Assembly: GCA_963575745.1 (NCBI GenBank)
Contig: CAUYUJ010014326.1
Span: 282,001 to 346,000 of the forward strand
DNA: 64,000 nt
Direction of reading: 5' to 3'
From: Prorocentrum cordatum
Lineage: Eukaryota > Sar > Dinophyceae > Prorocentrales > Prorocentraceae
Shown piece after piece: positions 1-64,000 of the stretch. The notes beneath the pieces were generated by a model. It was given only the letters and a program-made list of their open reading frames with translations. It made no database searches and had not been told where the DNA came from. Within the stretch, counting starts at the first letter, position 1, and every line of letters starts with the position of its first letter. Position numbers and translations under genes: made by a program.

Positions 1-388
1 CACGTCCGCTGCCAGGGGTGTGGCACAGGCTGTCTTCCCTCAAACGACGGAGCCACTCAGCCACCTTCGGTGCTGCTAGCCTGGCCTCAGGAAGGGCCGC
101 AAGTGGCTGTGCCACTGCAGGTTCGGGCGGAGCCGGTGGATCATCCACATCCACGCCAATATCACGCAGAAGGCCAAGGCCAGGGCCAGGATCTTCTATT
201 CCGAAAAACCCTCTCTTTTCTGCCTTGTATTGTTCCACGGCCTGTCGGCGTTGTGCTTGATTCATGTTGAACCATCGTCCAGGATGGATCCCAGAATTGG
301 TGGCTTCAGGTAGCGTTTTCAGCCATTGGGCACTGTATCTCGGGTCTGGGTCAGTGACCCACACGCGAGTTATAGGCGCGTAATCGGA
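1..388 (-). pseudogene. Ty1/copia-like pol, post-integrase linker (partial, runs off the left edge)
   Basis: An open minus-strand frame runs from just after a TGA (389-391) to the window edge. It contains WVTDPDPRYSAQWLKTL and then HPGRWFNMNQAQRRQAVEQ. It overlaps the end of the preceding linker ORF in another frame, so a single frameshift near 370-388 probably separates two parts of one polyprotein. The position, downstream of the integrase and before any reverse transcriptase, matches the variable linker of copia pol proteins. No reverse transcriptase motif appears before the edge. Assignment rests on context more than on motifs. Confidence 0.5.
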
Positions 389-942
389 TCATAGTAGAGA
401 ACAACTCGGATGCTGCATGTCTTTCGGCGACCTATCAATGAAAGCTTATGCGTCAACTCCTCTTTTGTCAGTTCAGCAACAATTCGTCTGTCCTCAAAGT
501 ATTCAATCGTGTCCAGCGTCTGAGTTGTTCGAGCAAGAAGTTGCCCTTTCCCGGGAGCCTTCTCACGCGGTTTAGCCGCTGAGAAGTTGGACTGTCTGTC
601 CAAACGATATTCAAGTTGTGCGAGTCCCAGTTTTCGGTTCTCATCTGCTGGGTGGGAATCGCGCTGAGGATCCCTGCCGTCAACTACCATAGGCTCGTCA
701 TCCACGCACAATCCTCCAGGGCCGTCTCCTTCTAAATCGGCCTCTGAGTCGAAGTGTGGAGCGTCCTCGCCCCCTTGAGAAGGCGGTGGCATAACAACAG
801 CAGGATCATCGGCATTAAATAAGTTGTCCGGTCGTATCCCTGTTGCTGGTTGTGGTCCGTCTGGGACGGCCGCAGCTTCTCCTGCTGTAGGGGCCGCGAC
901 GGAGCGCACTTCGGTCACCGCTTTGTCGTGCGCTTTTCGCAA
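370..942 (-). pseudogene. Ty1/copia-like pol, integrase-RT linker
   Basis: This 190-codon ORF is in the same frame as the integrase upstream but is separated from it by two in-frame stops (979-981 and 949-951). It is acidic and low in complexity in its first half (SEADLEGDGPGG, CVDDEPMVVDG) and more ordered toward the end (EYFEDRRIVAELTKEEL). Such acidic linkers between integrase and reverse transcriptase are usual in copia elements. The in-frame stops point to a decayed copy. No catalytic motif is present. Confidence 0.55.
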
Positions 943-978
943 AGGAAATTAGGGCGATTGGTCATCAGCAGTACCATC

Positions 979-2664
979 TCAAATGTTGCTGTACACCTGA
1001 TCGGACTTCTCAATAGTGGGTCGTGTACACTCTGGGGTACGCCCTGACTCCATGTTCAGACCGTCCAGTTGTCTCAACGGCACAACAGAACTGTCTGGTC
1101 CAACCAATCCCCCCGCTTTGTGCACATACCCCAAGCATATCCCCGGACTCATCGTTGCGCCAGTCTTGGCGGCCCGAAACCTGGACTCAGGTGGAGGCAC
1201 ATAACGTGCGAGGGGCCCAAAGGGAAGGAGTGGAGCATCAAATCTACATCTAAAGCGTCGCTCCCAACTTGACTGTCCCTCCACTGGGGTCCTGGTGTTA
1301 TAGCATAGACAGAAGTATCGGACTGCATAGGTCCAATATGGCGGTGGAAGACCAGCCTGCATAAGTAAGGCTCTGGTCTCCATCTGTACCACGCCATTTG
1401 CACGCTCAGCAACAGCGTTATGTTTCTTATTTCCTGGGATGGTAGGATCATGGGCAATATTGAGCTCGTAACATGCCCTCGCCAGCTCTCTTGCACCATC
1501 TGTATAACAATAGTCTAACTTCTCCTCCAGGGCTTTCAGGTCAACCAAAAAGTTACAAACGTGAACCGCAGACTTGTCGTGCACACCCTGAGCGGCGAAA
1601 AAATCCGCAGCTCGGTCGCGGAAAGTCACGCACGCGGTCTCATCGTGGAGCCCCCGCGAGAGTTCATCCATCGCAAACCAATGATCCATCGTCGTCAGGT
1701 GTCCGAACGAAGTGGGGTTAGCGTATGGGCGGGGAACCTTTAGCCCTTTGTCTTGCGCCTTGCGCTGTTGCTTTCTGATAGCTTTGGCCCAATTGCATAC
1801 TGAACAAGTTGGGTTCTTGGGAGTATGAGTTAGAAGGCGCGGCAAGGAGGCTGCGGCCTTTTTGAGCCGTTCGGCAAGGGTCTCCGACACCTCAACCTCC
1901 GCATCGTCTGGGTCTATATCTGGCGGTGCGTCGACGTCGACTAAGTCGACACCGTCAGCGTCTCCAACTTCACCCTCCTCGGGTCCTGGGGCCGCGTCGC
2001 ACGCACTGGAGTCCAGTCCTTGATTTATCTCATAAGGAAGGTATCCCGAGACTCCATGCCCATAAGGGCTCCTGTATGCGGCAGCGCAGGCCCCGGCTTT
2101 GCCGGGCTGATCGTCGCGCTGACCGACGGCTTGACCGTGGTCGGGCAAAGTTGAAAGACTTTTGGAGGCAGCGATGCCGGTCGGCGTCCGATTCCAACCG
2201 CCTTCACTAGCCTTTTGAGGCGAATAGTAGAAGTAGGTGATGGTATCCGCAGCGTCTATCGATGACGGAAAAGCGGGCGCGATCTCAGTCGGCCGTCCAT
2301 CAGCGTAGCTGTGGGTACCAATCAACTCATGTGTATGCAGGTCTATGGTCACGCGAGTCTGGACAGCACGGGGCGGAGGGCCTCCCGCCGATTCCACATT
2401 GTCCAGGAATGCCTTGGCGCCTGGCGTCACGCAACACCACCGCTCGGGGGGTTCACCCCCTCCGGCGGCAACCGCGCACATCCATTGACCCAGCGCCTCT
2501 TTGCCTGATAGGGTCAAACATGGTATCTTGCCCTCAACGGCCAGGTCCACTCGTTGTCCATTGGGCAACAACAGGTAGGGTCTTTGGCCTGCTGGCCAGA
2601 AGAAGCTAAAGCCGTGGTCCATGCACCGCTCTCCTACCGAAATCACGCACGGGGTCTCCGGCAT
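979..2664 (-). CDS. Ty1/copia-like integrase
   Basis: The 561-codon frame holds an integrase. Residues 280-290 carry H...CSVC, the end of an HHCC-type zinc site. The DDE core follows: D327 in TTMDHW, D389 in YTDGAREL and E420 in NAVAERANG, which is close to the D-D-35-E pattern though the last spacing is nearer 31. After it come the copia-like LLMQAGLPPPYWTYA and YNTRTPVEGQSSWERRF segments. The enzyme would insert the element's cDNA into chromosomes. The first 270 residues are low-complexity linker following the protease. The start overlaps the protease ORF by 22 bases in another frame, so a frameshift, programmed or mutational, joins them. The catalytic triad looks intact, but the neighbouring frames are broken. 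Confidence 0.85.
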   Translation of the reverse strand: MPETPCVISVGERCMDHGFSFFWPAGQRPYLLLPNGQRVDLAVEGKIPCLTLSGKEALGQWMCAVAAGGGEPPERWCCVTPGAKAFLDNVESAGGPPPRAVQTRVTIDLHTHELIGTHSYADGRPTEIAPAFPSSIDAADTITYFYYSPQKASEGGWNRTPTGIAASKSLSTLPDHGQAVGQRDDQPGKAGACAAAYRSPYGHGVSGYLPYEINQGLDSSACDAAPGPEEGEVGDADGVDLVDVDAPPDIDPDDAEVEVSETLAERLKKAAASLPRLLTHTPKNPTCSVCNWAKAIRKQQRKAQDKGLKVPRPYANPTSFGHLTTMDHWFAMDELSRGLHDETACVTFRDRAADFFAAQGVHDKSAVHVCNFLVDLKALEEKLDYCYTDGARELARACYELNIAHDPTIPGNKKHNAVAERANGVVQMETRALLMQAGLPPPYWTYAVRYFCLCYNTRTPVEGQSSWERRFRCRFDAPLLPFGPLARYVPPPESRFRAAKTGATMSPGICLGYVHKAGGLVGPDSSVVPLRQLDGLNMESGRTPECTRPTIEKSDQVYSNI

Positions 2665-3560
2665 GACAAAGCATTGAAACTACCACCCTTAAATTTGGGA
2701 CATGCGATGCGAACTGAACCGAGGGCCTTTGATTCTCCCCCAGCAGTATTCAGAGTGATCGATTGCGAAAGCTTTCGAATCCATCTCATTGCACCTGCAC
2801 TTATAATATATCTCTCCGCTATGAAGTTAAAACCACACCCAGTGTCTATAATAAAGCTCAGCGCGCCAAGATACGCAGCGTCTTTGTCTGTGCATCCAGC
2901 AGCGGCTGCGCCGTGTGGGCCCTCTTCCCCCTCCTCGGTTCTCAACCAGAGATGCCAGACTTCGTCATGCAGGTCCGACGCTCTGACCAGTGCTTCCGCA
3001 GCAGACGCCCTCGAATGAGTAGACATCTGTCTGCGCATTTCTCCCGGGAATTTCCACCTACGTTTGCCACTCGAAGGCAACTCTTTCAAGTCGTGGCGAC
3101 GCGCCTTCCTCCAAGTGATGGTGGGCCCCTCAGTAGAGGGGTGAAAACGGACGCGGAGATTGCACCTATCGTTCTTCCGATGTCGGATGCAACTCTTACT
3201 AGGGGGGACGCGCCAGCACTTCTTGATAGCATCCCGAGAAGGAGGATACAGGAAATTCGCAAGGACATTGACGAGACACTCGACCTGTTCCTTGCTTCCA
3301 CGGTGAAACTCATCGCCGGAGGAATTCCTGCAGTTTCCTCCGCCGGTATCAGTAAAGACCTTCAAAAATTTAGGGCTGGTCTGTTTCTGCCCTGGGAGGC
3401 CCCGAAACAATTGGGCGGGGCACGCTATGGCGCCCAAGCTGACTTGGTCGGCGGGTCTCTTCTGACCCCCCCGCTTTCGGCTTGACCGACGCGGGCTTCG
3501 CCGCATCCGTCGAGCAAGGAAGACAAGAAAGAGTACCCTTAACAGAATTATATGCGTCAT
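2643..3560 (-). CDS. Ty1/copia-like aspartic protease region
   Basis: This 305-codon frame contains the retropepsin active-site signature IIDTGCGFNFI (D239) about two thirds of the way along, followed by a typical TLNTAGGESKALGSVRI strand region. In copia elements the protease sits between gag and integrase, which is the order here. The first 180 residues are basic and unrecognised and may include out-of-frame sequence. The serine usual after DTG is cysteine. The domain cleaves the Gag-Pol precursor. It is probably inactive as a unit because the upstream and downstream frames are broken. Confidence 0.75.
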   Translation of the reverse strand: MTHIILLRVLFLVFLARRMRRSPRRSSRKRGGQKRPADQVSLGAIACPAQLFRGLPGQKQTSPKFLKVFTDTGGGNCRNSSGDEFHRGSKEQVECLVNVLANFLYPPSRDAIKKCWRVPPSKSCIRHRKNDRCNLRVRFHPSTEGPTITWRKARRHDLKELPSSGKRRWKFPGEMRRQMSTHSRASAAEALVRASDLHDEVWHLWLRTEEGEEGPHGAAAAGCTDKDAAYLGALSFIIDTGCGFNFIAERYIISAGAMRWIRKLSQSITLNTAGGESKALGSVRIACPKFKGGSFNALSCRRPRA

Positions 3561-3567
3561 TCCTCCT

Positions 3568-3621
3568 GCACTGGCGGCTGAGCCGCCAGTGCGGAGCCAT
3601 TGTCACGGATGACCATCCGTG
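3568..3621. repeat. Two adjacent short palindromes
   Basis: Positions 3568-3592 form a perfect inverted repeat with 12-bp arms and a one-base centre (GCACTGGCGGCT / AGCCGCCAGTGC). Positions 3604-3621 form a second one with 8-bp arms (CACGGATG / CATCCGTG) and a 2-base centre. They lie just 5' (minus sense) of the protease ORF, where the retroelement gives way to satellite DNA. Confidence 0.8.
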
Positions 3622-3657
3622 GTCTGAACAAACCAACACTCCTTGCCACGCGAGCAT

Positions 3658-3846
3658 TTACTTGTTTCCTTGAAGGAGCGACAGATCATATTTGCCTTTG
3701 CCTTTGTCTTGATTATTGTATCCATCCATTTTACGTTTGTCGGAGTTACTACTGGAGGCTCTCGAGCCAACGGCACCTCCAGTTGTTGCGAGGCCGCCTC
3801 CCCCCAAGGAGCCGCGACGATTTTGAAACTGATAATTTTTCATCAT
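3658..3846 (-). CDS. Small Gly/Ser/Lys-rich ORF, unrecognised
   Basis: A 62-codon frame on the minus strand encodes a Gly-rich stretch (GSLGGGGLATTGG) and then a Lys/Asp-rich end (DKRKMDGYNNQDKGKGKYD). Its base use is more balanced than that of the satellites to the right. It sits between the protease part of the copia element and the inserted repeats, so it may be a leftover of the gag-protease junction. No family was recognised and it may be non-coding. Confidence 0.25.
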   Translation of the reverse strand: MMKNYQFQNRRGSLGGGGLATTGGAVGSRASSSNSDKRKMDGYNNQDKGKGKYDLSLLQGNK

Positions 3847-4365
3847 GTCGACGTCCTGAAGCTTGGCATTGGGATGGCATCGTGGGCCGCCCGAGCGTTA
3901 TCGCACTGTCGCGCGCCGCCTCCTCCTGCTGCTGAGACGCGCCGCGCAGGCTGCGAAGGCGCGACCAAGGCGGTTCCGAATCCAAGACGCCATGTGGCCG
4001 CCGTGGATCTCTCCGCCGCGGCGACAATTCGCCCTGCGGTCGTTGGGCGACGCGCGCGTCCAGCGCTCCCACGCGCACTCCCGCGCGCAGTCGTGGCCCC
4101 CGATGCGCCCCCCATCCGTTCGACGGCTCGAGCGTGGCCGAAAGGGGCCCTGCGTGCTTTCTCAAGGGGGGCTGAATCCACAATGGCCCCCTCGCGGGCA
4201 GGCGAGCGCTGCCCCTCTGACTCAACTACGAAATTACCTAACCGCGAAGACTGATAGGTTTCTAATGGGCCCCCAAAAAAATATCATGACTCCCCGGGGG
4301 GGTCTGGGCAAATGCCGGACCGGTGCCGCGGGAATCCGGGGACTCCCTATTTTCAATGCCAGGGG
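3847..4365. other. GC-rich spacer, no supported gene
   Basis: The stretch is rich in CGCG and has overlapping Arg/Ala/Pro-rich frames on both strands, as expected from composition alone. No domain, intron boundary or repeat unit could be supported. Confidence 0.5.
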
Positions 4366-4790
4366 CCACATTTTGACTGCCCGGAGCCAACAGAACAGCA
4401 TTCCCAGGCCACATTTTGAATGCCCGGAGCCAACTGTAAGCCACTTCGTGTTCTTCGTGCTCCCAGAACACCATTCCCACGTTCATTCTGAATGCCCAGA
4501 GCCAACTGTAGGCCACTTCGTATTCTTCGTCTTCCCAAAACACCACTCCTGCACCATATTTTGATTGCCTGGAACCAACTGTAGACCACTTCGTGTTTTT
4601 CGTGATCCCAGAACACCATTCCCACGTTAATTTTGAATGCCCAGTGCCAACTGTAGGCCACTTCGTGTTCTCTGTGTTCCCAGAACACCACACCTGCACC
4701 ATATTTTGATTGCCCGGAGCCAACTGTGGGCCACTTCGTGATCTTCGTGTTTCCAGAACACCAGTCCTGTGCCATATTTCGAGTGCCCGA
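4366..4790. repeat. 72/73-bp satellite with alternating A/B units
   Basis: The motif GCCAACTG recurs at 4429, 4501, 4574 (as ACCAACTG), 4646 and 4719, giving steps of 72, 73, 72 and 73 bases. Neighbouring units alternate between a CCCACGTTCATT type and a CCTGCACCATATT type, so the higher-order unit is about 145 bp. Each unit contains GGCCACTTCGTGTTCTTCGT and CCCAGAACACCA. The first copy (from about 4370) is truncated. It directly abuts the TGAGGC hexamer array. Confidence 0.9.
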
Positions 4791-5545
4791 GCTGAGGCAA
4801 TCTGAGGCCGAGGCAGGCTGAGGCCGAGGCAAGCTGAGGCTGAGGCTGAGGCACGCCGAGGCACGCTGAGGCTGAGGCTGAGGCAGGCTGAGGCTGAGGC
4901 AGGCTGGGGATGAGGCTGACGCAAGCTGAGGCCTAGGCAGGCTGAGGCTGAGGCTGAGGCAGGCTGAGGCTGACGCAGGCTGAGGCTGAGGCTGAGGCAG
5001 GCTGAGGCTGAGGCTGAGGCCGAGGCAGGCTGAGGCTGAGGCCGAGGCGAGCCGAGGAAGGCTGAGGCTGAGGCTGAGGCTGTGGCTGATGCTGAGGCAG
5101 GCTGAGGCTGAGGCTGAGGCTGAGGCTGAGGCTGAGGCAGGCTGAGGCTGAGGCAGGCCGAGGCTGAGGCCGAGGCAGGTTCAGGCCGAGACAGGCTGAG
5201 GCTGAGACTGAGGCTGAGGCTGAGGATGAGGCCGAGGCAGGCCGAAGCTGTGACAAAGTGAAGCTGAATGGGGGGGGGGAGGGGGAGGGGAGGCTGAGGC
5301 AGGCTGAGGCCGAGGCAGGCTGAGGCTGAGGCTGAGGTACGCCGAGGCAGGCTGAGGCTGAAGCTGAGGCTGAGGCTGAGGCTGAGGCTGAGACTGAGGC
5401 AGGCTGAGGCTGAGGCTGACGCAGGCTGAGGCCGAGACAGGCTGAGGCTGAGGCTGAGGCAGGCTGAGGCTGAGGCTGAGGCAGGCTGAGGCTGAGGCTG
5501 AGGCAAGCCGAGGCAGGCTGAGGCTGAAGCTGACACTGAGGCAGG
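4791..5545. repeat. TGAGGC hexanucleotide array, copy 1
   Basis: The block is built of GGCTGA/GGCCGA hexamers, commonly as a GCTGAGGCTGAGGCAG supra-unit, interrupted by a G-run near 5268-5295. Minus-strand frames translate to Ser/Ala/Leu/Gln/Pro runs that follow from the repeat and are not taken as genes. It is copy 1 of a duplicated block (second copy from 6867). Confidence 0.95.
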
Positions 5546-5690
5546 CGGAGGCATCCGTAGGAATCCGTAGGAATCCATAGGAATCCTTAGGAATCGTCAG
5601 GAATCCGCCGGCATCCTTAGGAATCCGTAGGCATAGTTAAACATCCTCAGGAATCCTTAGGAATCCTTAGGATTCGATTGGATCCTAAGG
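5546..5690. repeat. AGGAATCCTT decamer array, copy 1
   Basis: Tandem decamers of the form TAGGAATCCT/G with point variants run from GCATCCGTAGG to the unique module. The decamer is itself near-palindromic. The same array, with small differences, recurs at 7805-7945. Confidence 0.9.
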
Positions 5691-5838
5691 CCGTTGCCGC
5701 TGCGACTGTCATTGCGAATGCGACTGCGACTGCGAGAACAGCAGAATTCTACAACTGGATTCTCATCTGAATCTTAAGGGGGATGCTTCCAGATATGCTT
5801 ATACACATCGCTGTTAGGTTGCTTTGCTGGGATACTTA
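5691..5838. repeat. Non-tandem module of the duplicated block, copy 1
   Basis: About 148 bp starting AAGGCCGTTGCC and passing through GCGACTGCGACTGCGAG, CTACAACTGGATTCTCA and GCTTATACACATCGCTG. It reappears almost unchanged at 7946-8094. It is not low-complexity, so its conservation shows a true duplication rather than independent repeat growth. Confidence 0.9.
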
Positions 5839-6674
5839 ATTTTGACAAGCCAATATGCCGCTCGAGTGAAGGCGGTCGTTTCTGGGAGGCCCGCAGCAGC
5901 CCGGGGCTTTCATTCTATCGCTGCTCGAGAGGGCGCGTGTCTCGCGGCGGCTTTTAGAGGAGCGCAATAAACGCTTTTTCACCCTTGCTTGCGCCGCGCC
6001 CCGCGCGCCCCGGAATGGCTCGCGCGCCGCGCGCGGCCTCGGGACGCGAAGCGGCGCGCGCGGGCGGGGGGGGCCTGCCCTCGCCGCCACCCCTCGTCGC
6101 GCACGCGGTCAATATCGCGGCGTTCCTCAAATTGCGTTCCCTGCTCTAACTCCCGCTGCTGCCCCCTGCCGCGACGCGGCGGAAAGGGGCGAACGCCTCG
6201 CGCCGAGCCCTAACCAGGACCACGCGCTGCTCCAGCAAGCCCCGCTTGGCGGGAGCACTCGCGGCCGCCAGCGCCGCGGCAGAAGCGGCCAGGGCCCCCG
6301 CGGGAGCCACTGCGCGAGACTGAGCAGGTGGGCGGGGCTGCGCTGGCATTCAGTGGGCCGTTTCCGAAAGCGTCGGCCCTCAATGCCAACAGCTGCGGCC
6401 CCTTTGCCCCTCCTTTCCCCTCCGCTCCCCGCGCACCTCCCCCTTCCCTGCCCTCCACCTGCCCCTGCCCGCCCCTTCCCTGTCCTCCACCCACTACCGG
6501 CCCCTCCCCAGTGCCCCTCCCCGGCCCCCCCCCTCTTCTGCGCCCCCGCCCTCCGCCGCCGCGCGCCAGGCACCCTGGAGCGGCGCCCCGGTCCGGGCCC
6601 AGGACGAGGCACCCCCCCAGGCCACCCCCCGGGGCCACTCGTGGGGCCACCCCGGGGCAACCCCTGGGACGAGC
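5839..6674. other. GC-rich spacer between duplicated blocks, no supported gene
   Basis: CGCG-rich sequence to about 6350 is followed by a C-rich, G-poor run (CCCCTCCCC type) to 6670. Pro/Ala/Arg/Gly frames are open on both strands, which composition explains. Nothing else was supported. Confidence 0.5.
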
Positions 6675-6828
6675 CACGATTTTCGCCCACGATTTTGTTC
6701 ACGATTTTCCGTTAATTCGAATCATAATGAAACAAAATCGTGTTCAAAATCGTGGTCAAAATCGTGGGCAGAATCGTGGGGCGAAATCGCTTGCAAAATC
6801 GTGGGCGAAATCGTAAGCAAAATCGCGG
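6675..6828. repeat. AAAATCGTG array with inverted arms
   Basis: The left part carries three CACGATTTT copies (6675-6709). After an AT-rich centre containing ATTCGAAT (near 6716-6724), the right part carries about seven AAAATCGTG-type copies, some degenerate (GGCGAAATCGTAAGC). The two parts are inverted and could fold into a long imperfect hairpin. It lies between the two duplicated TGAGGC blocks. Confidence 0.85.
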
Positions 6829-6866
6829 CCCCGGGGGTCGTTCTGGCGTCGCCTCGTCCCGGGGGG

Positions 6867-7804
6867 AGGCTAAGGCTGAGGCAGGCTGAGGCTGAGGCTG
6901 AGGCCGAGGCAGGCTGAGGCTGAGGCCGAGGCAAGCCGAGGCAGGCTGAGGCCGAGGCTGATGCTGAGGCAGGCTGGGCCTGAGACAGGCTGAGGCTGAG
7001 GCTGAGGCTGAGGCAGGCTGAGGCTGAGGCAGGCTGAGGCTGAGGCCGAGGCAGGTTCAGGCCGAGACAGGCTGAGGCTGAGACTGAGGCTGAGGCTGAG
7101 GATGAAGCCGAGCCAGACGGAAGCTGAGACAAGGTGAGGCTGAATTGGGGGGGGAAGGGGGGAGGGAGGAGGGGAAGCTGAGGCAGACTGAGGCTGAGAC
7201 AGGCTGAGGCCGAGGCAGGCTGAGGCTGAGGTTGAGGTTGAGGCTGAGGCTGAGGCTGAGGCTGAGGCTGAGGCTGAGGCAGGCTGAGGCTGAGGCTGAG
7301 GCAGGCTGAGGCTGAGGCTGAGGCTGAGGCCTGAGGCAGGCTGAGGAGGCTGAGGCTGAGGCTGAGGCAGAGAGAGGCTGAGGAGGCTGATGCTGAGGCT
7401 GAGGGCTGAAGCTGAGGCTGAGGCAGGCTGAGGCTGAGGCCGAGGCAGGTTCAGGCCGAGACAGGCTGAGGCTGAGACTGAGGCTGGGCTGAGGATGAAG
7501 CCGAGGCAGACGGAAGCTGAGACAAGGTGGGGCTGAATTGGGGGGGGAAGGGGGGGAGGGAGGAGGGGAAGCTGAGGCAGACTGAGGCTGAGACAGGCTG
7601 AGGCCGAGGCAGGCTGAGGCTGAGGTTGAGGCACGCCGAGGCAGGCTGAGGCTGAGGCTGAGGCTGACGCTGAGGCTGAGGCAGGCTGACGCTGAGGCAG
7701 GCTGGGGCTGAGGCAGGCTGAGGCTGAGGCCGAGGCAGGCTGAGGCTGAGGCTGAGGCAAGCCGAGGCAGGCTGAGGTTGAGGCTGAAACTGAGGCAGGT
7801 TGAA
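6867..7804. repeat. TGAGGC hexanucleotide array, copy 2
   Basis: Same hexamer satellite as at 4791-5545, again interrupted by G-runs (near 7147-7170 and 7540-7568), each flanked by the same GAAGCTGAGACAAGGTG and GAGGCAGACTGAGG context. The internal G-run segment is therefore itself duplicated inside this copy. Confidence 0.95.
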
Positions 7805-7945
7805 GCATCCGTAGGAATTCATAGGAGTCCTTAGGAATCCCTAGGAATCCTTAGGAATCCGTAGGCATCCTTGGGAATCCGTAGGCATAGTTAAGCATCC
7901 TCAGGAATCCTTAGGAATCCTTAGGATTCCATTGGATCCTAAGGC
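7805..7945. repeat. AGGAATCCTT decamer array, copy 2
   Basis: The same decamer array as 5546-5690, in the same orientation and position relative to the hexamer array, with scattered point differences. Confidence 0.9.
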
Positions 7946-8094
7946 CGTTGCCACTGCGACGGTCATTGCGAATGCGACTGCGACTGCGAGAACAGCAGAA
8001 TTCTACAACTGGATTCTCACCTGAATCTTAAGGGGACTGTTTCCAGATATGCTTATACACATCGCTGTTAGGTTGCTTTGCCGGGATAATTTTA
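7946..8094. repeat. Non-tandem module of the duplicated block, copy 2
   Basis: Near-identical to 5691-5838. It ends at the shared GTTAGGTTGCTTTGC, after which the two copies diverge (CTGGGATACTTAA versus CGGGATAATTTTA). That end point marks the limit of the duplication. Confidence 0.9.
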
Positions 8095-8889
8095 TCCCAG
8101 AGCCCGGCCTTAACGCACCGCTGGCAGCCCACTCGCGACTGGGGTGCTAACAATTGTCGCACTCGCACGATTGCCCCTACTCCAAACACCTCCCCCCCTT
8201 GCCGCCCCATCCCTCCCCCGCTCTTCCCTCCCTTCCGCCTACCATCTCGCATGACCCCCCTTTCCTCCCTAGCTTCCCCCCCTCGCTTCTCCTCTCATCC
8301 TCTCCCGCTCTCTCCGTGTACTTCGCACGCGCATGGCGGGAGACCTCCGCGACGCGAGCAACCCGACCCGCGCAACGTGCCGCGCATGGCGCGGCGCGGC
8401 GCGCTTGGGCAAGACCTCATACACGCACAGACCGGAGGTCCCGTGAGCGGCACCAGCAACGCAACGCCACGCACGCGGCACCACGCAGGCCGCGCACACG
8501 GCGCCGCACACGCGGCACCGTACGCAAACACCGGGCACCTCGCGCGGCAGCACGTACGTGGCGCTATTTGCACGGTACCGCGCCGGCACGCAGCACGATG
8601 CGCATCGAACTGTGCACCGCGCGCAAGGCACGCACGCGCACGCGAAAGAAGCACCGCGCAACACCGCGCCCGCAACTCCAGGCACACGACACCACAAATT
8701 CAACGTCGGCTGCAGAAGCGGCGGTGCGTTCGCGGCACCTCGCGTGCGGCGCCGCGAGGAAACGCCACAACCTCGGCGCCGACCGCGGGGCGCCGCGCGA
8801 ACGGCACAACCCGCGCTGCACCGCGCACGCGGCACAGCACGCAACGCAGATGCCCAACTTGGGGTGCACGTCGGCAGCGCGACAATAGC
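8095..8889. other. GC-rich stretch with irregular GCGGCACC-like repeats, no supported gene
   Basis: From about 8330 the sequence is a drifted array around CGCGGCACCGCGCACG. Arg/Ala/His-rich frames are open on both strands over several hundred bases, which this base composition allows. Before 8330 it is C/T-rich. No domain was recognised. Confidence 0.5.
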
Positions 8890-9393
8890 TGATGAACAAA
8901 TCTCAACCAGAAACAGAAAACACAAAAACCATCTGGCGGGGGATTTACAACATCGTTGCCAAAAACGGCTTGGGGGGCGGGGCCTCATGACAGTTGATGA
9001 GACATTGGCAACGGCGGCATTGGCTTGTTTGGCTGTGCCCTCGTATCCCAAAGATTGTCCCGCGTCAAGTTTCGCTTGCTCCCATTTGTCGCGTTTAAGC
9101 TTCTCAGCATCGGTCAAAACCCATGTGGGCTTTGTTGCAGCCGTCTGCTGCTCCTCGACAATTCTTGGAATCTCGGGGCCACGCGCGGCATCGAATCGTG
9201 CCCTCTTTCCCACGCAATCGATTGGATTGACTCCAGTTTCTCTGTTGCGCTCCCTTTCCACGTCCGCCCATCGGGGTCTGTGATCGACTCTGACCCTTTC
9301 GGCCTCGGTCCTTGGATCTCCCTCTGGGGTTCTTATCCTGGGCAGGAGCGGCATTAGACTTATTTCCCGCAACAGGCTGAGCCGGCGCGGCAT
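8890..9393 (-). pseudogene. Ty1/copia-like gag, C-terminal part after a frameshift
   Basis: This minus-strand frame continues gag after the finger-bearing ORF goes out of frame near 9250. It reads RWADVERERNRETGVNPIDC, then RGPEIPRIVEEQQTAATKPT and VLTDAEKLKRDKWEQAKLD, which is charged and helix-like. From about 9000 leftward it loses protein-like character (FLCFLFLVEICSS), near the edge of the satellite insertion. It probably represents the gag tail and the start of the gag-protease linker. The exact end is unknown. Confidence 0.45.
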
Positions 9394-10129
9394 TCTTGGG
9401 CTTCTTATGATTGAAAGGACAACCTTTCCCTGCGTACGGGCAGGCTTCGCCCTTACGCACGTACCTACACGTCGTCTCGCCCTTAGTCAATCCGCTTTTC
9501 ATGACATCGGTGGGTTTCCCTAGTTTAGCTGCTACTTCTGCCGGAGCGGCTTTGCCGCCGGCATTCCGTCGGTTGTCATTGCCCCCACCTCCGCCTAACC
9601 TGGCCTGCCGAGCACGTTGACTCAAGGTACTCTCATGCACGCTGATGTTCCACTCTTCTTTATATCGCAACATCATTCCTTCAATCTGCTCCATCAGCCA
9701 TTCGTAAGTCTTCACACCATGTCCCATTTTATCCTTGGACATGTCATAGAGTTGGCATGCGAAATGCAATGTGCTGGGCTTTCTACATTGCTCAATGAAG
9801 TGTGCATGAATCGAAGCTCTCATTTCATCAGACGGAGGTCGGGCGCCGTAGAGCTGTTGGTATACGTCTGTCCATTCATTATAGAAATGATACAGGTCAG
9901 CATCTGGCTTGTGAGGGTCAATAACAACCTTGAAGATATCACGCGACATGCGATGTTGACCCAACTCCGACCTAACAGAACACCAGTGACACATGGCTCG
10001 TACCATCTCGCGTCCAGTTAAGAGCCTTCCCTCATTCTGGGCGCTGCACTCCATTCGAGTGATCTGCTGGAGGAAGTGCATGTGATGACCAGGCTGGCTG
10101 CGATTTCTTCGCATTATTGAATTTCTCAA
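9104..10129 (-). CDS. Ty1/copia-like gag, central part with CCCH finger
   Basis: The 341-codon frame shows the helical Gag core (FKVVIDPHKPDADLYHFYNE, EMRASIHAHFIEQCRKPST, HGVKTYEWLMEQIEGMML). A Gly/Asn hinge follows, then a zinc finger with C221, C230, C237 and H241 (C-x8-C-x6-C-x3-H). A CCCH finger in place of the usual CCHC knuckle would give nucleic-acid binding. The first 15 residues are probably out of frame: the preceding ORF (10032-10523) reads into this core through a frameshift near 10080. Another frameshift follows near 9250. Gag would form the particle that packages element RNA. Confidence 0.7.
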   Translation of the reverse strand: MRNSIMRRNRSQPGHHMHFLQQITRMECSAQNEGRLLTGREMVRAMCHWCSVRSELGQHRMSRDIFKVVIDPHKPDADLYHFYNEWTDVYQQLYGARPPSDEMRASIHAHFIEQCRKPSTLHFACQLYDMSKDKMGHGVKTYEWLMEQIEGMMLRYKEEWNISVHESTLSQRARQARLGGGGGNDNRRNAGGKAAPAEVAAKLGKPTDVMKSGLTKGETTCRYVRKGEACPYAGKGCPFNHKKPKNAAPAQPVAGNKSNAAPAQDKNPRGRSKDRGRKGQSRSQTPMGGRGKGAQQRNWSQSNRLRGKEGTIRCRAWPRDSKNCRGAADGCNKAHMGFDRC

Positions 10130-10523
10130 TCAGATTGGTGGCGATCATGAGGTCAAGGCGCTGGAAGCGCCCCGCATCTTTCAGTTGTTCATCGTCCACA
10201 GCTGGGTTCATAGCTTCCGTGATCCAGCTCTGCGCTGCTTGGCTCTCGGGCGACGACCCAGCGATCGCACGGATCGCGTGCATTTGCCACCCCCGTATGC
10301 TCGTAACAACGGGGATGTCCAACAAGTCAATCTTCTGATTGTTTCCAACCTGTCTCCATTGGTCCAACGGCGTACTTTCATCAATGCCTCCTGGATCACG
10401 CGGCCCGCCAGGGCCCCGAGGTCCTCCACGGCCGCCTCCACCATCTGAGGGCCCCGATCCCCCCGGACTCCCTGGAGGCGATTTATATGGTCGCTTAGCG
10501 TTATCTCCGTCGCGCGTCGACAT
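10032..10523 (-). CDS. Ty1/copia-like gag, N-terminal part
   Basis: 163 codons starting MSTRDGDNAKRPYK, then a Gly/Pro-rich stretch, then STPLDQWRQVGNNQKIDLLD, which resembles the start of copia-type Gag helices (AAQSWITEAMNPAVDDEQLK, FQRLDLMIATNLIEKFNN). The frame runs out at 10032, and the Gag core resumes in another frame at about 10080 (MHFLQQITRMECSAQNEGRL). The ATG is supported by the change from low-complexity to ordered sequence, but the frame is open farther upstream. No in-frame partner upstream is certain. Confidence 0.6.
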   Translation of the reverse strand: MSTRDGDNAKRPYKSPPGSPGGSGPSDGGGGRGGPRGPGGPRDPGGIDESTPLDQWRQVGNNQKIDLLDIPVVTSIRGWQMHAIRAIAGSSPESQAAQSWITEAMNPAVDDEQLKDAGRFQRLDLMIATNLIEKFNNAKKSQPAWSSHALPPADHSNGVQRPE

Positions 10524-11569
10524 GATCTCGGTGTTCGGAGCGTCTTCTCGCCCTCTTCTTTGCCCTGCCCTGCCTCGCCCGACGGCTTAGCCGCCGGCGG
10601 GCCCACAGGGCCATCCCTGGAAAACGGGTAGTATTTGACAAAAAGGTTACCATCATTAGACCCTGTCAATTTCGCGTTGATTGGAAACCCATTCTCAGGG
10701 GCACTCGGCTTAGCCGGCTCTTCTAGAGCAGGACCGGGAACGGTAAAGTTGTGACGCATCAAGGGCCTCACAGGAATTTCTTGCCAAAGTAACGGCAAAT
10801 CGAACGAACTCGAGGTGGGCCCTTTTTCTTGTTCACTCTCTGTATACGGGATTGGATTCGTGATGATTGCTTTAAGCTTCATCATTCTTTTCTCTGACTC
10901 GACTGCGTTCGCCACGGCCTCTCCTTCTCGCACGTTGGCAGCTGACCTTTCGCTCTTCTGTAGGGTACATGTGGAACATCTTCTAGTGCTCACATCGAAG
11001 TGATCTTTGCAAGCCGGCAAGCCACAGCCAGCGCAATTACCCGTCCTCGGGTTGAAGCACATCGAACAAAACTGGGCGACTATGGAACTCTCTGCTTGAG
11101 CTTCTTCCCTTTCCGCGGGCTGAGGCTGCGGCGCAGCCCTGACCTGCGAAGTGGACGACCCCGCGTTTACTACAGTTGTCTGGCCAGACTGAGGCGGAAC
11201 GGATGTTGTGCCAGACGACTGAGCCGCTGGCAATGGTCGTCTGTCCGTCCCAGTCGGCTTGGCAGGCGGGCATTTATCATTGCTCGATTGCATACGCTGC
11301 AGAGATGCTCTGGCATTTTCATGCGATTTAAGTTCCTCTCGATATTGATTGTTCTGGTCAGCTATCTTCGCCGCTACAACTTGAGTGTTAACCACTTCCA
11401 GCTTGGCGTTTTCAAGCTTTTCTTGAAGATCATGTTTTTCTCGTTCCGCCCTAGCTGTAGCGATTCGTTCTCCTTCTACTCTAGCCACCGCAACAGCAGC
11501 GGTGACCATTTTGGCATCAACAGACTGATTAGTCACCGCCACAACGGCCTGTCGTTCTGAAGCCAACAT
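10208..11569 (-). CDS. Coiled-coil protein with B-box-like Cys/His cluster, copia element accessory ORF
   Basis: Residues 25-95 are Glu/Lys/Gln-rich with heptad character (EREKHDLQEKLENAKLEVV). A Pro/Ser linker follows, then C168-x2-C-x7-C-x2-C-x4-C-x2-H-x7-C-x2-C201, a spacing like B-box or related zinc domains. Residues 210-300 (ANAVESEKRMMKLKAIITN, SSSFDLPLLWQEIPVRPLM) look protein-like; the last 110 residues are probably out of frame over the start of gag. An in-frame TGA at 11579-11581, three codons before the first ATG, separates it from more coiled coil upstream, so the native protein began farther right. It may be an extra N-terminal Gag domain or separate ORF. Confidence 0.55.
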   Translation of the reverse strand: MLASERQAVVAVTNQSVDAKMVTAAVAVARVEGERIATARAEREKHDLQEKLENAKLEVVNTQVVAAKIADQNNQYREELKSHENARASLQRMQSSNDKCPPAKPTGTDRRPLPAAQSSGTTSVPPQSGQTTVVNAGSSTSQVRAAPQPQPAEREEAQAESSIVAQFCSMCFNPRTGNCAGCGLPACKDHFDVSTRRCSTCTLQKSERSAANVREGEAVANAVESEKRMMKLKAIITNPIPYTESEQEKGPTSSSFDLPLLWQEIPVRPLMRHNFTVPGPALEEPAKPSAPENGFPINAKLTGSNDGNLFVKYYPFSRDGPVGPPAAKPSGEAGQGKEEGEKTLRTPRSCRRATEITLSDHINRLQGVRGDRGPQMVEAAVEDLGALAGRVIQEALMKVRRWTNGDRLETIRRLTCWTSPLLRAYGGGKCTRSVRSLGRRPRAKQRRAGSRKL

Positions 11570-11581
11570 CTCTACATATCA

Positions 11582-11797
11582 GCTCTCGGCTTCTATCTCC
11601 GCCTGCCGCTTAGCGGCCGCGGTCTGATGGTGCACCTGTTCCACCAGTTCTCGTTTTCGCTCTCCGGCAGCCCTGGCTAGAGCGAGTCTTTCAGCCTCGA
11701 ACGTCTTCCGAACTTCTGCCATGGTTGCTACCATCTCTTCTCGATCCAGTCGGGCCCTTTCAGCCAGCTGTGCTTCGCTGGCCAGGAACTCTGAGTT
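11582..11797 (-). pseudogene. Upstream part of the coiled-coil ORF, cut off by TGA and a frameshift
   Basis: In the same frame as the ORF at 10208-11569 and separated from it only by TGA (11579-11581), this stretch reads LAERARLDREEMVATMAEVR, FEAERLALARAAGERKREL and then AAAKRQAEIEAES. It is an obvious coiled coil continuing the downstream one. Its upstream end is a TAA at 11798-11800, where the frame carrying RTIQDQARLAEVKTQ joins through a one-base shift near 11795. Decay of a single long protein is the simplest reading. Confidence 0.6.
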
Positions 11798-12178
11798 TTA
11801 ACCTCAGCTAATCTAGCCTGGTCCTGAATAGTTCGCATGAGAAGATATGCGCAGTTATGCTCGTTCATAGGGAAGCAATCTACACAACAACCATTGGATA
11901 CTACAATTAGGGCATACCTCAGAGCAACTCTTACATACTGGATGCCTACATGCACCTTCTGGCTTGTCGGCTTTACCCGGGCATCTGCTCTCCGCCTGAG
12001 GCGCGCAGCCCAAATTCCAGTTCCAGCATTTTTCCATCATGGAGATGTTGCTATTGCTCCTTGAAGTAGATTTCGCTCCTGATCTTGGCATGTTGGGTCT
12101 TCCCCTTACTAGACGCGTTGGATCTGGGGCGCACAAACGTACCTTCTGGGGGGTTAGGTACCTCGAGAAGCTCCTCAT
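11798..12178 (-). pseudogene. Cys-rich zinc-binding segment of the same retroelement ORF, frameshifted
   Basis: Two overlapping minus-strand frames together carry a Cys-dense segment. One reads CWNWNLGC, RCPGKADKPEGACRH, CKSCSEVCPNC (within 11855-12178). The other continues GCCVDCFPMNEHNCAYLL (within 11798-11955) and runs on into RTIQDQARLAEVK, the start of the coiled coil. CxxC pairs followed by a coiled coil suggest a RING- or TRIM-like N-terminal arrangement. No family can be assigned without a profile search. Confidence 0.45.
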
Positions 12179-12803
12179 CCCTTTCGTCCTCTCTTATAAG
12201 CTCAATGTACGAAGCTGGTTGTCCAACCATTTCTTCATCCTCAACCGCAGCCGGCATCGAGGGTTGCCAATCGCCTGAGGCGACGGCAGGACGATAGAAA
12301 CCTTCTTTGAGTGGTGAGTCGTTTAAATCGTAATCCTCGTTCCTCTGCTTCTGAAGTTGAGGTGCAGGAGTCCGCCCTGTAGACCCCCTATCATGCTTCG
12401 CCTGAGTCTCAGCCTTATCCGCCTGAGGCGTCAGGTCACTGGCATCTTCATCTGATCCATCTGGGGACCACCTCTCGCCTTGGGCGGGGTGGTCTGCTTC
12501 CATTAATGAGGACAATTCTCGGCTCAGGGAGATTTCTTTGTTGACATAGTCAAAATCCTCCTCCATCGAATTTATTGCATGCTCTCTATCAACAGGATCA
12601 TCACTGTCTTGTCCGAATTGTCCGTTCAGTGCGATTGGGATGGGAACGTTTCCACTCGTGCCTCCCCATCCGCCTGGGACGTTGGGGTGCACGTCTGTGA
12701 ACTCGTGGACTTCCCCCGGTCGACTGGCTTCACCAGCGGCCGGTACGAATGTATGCGTAGCATTCGGAATAGGGCTGATCGACTCCGTCGATTCGGCGAT
12801 CAA
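12051..12803 (-). CDS. Acidic, probably disordered ORF at the 5' side of the copia element
   Basis: 250 codons rich in Asp, Glu, Ser and Pro (SPDGSDEDASDLTPQ, ELIREDERDEELLEVPNPPE), ending with a basic tail KTQHAKIRSEIYFKEQ. It lies immediately 5' (minus sense) of the Cys-rich segment and overlaps it in another frame, so it may be its N-terminal extension. No domain is recognisable. Codon use is balanced and unlike the satellites, which supports true coding. Confidence 0.5.
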   Translation of the reverse strand: MIAESTESISPIPNATHTFVPAAGEASRPGEVHEFTDVHPNVPGGWGGTSGNVPIPIALNGQFGQDSDDPVDREHAINSMEEDFDYVNKEISLSRELSSLMEADHPAQGERWSPDGSDEDASDLTPQADKAETQAKHDRGSTGRTPAPQLQKQRNEDYDLNDSPLKEGFYRPAVASGDWQPSMPAAVEDEEMVGQPASYIELIREDERDEELLEVPNPPEGTFVRPRSNASSKGKTQHAKIRSEIYFKEQ

Positions 12804-13046
12804 AGACGAGAATGCCCCTCGTCTAGATCTTGCTGTTGTGCCATTCCGCCCATGCGGGTCTGGGGTTCGTTCACGATTGCCGATCGGAACTCCAGAGGGA
12901 GAGCCATCTTCCGACGTCTCAACAGCCTCTTCATACCCCTAGATACCCGAGTGACGTTTTTTCTTGACATATAAAAAAGAAAACAACATATATGTATATA
13001 TATATATATAAAGGCGCTGGCCAGGGCCGCCCTCCTGGGGATCATG
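12804..13046. other. AT-rich spacer with TATATA run
   Basis: Positions about 12985-13012 hold a TATATGTATATATATATATA-type run inside otherwise GC-balanced sequence. Minus-strand frames cross it (RMGGMAQQQDLDEGHSRL) but none is convincing. It could be the element's 5' leader or an intron. No long terminal repeat copy could be found in the window to prove the element's end. Confidence 0.4.
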
Positions 13047-13307
13047 TCAATCATGTTGTGCAACATAATGATCTTCGCTTCGCGAAGTGACGGACATCTC
13101 ATCTGTCTTATCATAGCCCATGCCCGCAGCGACTAAGTCGCGGGGTTCATCAGAAGAACCTGCTTCTGGTTGAAATGAGCCCGCTTCGACTATGTCGCGG
13201 CTTTCGGCTGATAACCAGTCTTTCCTCTGAGAATCGGGGCAAGATGCCAAAATAATTAAGATATCATGTTCACTCTGCTCATGAAGAGAGGGTACGGGAT
13301 GAGACAT
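13047..13307 (-). CDS. Small acidic ORF at the 5' end of the copia element
   Basis: 86 codons starting MSHPVPSLHEQSEHDILIIL and rich in Asp, Glu, Ser and Arg (DIVEAGSFQPEAGSSDEPRD). Two internal DNA repeats of the form GACTA(A/T)GTCGCGG underlie the repeated (D)LVAAG/DIVEAG segments. Composition resembles the acidic ORF downstream, and it is the last protein-like stretch before the GAAGGCACG repeats, so it is taken as the 5'-most remnant of the element. Confidence 0.35.
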   Translation of the reverse strand: MSHPVPSLHEQSEHDILIILASCPDSQRKDWLSAESRDIVEAGSFQPEAGSSDEPRDLVAAGMGYDKTDEMSVTSRSEDHYVAQHD

Positions 13308-13564
13308 CGATAAGACAAGTAACCGGTAAGCAAGTCTACTATATCAGAAATGGTAAGTGAGGTGGCCGGCCGGCCGACGACGCGACGACGACGCGGGGGC
13401 GACCCCGCGGCGCACGCGAGCGGGCCGGCTCGCACCTTTTATCTCCTGCAAGCAAACAAACCGCTGCAACATGCAGTATAAGTTCAAGTCATACAGTGCA
13501 CATCATGCAAGTGTTATCACAAGCGATATTAACATGGGTCGGAGAGGAGCATATTTACTAAAAT

Positions 13565-13775
13565 CCGCAGGCATGCCGAAAGCATGCCGAAGGCACTCTG
13601 AAGGTACGACGGAAACACTCGTTGAAAATACACCGAAGGCACGCTGAAGGCACGCGGTTTCCGGTTTGTTTTCAATTGAGAAACGTCATCGATGGCACGC
13701 CGAAGGTACGATGAAGGCACGCGTGTCCAAATCAGCGAAGGCACGATGAAAGCACGCCGGAGGTACACAAGACCC
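13565..13775. repeat. GAAGGCACG short tandem repeat
   Basis: Irregular 10-11-bp repeats of the form CCGAAGGCACGATGAAGGCACG, interrupted by TTTCCGGTTTGTTTTCAATTG near 13660. The flanks 13308-13564 and 13776-13960 hold no supported gene; 13368-13430 and 13780-13860 are strongly CG- and C-rich. Confidence 0.8.
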
Positions 13776-13960
13776 GGGGGGCGGGAGGTGACAGGCCCCC
13801 CGCCCCACTCGCTCCCCGAGGCCCTCGCGCCCCCAGACCCCGTGGACGCAGAAACAAACCCGTCGACGCGATGAGGATTTTTTTCGCCACGCGCGGTTCA
13901 CGGCCCCCGCAAGGGGCAGTCAGAAGGCTCACCCCCCCCTCTGATCCTGCGTCGGGGAGG

Positions 13961-15290
13961 CTTGGGCCAGAAACGGCTGCGCAGGAGAGCGAAGGAGGAG
14001 ATGGCAGCGCATGTTTTCAACGCTGCTTTTCCTCTCTCTCTCTCTCTCTCTCTCTGTTTCCCCACGCTCGTCCTAGCCCTACTCCGCCCGCTCGGCGCCA
14101 CCGGGAAGGCACCCGCGGGCCAAAGTGGCCATTTCAAAGGCATGGGCGCGGCACCCGCCGTGCCCAGCCGGGATCGACATCCCTCAGGAGAGCGGCCCAT
14201 GCCGCCGAAGCACCACCGCGCCTCTCGACGACTCCGTTCTATCCTTCAACTCCTGCTCCACTTCCGCGCAGTGCCGTGCACTCAAGCATCCTAGAGAAGG
14301 TCACACACACACACACTGCGCGCTTGCTCATCAGACTCGTCCCCGGCGGGTCCGACGAGGCCGCCCCGCGAGGTTGACCGCTCGCGCTCGGTCGGATCGT
14401 CCCGCAGCGGCGCCGCGCGATTTACAGCCTGCTTGGACGCTGCCGAGAGCCAGAACAAGCTTGCTATCGGGCAGGTCCTCATGAGGTCCTCGACCAGGGC
14501 GCGGCGCCCTCCTCGAGCTGCTCATTCCACCGGTGGGCGAGCTCCTCGACGCTGCCCCCCCCCCCAATGAACCAGGGCCCCAGGGCAGGCCGCGCGGAAG
14601 AAGTTGCCCAGCCACAACTCCCATTCTTTGAAGCTGAGCTTCTCCATGCGCTCTGGGCTGAAGCTCATCCACTGGCCCGGCGTCGCGGAGGCGCGAGTCC
14701 GCGCGGTCGCCGTCGCCGACCAGGCGGCGGTTCCACAAGCAGACAGGCCCGCCACCCGGGCCGTGCCCCGCGCGCACGGGCGCGGCCGACCGCTCCACGG
14801 CCGCGCTGCTTGCGCCGGCGGCGGGGCCACTCCCCCCCTTCCCTGGGCGCCTGGCTGGGCTGCGGCTGCGTCCGGCAGACGGCGCGCTCGTCCGGCACTT
14901 CCATCGCGCCCCCGCGCGGGGGCGCGTCCGCCCTGCGGCCTGGCGACTCTTCTGTCCCCCCGCGACTCACCGAGTCGCGCTCTGCCTTCCCGCCCAGAAA
15001 ATCCTGGGCCGGGCTCGCCTCGGCAAACCCCCGACTCGCGCTCTGCCGTTGCGTCTCGCGCGCCCTCCAGGCCCGGCTCGCGCGCCTCCTGCATCACCCG
15101 GCCCGCGTTCTTGGAACCGCCCTCGGCCATGGCCGGCCCCTCGGGGGGCGCGCCATCGCGCGCGATGCCGGTTGCTTGAGCGGCGACAGCTACGATCTGA
15201 CGACTGGCGCGCACAGGGCCAGTCCCCGACGCCCCGATCACGGGGGGCGAGGAAGAAGACTAAAATCTTCGTCGCGCCCCCCCGCTCTGA
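13961..15290. other. GC-rich 3' flank of the decayed copia element, no supported gene
   Basis: Includes a (CT)n run at about 14034-14055 and a (CA)n run near 14307-14316. Minus-strand frames are open for up to 239 codons, but only a short part (WMSFSPERMEKLSFKEWELW, near 14610-14680) has protein-like composition. It lies downstream of the RNase H remnant in the coding direction and could be the element's 3' region or a neighbouring decayed gene. Confidence 0.35.
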
Positions 15291-15297
15291 CTGCGCT

Positions 15298-15670
15298 CTA
15301 TGTCACGTGCACATTGTTCGTGGACCCGACCGCCTTGCCCTCGTTTATCTGCGGACAGCGCGAGACGCGACGCATCAGCGCGGCCAGCCACGCAGCGTCG
15401 CGTCGGTCGTCGGGCCCCCCTCAACCGTCATCGCACGGGCTGCGGCAGTCCGCGAACAGGTTGAGAGGCATCTGGCCCCCTCCGCACACCGCCACGGCGC
15501 GCTCTGAGGGGGCAGGACATTCCAGGGCCCTCGAGGCATGCCGCGGAGAACGCGGGCGTCACCACTCGGCGACTGGCCCGGCTGCGCCACTCCAGGATTG
15601 AAATCGGCGGCTCGTCTTGCTCCAGGCAGTCCAGATCGATGGCCGCGACTACGATCCCAGCTTGGGACAT
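15298..15670 (-). pseudogene. Ty1/copia-like RNase H (decayed)
   Basis: The minus frame contains GIVVAAIDLDCLEQ and ISILEWRSRASRRVVT, matching the end of the copia RNase H region where a conserved W(R/K)S and SRRV precede the catalytic Glu. After a frameshift it resumes as QMPLNLFADCRSPCDD, where the Asp of DCRS corresponds to an RNase H catalytic aspartate. An internal TGA and the lost AEA motif (here FSAACLEG) show it is inactive. It is downstream of the RT remnant, as expected for copia. Confidence 0.65.
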
Positions 15671-16870
15671 TACCTCGCGGCGATCGAAGCGCTCGAGGCC
15701 CTCGTCTCCATCTACAGTTCGACCGCGTTCCCGCGCAGCGGAGAGTCATGCCGGGGCACCGCGCCCACGCGGACGCCGGCAGGCACGATGCTCAACCGAG
15801 TGTCTCGACTGGCTTCGACGTCGCGGACGCATCTGTCGAGCTCCTTCGCGTCCGCATGGGCGGGTGCCTTCTGGAGCTTCTAATACTTATTCGTCTCGCA
15901 CGCCTTGTGCAGTCAATACTGACTTGCCAACCCGCGCAGCGACGCCGTCGAGGACTGGAAATCAACTTCGCCAGCGGCGGACGAAGCGCGCCGCCTCTCT
16001 CAGTTCGACGCCCACCTCTTCCAGTCGCCATTCCACATTCCACGACCCCCAGCATACCGACCTCGACCCCGTCGCCACTCACTCTGACGCGCCGGCCCGC
16101 GCACAGGTCGCCCAGGGCTTGCCCCGCCACCGCGGTCCAATATCCGAGCGGGGACCTTCTCTTCAGTTCCGCCTCCTTCGCTTGCATTTTCCCGCCCCCG
16201 TCGCGGGCGATTACGCAGTCGCCCACGCGAGCGACAAGCACGCCGGCGAGGACGCAGAAGACGGCCGCGCCCAGTTGGAGCACTTCCCAGCGCATCTTTT
16301 GCACCATGGCCTTCCGGAGCGCGCTGAACCATTCTCTCGGCGCATCAGGCAGTCCGTAGACCGTAGATGCCTGTTCCTAGTTTCAGTAGCTGGCCCGTTT
16401 CCAGCACGCGCAGCCCCCCTCTCGGATGCCCCATATACAGCGGCCCCTGCCCCCTGCGGGGCCCCCATCGCAGGAAAGCGCCGGATGCGTCTTCGATCGA
16501 CAGCGGGGCCAACCAGCACCTCAATGACCGCCAGCTGCAGGAAGACATGGAACCCGGACCTTTGCACCGCGGGCGCATCGGTCTTGACGGTGCCCAACTT
16601 CGCACCTGAGTCGCCCTGGCCCTGAAAGCGCAGCTGCGCCGTCGCCTTCCGCGGGAGCTTGATCTCCGCGGTCCGCAGGGCCGCGTTCTTATCTTTCAGC
16701 TTCACGTCGCTGCCGAGAGTTCGCCCACGATCGGTTGTCCAAGAAACACTTCCTGCGACGTGTCCAGCTCCGGCACCGACATGCACTTGCAGCGCGGCCA
16801 GGAAACCCACTCCTTCTAGATCGCCGCTTGGACCGCTTCGCGATCCTCGAGCGGGATATCGCCCCACTTC
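15671..16870 (-). pseudogene. Ty1/copia-like reverse transcriptase (decayed, several frameshifts)
   Basis: Motifs occur in order over three frames: KTDAPAVQRSGFHVFLQLA, then DASGAFL (palm motif A; first Asp kept), GPLYMGHPRGG, GTGIYGL followed in another frame by GLPDAPREWFSALRKAMVQK (the copia YGL-x-APRxW signature), and VARVGDCVIA, where the catalytic Y/H-V-D-D has become R-V-G-D. Frameshifts fall near 16540 and 16345. The enzyme would copy element RNA into DNA; the broken palm and frames make this a dead copy. Confidence 0.75.
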
Positions 16871-17288
16871 AACTAACGGCCCAGCGCCTTGCGATCAAGG
16901 AGCTCGGGCCCGGGCCCGCGACGGCAGGCGCCCATCACTCCGCGCGCCGCGCGCGCCAGGCCCCCCCTTCGCAAGCGCGCCGCGCCGCGGCTGGGGGCCC
17001 TGTCGCTTCGGCCGTCGGCTCGGGCCGCCCCCCTTCAAACACGACGATCATCCGGTCGGCGGCCAGCTGAAGCACTTCACGCGGGCTAACCATCGGCGAC
17101 CATTTCACCCGATGTTCGGCGCACCGCCACTCTCCACCGCGTCTCTCGCATGTAGTGCGCAGCGACAACTCAGCAAGCGGATGCCGCCCCTCGGGGGTGG
17201 CCCGAGCCCGCGACTCCAGCAGGCTGCTCAGGACCGGGCAGCCCTGCTCGGCCAGGTGCCATCCCGGCTTGCCGGCGCACCTCACCAG

Positions 17289-17878
17289 CTAGGGGGGTCG
17301 CCCCGAGAGCATTCCACCGACGTTGTCGATGACCTCCGCCACCTGCGGCGCCTCGTACTCCGGTTCCTCATTCTCTACTGCTTCCAATAGTTCGGGATAT
17401 TGCTCGCATTCTCCTCCCGACGCGAGTCCGTCGGCCGCCGCGCAGTCCTCTCGGTCGGCGATGATACCCGCGAGGTTCTCGCACTCCTCGCGGCCCATGG
17501 CCAGCCCGACCTCGCCCTGGGCCTGGGCGACCTGTTCGTCCTCGGCATGGTGCTCTCCTGCGGGGCTCCACGGTCGCAGGTGTTCGGAAGCCACCAGAAA
17601 CGGCCCCCGCCGCGTTGCGCCCGCGCGTTGTCGCTGTTTCGCCCGAACATCGTGGCCGGGCCACATCACTCCGGCTCGCTCACCCGTCTGCCTCGCTCGG
17701 TTCGAAAAGGCCGACAGACGCGCGCCGGGTCACCATCGGTCCACTCCCTCGGAGCGCTCTGGCCCCCAGCGGCCACCGAACGCCTCGCGAGTTTCTGACT
17801 GCGGGCCTCCATGAGCGACTGCTGGCAGCGCCCTCGAACGTCGAGCCGCTTCGCCAGATGATCAACTTCCCCAGCCAC
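17289..17878 (-). pseudogene. Ty1/copia-like integrase C-terminus and linker (decayed)
   Basis: 17666-17878 carries RCQQSLMEARSQKLARR, and the 17289-17669 frame continues WPGHDVRAKQRQRAGATRRG and FLVASEHLRPWSPAGEHHAE. The pattern of a W-x-GP box followed by a strand and then a xxEHLRPxS box is the usual C-terminal SH3-like end of copia integrases. It is followed by an acidic linker (EQYPELLEAVENEEPEYEAP). A frameshift at about 17666 splits it. It precedes the RT remnant in the coding direction. Confidence 0.6.
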
Positions 17879-17892
17879 GGAGGGATGGCAGC

Positions 17893-19042
17893 TCAGCTCA
17901 CCGCCTTACCCTCGCGCCAGAATTTCCCTACCAGGTACATCGTCTTCCCGAACAAAGTAGCGACGGACTCGGACCACTCTGTCAAAAGAAATGATTGAGC
18001 GCGGCGGCCGCATGGCAGGCCAGCACTCGCATCGCTCTCTCCTGGCCCGCTGTGCGCGCCATGTCGGATGCTCTTCGCCGCGACGCCCTCGGCCTCTTGG
18101 ACCTTCCGCCCAACCTTCCACTGTTGCCGGGGGGCGCAAGCCAGGCGCCGATCCGCTGCTAGCGAAGGCGCCAAAGAAGCATCCGCCCACGAGTCCGCGC
18201 TCGTCGTCGGCCGCGAACGGGACCAGGGGTCTGGCCCAGCGCAGCCACAGACGCACACATTGCTCCCAAAGTTCCTCGCTGCTGCGTCTCTGCACAAGAC
18301 CCACGGCACCTCGCCGCGGCCGCGTCCTGCACCGGCAGGAAACACCAACCGACGATGGCCTGGTCCGAGATATATAAAGATCCGCCTGGACCACCCCGTT
18401 GCACGTGACGTCGCCCTCTCGCTGTCTCTTGCTGTCTCGCGGGTCGCTGCGGCCTCGCTCGCGGCCGATCGGCGCAGCTGGAGCTCCTCAATACCTTGGC
18501 GCCCGCGATTGCCACTTCCGAGCCGCCCACCCTTCATGGCCAGGCGCGCCGGCGCCTCTAGGCTCGCGTGCCCGGCGCTCAACGCGCACGCGCTTCAGGT
18601 TCCGCCGCAGTTCGGGAATAATGTTCCCCCTCGGCGCTCTTCCATGAGGGGCGTCGAAACACTTGGCCGCGATGCGGCCGCCCCGCTGGCGCCCTTCTCG
18701 GCCACTGCGGGACGCGACGCCGCTCTCTCTCTTCGCGCGGCCCCCAGCACTGTCCGCAGGGGCGGATCGCCGACACCCGGCCGCGCCGCGCGATTCTCTC
18801 GGGCTCGGCAGGCTTAAGCGGCGCGTCAGTCCCCGCAACACGCCGACTGCAATGGGCATGCATCTCCTGGCGACCTGGCCGAGCCAGCTACTCTTTTCGG
18901 CCATGACGCCGCGTTCATTCCGCAGCTCCGCCGCGATCTCGGGGCAGTTCGTCGTCCACCAGCTCGGCGCGAGCAAATGGGCGCCGCCCCTGCGATCGCG
19001 TCGCGCGCGCAATTCCCCTTTTACTGACCTGGCCGCGGGCAA
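17893..19042 (-). pseudogene. Probable integrase core region, too decayed to read
   Basis: Minus-strand frames (17893-18582 and 18488-19042) have patches of protein-like composition (SFLLTEWSESVATLFGKTMY, PEIAAELRNERGVMAEK), and the position is where a copia integrase core should lie. No DDE triad could be identified. The call rests on synteny with the linker and RT remnants to the left. Confidence 0.3.
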
Positions 19043-19183
19043 CTTAGCTACGCCCTCATGACGCTGCCGCGTCGAACCAGGGCACGTTCCCCGAGCTGCC
19101 CCGGCGTCTCGAGCACCATCTGCGCGAACCCCGCCAGCGATTCGCGCCTCTAGCGTTCACCCCGCTTCTGCCGGCGATCAGCG

Positions 19184-20030
19184 CTACTTTCCCTGAGGCC
19201 GCGCCGTTGCTTGCCGGGCCCCCCGCCAGCCCTCTGGGCTTAGGTGGTCGAGCGCGATTTTTCTTCTCTCCTCCACTGAAACCCCTTCCCTACCCCCCCC
19301 CCTGGGCCAGAAGGGGGGGGCACGGATGCGCCAGAGCGTCCAAGTTGGCCCAAGATTGCTCCAAGAGGACTTCGAAGTCGCAAGATGGCCTCCAAGATGG
19401 CCCACGCTACTTCAAGATGGGTCAAGATAGCCTCCGGCACACCCCAAAGAGGCCCCAAGACAGCCCCAAGACGGATCCAAGTGCCCTTCGAGCCCCCCAC
19501 GGCGCCCTCCAAGATGCCAAAACCGCTCAAAGACCTGAGGATAAGGAAAATCAAGATGTTTGGCATTATCGCCTTTTCGCTTCCGATGAGCTTTGGAAGC
19601 CTCAAGATGGGCCCAAGATGGCCCAAAAGAGGCCCAAGAGGGACCCAAGAAGGCCGAAGACGGCCCCAAGATCGCCCAAGAGGCGCCCAAGAGCGCTCCA
19701 AGAGGGCCCCAAGATGCCGTTTGAGAGCCTCCCAGACCCCCCAACGAGCCCCCAAGAGGCCTCCCAGCGTCTCCCAAAGACCCTCCACCCCGCCCTTTGT
19801 GGCCCAAGATGGCCCCAAGAGCCCCAGATAGCCCAAGATGGCCTTCCTAATGGCCTAAGATAGCCAAGCATGGCTCAAGATAGCCTCCGACAGCCCTCCA
19901 AAAGGCCTCAAGGCAGGCTCAATATGGCCCAAGATAGCCGAGCATGGCTCAAGATAGCCTCCTACAGCCCCTAGCCGAGCATGGCTCAAGATAGCCTCCG
20001 AGAGGCCTCAGAAAAATTTACAATAAATTA
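19184..20030. repeat. CCCAAGATGG short-repeat region
   Basis: Irregular 10-13-bp units around GGCCCCAAGATGGCCC, CCAAGAGGCCC and CTCAAGATAGCCTCC, with an insertion of unlike sequence at 19530-19610 (ATGTTTGGCATTATCGCC). The last part repeats AGCATGGCTCAAGATAGCC three times. Open frames on both strands follow from the repeat. Confidence 0.85.
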
Positions 20031-20158
20031 TGGATGGGCTGCTGGAGATTTGCGTTGGTCGCGGCCGCGCGGCAGAGGGCAGGCGGCGAAAGGGTGTCCG
20101 GGCCAACGGGCAAGCCTAATTAGCTGCAGGGCGCAGCGCGAGCCGGCGGGGCCAGCCC

Positions 20159-20749
20159 TCAGAGGCAGCAGCTGCGGCAGCGGCGGCGGGGGGCTGACTG
20201 GCTGAGCTGCGACGCCCAGGGAAACTCGAGCATCATGCATACCTGTGGCAAAGTGCCAGGGAATTCGCAACTGCGCGCCGCGGCGCCAGCCCACCACGGA
20301 GTAGGTGCCATGACGAGACAGACAGAGAGTGTCTTACACGCACAATCCGCACAAATACTGTAGCGAGAAAAGGCCAGGTACGCACTGGTCATGTCGCCAG
20401 AGGGCGCCGAGGGCCAGGGCCGTGTCGGCGGCGTAGACCTGCCTGGTTGGCTGGGACGGGTCGAGGATGGAAGGACAGCGTCCGCCGGAAGGCTGAACCA
20501 CTCCGAGGCGCCACACACGCATCCTGCGGTGGACGCCGGTCCCGAACCAGTAGCAACGAGCCGGCTCGGAGGGCGATGGCACCTGCAGGGCCGGCCCATG
20601 ATCGCGACGTGAATGTCGTAGAGAACCGCGTATTGCGCGGAGAGGAAGCCTGACTGGCGGGGATGGACGTCGCCAGCGCAGCTGGAAGAGTAAGCACCAG
20701 GGGGCGACAGCGCCAGGGGACGATCACCCGCGATGCAATGCAGGGTCAC
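20159..20749 (-). CDS. Cys/Ser/Pro-rich ORF, unrecognised
   Basis: 196 open codons on the coding strand of the surrounding locus. Patches such as GFLSAQYAVLYDIHVAIMGR, TSAYLAFSRYSICADCACKT and LPQVCMMLEFPWASQLSQ look more like protein than repeat. It may be the decayed end of the Cys-rich gene read from 25.9 kb, or chance. No domain was recognised. Confidence 0.2.
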   Translation of the reverse strand: MTLHCIAGDRPLALSPPGAYSSSCAGDVHPRQSGFLSAQYAVLYDIHVAIMGRPCRCHRPPSRLVATGSGPASTAGCVCGASEWFSLPADAVLPSSTRPSQPGRSTPPTRPWPSAPSGDMTSAYLAFSRYSICADCACKTLSVCLVMAPTPWWAGAAARSCEFPGTLPQVCMMLEFPWASQLSQSAPRRRCRSCCL

Positions 20750-22110
20750 GGGGTCCTTGACAGGCCGCCCTGCCCATGAGGGGCCCTCCTGCGGCGGGGG
20801 CGGCGGGGGCGGACATCACCAGCCGGCCACGTGGAGGGGCCCGCCAGGGACCCCTGGCGCCAGGAGAAAGGAGTGGGAGAGAGGCGGGAGCCAGGGAGCG
20901 GCTGACGGCCGCGCGGATTCGCATGGAATACACGCCCAGCGGAGCGTGAGGGGGCACTGGGCGGGGAGCCGATGCCCTGAGTCTGTCACCCACTGTGCCA
21001 GGGTAATGCTGCCACCGAGCATCCCCACTCCCAGGACGTTGAGGAACCGGAGCTTCCCGCCGGGCAGCACGGTCCACTGTCGTCCTGCGGGTCTCCGTTT
21101 CGGTGGCCTACCTGCATCACTGTACCTGTAGCTATGCTCAGGTACCAGGGGCGCAGCTGACGGCTGCCAGAGTGTTTAAACATAAGCCAGGGGGCAGCTG
21201 ACGGCTGCTACAAGAGAGTACTGGGAAGCTCCATGGACGCTGTCGCGCTCAGGCCTTGCTCATGGGCCCGTCTGCAGCGCCGGGGAGCTGCCCCACTCCT
21301 GCCACGCGGCCGTCCGACTGCCAGGGTCTGCCAGGATCCCGCCAGGCACCGACGGCGCGGTCAGCCTATGGACCAGTGCTGGACCCAACCCGAGCCTGCA
21401 TCTTGGCAGGGGGGGTGCCGGCCTCACCGGTTACGCTCGGGAGGAGCTGCCGGGAACGCGGCTGACGGCCGCCTGCATTCTTCAAACTAGCTGCTAACAG
21501 GGCGGCCATCGGCCTCTACAGTCACGAGTCGGGGGCGCAAAGGGGGTGAGATGCGTCGGGCGCCGGGGGGGGGCCCGCCCGGGCGCCCGAAAGCGGTGGC
21601 GCGTGGGCAGCGACGCCCGGGCGTCGTCCACGCGCCTCTAACCAGCCGAGGCTGTCTAGCTATGCTGCGCCAGGGGGTGTGGGGCGGCCGCCAGCCCCAG
21701 CGATCGGCAGCTCCAAAGTATTACGGCCGCCGGGCCGGGCGCAGAGAGGTGAAACGTGCCCACTGGCGGGCCAGCAACACTGTCGAGGGGGGCAGTTGCG
21801 CCGCCAGCCATGGCGCGCGGAGCAGGGAGGGCTAGGTGGGTGCGAGGTAAACCCGAGGTCAGCTCCAGCGGCAGCGGGGGGGCCTCAGGGCCTGCCGTCA
21901 TGGAGGCCACCTTCTCCGCAACAGCCTGCTGTGAGGCAGTGGCTGACCTTCTCAGAATCGCTGCCGTGTTGCTTCATGCCCACCAACGACCTCGCTTTTC
22001 GGAGTCGCGGTGGTCGTCCCGCTGTGGGGAGCGCTTGCCCCCTCCTTTCCATTCGGCGTCGCCCCATGTGGGGTCGACCTTGCCCCACGTTGACCAGCCC
22101 TGTCAGTCGT
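20750..22110. other. No supported gene; carries GCTGACGGC motifs
   Basis: GC-rich sequence with open frames in both directions. Near-palindromic GCTGACGGC motifs occur near 20895, 21158, 21197 and 21460; the middle pair belongs to a module shared with 50.6 kb. Nothing else could be supported. Confidence 0.4.
21144..21211. repeat. CAGCTGACGGCTG / TGTTTAAACA module, copy 1
   Basis: About 68 bp: two GCAGCTGACGGCTGC boxes flanking GTGTTTAAACATAAGCCAGG, whose TGTTTAAACA core is a perfect palindrome. The same arrangement occurs in the same orientation at 50580-50647. Once the 21-kb transposon is removed, the two copies bracket the helicase locus as direct repeats about 8.4 kb apart. Confidence 0.85.
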
Positions 22111-22206
22111 GCCATTGGTCGGAGCGACCCGTGGGACTGTTCACTGCCCAGGGGGCCTGCCATTGGTCGGAGCGACCCGTGGGACTGTTCACTGCCCAGG
22201 GGGCCT
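22111..22206. repeat. Exact 48-bp tandem duplication
   Basis: Two identical 48-bp units start at 22111 and 22159 (each begins GCCATTGGTCGGAGCGACCC). The length is a multiple of three, and the minus frame reads GPLGSEQSHGSLRPMA twice, so the frame is kept. Identity implies a recent event. Confidence 0.95.
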
Positions 22207-22219
22207 GGGCATCTTGGCG

Positions 22220-22618
22220 TCAGTCTCTGCGGGTCTCTGTTGACCATGGAGCCGGCGGGCCCCGGCTGCCCGTTGCCCAGGGGGCCTGTGATGCTCCACC
22301 GTGCCGTCCGGCGCCCTTCTTGTGCTTGCGACGGATGGCGCCCCAGTCTACTTCGAGCCTGCGTTCGTGATCCATTCGGTACGCGTCAAAGCCGGCCCGC
22401 CTCCAGGTGCCCATGAAGCTCGAGCATGTCTCGGGTGTGTTGAGCCGGGGGTTGCTGTTATAGCCCCCCTTGACTTCATTACCCTGTGCCGCGCGCCTGG
22501 ACCACGCGTGCCACACAGCGTCGAAGGCGCCCCCGAGCGTCTTTTGCAGACGCGCAATCTTGACATGGATCTCTTCAATCTTGTCGAGATCAGCGACTGC
22601 CAGGGAGCATTTGTACAT
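22220..22618 (-). CDS. Coiled-coil/basic ORF in the Cys-rich gene of the interrupted locus
   Basis: 132 codons. The first half is helical (DLDKIEEIHVKIARLQKTLG, FDAVWHAWSRRAAQ) and the second basic (MDHERRLEVDWGAIRRKHKK). It follows two other protein-like ORFs on the same strand and probably belongs to one broken gene running 25.9 to 22.2 kb. No family was recognised. It ends in the low-complexity area just before the 48-bp duplication. Confidence 0.45.
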   Translation of the reverse strand: MYKCSLAVADLDKIEEIHVKIARLQKTLGGAFDAVWHAWSRRAAQGNEVKGGYNSNPRLNTPETCSSFMGTWRRAGFDAYRMDHERRLEVDWGAIRRKHKKGAGRHGGASQAPWATGSRGPPAPWSTETRRD

Positions 22619-22966
22619 GGGGCCTCTGGTCAGGGAGTCTTGGAGGTCTCCGAACGCCCGGTGGTCGGCGCTGCTGCCTTTCCTGGGCTCTTTTTCTTAG
22701 GCTCTAGTCGCACTGGATTGCACCTGGGCGACTTCGCTGTGCGCCCTTTCCCTTCCCCAGCAACTTCAGTGTCTGGGCGGGCGCGTCCTTGCTGCCGGGG
22801 CGGCGGGTTGGACCCGCTGGCGCCCCTCGCACCTTCTCGATCCCAGGACGGTGTGCTGGTCCGCGCGGCATCGCCCGAGGCCTTCTGGGGGCGCAATTGG
22901 CCCTGCTCGCCGCCCCCGCCGGCTGCGCCCTGGGCGACGGCCTGAGCGCAGGGCGTCCATGGGGAA

Positions 22967-24259
22967 TCAATCGATGGAGGTTTCCTTTGCTTCACCAGGT
23001 TTGGGCCATAGGCGAAGGGGGTCTGGCTCCGTGCTCCTGCTGGGGCTCCTCTCCTTAGCCGCCGCGGCTGCGGCCCCCGTGTCTTCGTTCCAATCTGGCG
23101 TCGGGCTCCTGGGCCCCCGTGTTCCAACCTCTACTTTGCAAGACTGTCCGGCGTCTTTCTGCTCGACTGCTGCTGCGGGTTCCTCCTTGACCCCCGGGTT
23201 GCCGAGCGCCTCGCAGGCAGGCTGGGAGGTGTCGCGGTGGCGCACGGCGTCGGGGGCCACTGCGACCTGCCCCATGTGCACGCCTCCCTGACTTGCCTCA
23301 CCTGGGGGGCCGGCTCCTGTCGCTTCGCAGCGCCCGTTAAGCCAGTTAGCTGCGGGTGAATCCCCCTGCCCCATAGCGCCGGTTGCGGTCTGGACTGGGC
23401 CCTGCTGTGCCAGGGAGTTGATGGTGCCGTCGGCCAGGGTGGAGGCGCCCATGTCTGCCAGATATCCCAGTAGAGCACTGCTCGCGTGACGAAATGGGCT
23501 GAGGCCTCGCTGCCCCCCAATATGGTGGTGCATGCCCGCCACTTGTCCACGTGCGCGGCATTCTGTGAGAGGTGGAAGACGACTCGAGCGGCCGCTGCCC
23601 TCCTGCCGTCCCAAGGTATATTGGCGGGGTGGCATTCAGCTGGGATCGTTTGTCCGTAGATGCTGACCAGGAAGGGGTTCAGTCTGCTGGGGGCCAGGAC
23701 TCTTCATCGGTCTTGTCACCAGGAATCCCGTCTCCATGCTCCTTACGTAGTCAGTCCAGCGCCTGTAGACCTCCAGGTCCCATTCCAGCAGGAAACGAAC
23801 CAGTGAGCGGTGGATGCCCTGGGAGTCTTGCCCGGGCAGCTCGCCCGCGGAGCGGGCTGGCACTGCGGGGCCCGAAGGCGGGGGGGCGCTCGGGAGCAAG
23901 GCGCCGATGTCCCGGGGCCTGGAGCCTTCACGGCCTTGCTGCCCGCTGGAGGAGGAGTACTCGTCCCCGGCAGGGGGGGGCACTCCGCTGGTGCGATCCG
24001 TTGGCCGTGAGCAGGCGTCTTCAGCCGTCGCGTCGGCGGCGCCAGGGAGGAAGTGGATGGTCATGTCGGTGCTGTCGACGTCCATGGCAGACGGGGTTTC
24101 TCGCTTGGCAGGTGCTTGGGGTAGACGTCGGCTGACTGCTTGTCGAGGATGTGGTCGAGCGTGCCTGGGGCGACATTCCAGATGCATGGTGGGCACCTCC
24201 TGCAGGACCAGCTGGCGTTCCACTTTCGCTGGGTCCAGAGGGCGGGCATGCGTTCCCAA
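22967..24259 (-). pseudogene. Long frame interrupted by one TGA, disordered protein
   Basis: Two open stretches, 24259-23636 and 23635-22967, lie in the same frame and are separated only by a TGA that is followed at once by ATG. The first has MDVDSTDMTIHFLPGAADAT, GIHRSLVRFLLEWDLEVYRR and DYVRSMETGFLVTRPMKSP; the second has ASSALLGYLADMGASTLADG and a charged tail. Together they would give about 430 residues, mostly disordered with one helical patch. The TGA is most easily a mutation in a decayed gene. Context: part of the minus-strand locus that includes the helicase. Confidence 0.45.
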
Positions 24260-24519
24260 GGGGGGGGACCGGTGCCGCTGCAGACGGGCACCTCCGACTC
24301 AGGACGCCAGAGAAAGCAGCCTAGGGCGGGCTGCTTTGCACCCCATGCCAGCAGGGGGGGGCCTGGCGGGCAGCCGTCGCACCTGGCCACGTAGGCGTTG
24401 GTAGAGTGGGCGTCGGGGCCAAGCCTCCCGCCAGCAATCTTGTGTGCGGGGAGCGTCATGTTGGCAGACCGCGGTCTGTATGCGTTGGGGACCATCATGA
24501 CGAGGTCGCACAGTGACAT
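24061..24519 (-). CDS. Cys-rich ORF, possible zinc ribbons
   Basis: 152 codons with paired cysteines: YVARCDGCPPG, SEVPVCSGTGPP, then SWSCRRCPPCIWNVAPG. It begins MSLCDLVMMVPNAYRPRSAN, which looks protein-like. It overlaps the next ORF (starting 24259) in another frame, which implies a frameshift between about 24060 and 24260. The cysteines suggest zinc binding, but no named family fits by eye. Confidence 0.45.
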   Translation of the reverse strand: MSLCDLVMMVPNAYRPRSANMTLPAHKIAGGRLGPDAHSTNAYVARCDGCPPGPPLLAWGAKQPALGCFLWRPESEVPVCSGTGPPPWERMPALWTQRKWNASWSCRRCPPCIWNVAPGTLDHILDKQSADVYPKHLPSEKPRLPWTSTAPT

Positions 24520-24719
24520 GGGGGCCGGCGCCAGGGGTGAACGCCCGAACCCGATAGGGGGGGGCGTGCCAGGTGGGGGAGCACCGTAGACTTCCTGTCT
24601 TGCCGTCTGCTCTGCAGGATATTCATGTGGTCCTGGATCCGCAAGCCCATGGACCTTTCCGAGCCACAGCCGGGTGGGGCATAGGGCGCTGGGAGGCCTT
24701 TTTTCTCTACTGAGTCAAT

Positions 24720-25677
24720 TCAGCAACGCTCGCAGAGCCATCTGCAGTTCCTGCCCAGCATGTAGGCCTGGGCACGATTCTGCGCCAGGAACTCCCGTGC
24801 GTCGCCATCTTCCCAAGTGCCCGCGGAGAACTTGAGCCCTTGCTTGCTGCAGTCGCTTCCGTCGCAGTTGATGGGGCACGTTTTGAGACCCTTGCTGGAG
24901 AAACGCCCATCGGCCACCATTGGGGGGTTCAAGTGCGCCCCTGGAGCGGGGGCGGCCTGTGTCGAATCCACCTAAGGAGGTGACTTTGGCTGGCCAGACT
25001 AGCGCCCCGAGGACCCTCATGGGCGCTTCCAGTGGGAACTTGCTCTCTCGCATCTCTGCCCAAGTGCGCGGGCAGTCGTGCTCGCGAGCGACGGTGTGGT
25101 GGCGCGCGTGCGTGGCGAGCCTGCTGATGTGCTTGATGGCGGCCTCGAACTTCCCGTGTAGGGTGGCCAGAGCGTTAAGTGTGAGACCCCAGGCACTTGC
25201 GAAAACGGCTCTGTACTCCAGGTGGACATTCTGCCAGGGTGCGCAGATGCCCATCGCTGCTTCCACAATGTCCCCAATCGCCTCAGGGTAGGGGAAGGGC
25301 CAGAGCGTGGCGCGAGGCTCGCGCAGCTGGATCATCATGACAACCAGGGGGACTCCGAGGGGGGGGTGTCCAGCGGGTGCCCGTCGCAGTTGAGGAGGTC
25401 CTGCCTCGGCGCGGGGCCGGCTTGGGCGGTTTGGAGCAGATGCGCCAAATTCAGCATTCCAGGGTGCACGCGATGCCTCTTGCATTTTCCCGTGGTAGCG
25501 CTCCAGGCTTTCGGGAACTGGTGTAGGATCTCGCGCGGTGTGCGCCGCTTGTTGTCCTTCGGTCGGTGGCAGCGGCCCTGAACCTCGGGCATGGGGGGGA
25601 GCGAGTCGACGGGGGCGGCCAGGCTCTTCTCCTCCCGAGGTGTGCCGAGCCCCAGGATCCACACCAGCGCAGCCCAC
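24720..25677 (-). pseudogene. Helical plus Cys-rich segment downstream of the helicase, frameshifted
   Basis: The 24715-25677 frame reads VVMMIQLREPRATLWPFPYP, EAIGDIVEAAMGICAPWQNV, YRAVFASAWGLTLNALATLH, TWAEMRESKFPLEAPMRVLG. Near 24960 the sense passes to the 24720-24971 frame: GLKTCPINCDGSDCSKQGLK, AREFLAQNRAQAYMLGRNCR. The Cys group C-x3-C-x4-C may bind zinc. The frame before about 25380 (minus sense upstream) is not protein-like. Function unknown; it may form ORF1-like or accessory domains of the element that carries the helicase. Confidence 0.45.
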
Positions 25678-25876
25678 ATCATGTTGTAGACCAGGTTGCT
25701 GGCGTCGATTCCAAGGTCCACGTCGTAGCAGAACCCCAGGTGGCCCCAGGCCTTGCGGTCGAACAGGCCCAGCTCTCTCGGGGCGTCGGCAATGGAGTGC
25801 TGGTGAGGGTGTAGGTCAGAGACTGTGTACAGGACCCCCCCAGGGCGGGATCCTCTACCAGCCTCAGAAGGCTGTT
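25335..25876 (-). pseudogene. Protein-like segment just downstream of the helicase stop
   Basis: The minus frame reads VLYTVSDLHPHQHSIADAPR, ELGLFDRKAWGHLGFCYDVD, LGIDASNLVYNMMWAALVWI. It follows the TAG that closes the helicase frame at 25877-25879. The frame changes again at about 25380. The ATG that opens this frame on paper (26054) lies inside the transposon and cannot be native. Confidence 0.4.
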
Positions 25877-25973
25877 CTACATGGCTTCGCCGAGGGCGTC
25901 CCAGCACAATTCCGGGTCTAGTGGGGTTGCGATCTTGACGGTGAAGTTCTTTTCCATCGAGGCCCGAGCTTTT
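25877..25973 (-). pseudogene. C-terminal tail of the split helicase gene
   Basis: Directly after the left copy of the 8-bp duplication the minus strand reads EKARASMEKNFTVKIATPLD and then PELCWDALGEAM, followed by TAG at 25877-25879. Joining it to the helicase end at 46976 after removing the insert and one TCTATAGC gives ERIDSAI-EKARASM with no frame change: GA of the last helicase codon plus A at 25973 forms GAA. This is strong evidence that the two stretches were one exon before the insertion. Confidence 0.85.
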
Positions 25974-25981
25974 TCTATAGC
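25974..25981. repeat. Target site duplication, left (TCTATAGC)
   Basis: Eight bases identical to 46968-46975 and directly outside the left terminal inverted repeat. Eight-base duplications are typical of hAT-like and some other cut-and-paste superfamilies. Confidence 0.93.
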
Positions 25982-26011
25982 CTGAGTGGCCCTGATGCCC
26001 CCTACAAGCTG
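25982..26011 (+). repeat. Terminal inverted repeat, left (30 bp)
   Basis: Begins CTGAGTGGCCCTGATGCC and ends CTACAAGCTG. It is the exact reverse complement of 46938-46967; the two ends diverge immediately after the 30th base. Confidence 0.93.
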
Positions 26012-26180
26012 CCCCAACTACTAATTCAAATAATTCGAGAATCTGCGAATTCAACTAATTCGACTAATTCAGCTAATTCGATAAAACCGAAAACTTCCGC
26101 CATAACTAATTCAACTAATTCAACTCATTCAACTAATTCGAGTAGTTCAATTATACTGTGTACCTCAACGAATTCGACAC
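26012..26180. repeat. Subterminal AATTCAACTAATTC repeats, left end
   Basis: Irregular AATTC-AACT/GACT/GATA units just inside the left inverted repeat. The reverse-complement form (TTGAATTAG) lies just inside the right end at 46750-46937. Subterminal repeats of this kind often bind transposase; that role is inference. Confidence 0.85.
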
Positions 26181-27094
26181 ATCTCGCGCGTGATTATTGG
26201 GGCCATTCAGTGCTCAGCGCAAAAACATTACATATACAATATACACTACACTCACAAGCCACATGTTCTGACGAACTTGAACAATCACTACGCGTGCCGC
26301 GGATACTGCGATCACGCATGCGGACCGAGGATCACCATCGCCCCCAGGCGCCGAAAGAAATCGGCCAAACATACCAGGCGCCTCCGGAGATACACCAACA
26401 ATGTTGCCATATAAAGAATCTTGAAATGAGTTCGACGCAAGATGGCCACGTAGCCTCCTCCTCCTCGTCCTCCTCTACCTCCTTCCCCTCGGCATCGTCG
26501 CCATTACCCTGCCCTCCCATTCCTCCTCCTCCTCCTCCTCCTCCTCCTCCTGCTCCTCCTCCTCCTCATCGTCATGATCATCGCGACCTTCTCCGCCTCC
26601 ATCCTGGGATCCCCCATCGCCCTTCGGGCCCTCTTCCTTCTGACCTCCCCGATCCCCCACCACCTCTTCATCTTCATCCTCCCCCTACTCCAGCATCGAG
26701 ATCCTCATCCTCATACTGACGCATACTCCTCCACTTCCCCATCCTCCTCTGGCTGCTGCCCCCTCCTCCTCCTCCTCCTCCTCCTCCTCCTCCTCCTCCT
26801 CTTCCTCCTCTTCCTCCTCCTCCTCCTCCTCCTCCTCCTCCTACTCCTCCGCCCTCCCTGCCGTCGAGCCTTCGAGCTATCGTGCTATGCACTATGCGGC
26901 TATGCAAGGTCCGATGTCACAATTTCCCAGAGCCGGGCGCGCGAAGAACGCAGTGAATTTCCCCGGCGACGGCATCGCCGCTTCAATTCGTCACGCAAAT
27001 CGAACTACTCAAACTTCAAACTACGGCGCCGAAAGCTTCGCAAGCTTCGAACGCTTCATAAGCCACGTGTTCACTGGGTGATACTTGCACAGCT
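26181..27094. other. Low-complexity CCT-rich stretch near the transposon left end
   Basis: Runs of CCTCCTCCT at 26455-26565 and 26759-26850 alternate with ordinary sequence (26190-26440, 26870-27090). Pro/Ser or Gly/Glu frames are open across the runs as a consequence of the repeat. No gene could be supported; it may be the 3' untranslated region or introns of the basic exon to its right. Confidence 0.5.
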
Positions 27095-27541
27095 TCAAGC
27101 GGGCCGACGCTCGCGGGCAACGGGCTCGCGCCCACGACCCGGGAGCCCCGGGGGCCCTGTCGGCCAACCTCGGCCGATAGCCGCAAGCCCCAGGTCGAGG
27201 TTTGAGTCCGTCACGCGCGAGCGTCGGCCCCGACGCCAAATGGGCTTCCTAACGGGCTCCTGCTTGGGAGGGCTCTCAGGTTCGCACCAGAAAAGGTCGA
27301 CGCGCTTGTCCTGCGTCTTCGTGGAGCGTGACGGGCCAGCCTCGTCGTCAGAGTCATGGACGACAATTGTGTTCTTCTCGCGTGCTCTCTGCTTTTTCAT
27401 CGCATCCTCCCGAAGGCGCTGGGCTCGACGTTTCCTCCTCTCCTCTATCTCCTCGGGCGTGTCGTCATACACGCTCGAACTGTAAAACAGATCGCCACCC
27501 TTGGTCAGAGGGCCATGGGCACGGGCCCGGACCGCGACCAT
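27095..27541 (-). CDS. Basic/charged exon, unrecognised, transposon cargo
   Basis: 148 codons. The central part is a charged helix (TPEEIEERRKRRAQRLREDA, MKKQRAREKNTIVV), then HDSDDEAGPSRSTKTQDKRV, a phosphorylatable acidic patch, then basic (PKQEPVRKPIWRRGRRSR). The composition suggests a nuclear protein that binds nucleic acid or a partner through the helix. The first residues may be intron. It lies 3' of the 1,214-aa gene on the same strand. A spliced partner exon was not found. Confidence 0.5.
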   Translation of the reverse strand: MVAVRARAHGPLTKGGDLFYSSSVYDDTPEEIEERRKRRAQRLREDAMKKQRAREKNTIVVHDSDDEAGPSRSTKTQDKRVDLFWCEPESPPKQEPVRKPIWRRGRRSRVTDSNLDLGLAAIGRGWPTGPPGLPGRGREPVARERRPA

Positions 27542-27559
27542 GTCTACCCCAGGCCGCTC

Positions 27560-28595
27560 GGCCGGTCAGGCCCAGAAACGAGACCTGAAATGGCTGGGAA
27601 AGTGGGCTCTCCCCTCCCCCCCCTGCCCCCCATATCCCATCCCTCCATCGCATCCCTCCCCTCCCTCCCCTCCTTTGCTCCGCCCGCCCCACCCCTCTCC
27701 CCGTTCCTTATCGCACGCGGCATGCGGCATGCATGCGGCTATGCGGCATGCCGCCTGCCGCGCGCACCTGCACCCGCGAACAACGCGCCGCCTGGGCGCG
27801 CGAGCCCGCTCGCGGCTCAAAATCCGACCGCCCGAGCTCGATCCGCAAAGCGATGGCGACGAAACTGGCGAGGCCATGCCCTGGGTTTGCGATCTAACGT
27901 CCAACGCCTGGCCCAGCCCGGGCACGCCCCAGGAAACTCCGACCACCCGTGGAGGACGAGGAGAGGGCGACGACGAGGATCGAGGACGACGACGAGGAGG
28001 AGATGACGATGACGATGACGACGACGAGGACGAGGACGAAGAGTAACGACGAGGACGACGACGAGGACGACGAGGAGGAGACGACGACGATGACGACGAC
28101 GACGACGACGACGACGAGGACAACGACGACAACGAGGATCGCGGAGGAGGAGGACGACGACGACCAAGATCGAGGAAGGATCGGTGCCGGCGACGATCCT
28201 GGGCCCAAACTCGGCCTGGCCAGGATCAGGACAGTGGTAGAGGGAAGGAAAAGGAAGGGTAAAGGAAAGGTAATAAGGAAGGGTAAAGGAAAGGTAAAGG
28301 AAGGGTAGAGGGCGTCGACGCCCTCCGCAGCGGCAAAGGCAAAGGAAGGGGCAAAGGAAAGGAGAACAACTCATCCGAAAGCCGCCAGCTGCCTAGCTCT
28401 GTCTGCGGGGCCGCGCGCAGCCCCCAAGCGCGCCGATCTGACGCCGCCGCCGCTGAGGCGCAGCAGAGCGGCCGAAGCCCCGTCGCGGGCTCGCCGGGCC
28501 GGGGCCGATCACCCCTCGCAGGCCCAGGCCCATGCCAGCCGCGCCGCCGCGCAGCCGCGCAGCCTCGCCATCCGCGATGGATGGCCATCGCGCCC
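27560..28595. other. Low-complexity spacer: C/T-rich, GAC and AAAGG runs
   Basis: 27600-27720 is pyrimidine-rich, 27950-28160 is a GACGACGAGG run, and 28240-28350 repeats GGAAGGGTAAAGGAAAGGTA. Asp/Glu frames on the plus strand and Ser/Val/Leu frames on the minus strand are products of the repeats. No gene is supported. Confidence 0.55.
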
Positions 28596-29556
28596 TCAGG
28601 CGGCAGGACCACCTCCGAGCGCCTTCTTGCGCATCGTCTCCATGGCCTCCTGCATGTAGTTTGGGGCGATGCACCCCCTGCTCTTCAGCTTGCTCTTCAT
28701 CCCGTCGATGTGAGCTGGGATCTCCGCCACTTCCTTTGGCGCGTCCTTCAGAAGCTTCCTCAAAGCCCACTCCATTCCGATGCACGACTTGCCATGCCTC
28801 CGGCTCTTCTTCACTCTGTCGAGCGCCTCGTCCAGCGCCTTGTTGTTGGCCTGCGCCGGGTCAGTGGTCACGAGGTTGATGGCTGTCCCGAGCTCTGCCA
28901 CCGCATCTGAGAGCTCTGCCTTCTTGGGGTTGTTGAACAGCGTTGCCTGCAGCTCCTGGGACACCAACATCTGGGGATTGTGGAGGGCCGTCGAGGTGAT
29001 GCTGCACTGGGTGACCCTGTCGCCCATGTCCTTGAGGTGGCCGGTGATCTGGTCGGTAGCCTGCTTGACAGCCTTGGCAACGAGGTCGAGGCACATCTCC
29101 GCGAACAACGCGTCGGCCCACCAGCCGTTGTTGATATAAACGAAGCGTTCCCTGTGGGCCTTAATCCAATGACCCAGGCTGGACTGCATCATCACCAACT
29201 CCTTAACCATGCCGATGTGCTCCTTGGTCATCGCGATGCTGCTCAGGAGCTCGACGTTGACCATGCGCTGGGTCACGGCTAGCACCCGCTCCACCATGTC
29301 GACGCGAATCTGCGGGATGTCACCAACCGCCGCGCTCTTCAGCTTCTCGACGTGGACCGACCAAGACCAACCCTGGATCTCCTTGGCCTGCCCCTCTCGA
29401 TCCGAAAGGGCGCTTCCCGAAGACCTCTCCCGCACGTAGTCCTTCGCGACGACCCAGAACTCCGTGAGCGACTCCTCCGCCCCGCCTGCGTGGCCGCTGA
29501 GGATGGTGTCGACCTGCGGCGTGGCGGGGGGACGGGGGGGCTCGTCGTCGCCCTCT

Positions 29557-29591
<35 letters not shown>

Positions 29592-32500
29592 TTCGCCGTC
29601 GTCGTCGTCCTCGCCCTCGTCGTCGTCGTCGCCGTTGTCATCGTCTTCGTCGTCGTGGTCGTCGGGGGGGGGGGAGGGGAGATTTGCCAGGCCGCACCTT
29701 CGGGCGAAGCTCGCTCTCGCACCACTCCCTGAACTGCGCCAAGCGCTGGGTCAGCACGTCTGGGTGCTCGCGCTCCATGCCAGGCGCCGTCATCTCGGTG
29801 TGCCGGTCCAGCAAGATCGCGAGGTCTTTCACGCAGTCCGCCTCGGGGACCTCGTACCCCTCCTGGCCCATGACACCTGGGATCGTCTTCTCGAAACACT
29901 CCAACCACTTCAAACAAAAATCGCACGCGCTCTGAATCGGGACCGGGCCGGCGGGGTCAATCACGCACCGCAGCCTCAGGAAAACCGCTGCCGCCCTTGC
30001 GGGCCCACGGTGTCCTCCCCACACATGCCGACTCCTGATCATCCTCACTATGCCTTTCCCATTCACTCCTCCTCCTCCCCCCCCCCTCATCGAACCGCCC
30101 CGCCGAGCGGCTCCAAATCCTCCAGAGCCACCCGCAAGCAGACAGGCCCGAATCCTCCTCCTCCTCCTCCTCCTCCTCCTCCCCCTCCTCCCTACCCTTC
30201 GATCTTCTCGGACATCCTACCGCGCCTGATCCCCCTACTTCTGCGCCCATTTCAAACTGCCCCTCCTCCTCCTACCCCCCTCCTCCTGCGCCCCCCCTTC
30301 TTCCGAGGCGCACGCGCCCTCCTTCCACCCACCCTCCTCCATCTTCTGAGTCGCGCGTCTCCTCCATCCGCCCTCCCTCCTCCCTCGTCCTCCATCTGAA
30401 GCCCGCGTCTCCTCCCTCCCACCTCCTCCTCCTCCTCCTCCTCCTCCTCCTCCTCCTCCTCTCCTCCTCCTCCCCCCCCTCCTTCTCCTCGCCGTGCCTG
30501 CCCCCTAGTCGCGGCCCCTACTCCCACCGACCCCTTTCCCTGGGGCGGGCGGCCGCGGCCGGAGGCCCCCGCGTCCTTGAAACGAGCGGACCACTTCTCG
30601 CGGACCTGCCCGCAGAGAGTCGCGCCCCACTCGCACTTGGCGGCACCCGAGAGGTTCAACACCACGGCGCCCCACTCGGTGGTCAGGTAGTAGGAGCACG
30701 ACTCGGCCGCGACCGCGAGCGCCTCATCAAAGGACTTCAGGGTGTCGGGAAGCTGGTCTTCGAAGGCGACTCTGGCATCGACAGTGAACTTCGTTTCTCC
30801 GATCCAATCGGCCTCCGACATCAGCGACTGCGGGAAAGCCCTCAAGTCGCCCATCGGGTCGTCCACGTGATGTCCGGCGGCTTCGCGGACGAGTCGCGAC
30901 GCCCCCCTCAACTTCTCGACGAGGTCGACGATCTCGGCGGCCAGCGCCACGTTGTCAACCTGCTGGTCGATTGCATCCTGCGCACCACTGAGGATAGGCT
31001 TTCCCTTGGCCGGGAACATCAGAAGACAAGAAAGCAAATCCTCGCCGTCTGTCTTGCACGCGTCCACCTGGGACCTCAGCTCGTTGACTTTCTCCTCGCG
31101 CGGAGGGCGAGGGTGGCGCGAGTGGCGGAAGGAGGCGGCTGGAGGAGTGGGGCAGCTAGGGAAAGGGTGTAGGGAGGCAGCAGAGGGGGGAGAGGGAGAC
31201 GAGGAGGGTGGCGGGGAGAAGCGGACGGGGGGAGGGAAGAGGGGAAGGGCAGCAACACGCAGCATTGCAGCATCGCATGGCGCATGGCATGGCGGCATGG
31301 CCCAGGAAGGGGTGGAAGAGCGCCCTCGACGAAGATGGCGACGCCCGGCGAAACACTCAAGACGTTCTTGAAAGCCTCGACCTCGATCTTCAGGTCCGGA
31401 GCCAGGGCCTCCTTGGGCAGGTCCGACAGAGAGCTCAGCAGTGCGACCAGGCCATCCTTGCATTCCTCCGACGAGCCGTATTCGGTGAGCTGGTAAACGC
31501 AAGCCTCGTGCACGCACTTCCGCTGCAGCCTGCGCGCGTCGTCGTCGCCAAGGGTGCTCCGCAGCTGCTTCAACGAGGCCATCGGGATGACGGTGCAGAG
31601 GCGCTGGGCATCCGTGCTGACAACCTCGAAGTACTGAGTCCAGATGAGCTCGCACTCCACCTGCAGCGGCAAAGTCTCGTGGGCGAGGTACGTCATCAAG
31701 GATTCCCAAAGTGGCATGAAGGCAGCAGCGCCCTTCGCAGCAGAAGGCTGGCCCTTCCGTATCTTGTTGAGGCGGATGTGCGTGCCGATCACGTCGAGGC
31801 GCCGATTAGCCAATAGGTACTTGTCCTTCTCAGTCTTGTCGATGTTCTCGGCCGCAGCCTTCGAGGTGGCGATCTTGCTGTACCTCTCCAAACTCCTCTG
31901 CATGACGTGGTCGTTGCTCCCGAAGTACAGCGAACTCCCATCGGCCAGCTTGATTTTTTCCCCGTGCTCTGATGCCACGTCGTAGCATTCCGATCCCTTC
32001 GGGCCACGTTTGCCAGGGGCCTGGGAGCCCTTGTCATCCTTCGAAGGGGTCGCAGGCTTTTGTTGCGGGGTGCCCCTCCTGCTGGCATGGGCAGCCTGGG
32101 CCCCTGCCCCCTGCCTCCTAGATGACGATGGCTTCTGCGTGGTCTGCTTGTTCGCCCTGGGCGGCTTCTTCTGCTTCGGCTGCGGCCTGTCCGATGCCGA
32201 GTCGGAGTCCAAACATACGCCGAACGCCCGCCTCCTTCTTGCTGGCCCCGGGGCGGACGACGCGGCGTCGTCGTCGGCGTCGTGAGCGGCACCAGCAGCA
32301 CCGGGTGACGCACCATCGCCATCGCCGCCCTTGCCGTTGTCGCGATTCTTGGTCGGCGTCTCTCTCGCCTTGTTGTTCGCCAGCATCAACAAGCAGTCAT
32401 GTATCATGCCGCTCGCGGCAGAATGGAAACCCTCGGCCATGTCAGCGGCGATGTCCTCGAACTGCTGCTCAACGGCATCGGGGTCGGCGCCGCTCTCACT

Positions 32501-33187
32501 GCCGCCGTCGTGCAACACGTCCTCCTTGTCAAGGGAATCGGCTATGATGCGCGTTGCCATCATCGGCTGCTCCTCTTCCGCATCAGGGGCGAGTACTCCA
32601 CGCACTCCATTGAAAACGCTGACTTTATGGCCTCGCTTCTTATTTTCATGTGCGTTCGGGTCGCCGAACCTCTTGGCATAAAGCTTGTCGGGGTAGAACG
32701 GCACGGGCGCGTCCTTGAGCTCGTACCGCTCGCTCCTCCTCTTGGACACCTTGACCCTCTTGACGCCGTCCCGCTTGCTCTTGATGTACTTCTTGCCCTT
32801 CTTCCTGTCATCGAGAAAATTGGCCCTCCGTTGCTTGAAATCCTCCAATATCTGAATCTTCGTCCTCGCCTGCGTCCTGAAGTCTTCTACTCCATTGTAC
32901 TTGTGGCAAATCGTGCACCACACGCGCTCGCAATACCAGCACCTCGATCCCGACAGGTCGGCGTAGGCCCACCGCATCAGGATATCCTCGTTCTCCTCGT
33001 CTGTGTCACCCTGGCATTTGCCGCAGAGCATGTTGCACGGCTTCGTCGGCCGTTCCTCTCTGGTGGGTTTCTGCTGCCTCTGCGTCTTCTCAAAGAGGTT
33101 GGCGCGCCTGGCCTGGGAGTGGAAGTCCGCGGCCTCAGATTTTGCCTTCCTGCTCCTCTTGGCGGGAGATCGCGAGTCGCCGGCCAT
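28596..33187 (-). CDS. 1,214-aa protein with N-terminal Cys cluster, four exons, transposon cargo
   Basis: Proposed exons 33187-31322, 31094-30532, 29995-29698 and 29513-28596 join in phase and total 3,645 bases. Intron 1 appears to use GC-AG (GGC|GCTCTT ... CGCGAG|GAG), intron 2 GT-AG (less certain) and intron 3 GT-AG (AAG|GTGCGG ... CGCAG|GTC). The ATG at 33187 follows a CCGCAGG that could be a trans-splice acceptor. C51, C55, C58, C83, C86, C91, C94 and H95 form a zinc-binding cluster. Then come a basic segment (QRRANFLDDRKKGKKYIKS), an acidic and Ser/Pro-rich middle with RRRR, and a long helical C-terminal half (LQVECELIWTQYFEVVSTDA; VYINNGWWADALFAEMCLDL). No family recognised. The intact frame beside the methyltransferase suggests a role in the element's life cycle, for example DNA or chromatin binding. 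Confidence 0.65.
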
Positions 33188-33229
33188 CCTGCGGGCCAGA
33201 TGCGCAAATATGTTTTCGGGCGGAACTTT

Positions 33230-33725
33230 GGGTTGGCGGGACAGCCCCAGTCCGAGACGGCCCACGCCCATGACCCATGACAGCCCAAGTCCAAGACGAC
33301 CCATGCGGCGGCCTGTGGCCCATATGGGCCCATGGGCCACATGTCCAAAAAGCTCAGTCAGCCCCTGGACAGCCGAAACTCCAAGACCCAAAAGGGCGCC
33401 CCGAGACATCCCAAGTCCAGGACGCGAGCCCCCCAAGAGGGATGGGGATGGATGGGGGATTACCGAGCGTCTCACACGAGGGCGAGGAGAGAGGAGGGAA
33501 GCGGGTACTCGGCGACTCACCGTCGGGCGAACGGCGTGGCGATCCCACCTCCCCCTCGCCCCCAAGCTCCGAGGCAAGTCGCTCGGCCCCAGGCGAATCG
33601 TCCGGGCGCTCGGGCCCCAGGGGCGAGCGTGCGCCGCCATGGGCCATGGGCCATGGGCCATGGGCCATTGGGCCATGGGCCATGGCCCCCATGGCCATGG
33701 GCCATTGGGCCGTTGAGCCATTTAA
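33230..33725. repeat. CCCAAGTCCAAGACG and GGGCCATG repeats 5' of the 1,214-aa gene
   Basis: 33240-33440 repeats AGCCCAAGTCCAAGACGGCCC-like units. 33635-33715 repeats ATGGGCCATGGGCC, a 7-bp unit that is itself palindromic (GGCCATGGGCC). GGCCATGG also recurs at 35965-36000, upstream of the methyltransferase. The region may hold promoter or untranslated leader; nothing specific can be shown. Confidence 0.7.
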
Positions 33726-34119
33726 TGATTTCCCACCCTGGAGTCCTTGGCGGGCGCAGCGTCCTATGCTGTTTCGGCCCGACTCGGACCCTGGGGAGCT
33801 CCTCTATGTCCTTGCCGTCAGCGGGCTCCGAGAGGCCCATTGCTGCCGAAGTCCCGCGGGGCAGCAGGCGACTGTGCCCGCGCGCATCCAGGAAGGGGGA
33901 GGCGCGGTACCCTGCCGCGCACCGCTCGGGCACGCATGGCAACGGTAAAATGACCAGGATGCGAGGCCCTCGAGCTCATTCGACATCAGAGCATTGGCAA
34001 GATAAGCAAGGATGATAAGGTACCGCTTCGAGTATGGTACAGTATGGCTTGGATTCCAAGGAAGCAAGAATGCCGGATCACCGTTGCTAACTTTGCTACC
34101 AGGGAAGAAAGGGTGCCAA

Positions 34120-34395
34120 GCTGATGAGCTGATTGGGAAGCTCCCAGAGCTGATGAGCTGATGAGCTGATGAGTTTAATGTCTTGGACCCCCAGACGTCG
34201 CCGAGTCAACTCCCCATGTGGCCCACGCAGCAGGCCCATGCAATAATCTACCGAAACGCCCGTGGCACGGTGCTCTGGGGCCTTGCAGCTCGACGCGCAC
34301 ATGCCGCATATGCCTCGCCCTCAGTCGCTGAAACCGACATCGCATTCTTCTGGCTCAAAACTATCCTCGCCCTCAGTCGCTGAAACCGACTATCG
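34120..34395. repeat. AGCTGATG repeat and 54-bp tandem at the 3' end of the methyltransferase
   Basis: 34120-34172 repeats GAGCTGATGA. Two copies of CTCGCCCTCAGTCGCTGAAACCGAC start near 34315 and 34369, 54 bp apart, inside or next to the last codons of the methyltransferase frame, so its C-terminal tail is partly repeat-encoded (FQRLRARIVLSQ and repeated SVSATEGE). Confidence 0.7.
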
Positions 34396-36095
34396 CCCTC
34401 TGTCGCATCCTCCTCCATGTTATGGTCCTCCTCGTCTGTGCCCGTGTCCTCGACGTCGGAGCTGCCGTCCTGCGCAGCCTGCGCAGCACCTGCAGCAGGG
34501 CGCGGGATCGCCTGGTCGTTGAACGCTTTCATCTGGCGCAGGATGACGGCCCAATCGCACGCCACGAAGATCGCGAACAACAAGGACATCACAGTAGCGC
34601 CGTTGAAAGCGTTTCCAGCTAGATCCATCTTCTCGCTGCACGTCAGAGGGGGGTCGCACTCCTGGAGAAACTTGAAGCTGAACCCCTGCAAAGCAAGGGC
34701 CTCGTCGCCAGTCAACAACCTTCGCTGGCGCAATAACCAGATCGTGCTCGTGGACACGAGGCACGGCGTAACCCCGACCCGGACGTTCTGCCAATCAGTA
34801 CTCAAATTGGTGTCCACAGTGAGGTCCTTGCCCACGAGCTCATCAAGGCGTTCATGAGCCATCTGTTCCCAATACCAAATGCTCTGCTTATTCCTCTCTG
34901 TGAGGTGCCTGGTGACATCGAGGAACTCGGGGTCGTACTGCGGCGGCCAATCTAGTTTGGCGGCCTGGTAGGCCGAGAGGTTGTCGACCATGAACGTGTC
35001 CTTTACAACTTTTGCCTTCTTCGTGGCCGGCGCCGACTTCGGCTGGCTGTCAAACTCCATCATCCACGGGCACCCCTTGCCATGCGACTCGAAAAAGGCA
35101 TGCAGCGGCAAAGGCTCCCAGAATTCGAACTGCTCGAGCAGGGCTACAATCTCCGAGATGAAAGACGGGGACACGAATCCTTCTGTCTCTTGGTCGATGG
35201 CAGAATCAGACACTAAGAAACCAACAACCCACCACCTGCCCCTGCTCTGGGGTACGCCGTACTTCTGCGCCTGCAAAACGGACGCGTGGACAACGTAGCC
35301 GAACCTGTTCAATCGGCTGACCACCTCCTGCAAGTTTGTCTTGCCACCAGAGGGGTTGGGGGCGCTCAGGTTCTTGACGTTCTCGATGAAGACGACGCCT
35401 GGCCGGCGTCGCGCCACGCACCCGAAGACACCTCTAGCCGTGCTGCCCGTGCGGCCCGACCCCTGCGCCACGCGCCCTTTCGACCGCGTCGAGCCCCTGT
35501 TCAAGAGGCTGACCGAGTCGCACTCCGCGCCGAAGAACGAGAGCAACACTTGCACGATCACAGCCATCCCACCAGTCAAAACGTTCTTACCGCTGACCGC
35601 ACCGAGATCCCGAATGTCTTCGAGCAAGACGCTGGGGGCAAAATGCCTCATCAAAAACCTTCTTTTGAACTCCACAATTTCTGCCGAAAACTGGTGCGTT
35701 ACCTTGATGTCAGCGCCGAACTCCCGATGAAACATTTCGGCCAACATAGTCAGCACGTAGATGACGATATCAGTGCCGCTGCACCCAGTGCCCACCGAGA
35801 TCTCCCCGCCGACCTGCGCCATCAAGAACTGGAGGTTGGAGTATGCCTTCATGCGCTGCGCGGGCGTCAACTTCTTCAACAACCTCTTGGCTATCTCCGC
35901 GGCAGGACACGACGGGGGCTCCTTTCCGCTCGGGGCAGACCCTGGGCCACGGAACCACCGCGGCCATGGGCCATGGGGCCATGGGCGGGCCGCATGGCCG
36001 CATGGCGTCGTCGCGGGGCCCAAGATGGCCCGCGAGGGCAACGAGCATGTCCCAGGAGACCTCGAGATCCCCAAAAGAACCCCAGAAGGCTCCAA
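34248..36095 (-). CDS. Cytosine-5 DNA methyltransferase, transposon cargo
   Basis: Within this 615-codon frame the C5-methyltransferase motifs occur in order: VGTGCSGTD (motif I-like, residue 101), FFGAECDSVS (motif IV; catalytic Cys about 192, with Glu where Pro or Ser is usual before it), VVFIENVKNL (motif VI, ENV 238-240), KYGVPQSRGRWWVVGF (motif VIII, 278-293), LTGDEALALQGF (IX, 461) and DLAGNAFNG (X, 491). It would transfer a methyl group from S-adenosylmethionine to cytosine C5 in DNA. Residues 1-60 are probably untranslated or intron; the real exon likely begins near PAAEIAKRLLKKLTPAQR (about 35920), so an upstream exon is possible. The tail is acidic (GTDEEDHNMEED). No plant-homeodomain, BAH or RING domain is visible. 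It shares strand and intactness with the candidate transposase and lies inside the 21-kb element. Confidence 0.85.
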   Translation of the reverse strand: MEPSGVLLGISRSPGTCSLPSRAILGPATTPCGHAARPWPHGPWPRWFRGPGSAPSGKEPPSCPAAEIAKRLLKKLTPAQRMKAYSNLQFLMAQVGGEISVGTGCSGTDIVIYVLTMLAEMFHREFGADIKVTHQFSAEIVEFKRRFLMRHFAPSVLLEDIRDLGAVSGKNVLTGGMAVIVQVLLSFFGAECDSVSLLNRGSTRSKGRVAQGSGRTGSTARGVFGCVARRRPGVVFIENVKNLSAPNPSGGKTNLQEVVSRLNRFGYVVHASVLQAQKYGVPQSRGRWWVVGFLVSDSAIDQETEGFVSPSFISEIVALLEQFEFWEPLPLHAFFESHGKGCPWMMEFDSQPKSAPATKKAKVVKDTFMVDNLSAYQAAKLDWPPQYDPEFLDVTRHLTERNKQSIWYWEQMAHERLDELVGKDLTVDTNLSTDWQNVRVGVTPCLVSTSTIWLLRQRRLLTGDEALALQGFSFKFLQECDPPLTCSEKMDLAGNAFNGATVMSLLFAIFVACDWAVILRQMKAFNDQAIPRPAAGAAQAAQDGSSDVEDTGTDEEDHNMEEDATEGDSRFQRLRARIVLSQKNAMSVSATEGEAYAACARRAARPQSTVPRAFR

Positions 36096-36329
36096 GGAAG
36101 CTCAGGGGGGGGTCAAGAAGGGCCCGAGAAAACCGCTAGATTGGGGCCATGATGGGGGGCCCACGAGGTGCCTCCTGCCTGTCCCCCAGGACCCCTTGTG
36201 GGCATTCACACAGAGGCCCCTTCGGAGCAATCTCATGGGCTCCGAGATCCCCCTGAGAAGGCCTCGGAGGACCGCGAGCGAGCCCAAGGCAGCTCCAAGA
36301 AGGCTCCACCATGGCTCTCAGGCACGAAC

Positions 36330-36550
36330 AATTAGTTGAATAAATTGTTTGAATTAGTTGAATTAGTTGTATTGAATTATTTGAATTACTTGTAAAGTTG
36401 CCGGCCGGGGTGCCAAAGTTGCCGGGCAAGCGAATTCCCTGATGCATCATGCAAAACGCTACTATTTCAAAGTTGCCGGGGCGCCCGAAAGTTGCCGGGG
36501 CAACTAATACAACTAATTCACGACAACTAATACAACTAATTCAAAACAAC
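36330..36550. repeat. Inverted AATTAGTTG arrays around AAAGTTGCCGG repeats
   Basis: 36333-36392 is TTGAATTAG-type sequence and 36500-36545 is the inverse ACTAATTC type. Between them four AAAGTTGCCGG copies start near 36397, 36414, 36469 and 36490. The AT-rich arms resemble the transposon's subterminal repeats. It could be a nested foldback element or displaced end sequence. Confidence 0.75.
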
Positions 36551-36599
36551 GAACACCATTATTTGGCGACTTCAGCTATTTATGCAAGTTGGCTCTGGA

Positions 36600-37100
36600 C
36601 TCTAGGGCAGAGGTGAAGCACAGGCGGGGCTTCAAGAGGCCCCAGGAGGCACCGAGAGGGCCGCGAGAGGACCCCAAGAGGCCCCAGGAGAAACCCCATA
36701 AGGTCCCCAGAGAAAGAGATCTCCCAGAGGGCCCCAAGACGGCTCCAAGGGCGTCCCCGAAGGCCCCATGAAGGCGCGACCTCAAACGGCTCGCGCCGCG
36801 ACGGGCCCCGGGTTCGTCACAGCGCGCGGGGCTCCAGAGAGGGCCCCAGACGGCTCCAAGAGCGCCCCAAGACGACCCCAAGAGGCCCCCGAGACTAGGA
36901 AGCGCCCCAGAGGGCCCAAAGACGGCCCCAAGAGGCCCCCAAGAGGGCCCGAAAGCAAAGAGCCCTCTTGGAGCCGTCTCGGGGCCCTCCACGGCCACTC
37001 CGAGGGCCCTCGGACGGGCCTCAGAGGGCCCGAGATGTCTCTGAGACAACCTCAAGGAGGCCTGGAGGTTTTCGCGAGGATGTCCCGAGCGAAACCGCCG
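36600..37100. repeat. CCAAGAGGCCCC short repeats
   Basis: Irregular 11-14-bp units GGCCCCAAGAGGCCCC/CAGAGGGCCC. It is like the repeat at 19184-20030 outside the transposon, so this short-unit family occurs both inside and outside the element. No gene. Confidence 0.8.
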
Positions 37101-37157
37101 ACTCCGACCAAGTATGGTCGAGGTGCAGCGGGGCCCCTATCTCCTATCTCGCCTATC

Positions 37158-37352
37158 GCGGGGGCCCGTCCCGACCACGTTTGGTCGGGGCGGGCCCCCG
37201 CGCGCGCCGATGGATTTTGGGCCAATTCCAGCATCGCCAACCTAGAGCAGCTTAGGAAAGGGGAATCCAAGCTGACGCGCATGCAATATTGCGCCAGCTT
37301 GTATTCCCCTTTCCTAAGCTGCTCTAGGTTGGTGATGCTGGAATTGGCCCAA
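37158..37352. repeat. Two consecutive hairpins, the second with 58-bp arms
   Basis: Hairpin 1: arms 37158-37177 and 37182-37201 match at 19 of 20 positions around CGTT. Hairpin 2: arms 37217-37274 and 37295-37352 (TTGGGCCAATTCCAGCATC at the outer end) match at 56 of 58 positions around a 20-base loop, ACGCGCATGCAATATTGCGC, which is itself nearly symmetrical. The near-perfect arms imply selection for folding or recent origin as a foldback element. It lies between the acidic ORF and the methyltransferase. Confidence 0.9.
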
Positions 37353-37429
37353 CATCCCTCGAAGGATTTTGGGCCACATCCGGCTGTGTGTTTCGTGCTT
37401 CCGCTACTCAAGCGCCAGCAGACGAATCT

Positions 37430-37640
37430 ATATAGATATATACACATAGATATGCCTATGCAGGCTATGCATGCAGCATGCGCTGTGCACGGACTATGCT
37501 ACTATGCTGATATGGCTATGCTGTGCTGCTATGATATGATATATGATATGCTGATGCTATGCAGCATTCCTTGCAGCATAGCTATGATATGCAGCTATGC
37601 AGCATGCAGCATGCAGTATGCATCGCATCGTTTGTGGGAG
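37430..37640. repeat. Alternating CTATGC/GCATGCAG low-complexity run
   Basis: Repeats of CTATGCTGATATGG, TATGATATGATATATG and CAGCATGCAGCATGCAG. AT-rich relative to its surroundings. No gene. Confidence 0.75.
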
Positions 37641-37699
37641 TGCCGGCGAGGACGCGGGGCGTGCCAAGACGTTAACTAGGTCAACGATGATATCTAACA

Positions 37700-38639
37700 T
37701 CACGCTCCGACTTTCAACCCTGGCTCCTCTGCTGCATCGCCGCCGACCTGGGCCCGGGGCTGAACATCTCCGTCATTTGCGGGCTGCTCCTCCTGCTGCG
37801 GGTCCTCAGCGGCGGCTGGCTCGTCGTCGGAATCTGGGGAAAAACTCATGCCCTCAAATGGCGCGTCCTGCGCCGCGGGCCCCTCCTCGGGCCGCCCCTC
37901 GGCTGGCTGCGGCTCCTCAGCTGGCTGCAGCTCCTCTGCTGGCTGCGGCACCTCAGCTGGCTGCGGCTTCTCAGCTAGCCGCGGCCCCCCTAGCTGCTCC
38001 GCTGGCCGCGACTCCTCCGCTGGCGCCCCCTCAGCCGGCGCCTCCTCGGCCGGCGCCCCCTCGGCTGGCGTCGCAGCGGCGCTCGCCTCGGACTCGGGCC
38101 CCTCGGGCGTCGCCTCCCGCGCAGGCGGCGGCAAGCCCGCCGCGGCCGCAGCCGCGGACTCGGGCCCCTCGGCTGGCCGCGGCCCCACAGCTGACTGCAG
38201 CTCCTCAGCTAGCTGCGGCCCCTCAGCTGGCTGCGGCCCTTCAGCTGGCTGCGCCCCCTCTGCTGGCCGCGGCCCCTCCCGCGGCCTCTCAGCTGGCGCC
38301 TCCTTGGCTGGCGGCTCAGCTGGCGCCTCCTCGGCTGGCGCCTCCTCGGCTGAAGTCGCGGCGGGCTTCTCGCTGGGCCCCTCTGGCGCCGCCTGCCGCG
38401 CTGGCGGCGTCGAGCCCGCCGCGGCCGCCAAGGGTGCAACCGCGGCGAGGCCCTCCTGCGCTCGCGAGCCCTGCGGCTCCCGCGGGGCTGGGGCCTCCAA
38501 CGGCGGGCTCGCCTTGGGCGCGGCAGCTGCGTCGTCGTCGTCGTGCTCGTCGTCGTGCTCGTCGTTGTGCTCGGCGTGTTCGTCGTCGTCGTCGTCGTCG
38601 TCGTGCTCGTCGTCGTCGTCGTCGTGCTCGTCGTCGTTT

Positions 38640-38670
<31 letters not shown>

Positions 38671-39073
38671 GCTCGTCGTCGTCGTCGTCGTCGACGTCGT
38701 CGTCGTGCTCGTCGTCGTCGTCGTCGTCTTCGTCGTCGACGTCGTCGCCGTCTTCGTCGTCGTCTTCGTCGTCGTCATCGGCGTCAAGCTGGCCTCGGCG
38801 CCAGTCGCGGCGGACTCGGGCGCCGCGCCCTGCGTTGGCGCCGCGGCTGGCGCAGCGCAAGCTCCCGCCGCCTGGAAGACCAGCTTGCCGCATCCCGTGG
38901 CTGCCCTTTCCAAGTGAGCCTCTTTCCGCGCACGGCGGCTGCTCGCCGGTGGCATCCGAAACTGGAGTGGCAACGATTGCTGGACGAGGGCCTCGAGGGT
39001 CTGCGGGGCGCCGCGGACGCTTGGCCCAAACGGCAGAGACGGAAGGATGGCCCCCCGAGAATTCAACTCCCAA
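37700..39073 (-). CDS. Acidic, Ala/Pro/Glu-rich protein, transposon cargo
   Basis: 457 open codons with an Asp/His run (38520-38790, GTC repeats on the plus strand) and then repeated PAEEAPAE/QPAEGPQPAEG units, closing with SPDSDDEPAAAEDPQQEEQP and a stop at 37700. Near the 5' side a different frame (38209-39066) reads TLEALVQQSLPLQFRMPPAS and RKEAHLERAATGCGKLVFQA, which looks more like protein, so the Asp run may be an intron joining the two frames. The product would be disordered and acidic. It lies between the candidate transposase and the methyltransferase on the same strand. Function unknown. Confidence 0.4.
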
Positions 39074-39079
39074 GAACCC

Positions 39080-39653
39080 CTAGCTCCCCCAACGACCCTT
39101 CCAGCAGCGTGCCGGAGGAAGCCGGAGAAATCCTAGGATTGCCCAGCGAGGACTCCAGAGTTCTAGAATGGCCCTCAACGTCCTCGCGTGGTCTCTGAAG
39201 GACTCTTGATGGGCCGCGGGCCCCTGGGGCCTCAGCGAAACCTCGGTGGGGTGCAGGACGGGCTGCGCATTGCAACGTGCATTGTGTTTTTGTGGCTATA
39301 TGTATATATTGAATGTACTATGTGACATGCACCATGACCATGTATATGTACTACCCACCATGTAACGCGCGTGCCCCTCGACCTAAGTTTAAGACCACCC
39401 CTCGGACGATAAGGTGGTTGTTTATTCGTTTTTGATATTATTTGTTTCCTCCTCGCCTGGGGGCCTCTAGGGGCTCTAAGGGTTCTCCTCGGACGATAAG
39501 GAGGTTTGGGGTTCGGCGAACGGCGTCAGACCGCGTCTAAAACCCGAGGCCAGGCGACCTGCTGGGGGGGCAAGAACGAGGGCGGCAAGAAGCTGGGCTG
39601 GCGCGTTTTGCCACGCCTCCGAAAGCAGTCCTGGAGGCGCACCAGCACAACTG
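39080..39653. other. Intergenic, no supported gene
   Basis: 39080-39260 holds CTCGAGGACTCC-like repeat traces. 39270-39350 is AT-rich (TATATGTATATATTGAATG). The motif CTCGGACGATAAGG occurs twice (near 39402 and 39488), each followed by a GT-rich stretch. It lies just 3' of the candidate transposase stop, so it may include the transcript end. Confidence 0.45.
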
Positions 39654-42600
39654 TCACAGCGACGAGCCAGCACAGACGAGACAATTGCACACATGCGCTG
39701 GCGAGACATCTGGGATCAACGCAAGTGCAGCGTCCAACTCTTCATCAGACATCAAAGGGTGACCACGAGGATTGATTCGGACGTGGTCCGACCTCTCAAA
39801 GTCCGGCCGAAGCTCTGAATTAAATCCGAGGACCAACCGCATCTTGGCGAGCCTCTTGCACGTCGCATCATCAACGTTGTACGCTCCTTTCCCGTAGGGG
39901 GCGTGCTTCTTGCATTGACACCCTTTACCCTCACCGAGGTTCAAGTGTCGGCCGCGCGTTGCCCCCCATCCTACTTGCATTCCATGGGCCATAATGGGGG
40001 CGATCTTAAACCGCCCCCAATCCTCAAAGCGACGCCCCCTGCCTGGCCTATCATCCTCCGGAGCCTCCGGCTCTGGAGCCTCTGGCGGCCCGCCGCCAGG
40101 GGGCGCGGGCGGCGGCCCGGGCGGCCCGCCGCCGGGAGGCGCGGGCGGCGGCCCAGGCGGCCCGCCGCCGGGAGGCGCGGGCGGCGGCCCAGGCGGCCCG
40201 CCGCCGGGAGGCGCGGGCGGCGGCCCAGGCGCAGGCGGCCCGCCGCGGGCGGCGCGGGCGGCGGCCCAGGCGGCCCGCCGCCTGGCGGCTCGGGCGGCCC
40301 GCCTCCTGGCGCCCCAAGCGGCTCGCCGCCGGGCGGCTCCTCGGGCGGGGGGCGGGAGGGGAGGGGGGGGAGAAGGAGGAGGAGGAGGAAGAGGAGGAGG
40401 AGGAGGAGGAGGCGGAAAGGAGGAGAGGAGGAGGAGGAGGAGGAGGAGGAGGAGGAGGGGAGGAGGGAGGCGGGAGACGCGGGCTTCAGACGGAGGATGA
40501 GGGGGCAGAGAACACGGGGGAGGGGAAGGGAGGAGACGCGCGCGTCCAGGGGAGGAGGAAGGAGACGCGCGCCTCAGAAGATGGAAGATAGAGGGGGAGG
40601 GGATAGGGGGATTGGGGAGGAGAAAGAGGACGACGAGTAGGAGGAGGACTACGAGGAGGAGGAGGAGGAGGAAGAGGCGGAGGAGGAGGACAAGGAGAGG
40701 AAGGAGGAATAGGGAAGGAGGAGACGCGGGCCTCACAGGGAGGATGAGGGAGCAAGGAACAGGGAGGAGGAGACGCGCGCCTCAGAAGATGGATGGAGGA
40801 GGAGGGAAAGGGGGGAGGAGGGGAGAGGAGGACTGAGGGGCGGGAGGCCCCCCCCCCACATAGTCCGTGGCCCATAACCCTCCCAGGACACCCAGGGCAG
40901 CCGACCTTATCATCGTTACCCCTATCCTCCAGGTCTCGTTGTCATTGCCAGTATCATCAGCATCACCATCACCATCATCATCATGATCATCAGCATCATC
41001 ATCACTATCGTCATCACCACCATCATCACCCTTACTATCGCCATCGTCATCACCGTCATCGTCATCATCATCACCATCATCATCGTCCTCGTTATCATCC
41101 TCATCGTCATCACCATCATCACTATCATCATCGTCATCGGCATCATCATCGTCACCGGCATCATCGCTATCATCATCGTCATCGTCATCATCATCACCAT
41201 CATCGTCATGGCCCCAGAGGGCCATTGTACTCAAGACGCTCCAAAACAAGCCCCGACCCCGCGCAAATGGCCGATCGGCAATTTGGCAATGCCCCAATCC
41301 TTGCCGCCGCCGCCGTCGCCGCCGCGGTGGTCCGGGGGCTCGTCGCTGTCCTCGTTGGCGTCCGACGACCCGCTCACGTCGCTGGCGCCCATGACCTGAA
41401 TCCGCTTGGCCTCGCGAGGCTGCTTGTAGCGCATGCCGGCAGGCCCGCGTCGCCTCTGCCTCGGCCTCGGATCACCGTCCACTCGGTCGATGTCCTCTGG
41501 GCCTCGTGTCCGCGGCGGTAGCCTGTAGGCGCGCGGCCACACTTCTGCCCAAGCGTGCACCTGCAGCGGGTCGGGGAACACGACCCCGCCGTTCACGGCG
41601 TCGCGGTGCCCCAGCACTCGGATGCGCAACAGCTCGGGGAGAGGTCTGAGCAGCAGCTTAGCCAGCGACCAAACAGTCAAGAAGTGAAACATATCTGGCG
41701 AGCCAGGGGCCTCCGACATGTCGAACGTGTTGCCGATGGAGACGACGCGCACGAAGCTGCGGGTGACTTGGTTGTAAGGCTTGCGCGGCCAACGGCCGCA
41801 ATAATACACTATATCGTCGTTGCCGGGCGGGTCGCAGTTGACGTGCAAAAACCTCCCGACAAGCTCTGCGAGTGTAAACCTTTCCAGAGATGCGGCCAGA
41901 GCAATGACGTCATCGTAGTTCCGATCAACCTTCGCGCACAACCCTGGGTGAGCCTCGCAGCAGGAGAAGCGGCGCGTGATCCTCAGTGCATCTGGAATAA
42001 CACCTCGCTCTTGAACGAAATGCTGTTCCCTGTGCTGCCACCGTACACCTTGCATCCTGTTCGCCACGCCTGTTCCCGACCGCTCGCCATCTAAGAAGAG
42101 ACGCACGTCATGGGGGCTCACTGGAAAGTCTCCATCGCCATACCGCCAGCCACCGTCGCAGCCCTGAGCATCGGCGACGTCGACATCAGAGACATCATCA
42201 TCGAGGTCCTCCTCTTCTGCAGCAGCCTCGCGCCTGCCTCGCGCTAGCTTGCGTGCTGCTTCGTCGAGCCCATGTGCCCTGAGTGCAGCGCACTGGCCAT
42301 CCATGTCGAGGGCCCGCCACTGAGCGCCAAGCTGAAGAATCTTCGCCTTCCGAGCGCCGTCGTCGACGTCTCCAGTCTGGGCGGCAAGCCACGCATTGAA
42401 CTCCAAGTTCCGCCAAGCGGTGTCAGGCCTGTCGCGGACCTTCGCGGCTCGCACAGCCTGGGCGGCCCGAAGGCGGAGCACGACGCCCGGCGCCCCCTCC
42501 CCCCCCCTGCGGGGAGGACGGGGAGGGGGGGCTGGGGGGGCGTGGCCGCCGTCGTCGTCGTCGTCGTCGTTGTCATCGCCGCCGTCGTCGTCGTCGTCGC

Positions 42601-45600
42601 TGTCGCCGTCGCCGCCGCCGCAAGCACGACGGCTTGGAAGGCGCCCGCGCGCCTGCACCGGCAAGCCCGCCTTCGCCAAGTCGCCCAATCTGAGCACAAT
42701 TTTGGCGGGGGTGCCCGCCGCGGCCTGCTGCTGCAGGAGCTGGGCCAACAAGCCGTAGTGGTAGAGCTTCTCCGGAGTGACTTTTTTCTTCCCTTGCGGT
42801 GAGCTCTGCCTGATCTGGTTGAGGAGGCCTTCCATGTGCATATTCGTGGTCTTCAGGTGCCTGGCCAGAGCTGCAATCAGAGAGCGATGAGATGCGCTCT
42901 CCAGATCATCGGCGCTCTGTAGGGTAGCCCGCAGCCACTGGCCCAACTGCTCGTCAAGGCAACACTCAGGCAAATCATAGAACTGTTTGAATATCTCTTT
43001 GCGCTTGCCGTGATCAGCATAATGAGCGGATATCAGACGCCAAGGGAAATCCAGAAATTTCAACTCCAGACGCGCCCACACGCTCGAGCTCAAGCCGAGC
43101 ACGGTGCGCCGAGCTCGGGACACAAAGCCATCCGGAGAGAATAAATGGTGATCCAAAGCTTCAAGCCGACAATCGGGGTCGCCGCTGCGAATGCCAAAGT
43201 ACATGCGAAAAAAATCCCGCTGGCAGGTAGCGATCACGCCGCCCTCGCTGGCCAGTTCCCCCATGCCAGACCCCGCGTCGTCTAAATGCTGGAGTCGATT
43301 GCTAAGAGTATATATTGGCATAGTTGTCAGGGCGGCCATGCAGACCGTCTCGGGGGTCTCGGGGTCATCCATGAAAGCTAGGCTCTGCTTCATCTTCTTG
43401 GAAGCGTAAATGCGCCACGCTGCCACATCGCCACTATCATCAACGTCGTTCTCATCGTCGTCGCCCTCGTCCGGCGCCAGTGCCTTGTGCAAGGTGCGCG
43501 GCAACGCGCGGTGCAAAACAATGCCCAAGCTCTGCGCTGCCAATGCCAAAGGAAAGGTATACCATCGGCTTGTCGAAGGCCTGTGTGAAGCGAGCGGTTC
43601 AAACACGAACTCGGTCAACCACGACACCAGCTTGTCTGCGCAGACCTCGCGCGACCGCACGCCTGCGGCATCAGAACAGCACCCCGGCATCCAACAATAA
43701 TGCTGGAACGCAGGCTGCCGCCAATCCCCGTTAGCGAGCGCGGCAATGATATCGGCGGCAGCCTGCAACTCCTCGATCGACTTCGCCAAGGACTCCCGTT
43801 CGCTGCGGCCGCGACTGCGGCCCCCCCGAAGCAAGGTCACGTTCAGCAAATGGCGAGCGTGATCGGCAAATCCCGCATGCGGTCGGGCGCCAGCAAAAAA
43901 GTTCAGCCTCAGATCCTCCATGATGATTTCTTTCAAAGCTTTGGCAAGATCCCTCAAGATGCTCGTGCGATTGCACGTCCACGCAACTGCATGAAGATTC
44001 AGAATCAACTGCTTCTGCTTGAACGTATTCTCGACCATCCGGTGGATCAAATGCGCCGCGCACGTGACGTCGAGGAGCACTAAAAAGCCGTCCTTGTGAC
44101 CGTCGGAGACGCGCTGCTCGTTGAAGTTGACGACCGCCTCGCCGACGAACAGCTTGAGCCTCACGTTGCTGCTGTGCTGATCGGAAGATAAATTGAGCAG
44201 GATCAGAGGGATGGACAAGACGAGACCCTTCAATGCATCCAGGCGCAGCCCCGGCAGGCGCTCGTCCAACGCCTCCAGGATGTTCGACGCCGAAGTGCGC
44301 TGCAGGAAGACGGGGCCCTGGGGCGTAGCTGGAAAGCACTTCACTGACCGCGCCCCCGACGGCTGAGCTGGCGGCGACCCCCCTCCCCCCCGCCGCCAAC
44401 CCAACCGCGGAGCGTGACCGGTAGGAGTGCTTTCCAGCGCTGGGCCTGGAGTAACTCTTCCCTGCGGAACACCATCAGCTCGGACTGCATCGCGTGCGGC
44501 TCCGCCCAAATCATAGTGCCGCGGTGGCCCATCAAGTCGAGCGTGCCCCTCATCGGCTCCCGCCCCAGGTTGCGCTCCTTATACTCGTCATGCGTTATCC
44601 TGCACCATGTGGTTGCCGAAGACCCTTTTGACAATGTAGTTGGCGAGATGGCCAGCTGCTGCGCCTTGGACTTCCGCTTGACATTTGGATACCAATAGGT
44701 AGCACATGGGGCAACGAGGGGCCGCACATTGCCGAATGTGACTTCCACTGGAGCTTCATCCCAACACCGTTGAACCAACAGCCACTGCGGCTGCGTCGCC
44801 CCGCACTCGAGGGCCATCCTGAAATCCGAGATGTGGCTCGTAAGCGTGAAGTTGTGCGCCATGGATACGCAGGCGACCGCGTCCATCTCCCGGCGCGATA
44901 TCCTCCCCAAATTGCTGAGCTTCGTGTTGACCAGACCGAACGCGTAGGGAATAAGGCCATCCAGCGACCACTGCTTGGGGTGCACCCACTGCGACTGGCG
45001 GCGTTTCAAAGGGTTTGGCCCGACGGCCAGCTTACATCCATGTGACAGCTCCCGACCATTCCATACCTTGGTGACCGCGTCGAGCTTCCTCTGTAAGGTA
45101 CTTGTATCCTGGGTGTGTCGACGCTCCATCTCCAAAAACTTACGTTTCACTGCTTTTCGCTCTCGGCTCCCCAGGCACGCGGCATGCACTAGCTCCGCCA
45201 CCGACGTCGCAGCGTCAACAGCAGCTCCCCCGCTCTTCCGCTTGGCCTCCAAGACCTCCAAAGAATCAAGGCTGCCCTTCTCGAAGCCACCTGGCCCCTC
45301 AGATAGAACGCTGAATGCAGATCTGTTGGACGCACCGCTGCAATGCGATAGCCTATCCAGCTCGTCGAACGAATCTGGATCACCACCAGGACCGAGGCCT
45401 TCATCAAAATCCAAATCATCGAGCCCGAGCTGATCAGAGCCCGAACCGTTCATCATGTCCAATCTCACCGCATCCAAAAAATCAGAATCAATACTCAAGC
45501 TTCGACTTCGAGGTGACACTGGGCCTTCCTCTGGAGGGGCCGGCCCTGGCCCGCCGTCACCGTCGCGTGGGCTCAACCTCGGACTCGACCCCTCTCCTGC

Positions 45601-45678
45601 CTCCGGGGTCGGCCGCCCCTCCGAAGTCGCACCGCCGCCGCTGATCTGGGATAAGGCAAGGCTGTCGTCGTCGCTCAT
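39654..45678 (-). CDS. Candidate transposase, 1,567 aa, three exons
   Basis: Proposed exons 45678-44406, 44328-41300 and 40055-39654 join in phase (4,704 bases). Intron 1 is 77 nt (GCG|GTTGGG ... TTCCAG|CTACG); intron 2 is filled with GAT, GGA and GGC repeats and may use a GA donor, less certain. The ATG at 45678 opens MSDDDSLALSQISGGG, a disordered acidic start. Then come a coiled coil (RKAVKRKFLEMERRHTQDTS), QRCWDEAPVEVTFG, and at the start of exon 2 NLSSDQHSSNVRLKLF followed after about 35 residues by LLDVTCAAHLIHRMVE. A D...SSN strand followed by a C-x2-H-x2-H step resembles the RNase-H-fold core of hAT-like transposases. Later parts include HYCWMPGCC and HVCNCLVC. It is the largest intact gene in a TIR/8-bp-duplication element, which is the main reason to call it the transposase; the family is not proven. 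Confidence 0.6.
40070..41215. repeat. Simple repeats filling an intron of the candidate transposase
   Basis: 40080-40290: about five 36-bp GC-rich units (GCCGCCGGGAGGCGCGGGCG). 40370-40470 and 40650-40720: GGAGGAGGA. 40930-41215: CATCATCGTCATCACC. On the minus strand the third block is GAT-rich, giving Asp frames that are not taken as coding. Position, composition and flanking exon phases all fit an intron. Confidence 0.75.
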
Positions 45679-45689
45679 CCGCGAGTCCC

Positions 45690-46486
45690 CTCATGCCGCA
45701 TGCCTCCTCAATCGGATCGGATGGGCCATCCCCCGGATGGGGCGCGCGGCAAAGACGCCCCCTGAACAGCTCGGGCCCAAAGGGCCCGAGAAGGATGAGG
45801 AGGGGGAGAAGCGGAAGCAGCAACAACAACGAAACATGTAGTTGAAGGAAGAGCCTTAGGACCTAGGACTTAGGAGCAACTCGACTCGATAATGTCAACG
45901 CGCCTGAAGGCCAAATCGCACTGTCTTGATGCACGGCCAACTTTTCAGTCGAATGTGCGCGGCGCTAAGCTACATGTCACATGTCACACGTCGCATAAAC
46001 AGAACGCGACATCCACCCGCGTAAGTTGGAATTCTCATGCCCCAGGACCATTACTAACCATTACATGGACGGCCCCAGGGACCATGGCCCATACGACGCC
46101 TCCGGCGGTGCGACAGGGAGAAGTTGTCTGTCTAAAATAACGGGACGGGGTGGAAGAAGAGGGCGAGAAGGATGACGAGCAAGGGCCCGATGACCGATAA
46201 TAACGAAACGGCAGATCGGATCAGACTCGCGGCGCCCGGGCTGCCCCTGTCTAGCGCTCAGAGGGATGGACGAAAGAAGGGGGGGGGAACCTCTCCCCCC
46301 TCCTCCTGCCCCTCCTCCGCCTCCACCTCATCCGCCTCCTCTCCCACCCCCCTTCCTCCGCCACCCGCTTCCTCGGACTTCAATTCGGGGGCCATCGTAG
46401 AACATACGAAGAAGCCAAAAGAGGACGAGGAAGAGGAAGAGGAGGATGCTGAGGGGAGCGCGTTGCATCTAGAAAAAAAGGAAGAG
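45690..46486. other. 5' flank of the candidate transposase, no supported gene
   Basis: Ordinary-complexity sequence with no coding frame of note. A pyrimidine block (CTCCCCCCTCCTCC) at 46290-46370 and a GAGGAAGAGG block at 46418-46455 occur. This is the most likely place for the element's promoter, but no recognised promoter element exists for dinoflagellates and none is called. Confidence 0.4.
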
Positions 46487-46514
46487 CTGAGTGGCCCTGC
46501 CCTCACACAAGCTG
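46487..46514 (+). repeat. Third, internal copy of the terminal repeat (divergent)
   Basis: CTGAGTGGCCCTGCCCTCAC then ACAAGCTG, in the orientation of the left end, followed by CCCCCAATTATTAATTCAAAT just as the left end is followed by CCCCAACTACTAATTCAAAT. It lies 480 bp inside the right end. The 8 bases before it do not match TCTATAGC, so it is not the edge of a separate insertion with that duplication. Confidence 0.8.
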
Positions 46515-46749
46515 CCCCCAATTATTAATTCAAATGGATAGGAAGAAGAAGGGGATATGAGGATGGGGAGGGATATGAGGATGGGGAGAAAAGGAAGGCG
46601 ACGAGGAGGAATATAAGTCATATCGTATGAGGATTGTTCATTCAGTGTGATTCCTGGAACAATTGTGGGCGCGCTCTCGTCTGTCAGTGACTATGAACTA
46701 TTGACTATTGACTACGATTGACTATTGTGCGTGCACTCTTTCGACACAG

Positions 46750-46937
46750 TTGGATTCGTTGAATTGAGTGTGGGTGCGCTCTTTCGAGTCAGTTGAATTA
46801 GTTGAATTCGCTGGTGTGCCCTATTTCAAATTAGTTGAATTCGTTGAATTAGTTGGGGCGCAGTCTTTTGAATTAGTTGAATTAGTTGAATTGTTTGGGG
46901 TGCACTCTGTGGAATTAGTTGAATTATTTTGGTGGAA
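46750..46937. repeat. Subterminal TTGAATTAG repeats, right end
   Basis: TTGAATTAGTTGAATT units separated by GGGGTGCACTCT/GGTGCGCTCTTTC-type spacers, just inside the right inverted repeat and in inverted orientation to the left-end array. Confidence 0.85.
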
Positions 46938-46967
46938 CAGCTTGTAGGGGGCATCAGGGCCACTCAG
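46938..46967 (-). repeat. Terminal inverted repeat, right (30 bp)
   Basis: Exact reverse complement of 25982-26011. Read on the minus strand its opening CTGAGTGG supplies the TGA (46966-46964) that now ends the interrupted helicase frame. Confidence 0.93.
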
Positions 46968-46975
46968 TCTATAGC
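46968..46975. repeat. Target site duplication, right (TCTATAGC)
   Basis: Identical to 25974-25981 and directly outside the right terminal inverted repeat. Confidence 0.93.
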
Positions 46976-49900
46976 GCTGTCGATCCTCTCGGTTGCGTCG
47001 TCGCCTGCATGCGAGAGGGGGGACTCAGGGACCCAGGTTGCAATGTCCGCGATGGGGTCGGACCCTGCGGCGACCTCGAGTGTCCTACGCCGTGCACTCT
47101 GGTTTGGCTCCTGAAACCGTACCCACAGCTTGGCTAGGCGACCATACTCGGAGAGCTCTCGGAGCCTTGACCAGGTGGCCGTTGTGAACATCCTCCCGTC
47201 GCCAATGATCACGACGCTGCGTGTCGCTCTAGCGATGGCGACGTTCACCCTGTGTCTGCTGTTAGATCTGGTAGTTAGGAAGATGACGATGTCTGCTTCC
47301 CCACCTTGGCTGGAGTCGATGGTGGAGAGGACGAGCCCGCCGCTTGCTAGGTGTTCGGCTGCGAACTGTCGCACGCCAGGGAATTCCAGGGAAATGCCAG
47401 TGCGCCATGAGTCGGCTTGGTCAAACACGCTGGCGAAGTCGCCCGGTCCCGAGGGGCGCCTGGAAGCGTCCGTTGCGCCTGGGCCCCTGCCTTTGCCCCC
47501 TCCGGTCTTCCCTTCCCCCTTGCCTTTATCTTTCGTCTGACGAAGAGAGCCGCTGATGCTTCGGGAGCTCTGGGGCCACCCGTTCTCCAGGATGGCACAT
47601 TGGAGCTGATAGCCGATGACGACCCTGACTGTGATGCCTTCCTTCATCGCGGGAATTAGGGCGTAGATAATGTCCACCGCCTGGGCCGCTTCCCACAGGT
47701 TGGCGTACCAGCGTGCAACTTGGATGTGACCTCCGGCGACGGGTTGTCGACCAAGAGGAATCGATGTCGCTCTTTATGGGGTTGCCTGCCAGGGTCCATG
47801 TTCCCCAGTGCCAAGCGTAGGTCCTCGATGTCTGCATTGGCGACGCCGGCCAGTGTCGCCAGCTCGTCATCATTCCAAGGCCTGACCTCCCGCCATGGCA
47901 GACCCTTGACGAGTGGCCTCTGAGCCAAGGGGTCATCGAGCCCCGACCGCACGGCGCTGTCGTAGAAGGCCCAGTTGGGCCAGGCCAGGATCTGAGGGCG
48001 CCCGCGGTAGCACATGCTAAGCTGTATGACAGCGGTCGCGTGGTCCCTCAGAGCGTGGTGGAGCCGGTCGAATATGGATAGACATAAGCCCTGGTCTGCA
48101 GCCCTCCTGGAGATGACTGTGGGTGAGAATTGCGTGGGATCGCCGATCAAAAACCAGGCGCCCTCCTGAGCGCAGAGCGCTGTCCAGGGACATCGTTGCC
48201 ATTAGTTCATGCGCCTGCCCCGCTTCATCAATGATGAGCAAGGCGACGACCGCTGCCTTCTTCAGTGCCTCGGCAGACTCGTGGGCGGCGATGATGGTCT
48301 TGGCCTCCTTGGGTAGGTTGGCACGGAACCCAGGGAAGTCCTTGGACGGCGCGCCACCTTCATAGGGAAAGCTGCCTGTGGCCTTCTGGTAATGCCCCCT
48401 GGCGCGAGCTCTGCTAGCTCCCTCGCGGCCTTGTGGTCTCTGGCACGGCGTGCGCACAGGGCCGGGAAGCCGGCTCCGGGGTCTAGCTTGTTGGCCTTGT
48501 GGGCGGTGAGGAGCGCCAGTGCAGGTTGGCCCGCTGCTGCGTTTGACCCCGCGGTCAGGGCCACAGCCATCCCGCGGTTTAGCGAGCCGGCCCAAGTGTC
48601 TATGGCGGCGACAGAGAAGATAGTTGTCCCTGTCCCGGGGGGGCCGCGCACGATCGCGACGCGGTGGTTGGTGGTCGCCAGGAGCGCCATGGTAGCATTC
48701 TCGTTGGGTCCGCGCCGTGCCGCGCCATCCTCCAGCGTCGCCTTGGACGGGAGGCCCCGTTCTCGCTGGAACACCTGGCCTGCGGCGCCGTCCACCCCGC
48801 GGTCCGTGAAGGGGAGCGCGCCGCTGTATGCGGTGGGCTGCGCCGGGGCGGCGGACGCCGTTCCAGGCGCGGGCAGGTCGGTGCGCGGCAAGTAAGTTTC
48901 CAGGGTGGCGATAGCTCGCGCTCCGGTGTTGCCCACACCTTGCAGTGTGAACTGCGTCGTTCGCGGTGACCCTGTCGTTCCTGTCTGCCGTCCGGAAGGT
49001 AAGTAAGTAGGTGATGGGGTCCAGGGGGGTGCCGAACAGGTCGTCGGGGTGCTGCCTCAGCTTGTAGATCTCGCTGAGCGCCGTCGAGATCCTCCAGAAT
49101 TGGAGCTCTGAGGGCGCTCTGTCCAGCCGGTGCCACGGTTCGCCTTCGCTCCTTGGACTGGGGGTGTTTGGATCTTCGTGAAAGGGCCCGTGCTTGGCTC
49201 TGTTGCACTCGACGATGCACTCGCTCTCTGGGTACCTGGAGTCACGCGGGAGCCCCAGCGCATTTGTCGACGGTGGGGACTGGGGCGCCGAGGTCCGGCG
49301 GCCACCACAGCTTCACGGAGGCGACCTGCATCCTGTCCACTGCGGGGCCGGTGAAGCTGAGTAGGAGGACCTGGGCGTCCTGACCTGCATCCTGACCCTT
49401 GAGGAGGATCTTGTAGACAGGGTTCCACTGCAGAAGCAAAAACTGCTTCCCTGTCCCCGGAGTGAGCGACTCCCTCAGTTGGAATCGATCCAGGGGAGTC
49501 CAGGACAAGTTCTGGTCGACGTGGGTGACATATACTTCCAGGGCGCAGCTGTGCCGCCTGAGTAGGTCCTTCCTGGCCTTGGGGGAACCACCCCAGATTG
49601 TCTCTGTCGCGGCCATGCATTCGGCCCAGGCGAGTCTTTCGAGCGAACGTCCGCGCTCACGTAGTTCCCGAGGCCACTGGGGGGGGGCGCCACGGCGTCT
49701 GGGATGGTCCCCAGGGAGACAGTTGGGTGCATCTGGGCGCTGCCGCAGCTGCTTGGGATGGCGAAGAGATGCTTGACCGCCGTCGCCGCCGCTATCGCGG
49801 ATGACTCAAAAACGATCCTCGCTGCGCCTGCTGGGGTTGCTGCCGCGCCGGCTGAGAATTGCAGCTCCTCTGGCGCCTCTGTCTGCTGCCACCCTGAAGG

Positions 49901-50278
49901 CTCCCGTGACGGAACTCTGCTGGCGGCATTGGGTCTGTCGTTGGCGGCATTGCGGGCCCTCCACGGTGGGGGGTTGGCAGCCATGGCAAGGAGAGTGGAG
50001 TCCCGCCTTTCCAGAAGCCCGCTGGCGGCACTCGGGTCTCTGGTGCTGCCCAGGGCCCATGCAACCCGCCGCCATTGCTGGGATGGTCGGATGTCCTGGG
50101 ACCAGATGGTGCCAAGTGGGCTGACGCAATTAAATAAGTCGCCCCTGAACGGAAAATTCACGGGCACGCGGTCCCAGTCCTCTGGGAAGAACAAGCCGGG
50201 GAGGGAGGCCTGTCCGTTGGTCTTCTGGCTCTGGCAGCTTCCACCCAGGCCATTGGTGCCTCTGGATCGCGCAATCAT
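46976..50278 (-). pseudogene. Superfamily-1 (UPF1-like) helicase, frameshifted and split by the transposon
   Basis: Helicase motifs occur in order over several minus frames: NENATMALLATTNHRVAI, then VRGPPGTGTT (Walker A, with Thr for the usual Lys), VALTAGSNAAA (Ia), AKTIIAAHESAEALKK, LLIIDEAGQAHELM (II, DEAGQ), IGDPTQFSPTV (III), LSMCYRGRPQILAW (IV), STIDSSQGGEADIVIF (V) and RVNVAIARATRSVVIIGD (VI). Frameshifts fall near 48.3, 48.1 and 47.66 kb. An N-terminal part (50278-48960) includes KDLLRRHSCALEVYVTHVDQ and ELQFWRISTALSEIYKLRQH. UPF1-like enzymes unwind RNA or DNA with ATP. It follows the LINE RNase H on the same strand by about 400 bases. The lost Walker lysine and frameshifts make it inactive. 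Its C-terminus is at 25973-25877. Confidence 0.78.
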
Positions 50279-50579
50279 GCGTTGAGTCCCACTCGGAGCC
50301 TCGTGTCATGGTCCAGAGGTTGCCCGCTGAGATGAAGTGCCTGGGTTCTGGTCATCCGTCTTCCCACAGCCTGTCGCCCTCCCAGAAGTGATCTGCCCTC
50401 AGGAGGCACACTTGTCCGTCGCAGTGCTTTTGACAAAGTGCGGCCAGCGCAACCAGGGGCACTCACGCGCACGGAAGGGGCGCAGACCATCAGCGGTCGG
50501 GGGGCCGCCCGGACGGCGCGCGTCGCAGGCTGGCCAGCGAGCCAGCGGCCCTCGATTGCTCTTATTCTTGCCCATGTTG

Positions 50580-50647
50580 CCAGGAGCGCAACTGACGGCT
50601 ACCAGGGATGTTTAAACACGAGCCAGGGTGCAGCCGACGGCTGCCAC
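50580..50647. repeat. CAGCTGACGGCTG / TGTTTAAACA module, copy 2
   Basis: GCGCAACTGACGGCTACCAG, then GATGTTTAAACACGAGCCAGG, then GTGCAGCCGACGGCTGCCA. Same order and orientation as 21144-21211, with scattered differences. It lies between the LINE RNase H stop (50677) and the helicase. Confidence 0.85.
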
Positions 50648-50676
50648 GAACACCTTAGCGACCGCGGGCCGATCGA

Positions 50677-51706
50677 TCAGCCAACGAAGGGGGGAGGGGG
50701 AGGAGGGGGAGAGGAGGAGGGGTTCTCCAAGAGGAAAGCGGCCAGGGCGCAGCTCGACGGGTCGCGAAGATCAGCGTCCAGCCCTTCCACGGACGGGAAG
50801 TGTGCTGGGAAGGCGGAGTGGGAGTCGGCCCAATTGATGCGCGTGCGCACGGCGGTTTCGCCGTCGCTGTGTAACTTGTCTGCCCAGAACACCCCCAGGG
50901 TGGCGAGACTGTCCGCCGCCTTATTCAGACGGCGCCTAACAGCCTTGCCAAGAGAGAGCCCATCCTACGTCCTCTGCTTGGCCGAGGGCACTCTCCATTT
51001 GCTGCGCCAGATGGAGCTTTCTGTACCTGGCCGTGCCAGCCCCGTATCTGATGGCTGCCAGGTTGTCCCCAACGACCCCGGCTGCCCGCAGGGGCCCCTC
51101 CAGGTGGGGAAGGAGGGCGAGGCCTGCTCGGCGTCCGGCGACCTCAGCCATCCGAGCGCTGCTGCTTCCGGGGAGCGCAACGATCGCTACTGCGACTATC
51201 CTGGGCACGCCTGTCGCGGGGTCGTGGCGCCACAGGATCGCCCCCGCGCCTGAGACCTTGGCGCGGTCGCGGATCCTCCTCGCCCCGCCATCGACGGTGA
51301 TCTCGCAGGGCCACTGAGCGCTGTCGGAGTCAGGGAAGGGAGAGCTTCGGACGGCGATTTCATCGCCAAGGGCGAGGTCGGTGTTCGCACGAAGCGTCGT
51401 GGTGTGCGCGTTGCTTTCCCGACAGAATGTGGAGGTCCAGCTGGCCGCGGGGTTACGATATGTCCTGGGGCCGGGAAACCACCCGCGCCCGGGTAGCATC
51501 CATCCCGCGCGCAGCTGACTGGCCTGGATCACGGCTAGCTTGGCTCCCCCTCTGCTGTGGCAGGTGACAACTGGGAGCCTGCGCGCTTCCCCTCCCGCGC
51601 GGCGAGCGTGGCGAGTCATGCGCGGCCTGGCAGCCCCGCGTGTGATTCTGTCCCGGAGAGGGAGGGGGTGGCACACTTGGCAGGTGCCCTGCAAGGGGGC
51701 CCACAC
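50677..51706 (-). CDS. LINE RNase H domain
   Basis: The frame 51706-50936 shows GTCQVCHPLPLRDRITRG with a later H and C (zinc-finger remnant), then the RNase H fold: CEITVDGGARRIRDRAKVSG (first catalytic Asp), SSARMAEVAGRRAGLALLP (Glu) and AAGVVGDNLAAIRYGAGTAR (Asp). After a frameshift near 50940 the end continues RRRLNKAADSLATLG (the N-x-x-AD step with the last Asp), then 50892-50677 FWADKLHSDGETAVRTRINW to a stop. RNase H in a LINE removes the RNA strand from the hybrid. It lies downstream of the reverse transcriptase, the usual order in RNase-H-bearing LINE clades. Confidence 0.75.
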
Positions 51707-52183
51707 GGCGGTTTCGTCCGGGTTAGTGGGCCTCGGCGCATCCTCAAACTCGTTGTCGCTGTCGTCGCCGTCGCCCTGCTGGTCGGTGTCGGGAGCAACT
51801 ATGCCCTGTAGAATGAGCCGCGCCGCATCGTTAGCACTTAGCGGTGCGCAGTTGAGATTGACGCAGCATTTGAATTAAATTTGGTGAAGGACCTTGGTCA
51901 GGAGAGGTTGGTGGCCCCCGCCGCTGGTGATGGCCGTGGACAGGTATTCGGGGTGTTCTGGAGCTCTAGCGGCGTCCTACGCCAGCGCGGCGGCTGGGCA
52001 TCAGTGCCACACGTGCTCGGTCGTCGCCTCTCCGAGGCCGCGCAGGGGGCATTGCCCGCGCGGGCCTGGTCGGGAGGAAGCTCGCACACTGTTATGTGTC
52101 AGTGCGTAGGCCTCAGCTTTGCTTCGCAGGGCGGACGAGTGGGTCCAGGAGCTGCCATGGCGCCGAGTTGCGCGGGCCAGGTT
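51707..52183 (-). pseudogene. LINE region between RT and RNase H with a decayed zinc finger
   Basis: Reading the minus strand near 52085-52020 gives GQCPLRGLGEATTEHVWH, matching the common LINE finger C-P-x-C-G-x(5,6)-E-T-x-x-H-x(4,5)-C except that the second Cys position is Arg. Frames are broken on both sides. The rest has no recognisable feature. Confidence 0.45.
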
Positions 52184-54802
52184 TTATCCGGCGGTAATCC
52201 AAACGTGTTTGGCAAGGGCGCCGCAGGGGCACTGGCGTGGCCGCCGGTCGGCCGTTCCGCGCCGCCTGGCCGAGCCTGGTAATCCATTGCTGAGGACAGG
52301 AAGGACATGCGGCGCCTCGGTGAAAAACAAGCATTGGCATTGTAGGTTCCATTCTATGCCGTCAGAGGGATGCCGCCTCCTCCCTTGACTGGTTTCCCTC
52401 AACCATTTGTTGACGGAGGGCCCATGCATCTGTGGCCAGGCCGCGGCGTAGATCACCCCCCCGAAGTACTTCACGTACACTAGCGCCGGCTGCTCCTCAA
52501 GGCGGGTGACCATGCGCGCGGCCTTGCGTTCCGTAGTGACCTTGGATCTCGGCCTAGTCGTCTCAGGTTGTTGCGCTGCGCATGCCGCCCATTTGAGGAG
52601 CTTGTTCCAGCGGTTCCTGAAGCGTTTCTGGGCTGTGCAGGGGCCCCAGAAGTCGTCCATGGCGCGCGCTCTGGCTGCGACAGCCCGGGCCGCGGCCGCT
52701 GGGCACCGGGGCGCGCCGGGCACCTGATAGCGGATGCCTACGCCTGTGAGGACGCAGTCGGGCATCCATGATGCGGACGCAAGGCCGAACGCGACCCTCA
52801 GCTGCGCACGTAGCGCGCGCACTCGCAACACGTCGGGGGCGGCATAGTGGGCAGCGCACGAGGCCAGGGAGACCAGGTAGGAGTTCCAAGCTGCAGCGGC
52901 CCTGGCGGGGGACATTCTCGCTGGATGGAGGGCCATGGCCCGGTCTCTCATTTTGGGGAGAGGCCGCCCCCATGTCCCCGTGATGAGGGCGTCAGCCTGC
53001 GCCATGGTGAGCTGTCCTGCGGGGGGAACTTGTTCACCCTCCGCTGCTCGCGAGACCGCCACCGCACCGAGGTGGGGCCAGTGCTCTCGGACCGAGGATC
53101 CTCCGAAAGGGGTGTGTACCATGAGATTACGCCACCACTCGTGGCGGCCGGCGGGGACCATGGCTGTCTTGAACGCGCAGTGGCAGGGGCGTTCGAGCGG
53201 TCGGCATGCCTCGAGGACCTGTCGCTCTACGCCCCTGTTGAGGAGCGCCAGGGTGAGCTCGCTGGGGGGGCCTGCGATCAAGATCTCGCCCCCTTCGCGT
53301 TCAAAGTCGACCGGGGCTTCGGCGAGCGCCGTCCTGACCGCGGCCGAATCCGTAGCACGGAAGCCCCTGCATCGATGCGCCTTTACCAGATGGCCGGCCG
53401 CTCGGGCCGCCCAGGGGAGAGCAATGGCTGCGCGTAGCGTCTGCTTTGTAGAGCTGAGCAGGGCGGCTAGGTCGCCCACGCATGCGGGGTCGTCGTCGGC
53501 CGCAATCCCGGCCAGGGCAGAAATTAAGGGGTCGTACCCCATGCGCCATAAGAGCGGGGAGGCGGTGCCATCCACCCCGACTGATCGGAGGAGGCGGCGC
53601 TCGGGCCCCTGGCACTTGCCTTTGCAAGTCTGCACCCTCCGTCCTCCAATGAGGGAGTCTAGGGCGCGTAGAAGCCAGGCTGGTAACTTCCATCCCTGGA
53701 GGAGGTTCCCCATCCACTGCAGGGGTATCCTTTCGAAGGCTTTGCTTTGGTCGCAGAAGATGACCGCTGTGCCTGGGGCTTCTCCTGCACGCGAGGCCGC
53801 CCTATCAATTCATTGCCCTACCGCCTCCGCGCGCCTGACGAGTAGGGCGTGCCAGGCGGGCCCCGGGCCTTCTAAGGGTCGGGGTTCCCTCCCTAGGCGC
53901 GGTGACTCTTGATGTTGGGCCCGCGCTGCCCGCCTTCCTCGGCGGCTTGGCCGGGGCTGAGGAGGGGCCCACGGCCGGCCCAATGAGGTCAGCGAGGGTG
54001 GCTCCATGGAGCCTCCTGAGGCACGTGGGCAGCTGTAGCGGCCTCATGTCGTTAGGCGTCTGAGCTGCTGCCTTCTCCCCGATCCACACTAAAAGGTCAA
54101 CTGATGGGCCCGAGACCGTTTCGAGGAGAGCGGGGTTGAGATCTGCGGCGTACCAGGTCCGTGCTAAAGGCAGGCCACGATCCTGGCTCATGGGTGGTAG
54201 ACTTCGCACGGCTCACCGTCTATGCCAGGGGCGCTGCCTGGGAGCGAGGACGAGGGAGGCGATCCTTCCCCACCGTGGCTGGGGCCTTTCCCGGATGTTG
54301 ATGCCGGGCGCTGCTGGAAGTAACAGTCCAGAAGGCGCGCCGCCGCCCCGGGGAGGGGAGGCGCTGTGTGCCATATCGCGCTACGGCTGCCCCATAGGAC
54401 GTGGCCCATGTCTTCTGGTCTTTCGTGCCAGGTATCCGCGGCGTCGCGAACCCCGAGGACCGTTTTCCCGTATATCTCTCTGCCTGTCCTGTAGTGCGCG
54501 GCCAAGGGGGTCCGCTCGGCGCCGGGCCCTCTCTGGGCCGGCGTCAATCTGCCTGCCCTTCTCTGCGTCGCCTCGGCATCCCACCTACGAAGCCAGTCGG
54601 CGGCCGCCGCGGGTGTCAGGTCCTGTTCGCCCCACCCGTAGTCACGCAGCCACGCTGCGAGGGCACCGACAGGGCGCGTTGGCCCGCTTCTTTTGCTGGC
54701 CGCCGCCAGGAGGAGCCCAGGGGAGGCACGGGCTCTGTTCCTCCTCCATCTTCTCCACCAGTCCTGGAGAGCGGCCGAGAGCGCGCGTCTGCCGAAGCGC
54801 AA
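52184..54802 (-). pseudogene. LINE reverse transcriptase
   Basis: Order of motifs: GSAPGIDGEPCEVYHP (RT motif 1, end of frame 54802-54188), then DLLVWIGEKAAAQTPNDMRP (motif 2, 54209 frame), then in the frame 54007-52184 ALLVRRAEAVGQ, a TGA (53810-53812, probably a former Trp) and IDRAASRAGEAPGTAVIFCD-QSKAFERIPLQWMG (palm motif A). Next LPAWLLRALDSLIGG, VDGTASPLLWRMGYDPLI and ACVGDLAALL, where the canonical F/Y-A-D-D is C-V-G-D. Thumb-like sequence and a CPCG near the end follow. The 509-codon stretch 53713-52184 is open, but the lost palm Asp, one stop and two frameshifts make it inactive. It primes reverse transcription at nicked target DNA. Confidence 0.8.
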
Positions 54803-55027
54803 CAGGGCAGGAATGATGGGCGGTGCGAGGTCGGCTGTGCTACTACTTTGCTCAGGCTGGCTGGGCGCGGGACGCGCGGCCTCCGCCTCAATCTCTCCGT
54901 CGCCATTGTCGGTGCGCCTGTCTGGGGAGCCCCCAGGGGCCGCAGGTCTGGCCCAGTCAACAGGCTGAAGAAGCCCTGTCAGATTGACGGGTGGGACGCC
55001 AAAGACTAACTCAAGATGCGAGAAGAC

Positions 55028-56149
55028 CTATCTAAGGTCCGCGTGGGCAGCGGTGGGAAGGTTCCTGAGGCCCCCTGCCTTCATGGTGCAGTCTCTGCGG
55101 GCCCTCCCGGCTCCTCCGGGCTGTAGGTAGAGGATGGCGCGGTCCGATAATGTGGGCTTCCACGCCTTGATCACCGCAAAGGCGTAGAGCTGGTGCGCCG
55201 GGCAGGCCAACATGTCGATGTGTGACTCATTGTCCCTGTCAATTATGGTGGGGCCTGCCGCGTGCACCGCCGTGGGCCCAGCGCTACACAGGGCGTCTCG
55301 TCACGCCGCCACAGTCTCTACTTCTCCGTCTCGTGGATCGTCGAGCTGGAGGTTGACGTCGCCGCCCCAGTATGTGTCGAGGCTCTCCCAGCGCCCGACG
55401 GCGTCGGCGACTTCGGCGATGGTCTCGTCCTTCCGAGACGGTGGGAGGTAGATAGAAACGACTCGAAATTTGTGGTCGCCGTGACGTACGGTGGCGGAGA
55501 TGGCGCAACCAGGGGCAATGTCTTCTTGGTCGAAGAGAGTGACGCCGTGCGGGAGCAGGATGCAGACTCCCCCGGCGAGGCCCCCCGCTGGTCCGCGGTG
55601 GCCCGGGGAAGAGACGAGCGTGCGAGCGGGGAACATTGTTCTCCATACCTCTGCCTCGTGCTCGGACCAATGCGTTTCTTGCGTCAGGCCAATGCGGTGG
55701 TTCAGGGTCATCTGCGCCAGAACTGCGTGCTTGATCTGATTCTTGGCGGCTGTGGAGCTTCGAAGGTATCTAACGTTCCAACTGGCGAGTCTGGGAAGAT
55801 TGTCAGCTGGGTTTGCCTCTAGAGCCAGTAGTAGGTCGTCTACGGTGTAATCACCGCAGAGAGCATGCCAGGTGGGTCGGCTCCATGGATCGCTATGGAG
55901 CGCGCTCCACAGGCCGCGAGGACCACGGAATCTGAACCGGGTGCCCGATTCCAGGGTGGCGTTGAGGGAGCGGCAGGCCATCCGCCAGGCCTGGGTGCGA
56001 ATTCCGGGGGCCAGCTGGTGCCTGGGGGGGGGGGCCAGCGCCCGGCACAGCGTTCCGGGGCCCTCAACGGAGTCTAGGGGAGCGGCGGAGCGAAGAGTAG
56101 TTCTCGCGTCGGGTCGGCAGTCCGTCTTCATTGGGTCGTTCTCATCCAT
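55028..56149 (-). pseudogene. LINE APE-type endonuclease
   Basis: Frame 56149-55301 carries LPRLASWNVRYLRS (Asn of motif WN), IGLTQETHWSEHEAEVW (Glu), FRVVSIYLPPSRKDETI and WGGDVNLQLDDP (Asp and Asn). After a frameshift near 55290 the frame 55267-55028 supplies DNESHIDMLACPAHQLY and WKPTLSDRAILYL, the last with Arg in place of the catalytic His of SDH. The enzyme nicks target DNA for the LINE. About 110 residues precede the domain (WRMACRSLNATLESGTRFRF). It is upstream of the RT on the same strand, as in APE-type LINEs; broken. Confidence 0.8.
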
Positions 56150-56361
56150 CCTCCTCCTCGCCCGTTCTCTTCCGTGTCCTCATCGTGGTTCCTCCTCCTT
56201 GTCCCCCTATTATTCCTCCTCGTTGTTCCCCTACTCATTCTCCTCTTCTCATCCTCCCCCCCCCCCCTCTCCCTGATCAGTCGCCCTCGTTATCCTATTG
56301 GCCCGTTGTTCGCATTATCATATCCCTCCTGATGTTCAAATTCCTCTGATGTGCTGCTGCG

Positions 56362-58533
56362 CTATCCCAGCCCACCTGGGCCAACGCCCATCTCGCGCAT
56401 GACGGTGTTCCTGATGTGCCCCGCGTCGCTGCGAACGTGCACCTTGGCGTCGGCCACCCTGCTGACCACGACGTCGGCCATGAGCTTCGTCATTTCCCTG
56501 CGGGCCGCGAACGTGAGCTTGAGCTTGCTCAGGCACGCTGGAGACCACATAGTGTCTCGCAGCTGCGTGCATTGGTTGGCATTCCCATCAGCGCCTGTCA
56601 AGACGACCCCGCTGAAGCCCTCGCTGCTGCGATGGCGCTGGGCCACGCGCCACCGCGTGCCGCTGCTGTCGCTGAACCCCTTCTTCGTGGTGCCTGGCGG
56701 GTCCTGGGCGCCCTCTGGGAGCGCGGCAGCCTCCTCGTCGCCCTCGCCGATCGCCGCCCGATCATCCTCGCCCTCAGCCTCCTGCTCTGCAACCGCCTCT
56801 TCGCCGTCATCCCCCTCTGCAGCCGCCTCCTCGATCGCCCCTGGAGCAGCTTCTCCCGCTGCGTCGGCGCCACCTCCCTCCGAGCTATCTGCTTGGAAGG
56901 AGTCCTCGCTGGCGCCAGGCGCCATGCTCTCATCGGAATCAGCATCCTTCTTCTTCTTCGATGCCGCCGCCTTCTTGGCCTGGGCCTTCGCCTTCTTGGT
57001 TGCCTCCTTCTTCTGCTTCGATACCTCCTTCCTCTTTGCGGCCTCCTCCTCGCGACTGGCCCCAGCAGCCCTCCTCCCCGCCTTGGGGCCCTTCCACGTC
57101 GGAGCCCGCGGAGGCGCTGGGGGCTCTTCAGCTGGCGTCTCCACGGCCGCGGCCACCTCCGCCTTTCGCTTATTGTTGTGCTTAGTGTCCTTATTTTTCT
57201 TATCCTTCTTTAAGGCCTGCGTCGCCTTTTTCACCTTTACCCCCTGCAGCGCCAAGCAAGCTGGAGTATAACGGGAACTGCTGCACATGCGCCACGCTCG
57301 ACGAGCTCGACGAGCTCGTCGCCGCGTGGGCCGCCTGCTTGGCGGCCTTCACCTGCGTTGGAGCCCCTGCCTAGAGAGAGCTCGGCTTCACCTGCGTCGG
57401 GGCCCCGCATGCTTTGGAGCGCTTGCCTTCACCTGCGTTGGAGCCCCTGCCTTTGGAGTGCTTGCCTTCACCTGCGTTGGAGCCCATGCCTTCGGGCGTG
57501 GCTTCACCTGCGTTGGGGCCCCTGCCTGTTTTGGAGTCGTCGCCTTCACCTGCGTTGGAGCCCTCGCTGCCCTCGCCTTCGTTGGCGTCGCCGACGGCGC
57601 GGGCGGACGGGCGGGGGCGGCCTTCTCAGCTCCTTCCGCGTTCTCAATCGCTTCTGTCGGATCCTCGTCCTCAATCGCTTCCGTCTGATCCTCTCCTTCA
57701 ATCGCCTCTGCCTCAGCCGCCGCATCAATTACCTGATCCGTTCCTTCAGTCGCCTCTGCCTCATCCTCATCATCAAGCACCTGGGCCATTGCATCTGCAT
57801 GGTCACCCGTGTCTTTATCTATCAGCGTGTTCTCGTCGTCCTCGCAGCGAGGACAAGCGCCGGGTCGATAACGGAAAAGCCCCCCTGACTTTCGGGCATC
57901 CTGGGGCCTCAGGCACCAGTCAGAACAAGGCTGACATCGACGCATGCCTCATGCCTCATTCCCCGACTCCTCCCACTCATTTCTCCTCCCGATCGACGTC
58001 CTCGGGCCCTTGCTCTGACGCCTACTCCCCCCGCTCATTTCTCCTCCCGATCGTCGGCGTCCTCGGGCCCTTGCTCTGACGCGAGGCAGCGGGTTTCTCT
58101 GGGGGCGGTTCGACCTCTGAAACGTCGGAAAAGCATGGCAAACCCACTGGCCTGTAAACCCCTCGGAACACCTCGATAAATGCCAACGTTCGCGAACTGG
58201 CACGTGGAAGTTGTCACCGAGAAGGAGGAGGAGGAGGAGGCGAAGGAGCGCGACGCGAGGAACACTTGAAGGAGGAGGAGCGCGGGGGAAGAGGAGGAAG
58301 AGGAGGAAGAGCGCGGATGAGGAGGATGGATGTACAACCCCCCCGTCATCGATCAAGGAAGCGGCGAAATATTCCTGCAACTCCGTCTCGGAAACGTCGC
58401 TGTCGCTGGGGATGGCCTCGACGTTGTCGCCCTGCCCGCGCCCGCCGCCGTCGTCGTCGTCGTTGGCCCCCGCAGACGTCGACATCGGCATCGACGGTTG
58501 CCGATCGACTGTCCAAGACGGCGGCGTCGACAA
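56362..58533 (-). CDS. Gene with APTQVKA repeats and Lys-rich region (multi-exon, partly out of frame)
   Basis: Exon 1 58533-58339 (MSTPPSWTVDRQ, then acidic SDSDVSETELQEYFAASL) joins in phase through a GT-AG intron (58338-58197, polypyrimidine before CAG) to exon 2, FANVGIYRGVPRGLQASGFA. Later parts lie at 57945-57388 (CSDWCLRPQDARKSGG, GACPRCEDDEN, then acidic, then APTQVKA repeats) and 57288-56362 (KKDKKNKDTKHNNKRKAEV, KKAKAQAKKAAASKKKKDAD, then an ordered end CLSKLKLTFAARREMTKLMA, VVVSRVADAKVHVRSDAGHI). A stop and an indel fall in the repeats near 57365. The repeat/Lys-rich design recalls DNA-binding tail proteins, but the family is unknown. Decay or an unrecognised intron would explain the frame breaks. 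Confidence 0.5.
57345..57570. repeat. About six 38-42-bp coding repeats (APTQVKA)
   Basis: CTTCACCTGCGTTGGAGCCC recurs near 57347, 57388 (variant), 57429, 57467, 57505 and 57545. Read on the minus strand the unit is (G/K)APTQVKA(S/T)(T/A)PK. Unequal unit lengths cause one frame change. Confidence 0.85.
57975..58085. repeat. 60-bp tandem duplication
   Basis: CTCATTTCTCCTCCCGATCG followed by CGTCCTCGGGCCCTTGCTCT is present twice, 60 bp apart. It falls where exon 2 of the adjacent gene probably ends, so it may affect that splice junction. Confidence 0.85.
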
Positions 58534-58549
58534 TCAAGGGCGATAGACG

Positions 58550-58930
58550 ATGATATCGACGACGACCAGCGACGAAGTCGACCGACGACGACGGAAGCGA
58601 CGACGATCGACGATTGCGACCGACGCCGATCGACGACGACGGCGACGCGCCACAGCCGCCGTTGTCGCCAACACCATCGGTCGGCCCCTCGCCCCTCCGC
58701 GGCGCCCGATTCCAACCGCAACCAACGGCTGTGCATGATGCGGGGCGCGCGCGCCTGGGGGGACCTGGCGGCGCATTGGATGCCGAACGCGTACGCATGA
58801 GCTAAAGGGGCAGACAAGAAGGACACGAGCAAGGTAAGTAGGCGAGGCCTCGGATCCAGATGCGCCTAGCGGAAACTCTCTCAGCCCCGATGCTTACGAA
58901 CGAAGACCGATCATGATCGTCACCTTGATC
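58550..58930. repeat. CGACGA/GATCGA-rich low complexity
   Basis: Dense CGACGACGAT and GATCGACGA motifs between about 58550 and 58660; the rest is ordinary with no coding frame that can be supported. Confidence 0.6.
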
Positions 58931-59001
58931 CTCCGCACTCCTCCCCTTATCATCCTCATGGCCTTCCCCCTCACTCTCTCTGTTCCTGTCTCCTCTCTGT
59001 C

Positions 59002-59418
59002 TCAATCCCACTCGATCCTAGCATGGATCTCCTTCGCCTTCCCGGCCCTCGCCCCCCCTCCCCCCCCCTCAATGACACCGAGCCCGCAAACCCGAACGTC
59101 GCCACGCACCTCTCCCATGATCTCTGCCAGCCCCCCAGCGTTGAGAAAGATACGTGGCGCTGGAGCGCGACGCCGTTCACCCTCGCCGTCTGTGAACGCC
59201 GCCCGCGCTGCAACTTCCAGGCCCCGACGCACCTGTTGCAAAATCCACGGCACCATGCTTCCCTGGGCGCGCAGAGGGGGGCGCGGGGGCGCGCGTGAGC
59301 CGTCTCTATCGCCCTCGACGTCGTCATCGAAATCAATCATTGTCCTCATTAACACGGGCATCCACATAGCCGCCGCCCTCACCATCGTGATCGATGTCGC
59401 TGCCATCAGCTCCGCCAC
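59002..59418 (-). CDS. Possible exon, unrecognised
   Basis: 138 codons with protein-like patches: ITMVRAAAMWMPVLMRTMID, GSMVPWILQQVRRGLEVAAR, IFLNAGGLAEIMGEVRGDVR. No domain is recognised. It sits between trinucleotide-repeat stretches that would be introns by analogy with the transposon genes. The competing plus-strand frame is Ser/Pro/Ala-rich and less protein-like. Confidence 0.3.
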   Translation of the reverse strand: MAELMAATSITMVRAAAMWMPVLMRTMIDFDDDVEGDRDGSRAPPRPPLRAQGSMVPWILQQVRRGLEVAARAAFTDGEGERRRAPAPRIFLNAGGLAEIMGEVRGDVRVCGLGVIEGGGGGARAGKAKEIHARIEWD

Positions 59419-59754
59419 GTGGTCGTCGTCGCCGTTGCCACCGCCGTCGCGGCAAAACTAGCAGCACCACGACTGCGCGTATACTTACCTTGCTGCGATC
59501 TGCGATTACACTCGACCAGGATAGTAAGGATGCGCGGCAATGATGCAAGGGCCTTGGAATGCCATGCTGATGCTTCTGCGCGCGGAGCGCAGCAGCATGC
59601 CGAATGGCGCCGAATACCGAAGGGACAATGATGCAAGGGTGGCCTTGGATAGTTACCCCATCCTTACTATTATGGTTGACTGTGCGCCACTCTTCTCATC
59701 GCAGTCATCCGCATCGCCACAATCACCGCCATCGTCGCCGTCGCCTTCGCAATC

Positions 59755-60110
59755 ATGACGACCCCTCCCCCCACAATCCTGCATGACCTTTTGCGAGAAC
59801 CTCTTCCCGCTCGCGAGCGGCGCCAAGGGCCCCGAGAGATCCGCGTCGTTCTTCCGGCGGCGGACAAACGCGACGAACGAGGCAAGGCGGGGCGGGGGCG
59901 GGGCGATGGGGAACAAGAGCACATGCCCATGACAGCAAGCCATACCGCGAAGCTCAAGGCAATGGAGAGAACAACACTGACGATGACAATGGGGGCTGTA
60001 GGAGAGGAGCGAATCGATCGGAAGCTTGGCTTTCCGCGTTGTCGTCGTTGTGGCCACGTCATCGCCCTGGTCGTGATCGTCATCGCCGTCCTCATCCCCT
60101 TCGTCGCCCT
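59755..60110 (+). CDS. Possible plus-strand exon, unrecognised
   Basis: The plus frame reads TILHDLLREPLPARERRQGP, REIRVVLPAADKRDERGKAG, ASHTAKLKAMERTTLTMTMG, ERIDRKLGFPRCRRCG, then dissolves into Val/Ile and Ser runs caused by GTC/ATC repeats from 60045. It would be the only plus-strand coding in the window, so it is doubtful. No family. Confidence 0.2.
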
Positions 60111-61700
60111 GGTCATCGTAACCGTCGTCGCCTCGCCATGGTCGTCATCCTCATCGCCGTCTCCATCCTCTTCACCGTCATCATCGCAACCGTCGCCGCC
60201 ATTGACTGTCCGATGCAATCCTCGTCGTCACTGTAACCGCCAGCGTCGTCGTCACCGTCGATCGCCGCTATCGTCGTCAGCGTCGCCGTCTACGTCATCG
60301 TCGCCGCCGTCATCGTCGCCGTCGTTGTCACCCCCCCCCCTCCCCGCGGATCCTCCAGCTCTTCTCGGTTCGGCCTCGACTCGAACCGCTCTGGCGTGCA
60401 CTCTCGCAGGGGCGCCCTGTTGTCGCCGTCGCAGCCTGGCTGGCCAGCGGCGCTATCGCCATCGATCGTCGTCGCTACCGTCACTGTCATCGATGCTGCC
60501 GCCGATCCTCTGACGACGCCAATGGACGACTGTGACGACGATGGCGACTGAGACGACGACGACGACGACGACATCTCGGCAACGACGATCCCCGAACTCC
60601 GACGCCAGGAGAAACTGACGACAACTATTTTTCGCGAGTTTCGGCCCAGGCAGCCCCTCGAACGATTCAGGATGAAACACCTGTCCCAGGGAAGGTCTGT
60701 CATGACGCCGACGTCGGCCTGCGGCGATCCAACGACGAGTCGCTGCCACTCCTCCGTTCGTGCTCTCTCCCTCATCCCCCTCCACGTCCCCCGTCATCCC
60801 AGTTGTTTCCTGAACCGCTCCTGCTATTCCCACCGCTTCCCATTCGATCCTGATGATGATCATGGCGATGATGCCGATGATGATACCGATGGTGATACCG
60901 ATGATGCCGATGATCATGATGATGCCGATGATGACGGCAACAGTAGCGACGACGATCGACGGCGACAATCATGGCGAAGAGGGCGACGACCACGACATGA
61001 CAGCGACCGCCCCCTGCTCTTGCTCGCCCTGCCCCCTCCCCTCACATCAAAGTGCAGCGCTGCCTTCCATCATCCCGCGGGCTTCGCTGTAGTTCAACAG
61101 CACCTGCGCGCAGCGGAGGTGCGACGAGACCCGTCCGCGGTCGGCGATGACGTCGACCACAATCGAGTCGGCGACAACGACGAACAACGCTCGACCCACG
61201 AAGATCGATCGGAACGGTCGGCGTCGACATGATCGACTGGACGGTCGACGGGATGGTCGACGAGGCGGTCAGCGACAATCATTTTTAAGAAAGCCGACTG
61301 CGACCAAGATCGAGGATGAACACGACGACGGAACGATCGGGCGAGGACGGAACGATGACGAGGACGAAAACGATGACATAACGATCACGGCGACGAACAC
61401 GAGGACGAGGTCGATCGGAGACGACGACGCACGGAGAAGGGGAGAGGAGGCGCCTGCGCGATCTGCTCGGGGTCGCCATCCCGCGCCTTGTCGAACCTGA
61501 ACGTCGGATTCTTCGGCATTGCCGTGCCCTCGCCATCGGCGGGAGGCCCGCCCTCCCCCCCCCCCTTCCTCGACCCCCCCCCCGTCCTCCTCCTCCTTTT
61601 TTTCTCTTCCTCGATTCTCCTCGTCGCCGCGCAGATCGCCGGGAATCCGCCACCGACCGCCGCAGAGGCACCGACGCCACATGTTATAACATTCCCCCCC
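60111..61700. other. Trinucleotide-rich stretch with a possible minus-strand exon
   Basis: GTC, GATG and GACGA repeats dominate (60120-60340, 60850-60975, 61130-61400). Within it, 60453-60775 on the minus strand reads EEWQRLVVGSPQADVGVMTD and LPWDRCFILNRSRGCLGRN, which may be coding but cannot be placed in a gene. Other frames are repeat products. Confidence 0.35.
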
Positions 61701-61834
61701 CCCCCCCGTTCTGATATGTCATTCCTCATTGTTGCTAGCGCGATTCCTGTTCCACCCAGTGCTGCTTCCTTCCCCCGCTCTCTCCTCTCATCTGTCTCCA
61801 TTGCTTTCTTTCTCAATCCCATTCCCCTCCTCCG

Positions 61835-61865
<31 letters not shown>

Positions 61866-62121
61866 ATCTTTCTCCTGCCCCTGCCCGTCCCACACAAGCT
61901 GTTCATTCCTGTCTAGCGCCCCGCCCCGCCCATCCGGAGCCGAGCGCGCCTCGGGCCCGCGGGCCCGCGCGCGCGGGCCGCGCGCGCGAACCAAAATGGC
62001 TCTGCGCGAGCTCGCGGCGCCGCGCGAGCTCCGCTAGCTTCCCCTCCGTCCTCTTCTGTCTCTTCCTCCTCTCCCCCTCCTCTTCGCCCTCCTCCCCCAC
62101 CTCCTCTCGCTCTCTTTTTTG

Positions 62122-62211
<90 letters not shown>

Positions 62212-62329
62212 ATTTCTCTATTTCTCTTTCTCTCTTTCTCTCGCTTGCACTCCATTGCTCGCTATTGTTTCGTCTCTTTGGTTGTTTCGTAGTGTTCCTC
62301 TCTCTCTCTCTATATGTGCATATATAATC

Positions 62330-62360
<31 letters not shown>

Positions 62361-62640
62361 TATATATTGTCATGTGTTACATCCATTTTTTTGTTTTGTT
62401 GCTCTCTCTTTTTTTCTCCCTCTCTCTCTCTCTCTCTCTTTCTCGTCCTCTCTCTCTCTCTCTCTATATATTTATATATAGATATAGGTATGAACCCATA
62501 ACTGCGCGCGCATACACACATACATACAAACGTACATCGACACATCCATCCGTACATACATACATACATACACGCATACCTAAATTCACATATTTGCACA
62601 CATCTATACACACATACATGCATACATATGGATACATACG
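61701..62640. repeat. Simple repeats: poly-C, CT, TA and CATA runs
   Basis: A 30-base C run at 61835-61864 (another of about 15 at 61694-61708), CT runs at 62126-62162 and 62173-62207, a TA run at 62322-62367, CT again at 62417-62465, and CATACATA at 62515-62630. No gene is supported. Confidence 0.9.
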
Positions 62641-63200
62641 CGCGCGCGCACACGCGTCAACCCGAAAACCGCACGCGCGCGACGCGTGCCAGCCTGAAAA
62701 CTGAATGGTGAAACCCAATTGTGTCATGTGTATTCTGGGCCTCAACATGAGATCACACATCGTAGAAATGCACAGGTTTCGCGCTGCGCGCGCGCTCGGC
62801 ATGCGAAGAAGCGCGCGGGCAACGCGCGTCACCCCGAAAACTGAATGGTAAAAACCAATGGTTGCATTAGAATCCTGGGCCTCAACATGAGGTCACGTCT
62901 TGTGGAATAACACACTTTTCTTGTTACGCGCGCGCTCAGCGTGCGAAAAAGCACGCGGGTGATGCGTTCCACCCCGGAAACTCAATGGTGAAAACCAACT
63001 GTTTCACCTGCAGTTTGGGCCTCAACATGAGATCGCACATGGTGGAATATCACGTTTTCTTGTTGCGCCCGCGCGCGCGCGCTCGGCACGCGAAAAGGCA
63101 CGCGGGCAACGCGTGCCACTTCGAAAACTGAATGGTGAAAACTACCTGTTTCATGCGTATTCTGGGCCTCAACCTGAGATCACACACTGTGGAAGAACAT
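62640..63200. repeat. Four 140-bp satellite units
   Basis: CTGAATGGTGAAAACC recurs at 62701, 62841, 62981 (CTCAATGG) and 63128, and GGGCCTCAACATGAGATCAC follows about 36-38 bases later in each. Spacing is 140, 140 and 147. Each unit also has CGCGCGCTCGGC followed by GCGAAAA and a GCGGGCAACGCG box. Confidence 0.9.
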
Positions 63201-63299
63201 GTTTCCCAACCATCCTGTGGCGTTGGGTCCTCGTTTTGAAGAGACAGTGCCCCGCGTCTCCTTCCATCCTTCCTCCCGCTGCCCCCTCCTCCTCCCCCC

Positions 63300-63580
63300 T
63301 CCCCCTCCTCCCTCTCATCGTCATCATCATCGTCATCGCCATCATCATCGTCATCGTCATCGTCATCATCATCAGCGCCATCATGGTCGCCATCATCACC
63401 GTCGTCGTCATAATTACTAAAATCGTCGCCATCATCACTGTCATCGCTATTATCGTCACAATCCTCACGACCATCATCACCACCATCATCGTCATCATCA
63501 TCTTCGTCATCATCATCATCATCATCAGCATCATCATCATCGCTGTCATCATAATCATCGCCATCATCGCTGTCATCATC
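63300..63580. repeat. ATC trinucleotide microsatellite
   Basis: CATCATCGTCATCGCCATCATC and similar; minus-strand translations are Asp or Met runs and are not taken as coding. Confidence 0.9.
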
Positions 63581-64000
63581 CCTCACACGTTTCGTGGCCC
63601 CATATGGAGCTCCACCGAAGGCCCCAGTGCCACCGCCCGCATGCGTCGCCTACACCCAGTTCGGCACACCCCTCACACGCTTCGTGGCCCCATAGGGAGC
63701 TCCACTGAAGGCCCCAGTGCCACCGCCCGCATGCGTCACCTACATCCGATCTGGCACACCCCTCACACGTTTCGTGGTCCCATAGGGAGCTCCACCGAAG
63801 GCCCCAGCGCCACCGCCCGCATGCGTCACCTACACTCAATTCGGCACACCCCTCGCACGTTTCGCGGCCCCGTAGGGAGCTCCACCGAAGGCCCCAGCGC
63901 CACCGCCCGCATGCGTCACCTACACCCAATTCGGCACACCCCTCACACGTTTCGTGGCCTCATATGGAGCTCCACCGAAGGCCCCAGCGCCACCGCCCGC
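63581..64000 (-). repeat. 90-bp satellite with an open 30-codon frame, runs off the right edge
   Basis: CCTCACACGTTTCG(T/C)GG recurs at 63581, 63671, 63761, 63851 and 63941, exactly 90 bp apart, with scattered substitutions. The minus frame stays open through all copies; each unit reads GVGDACGRWHWGLRWSS, then (I/L)WGHETCEGCAEL, giving three Cys and four Trp per 30 residues. Whether it is translated is unknown. Confidence 0.9.

Follow-up and report, generated by a model that had tools for sequence, protein, structure and literature searches.

A mobile DNA transposon with a probable DNMT5-like methyltransferase cargo in the dinoflagellate Prorocentrum cordatum

The window, by which we mean the whole stretch of 64,000 nucleotides that was analysed, contains no N and holds a transposon at 25982-46967, which measures 20,986 bp between the two copies of its target site duplication (TSD). 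These copies (TCTATAGC, unstranded) are exact over 8 bp and lie at 25974..25981 on the left and 46968..46975 on the right. Directly inside them are terminal inverted repeats (TIRs) of 30 bp, CTGAGTGGCCCTGATGCCCCCTACAAGCTG at 25982..26011 on the plus strand and the same sequence inverted at 46938..46967 on the minus strand, with 30 of 30 positions matching. When the window was searched for exact 12-bp inverted repeats that lie over 500 bp from each other and have identical 8-mers on their outer sides, the borders of the element were the single place returned. The exact 8-bp duplication, the perfect 30-bp inverted ends and the 20,986-bp interior had been claimed in an earlier note on this DNA, and all three are confirmed. 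The absence of CpG from the TIR was considered as a sign of methylation avoidance and dropped, since 8% of 30-mers with a comparable G+C content also lack CpG.

The best candidate for the transposase, with motifs assigned by eye, is a two-exon gene upstream of the methyltransferase described below. Exon 1 (44440..45678, minus strand, 413 aa) includes the motif WDEAPVEV, which we propose, again by eye, to hold the first catalytic Asp. Exon 2 (41395 (approximate)..44317, minus strand) shows by eye the order D, CxxH, E. A Cys-containing ORF at 39657..39974 on the minus strand, with no Pfam match, may be the last exon of this gene, although this is a guess. The 122-bp intron between the exons (44318..44439, minus strand) resembles introners in having short inverted repeats (AGTGCTTTCCAGC) close to its ends; its ends do not match those of the transposon, so the introner link is only a lead. 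The 562-aa core of exon 2 found one homologue among 7,998 scored candidates, the metagenome protein P0010, which is 55% identical over 93% of the core (E 2e-191), and none of the 7,995 candidates scored against the 1115-aa ORF, intron included, was a homologue at E 0.001. The candidate transposase had no match below 0.1 in Pfam or in NCBIfam, none below 0.02 in PHROG and no meaningful one in the PDB, and a search of viral contigs with its alignment found none. Its AlphaFold model (AF2) reached a pLDDT of 35 and is useless.

On the same strand, at 34251..35897, lies a gene for a putative C5 cytosine DNA methyltransferase, given here with a provisional start. Its ORF is open in the window copy, matches the Pfam DNMT domain at 2e-16 and contains, by eye, the motifs CSGTD, EC, ENV, QxRxR and GNA. 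The best solved relative is 7r76 (PDB label Rad8), at 4e-19 for the sequence alone and 5e-33 with its family; we take this structure to be Cryptococcus DNMT5. Since the enzyme is nearest to DNMT5 among solved C5 methyltransferases, and has CSGT[ED] in motif I, we call it DNMT5-like; its function is inferred. The SNF2 and RING domains of DNMT5a/b were not found, the ORF matching only the methyltransferase domain above cut-off. Seven metagenome relatives were found at 32-48%, and there are also relatives in the genome that holds the element. GTDB contigs gave two weak bacterial loci, and an alignment search of viral contigs gave 19 loci with weak matches mostly in residues 211-355, which were taken for ordinary viral methyltransferases and set aside.

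A putative third gene (27278..33187, minus strand) has about five proposed exons that encode a CxxC-containing N-terminus and further segments. For exons 1, 2 and 4, a codon-usage test gave a higher score to a frame on the plus strand. Its Pfam matches to Stc1 (0.15), SIMPL (0.013) and Elongin_A (0.027) were below cut-off and were not used. The claim of multi-exon genes on the minus strand is supported for one two-exon gene, 45678-44440 / 44317-~41395, whereas the other exon borders are guesses. Size and spliced genes had been singled out as unusual; in our view the DNMT5-like cargo, on which the earlier note is silent, is the more remarkable feature.

The element also carries nonamers of the AACTAATTC type. 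With at most 1 mismatch there are 27 in the window and all 27 are inside the element, where the candidate transposase gene and the methyltransferase gene each have some of them on their upstream side. Ten form a left subterminal array (26019..26175, plus strand) and eight a right one (46795..46929, minus strand), which is inverted with respect to the left array and sits within a 42-bp tandem repeat. The remaining nine, five on the minus and then four on the plus strand, make up a middle block (36329..36542, unstranded), which precedes the methyltransferase coding region by about 0.4 kb. A near-perfect hairpin with 71-bp arms lies at 37208..37361 (unstranded); its fold over 171 nt has an energy of -130 kcal/mol and a z of -16.9. 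The element is not CpG-poor (o/e 0.97). Rfam and tRNA searches found none, and no relics of the dinoflagellate spliced leader were seen that would back the assignment to a dinoflagellate.

Two further full-length copies, of 23,055 and 20,694 bp, are present in the same 4.13-Gb genome, and their main blocks are 95.6-98.5% identical, end to end. All three copies have an exact 8-bp TSD, the TSD sequences and the flanks differ between loci, and the TIRs of each of the two other copies match at 29 of 30 positions. That the ends are shared while each copy has a target duplication of its own shows that the transposon is mobile. Other loci with such ends and duplications were what the earlier note had suggested looking for, and its view that this is a large element of the cut-and-paste type, with TIRs and 8-bp TSDs, is now backed by the fact that a single genome contains three independent insertions. 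Read in gene sense, the TSDs (GCTATAGA, GCTATGAC and GCAATGGG) have four columns in common, with a chance probability of 0.0013. The first 21 bp of the TIR occur at six sites in the 4.13 Gb with at most 1 mismatch, namely the six ends of the three copies, and at 17 sites with at most 2 mismatches (control pattern: 1). One of the 2-mismatch sites belongs to a closed short element of 556 bp, C1209, whose ends are related and whose duplication is imperfect (GCCATGC/GCCATTGC). Sequence of about 30 kb next to three of the 2-mismatch sites encoded proteins of the element in none of the three cases, and the exact 21-mer had no occurrence in IMG/VR or GTDB contigs.

The nonamer layout is kept in both other copies, of which C16533 lacks 54 columns of the middle block, and the hairpin is 98-99% identical among copies. 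The candidate transposase gene is frame-disrupted in both other copies, and in C16533 the DNMT frame is disrupted as well. Between copies, pN/pS is 0.74-0.80 for the candidate transposase, 0.84-0.93 for the third gene and 2.7-4.6 for the DNMT (2-3 synonymous versus 23-31 nonsynonymous changes); for the DNMT there is therefore no sign of purifying selection since the copies split. C-to-T-type changes between copies fall at CpG in 37 of 138 cases versus 29.7% expected, so this comparison gives no excess and no mutational trace of methylation.

The insertion site had been read as a helicase reading frame that is restored once the element is removed. With one TSD copy taken out, the minus strand indeed continues in the same frame as ...ERIDSAI|EKARASMEK..., and this frame reaches a stop after 32 codons. 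The frame is continuous, but this is weak evidence: a second frame is likewise open across the joint, so that in GC-rich DNA the restored frame alone proves little, and the helicase match (residues 147-192 of a 269-aa ORF) stops short of the joint. Given that the helicase sequence is broken up among several frames and has an endonuclease-like ORF nearby, we take it for a decayed retroelement and not for a disrupted host gene. The joined flanks of the other copies are open in several frames and are hence uninformative.

Our preferred explanation, to which we give a probability of roughly 80%, is a low-copy, autonomous-looking cut-and-paste transposon of a dinoflagellate, with an RNase-H-fold transposase encoded by the two-exon gene and a DNMT5-like cargo. 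As a transposase, the product of the minus-strand two-exon gene would bind both the nonamer arrays and the 30-bp ends, cut the element out and insert it where an 8-bp staggered cut has been made, at sites resembling GCNAT. The DNMT5-like enzyme would be the product of a captured gene carried along as cargo, with the DNA or the promoters of the element itself as its most likely target, and such self-methylation could serve as self-limitation or as camouflage in a methylated genome. A bolder proposal, which we put forward tentatively and would not yet favour, is that of a new superfamily: giant, intron-containing elements with GCNAT-biased 8-bp insertion, a transposase outside described families and a DNMT5-type cargo with nonamers at its promoter, with C1209-type short relatives as non-autonomous satellites. 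If it were true, one protein could couple transposition to self-methylation.

Several other explanations were weighed. The element might be two related transposons joined end to end that lost their inner TIRs and now move as one unit, one half (25982-~36391) with the DNMT and gene 3 and the other (~36502-46967) with the transposase. The middle nonamers do read as if the right end of one transposon met the left end of the next, and 9 bp of the TIR core (CCCTGATGC, by eye) lie between them. However, no inner TIR is found with up to 3 mismatches to its first 21 bp, the middle block has a promoter-like position just upstream of the DNMT coding region, and the arrangement is common to all three copies, so we regard such a composite, and this division into halves, as unlikely. 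Similarly unlikely is a mobile unit that is real but whose transposase is not the two-exon gene, its ends being served in trans by another element or by the product of the third gene. The gene has no family match and its D-CxxH-E was assigned by eye; on the other hand, it is the longest open gene in the element, has the motif order of an RNase-H-fold transposase and has a conserved relative elsewhere.

A Polinton-like or other integrated virus would account for a size of about 20 kb, TIRs and a DNMT. We consider it very improbable, given that Pfam found no capsid, DNA polymerase, packaging ATPase or integrase in the portion of the element's ORFs and exon stretches that was scanned, that there is at least one intron, and that the element has 30-bp TIRs and an 8-bp TSD, where Polintons have long TIRs and 6-bp TSDs. 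Finally, one assembly was examined, and no reads, which would leave room for chance repeats or an artefact of assembly; that the three loci differ in their flanks and in their exact TSDs, and that the window contains no N, makes this scarcely credible.

Under the preferred reading of a cut-and-paste transposon with a methyltransferase cargo, the DNMT5-like enzyme makes self-marking testable. Capture of methyltransferases by retrotransposons (PMC5890265) and of TET dioxygenases by DNA transposons (PMC12730594) has already been described, and a TIR transposon of a dinoflagellate that bears a DNMT5-like enzyme would add the methylating counterpart on the cut-and-paste side. Moreover, a transposase candidate is gained for a group in which short TIR elements, introners included, are abundant and, in Amoebophrya, are reported to lack a general transposase (PMC7789003).

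Among known systems, SymbioLINE-Dnmt, SymbioDIRS-Dnmt3 and KnitGypsy-Dnmt3 are likewise mobile elements with a C5 cytosine methyltransferase whose key positions are conserved, and two of these three are from dinoflagellates (PMC5890265). They are retrotransposons, unlike the element here with its TIRs and 8-bp TSD, and no reverse transcriptase family was found by Pfam in the stretches of the element that were scanned (part of the ORFs). Their DNMTs belong to Dnmt3 or to an orphan lineage, whereas the enzyme here is DNMT5-like in a comparison that did not extend to the orphan lineage, and SymbioLINE-Dnmts are CpG-poor while this element is not (PMC5890265). Dinoflagellate DNMT5c, compared here by its published description, resembles our enzyme as a member of the DNMT5 clade for which no SNF2 helicase is reported; it differs in being known from transcripts and in having an N-terminus of ~1000 aa (PMC9998398).

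The TET+ DNA transposons of fungi, which include KDZ (Kyakuja, Dileera, Zisupton), hAT7, EnSpm and others, are similar in carrying a DNA-modification enzyme as cargo, although theirs is a dioxygenase and ours a methyltransferase, and Zisupton and one Dileera family make 8-bp TSDs as this element does (PMC12730594). The candidate transposase cannot be recognised as a member of either KDZ or hAT. Pfam holds KDZ models, and neither a KDZ transposase nor Cys-cluster domains were matched in the stretches scanned. The 8-bp TSD is also that of the hAT superfamily, in which the order D...CxxH...E surrounds a helical insertion; the same order was assigned here by eye. Nonetheless, no hAT transposase or dimerisation domain was matched by Pfam in the stretches scanned, no Hermes match was found in the PDB, and ERxFS, the C-terminal hAT motif, was not seen. 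Unlike hAT, the element has ends that start with CTGAG, and it is larger than the usual hAT size. Maize En/Spm has 3-bp TSDs, CACTA ends and no methyltransferase, where this element has 8-bp TSDs, CTGAG ends and a methyltransferase; the two are alike in their subterminal repeat arrays, which in both are also found in the promoter region.

An earlier note on this DNA had proposed a cut-and-paste element with perfect 30-bp inverted ends and an exact 8-bp target-site duplication (TSD), and both are present around an insert of 20,986 bp at positions 25982-46967. Within the 64 kb this is the one place where exact 12-bp inverted repeats lying more than 500 bp apart have identical flanking 8-mers. 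The same ends with 8-bp duplications, which the note had suggested looking for elsewhere, were found in two further full copies. We searched the genome (4,128,499,153 bases, 21,875 contigs) with 101 bp of the left end, and the 8 matches on 3 contigs correspond to three full elements, that of the window included. The others lie at C12113:782810-805864 (23,055 bp, GCTATGAC on both sides) and C16533:316909-337602 (20,694 bp, GCAATGGG on both sides), and the main blocks of the three align end to end at 95.6-98.5% identity. Judged from these sequences, the element is real and mobile, with three full copies, and possibly represents a new superfamily. The C12113 copy carries an extra nested insertion of ~2.08 kb, ~15.7 kb into the copy, with ATC repeats at its end and apparently a short TCTCCC duplication. 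Read in gene sense, the TSDs are GCTATAGA, GCTATGAC and GCAATGGG; four invariant columns among three random 8-mers have a chance of 0.0013, a statistic picked after the TSDs had been seen.

The first 21 bp of the element end occur, with at most one mismatch, at 6 places in the genome, all of them ends of the three copies. Two mismatches add 11 places (a reversed control pattern gave 1), with at least two of the element's 9-bp repeats (nonamers) within 1.5 kb in three, one in another and none in seven. About 30 kb beside these three encoded none of the element's proteins (0/3), and one of them is a closed 556-bp element with an imperfect duplication. These related end motifs with nearby nonamers are at C1209:38755-39310 (the closed element), C12590:228731 and C19655:542831, the last with just two nonamers about 1 kb off.

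What the element interrupted is less clear-cut than the restored helicase frame of the earlier note. Deleting the insert and one duplication copy does join ...ERIDSAI to EKARASM... in frame, and the host ORF matches an AAA_12/IGHMBP2-like helicase. Nonetheless, this match stops short of the joint, a stop follows 32 codons past it, and a second reading frame is likewise open across it. Weak helicase matches are also present in further frames around the site, and an endonuclease-like ORF lies on the same strand as the host ORF. We infer that the interrupted ORF is decayed retroelement sequence. The joined flanks of the other two copies have several frames open and are hence uninformative on insertion. 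Beside the element, a broken minus-strand ORF chain (46976-56200 and about 22200-25973) holds fragments resembling an endonuclease (PF03372), an SF1/UPF1-like helicase and, by eye, a reverse transcriptase, perhaps a non-LTR retroelement carrying a helicase. A 90-bp tandem repeat (63580-64000, 4.7 copies, 91% matches) reaches the window end.

The candidate transposase gene, on the minus strand, has two exons (413 + about 974 aa) separated by a 122-bp intron with inverted repeats close to its ends, resembling the introners that PMC10666404 and PMC7789003 report for dinoflagellates. By eye, the motif order of its product (WDE, SSDQHSSN, CAAH, NMHMEGLL) suggests an RNase-H-fold transposase, and one homologue (P0010, 55% identical) retains the second D, CxxH and E. 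The earlier claim of multi-exon genes on one strand holds for this gene, and the genes described are all on the minus strand, but coding by the third, whose N-terminus contains CxxC, is no more than plausible. All 27 nonamers (≤1 mismatch) fall into three clusters: 10 plus at the left end, 5 minus and 4 plus in the middle, and 8 minus at the right end, an arrangement kept in both other copies. The candidate transposase start has the right cluster about 1.1 kb upstream, and the methyltransferase has the middle cluster about 0.4 kb upstream. Given this layout, a single DNA-binding product presumably acts on both the element ends and the promoters. The element also contains a near-perfect hairpin (37208-37361; 71-bp arms, 12-nt loop, z -16.9; 98-99% identical between copies), possibly a small-RNA precursor or foldback element.

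The putative cargo is a minus-strand C5 cytosine methyltransferase (Pfam, 2e-16). Its nearest solved relative, ranking before bacterial enzymes and DNMT1, is 7r76 (4e-19 alone, 5e-33 with the family), labelled Rad8 (Cryptococcus DNMT5). Seven of nine database matches were aligned, P0008 and P0009 being excluded as weak and different. In the genome, 71 of 2,095 candidates were scored and counts are therefore lower bounds: at least 76 matches, of which 4 rows come from the three elements and 72 from elsewhere, the latter at no fewer than about 67 loci with 25-37% identity. Those listed are mostly open frames of at least 280 aa, with a stop in 5 rows. Therefore, the genome holds a large family of such enzymes. 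Some of these loci form near-identical groups, such as six with 574-aa frames; they could possibly be other mobile elements bearing a DNMT.

By two-against-one majority over about 20.6 kb, the window copy has 152 private substitutions, C12113 142 and C16533 275. The window copy has no stops in nine exon stretches, which were selected as its own open frames. Stops or frame shifts affect candidate transposase exon 1 in both other copies and, in C16533, also exon 2 and the methyltransferase; one stretch of the third gene changes length in both. The methyltransferase is readable over residues 1-571 in C12113 and divided between two frames in C16533. Between copies, the candidate transposase has a pN/pS of 0.74-0.80 and the third gene one of 0.84-0.93; the methyltransferase value, 2.7-4.6, rests on 2-3 synonymous changes. 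These values point mostly to decay after insertion, and pN/pS between copies does not indicate that the methyltransferase has been under selection since then. Changes at CpG are not in excess among the three copies (37/138 vs 29.7% expected) and the CpG o/e of the element is 0.97, which together argue against methylation-driven mutation.

In the literature searched, which included few subscription papers and lay outside Repbase, we found no dinoflagellate TIR DNA transposon described as carrying a DNMT. DNMTs are known in LINE, DIRS and Gypsy retrotransposons, and a remark in the same source mentions DNA transposons encoding a DNMT in marine viruses (PMC5890265). DNMT5c is described as dinoflagellate-specific in PMC9998398. 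Finally, PMC12730594 reports that many fungal DNA transposons carry TET, and that 8-bp TSDs occur in Zisupton and a Dileera family.
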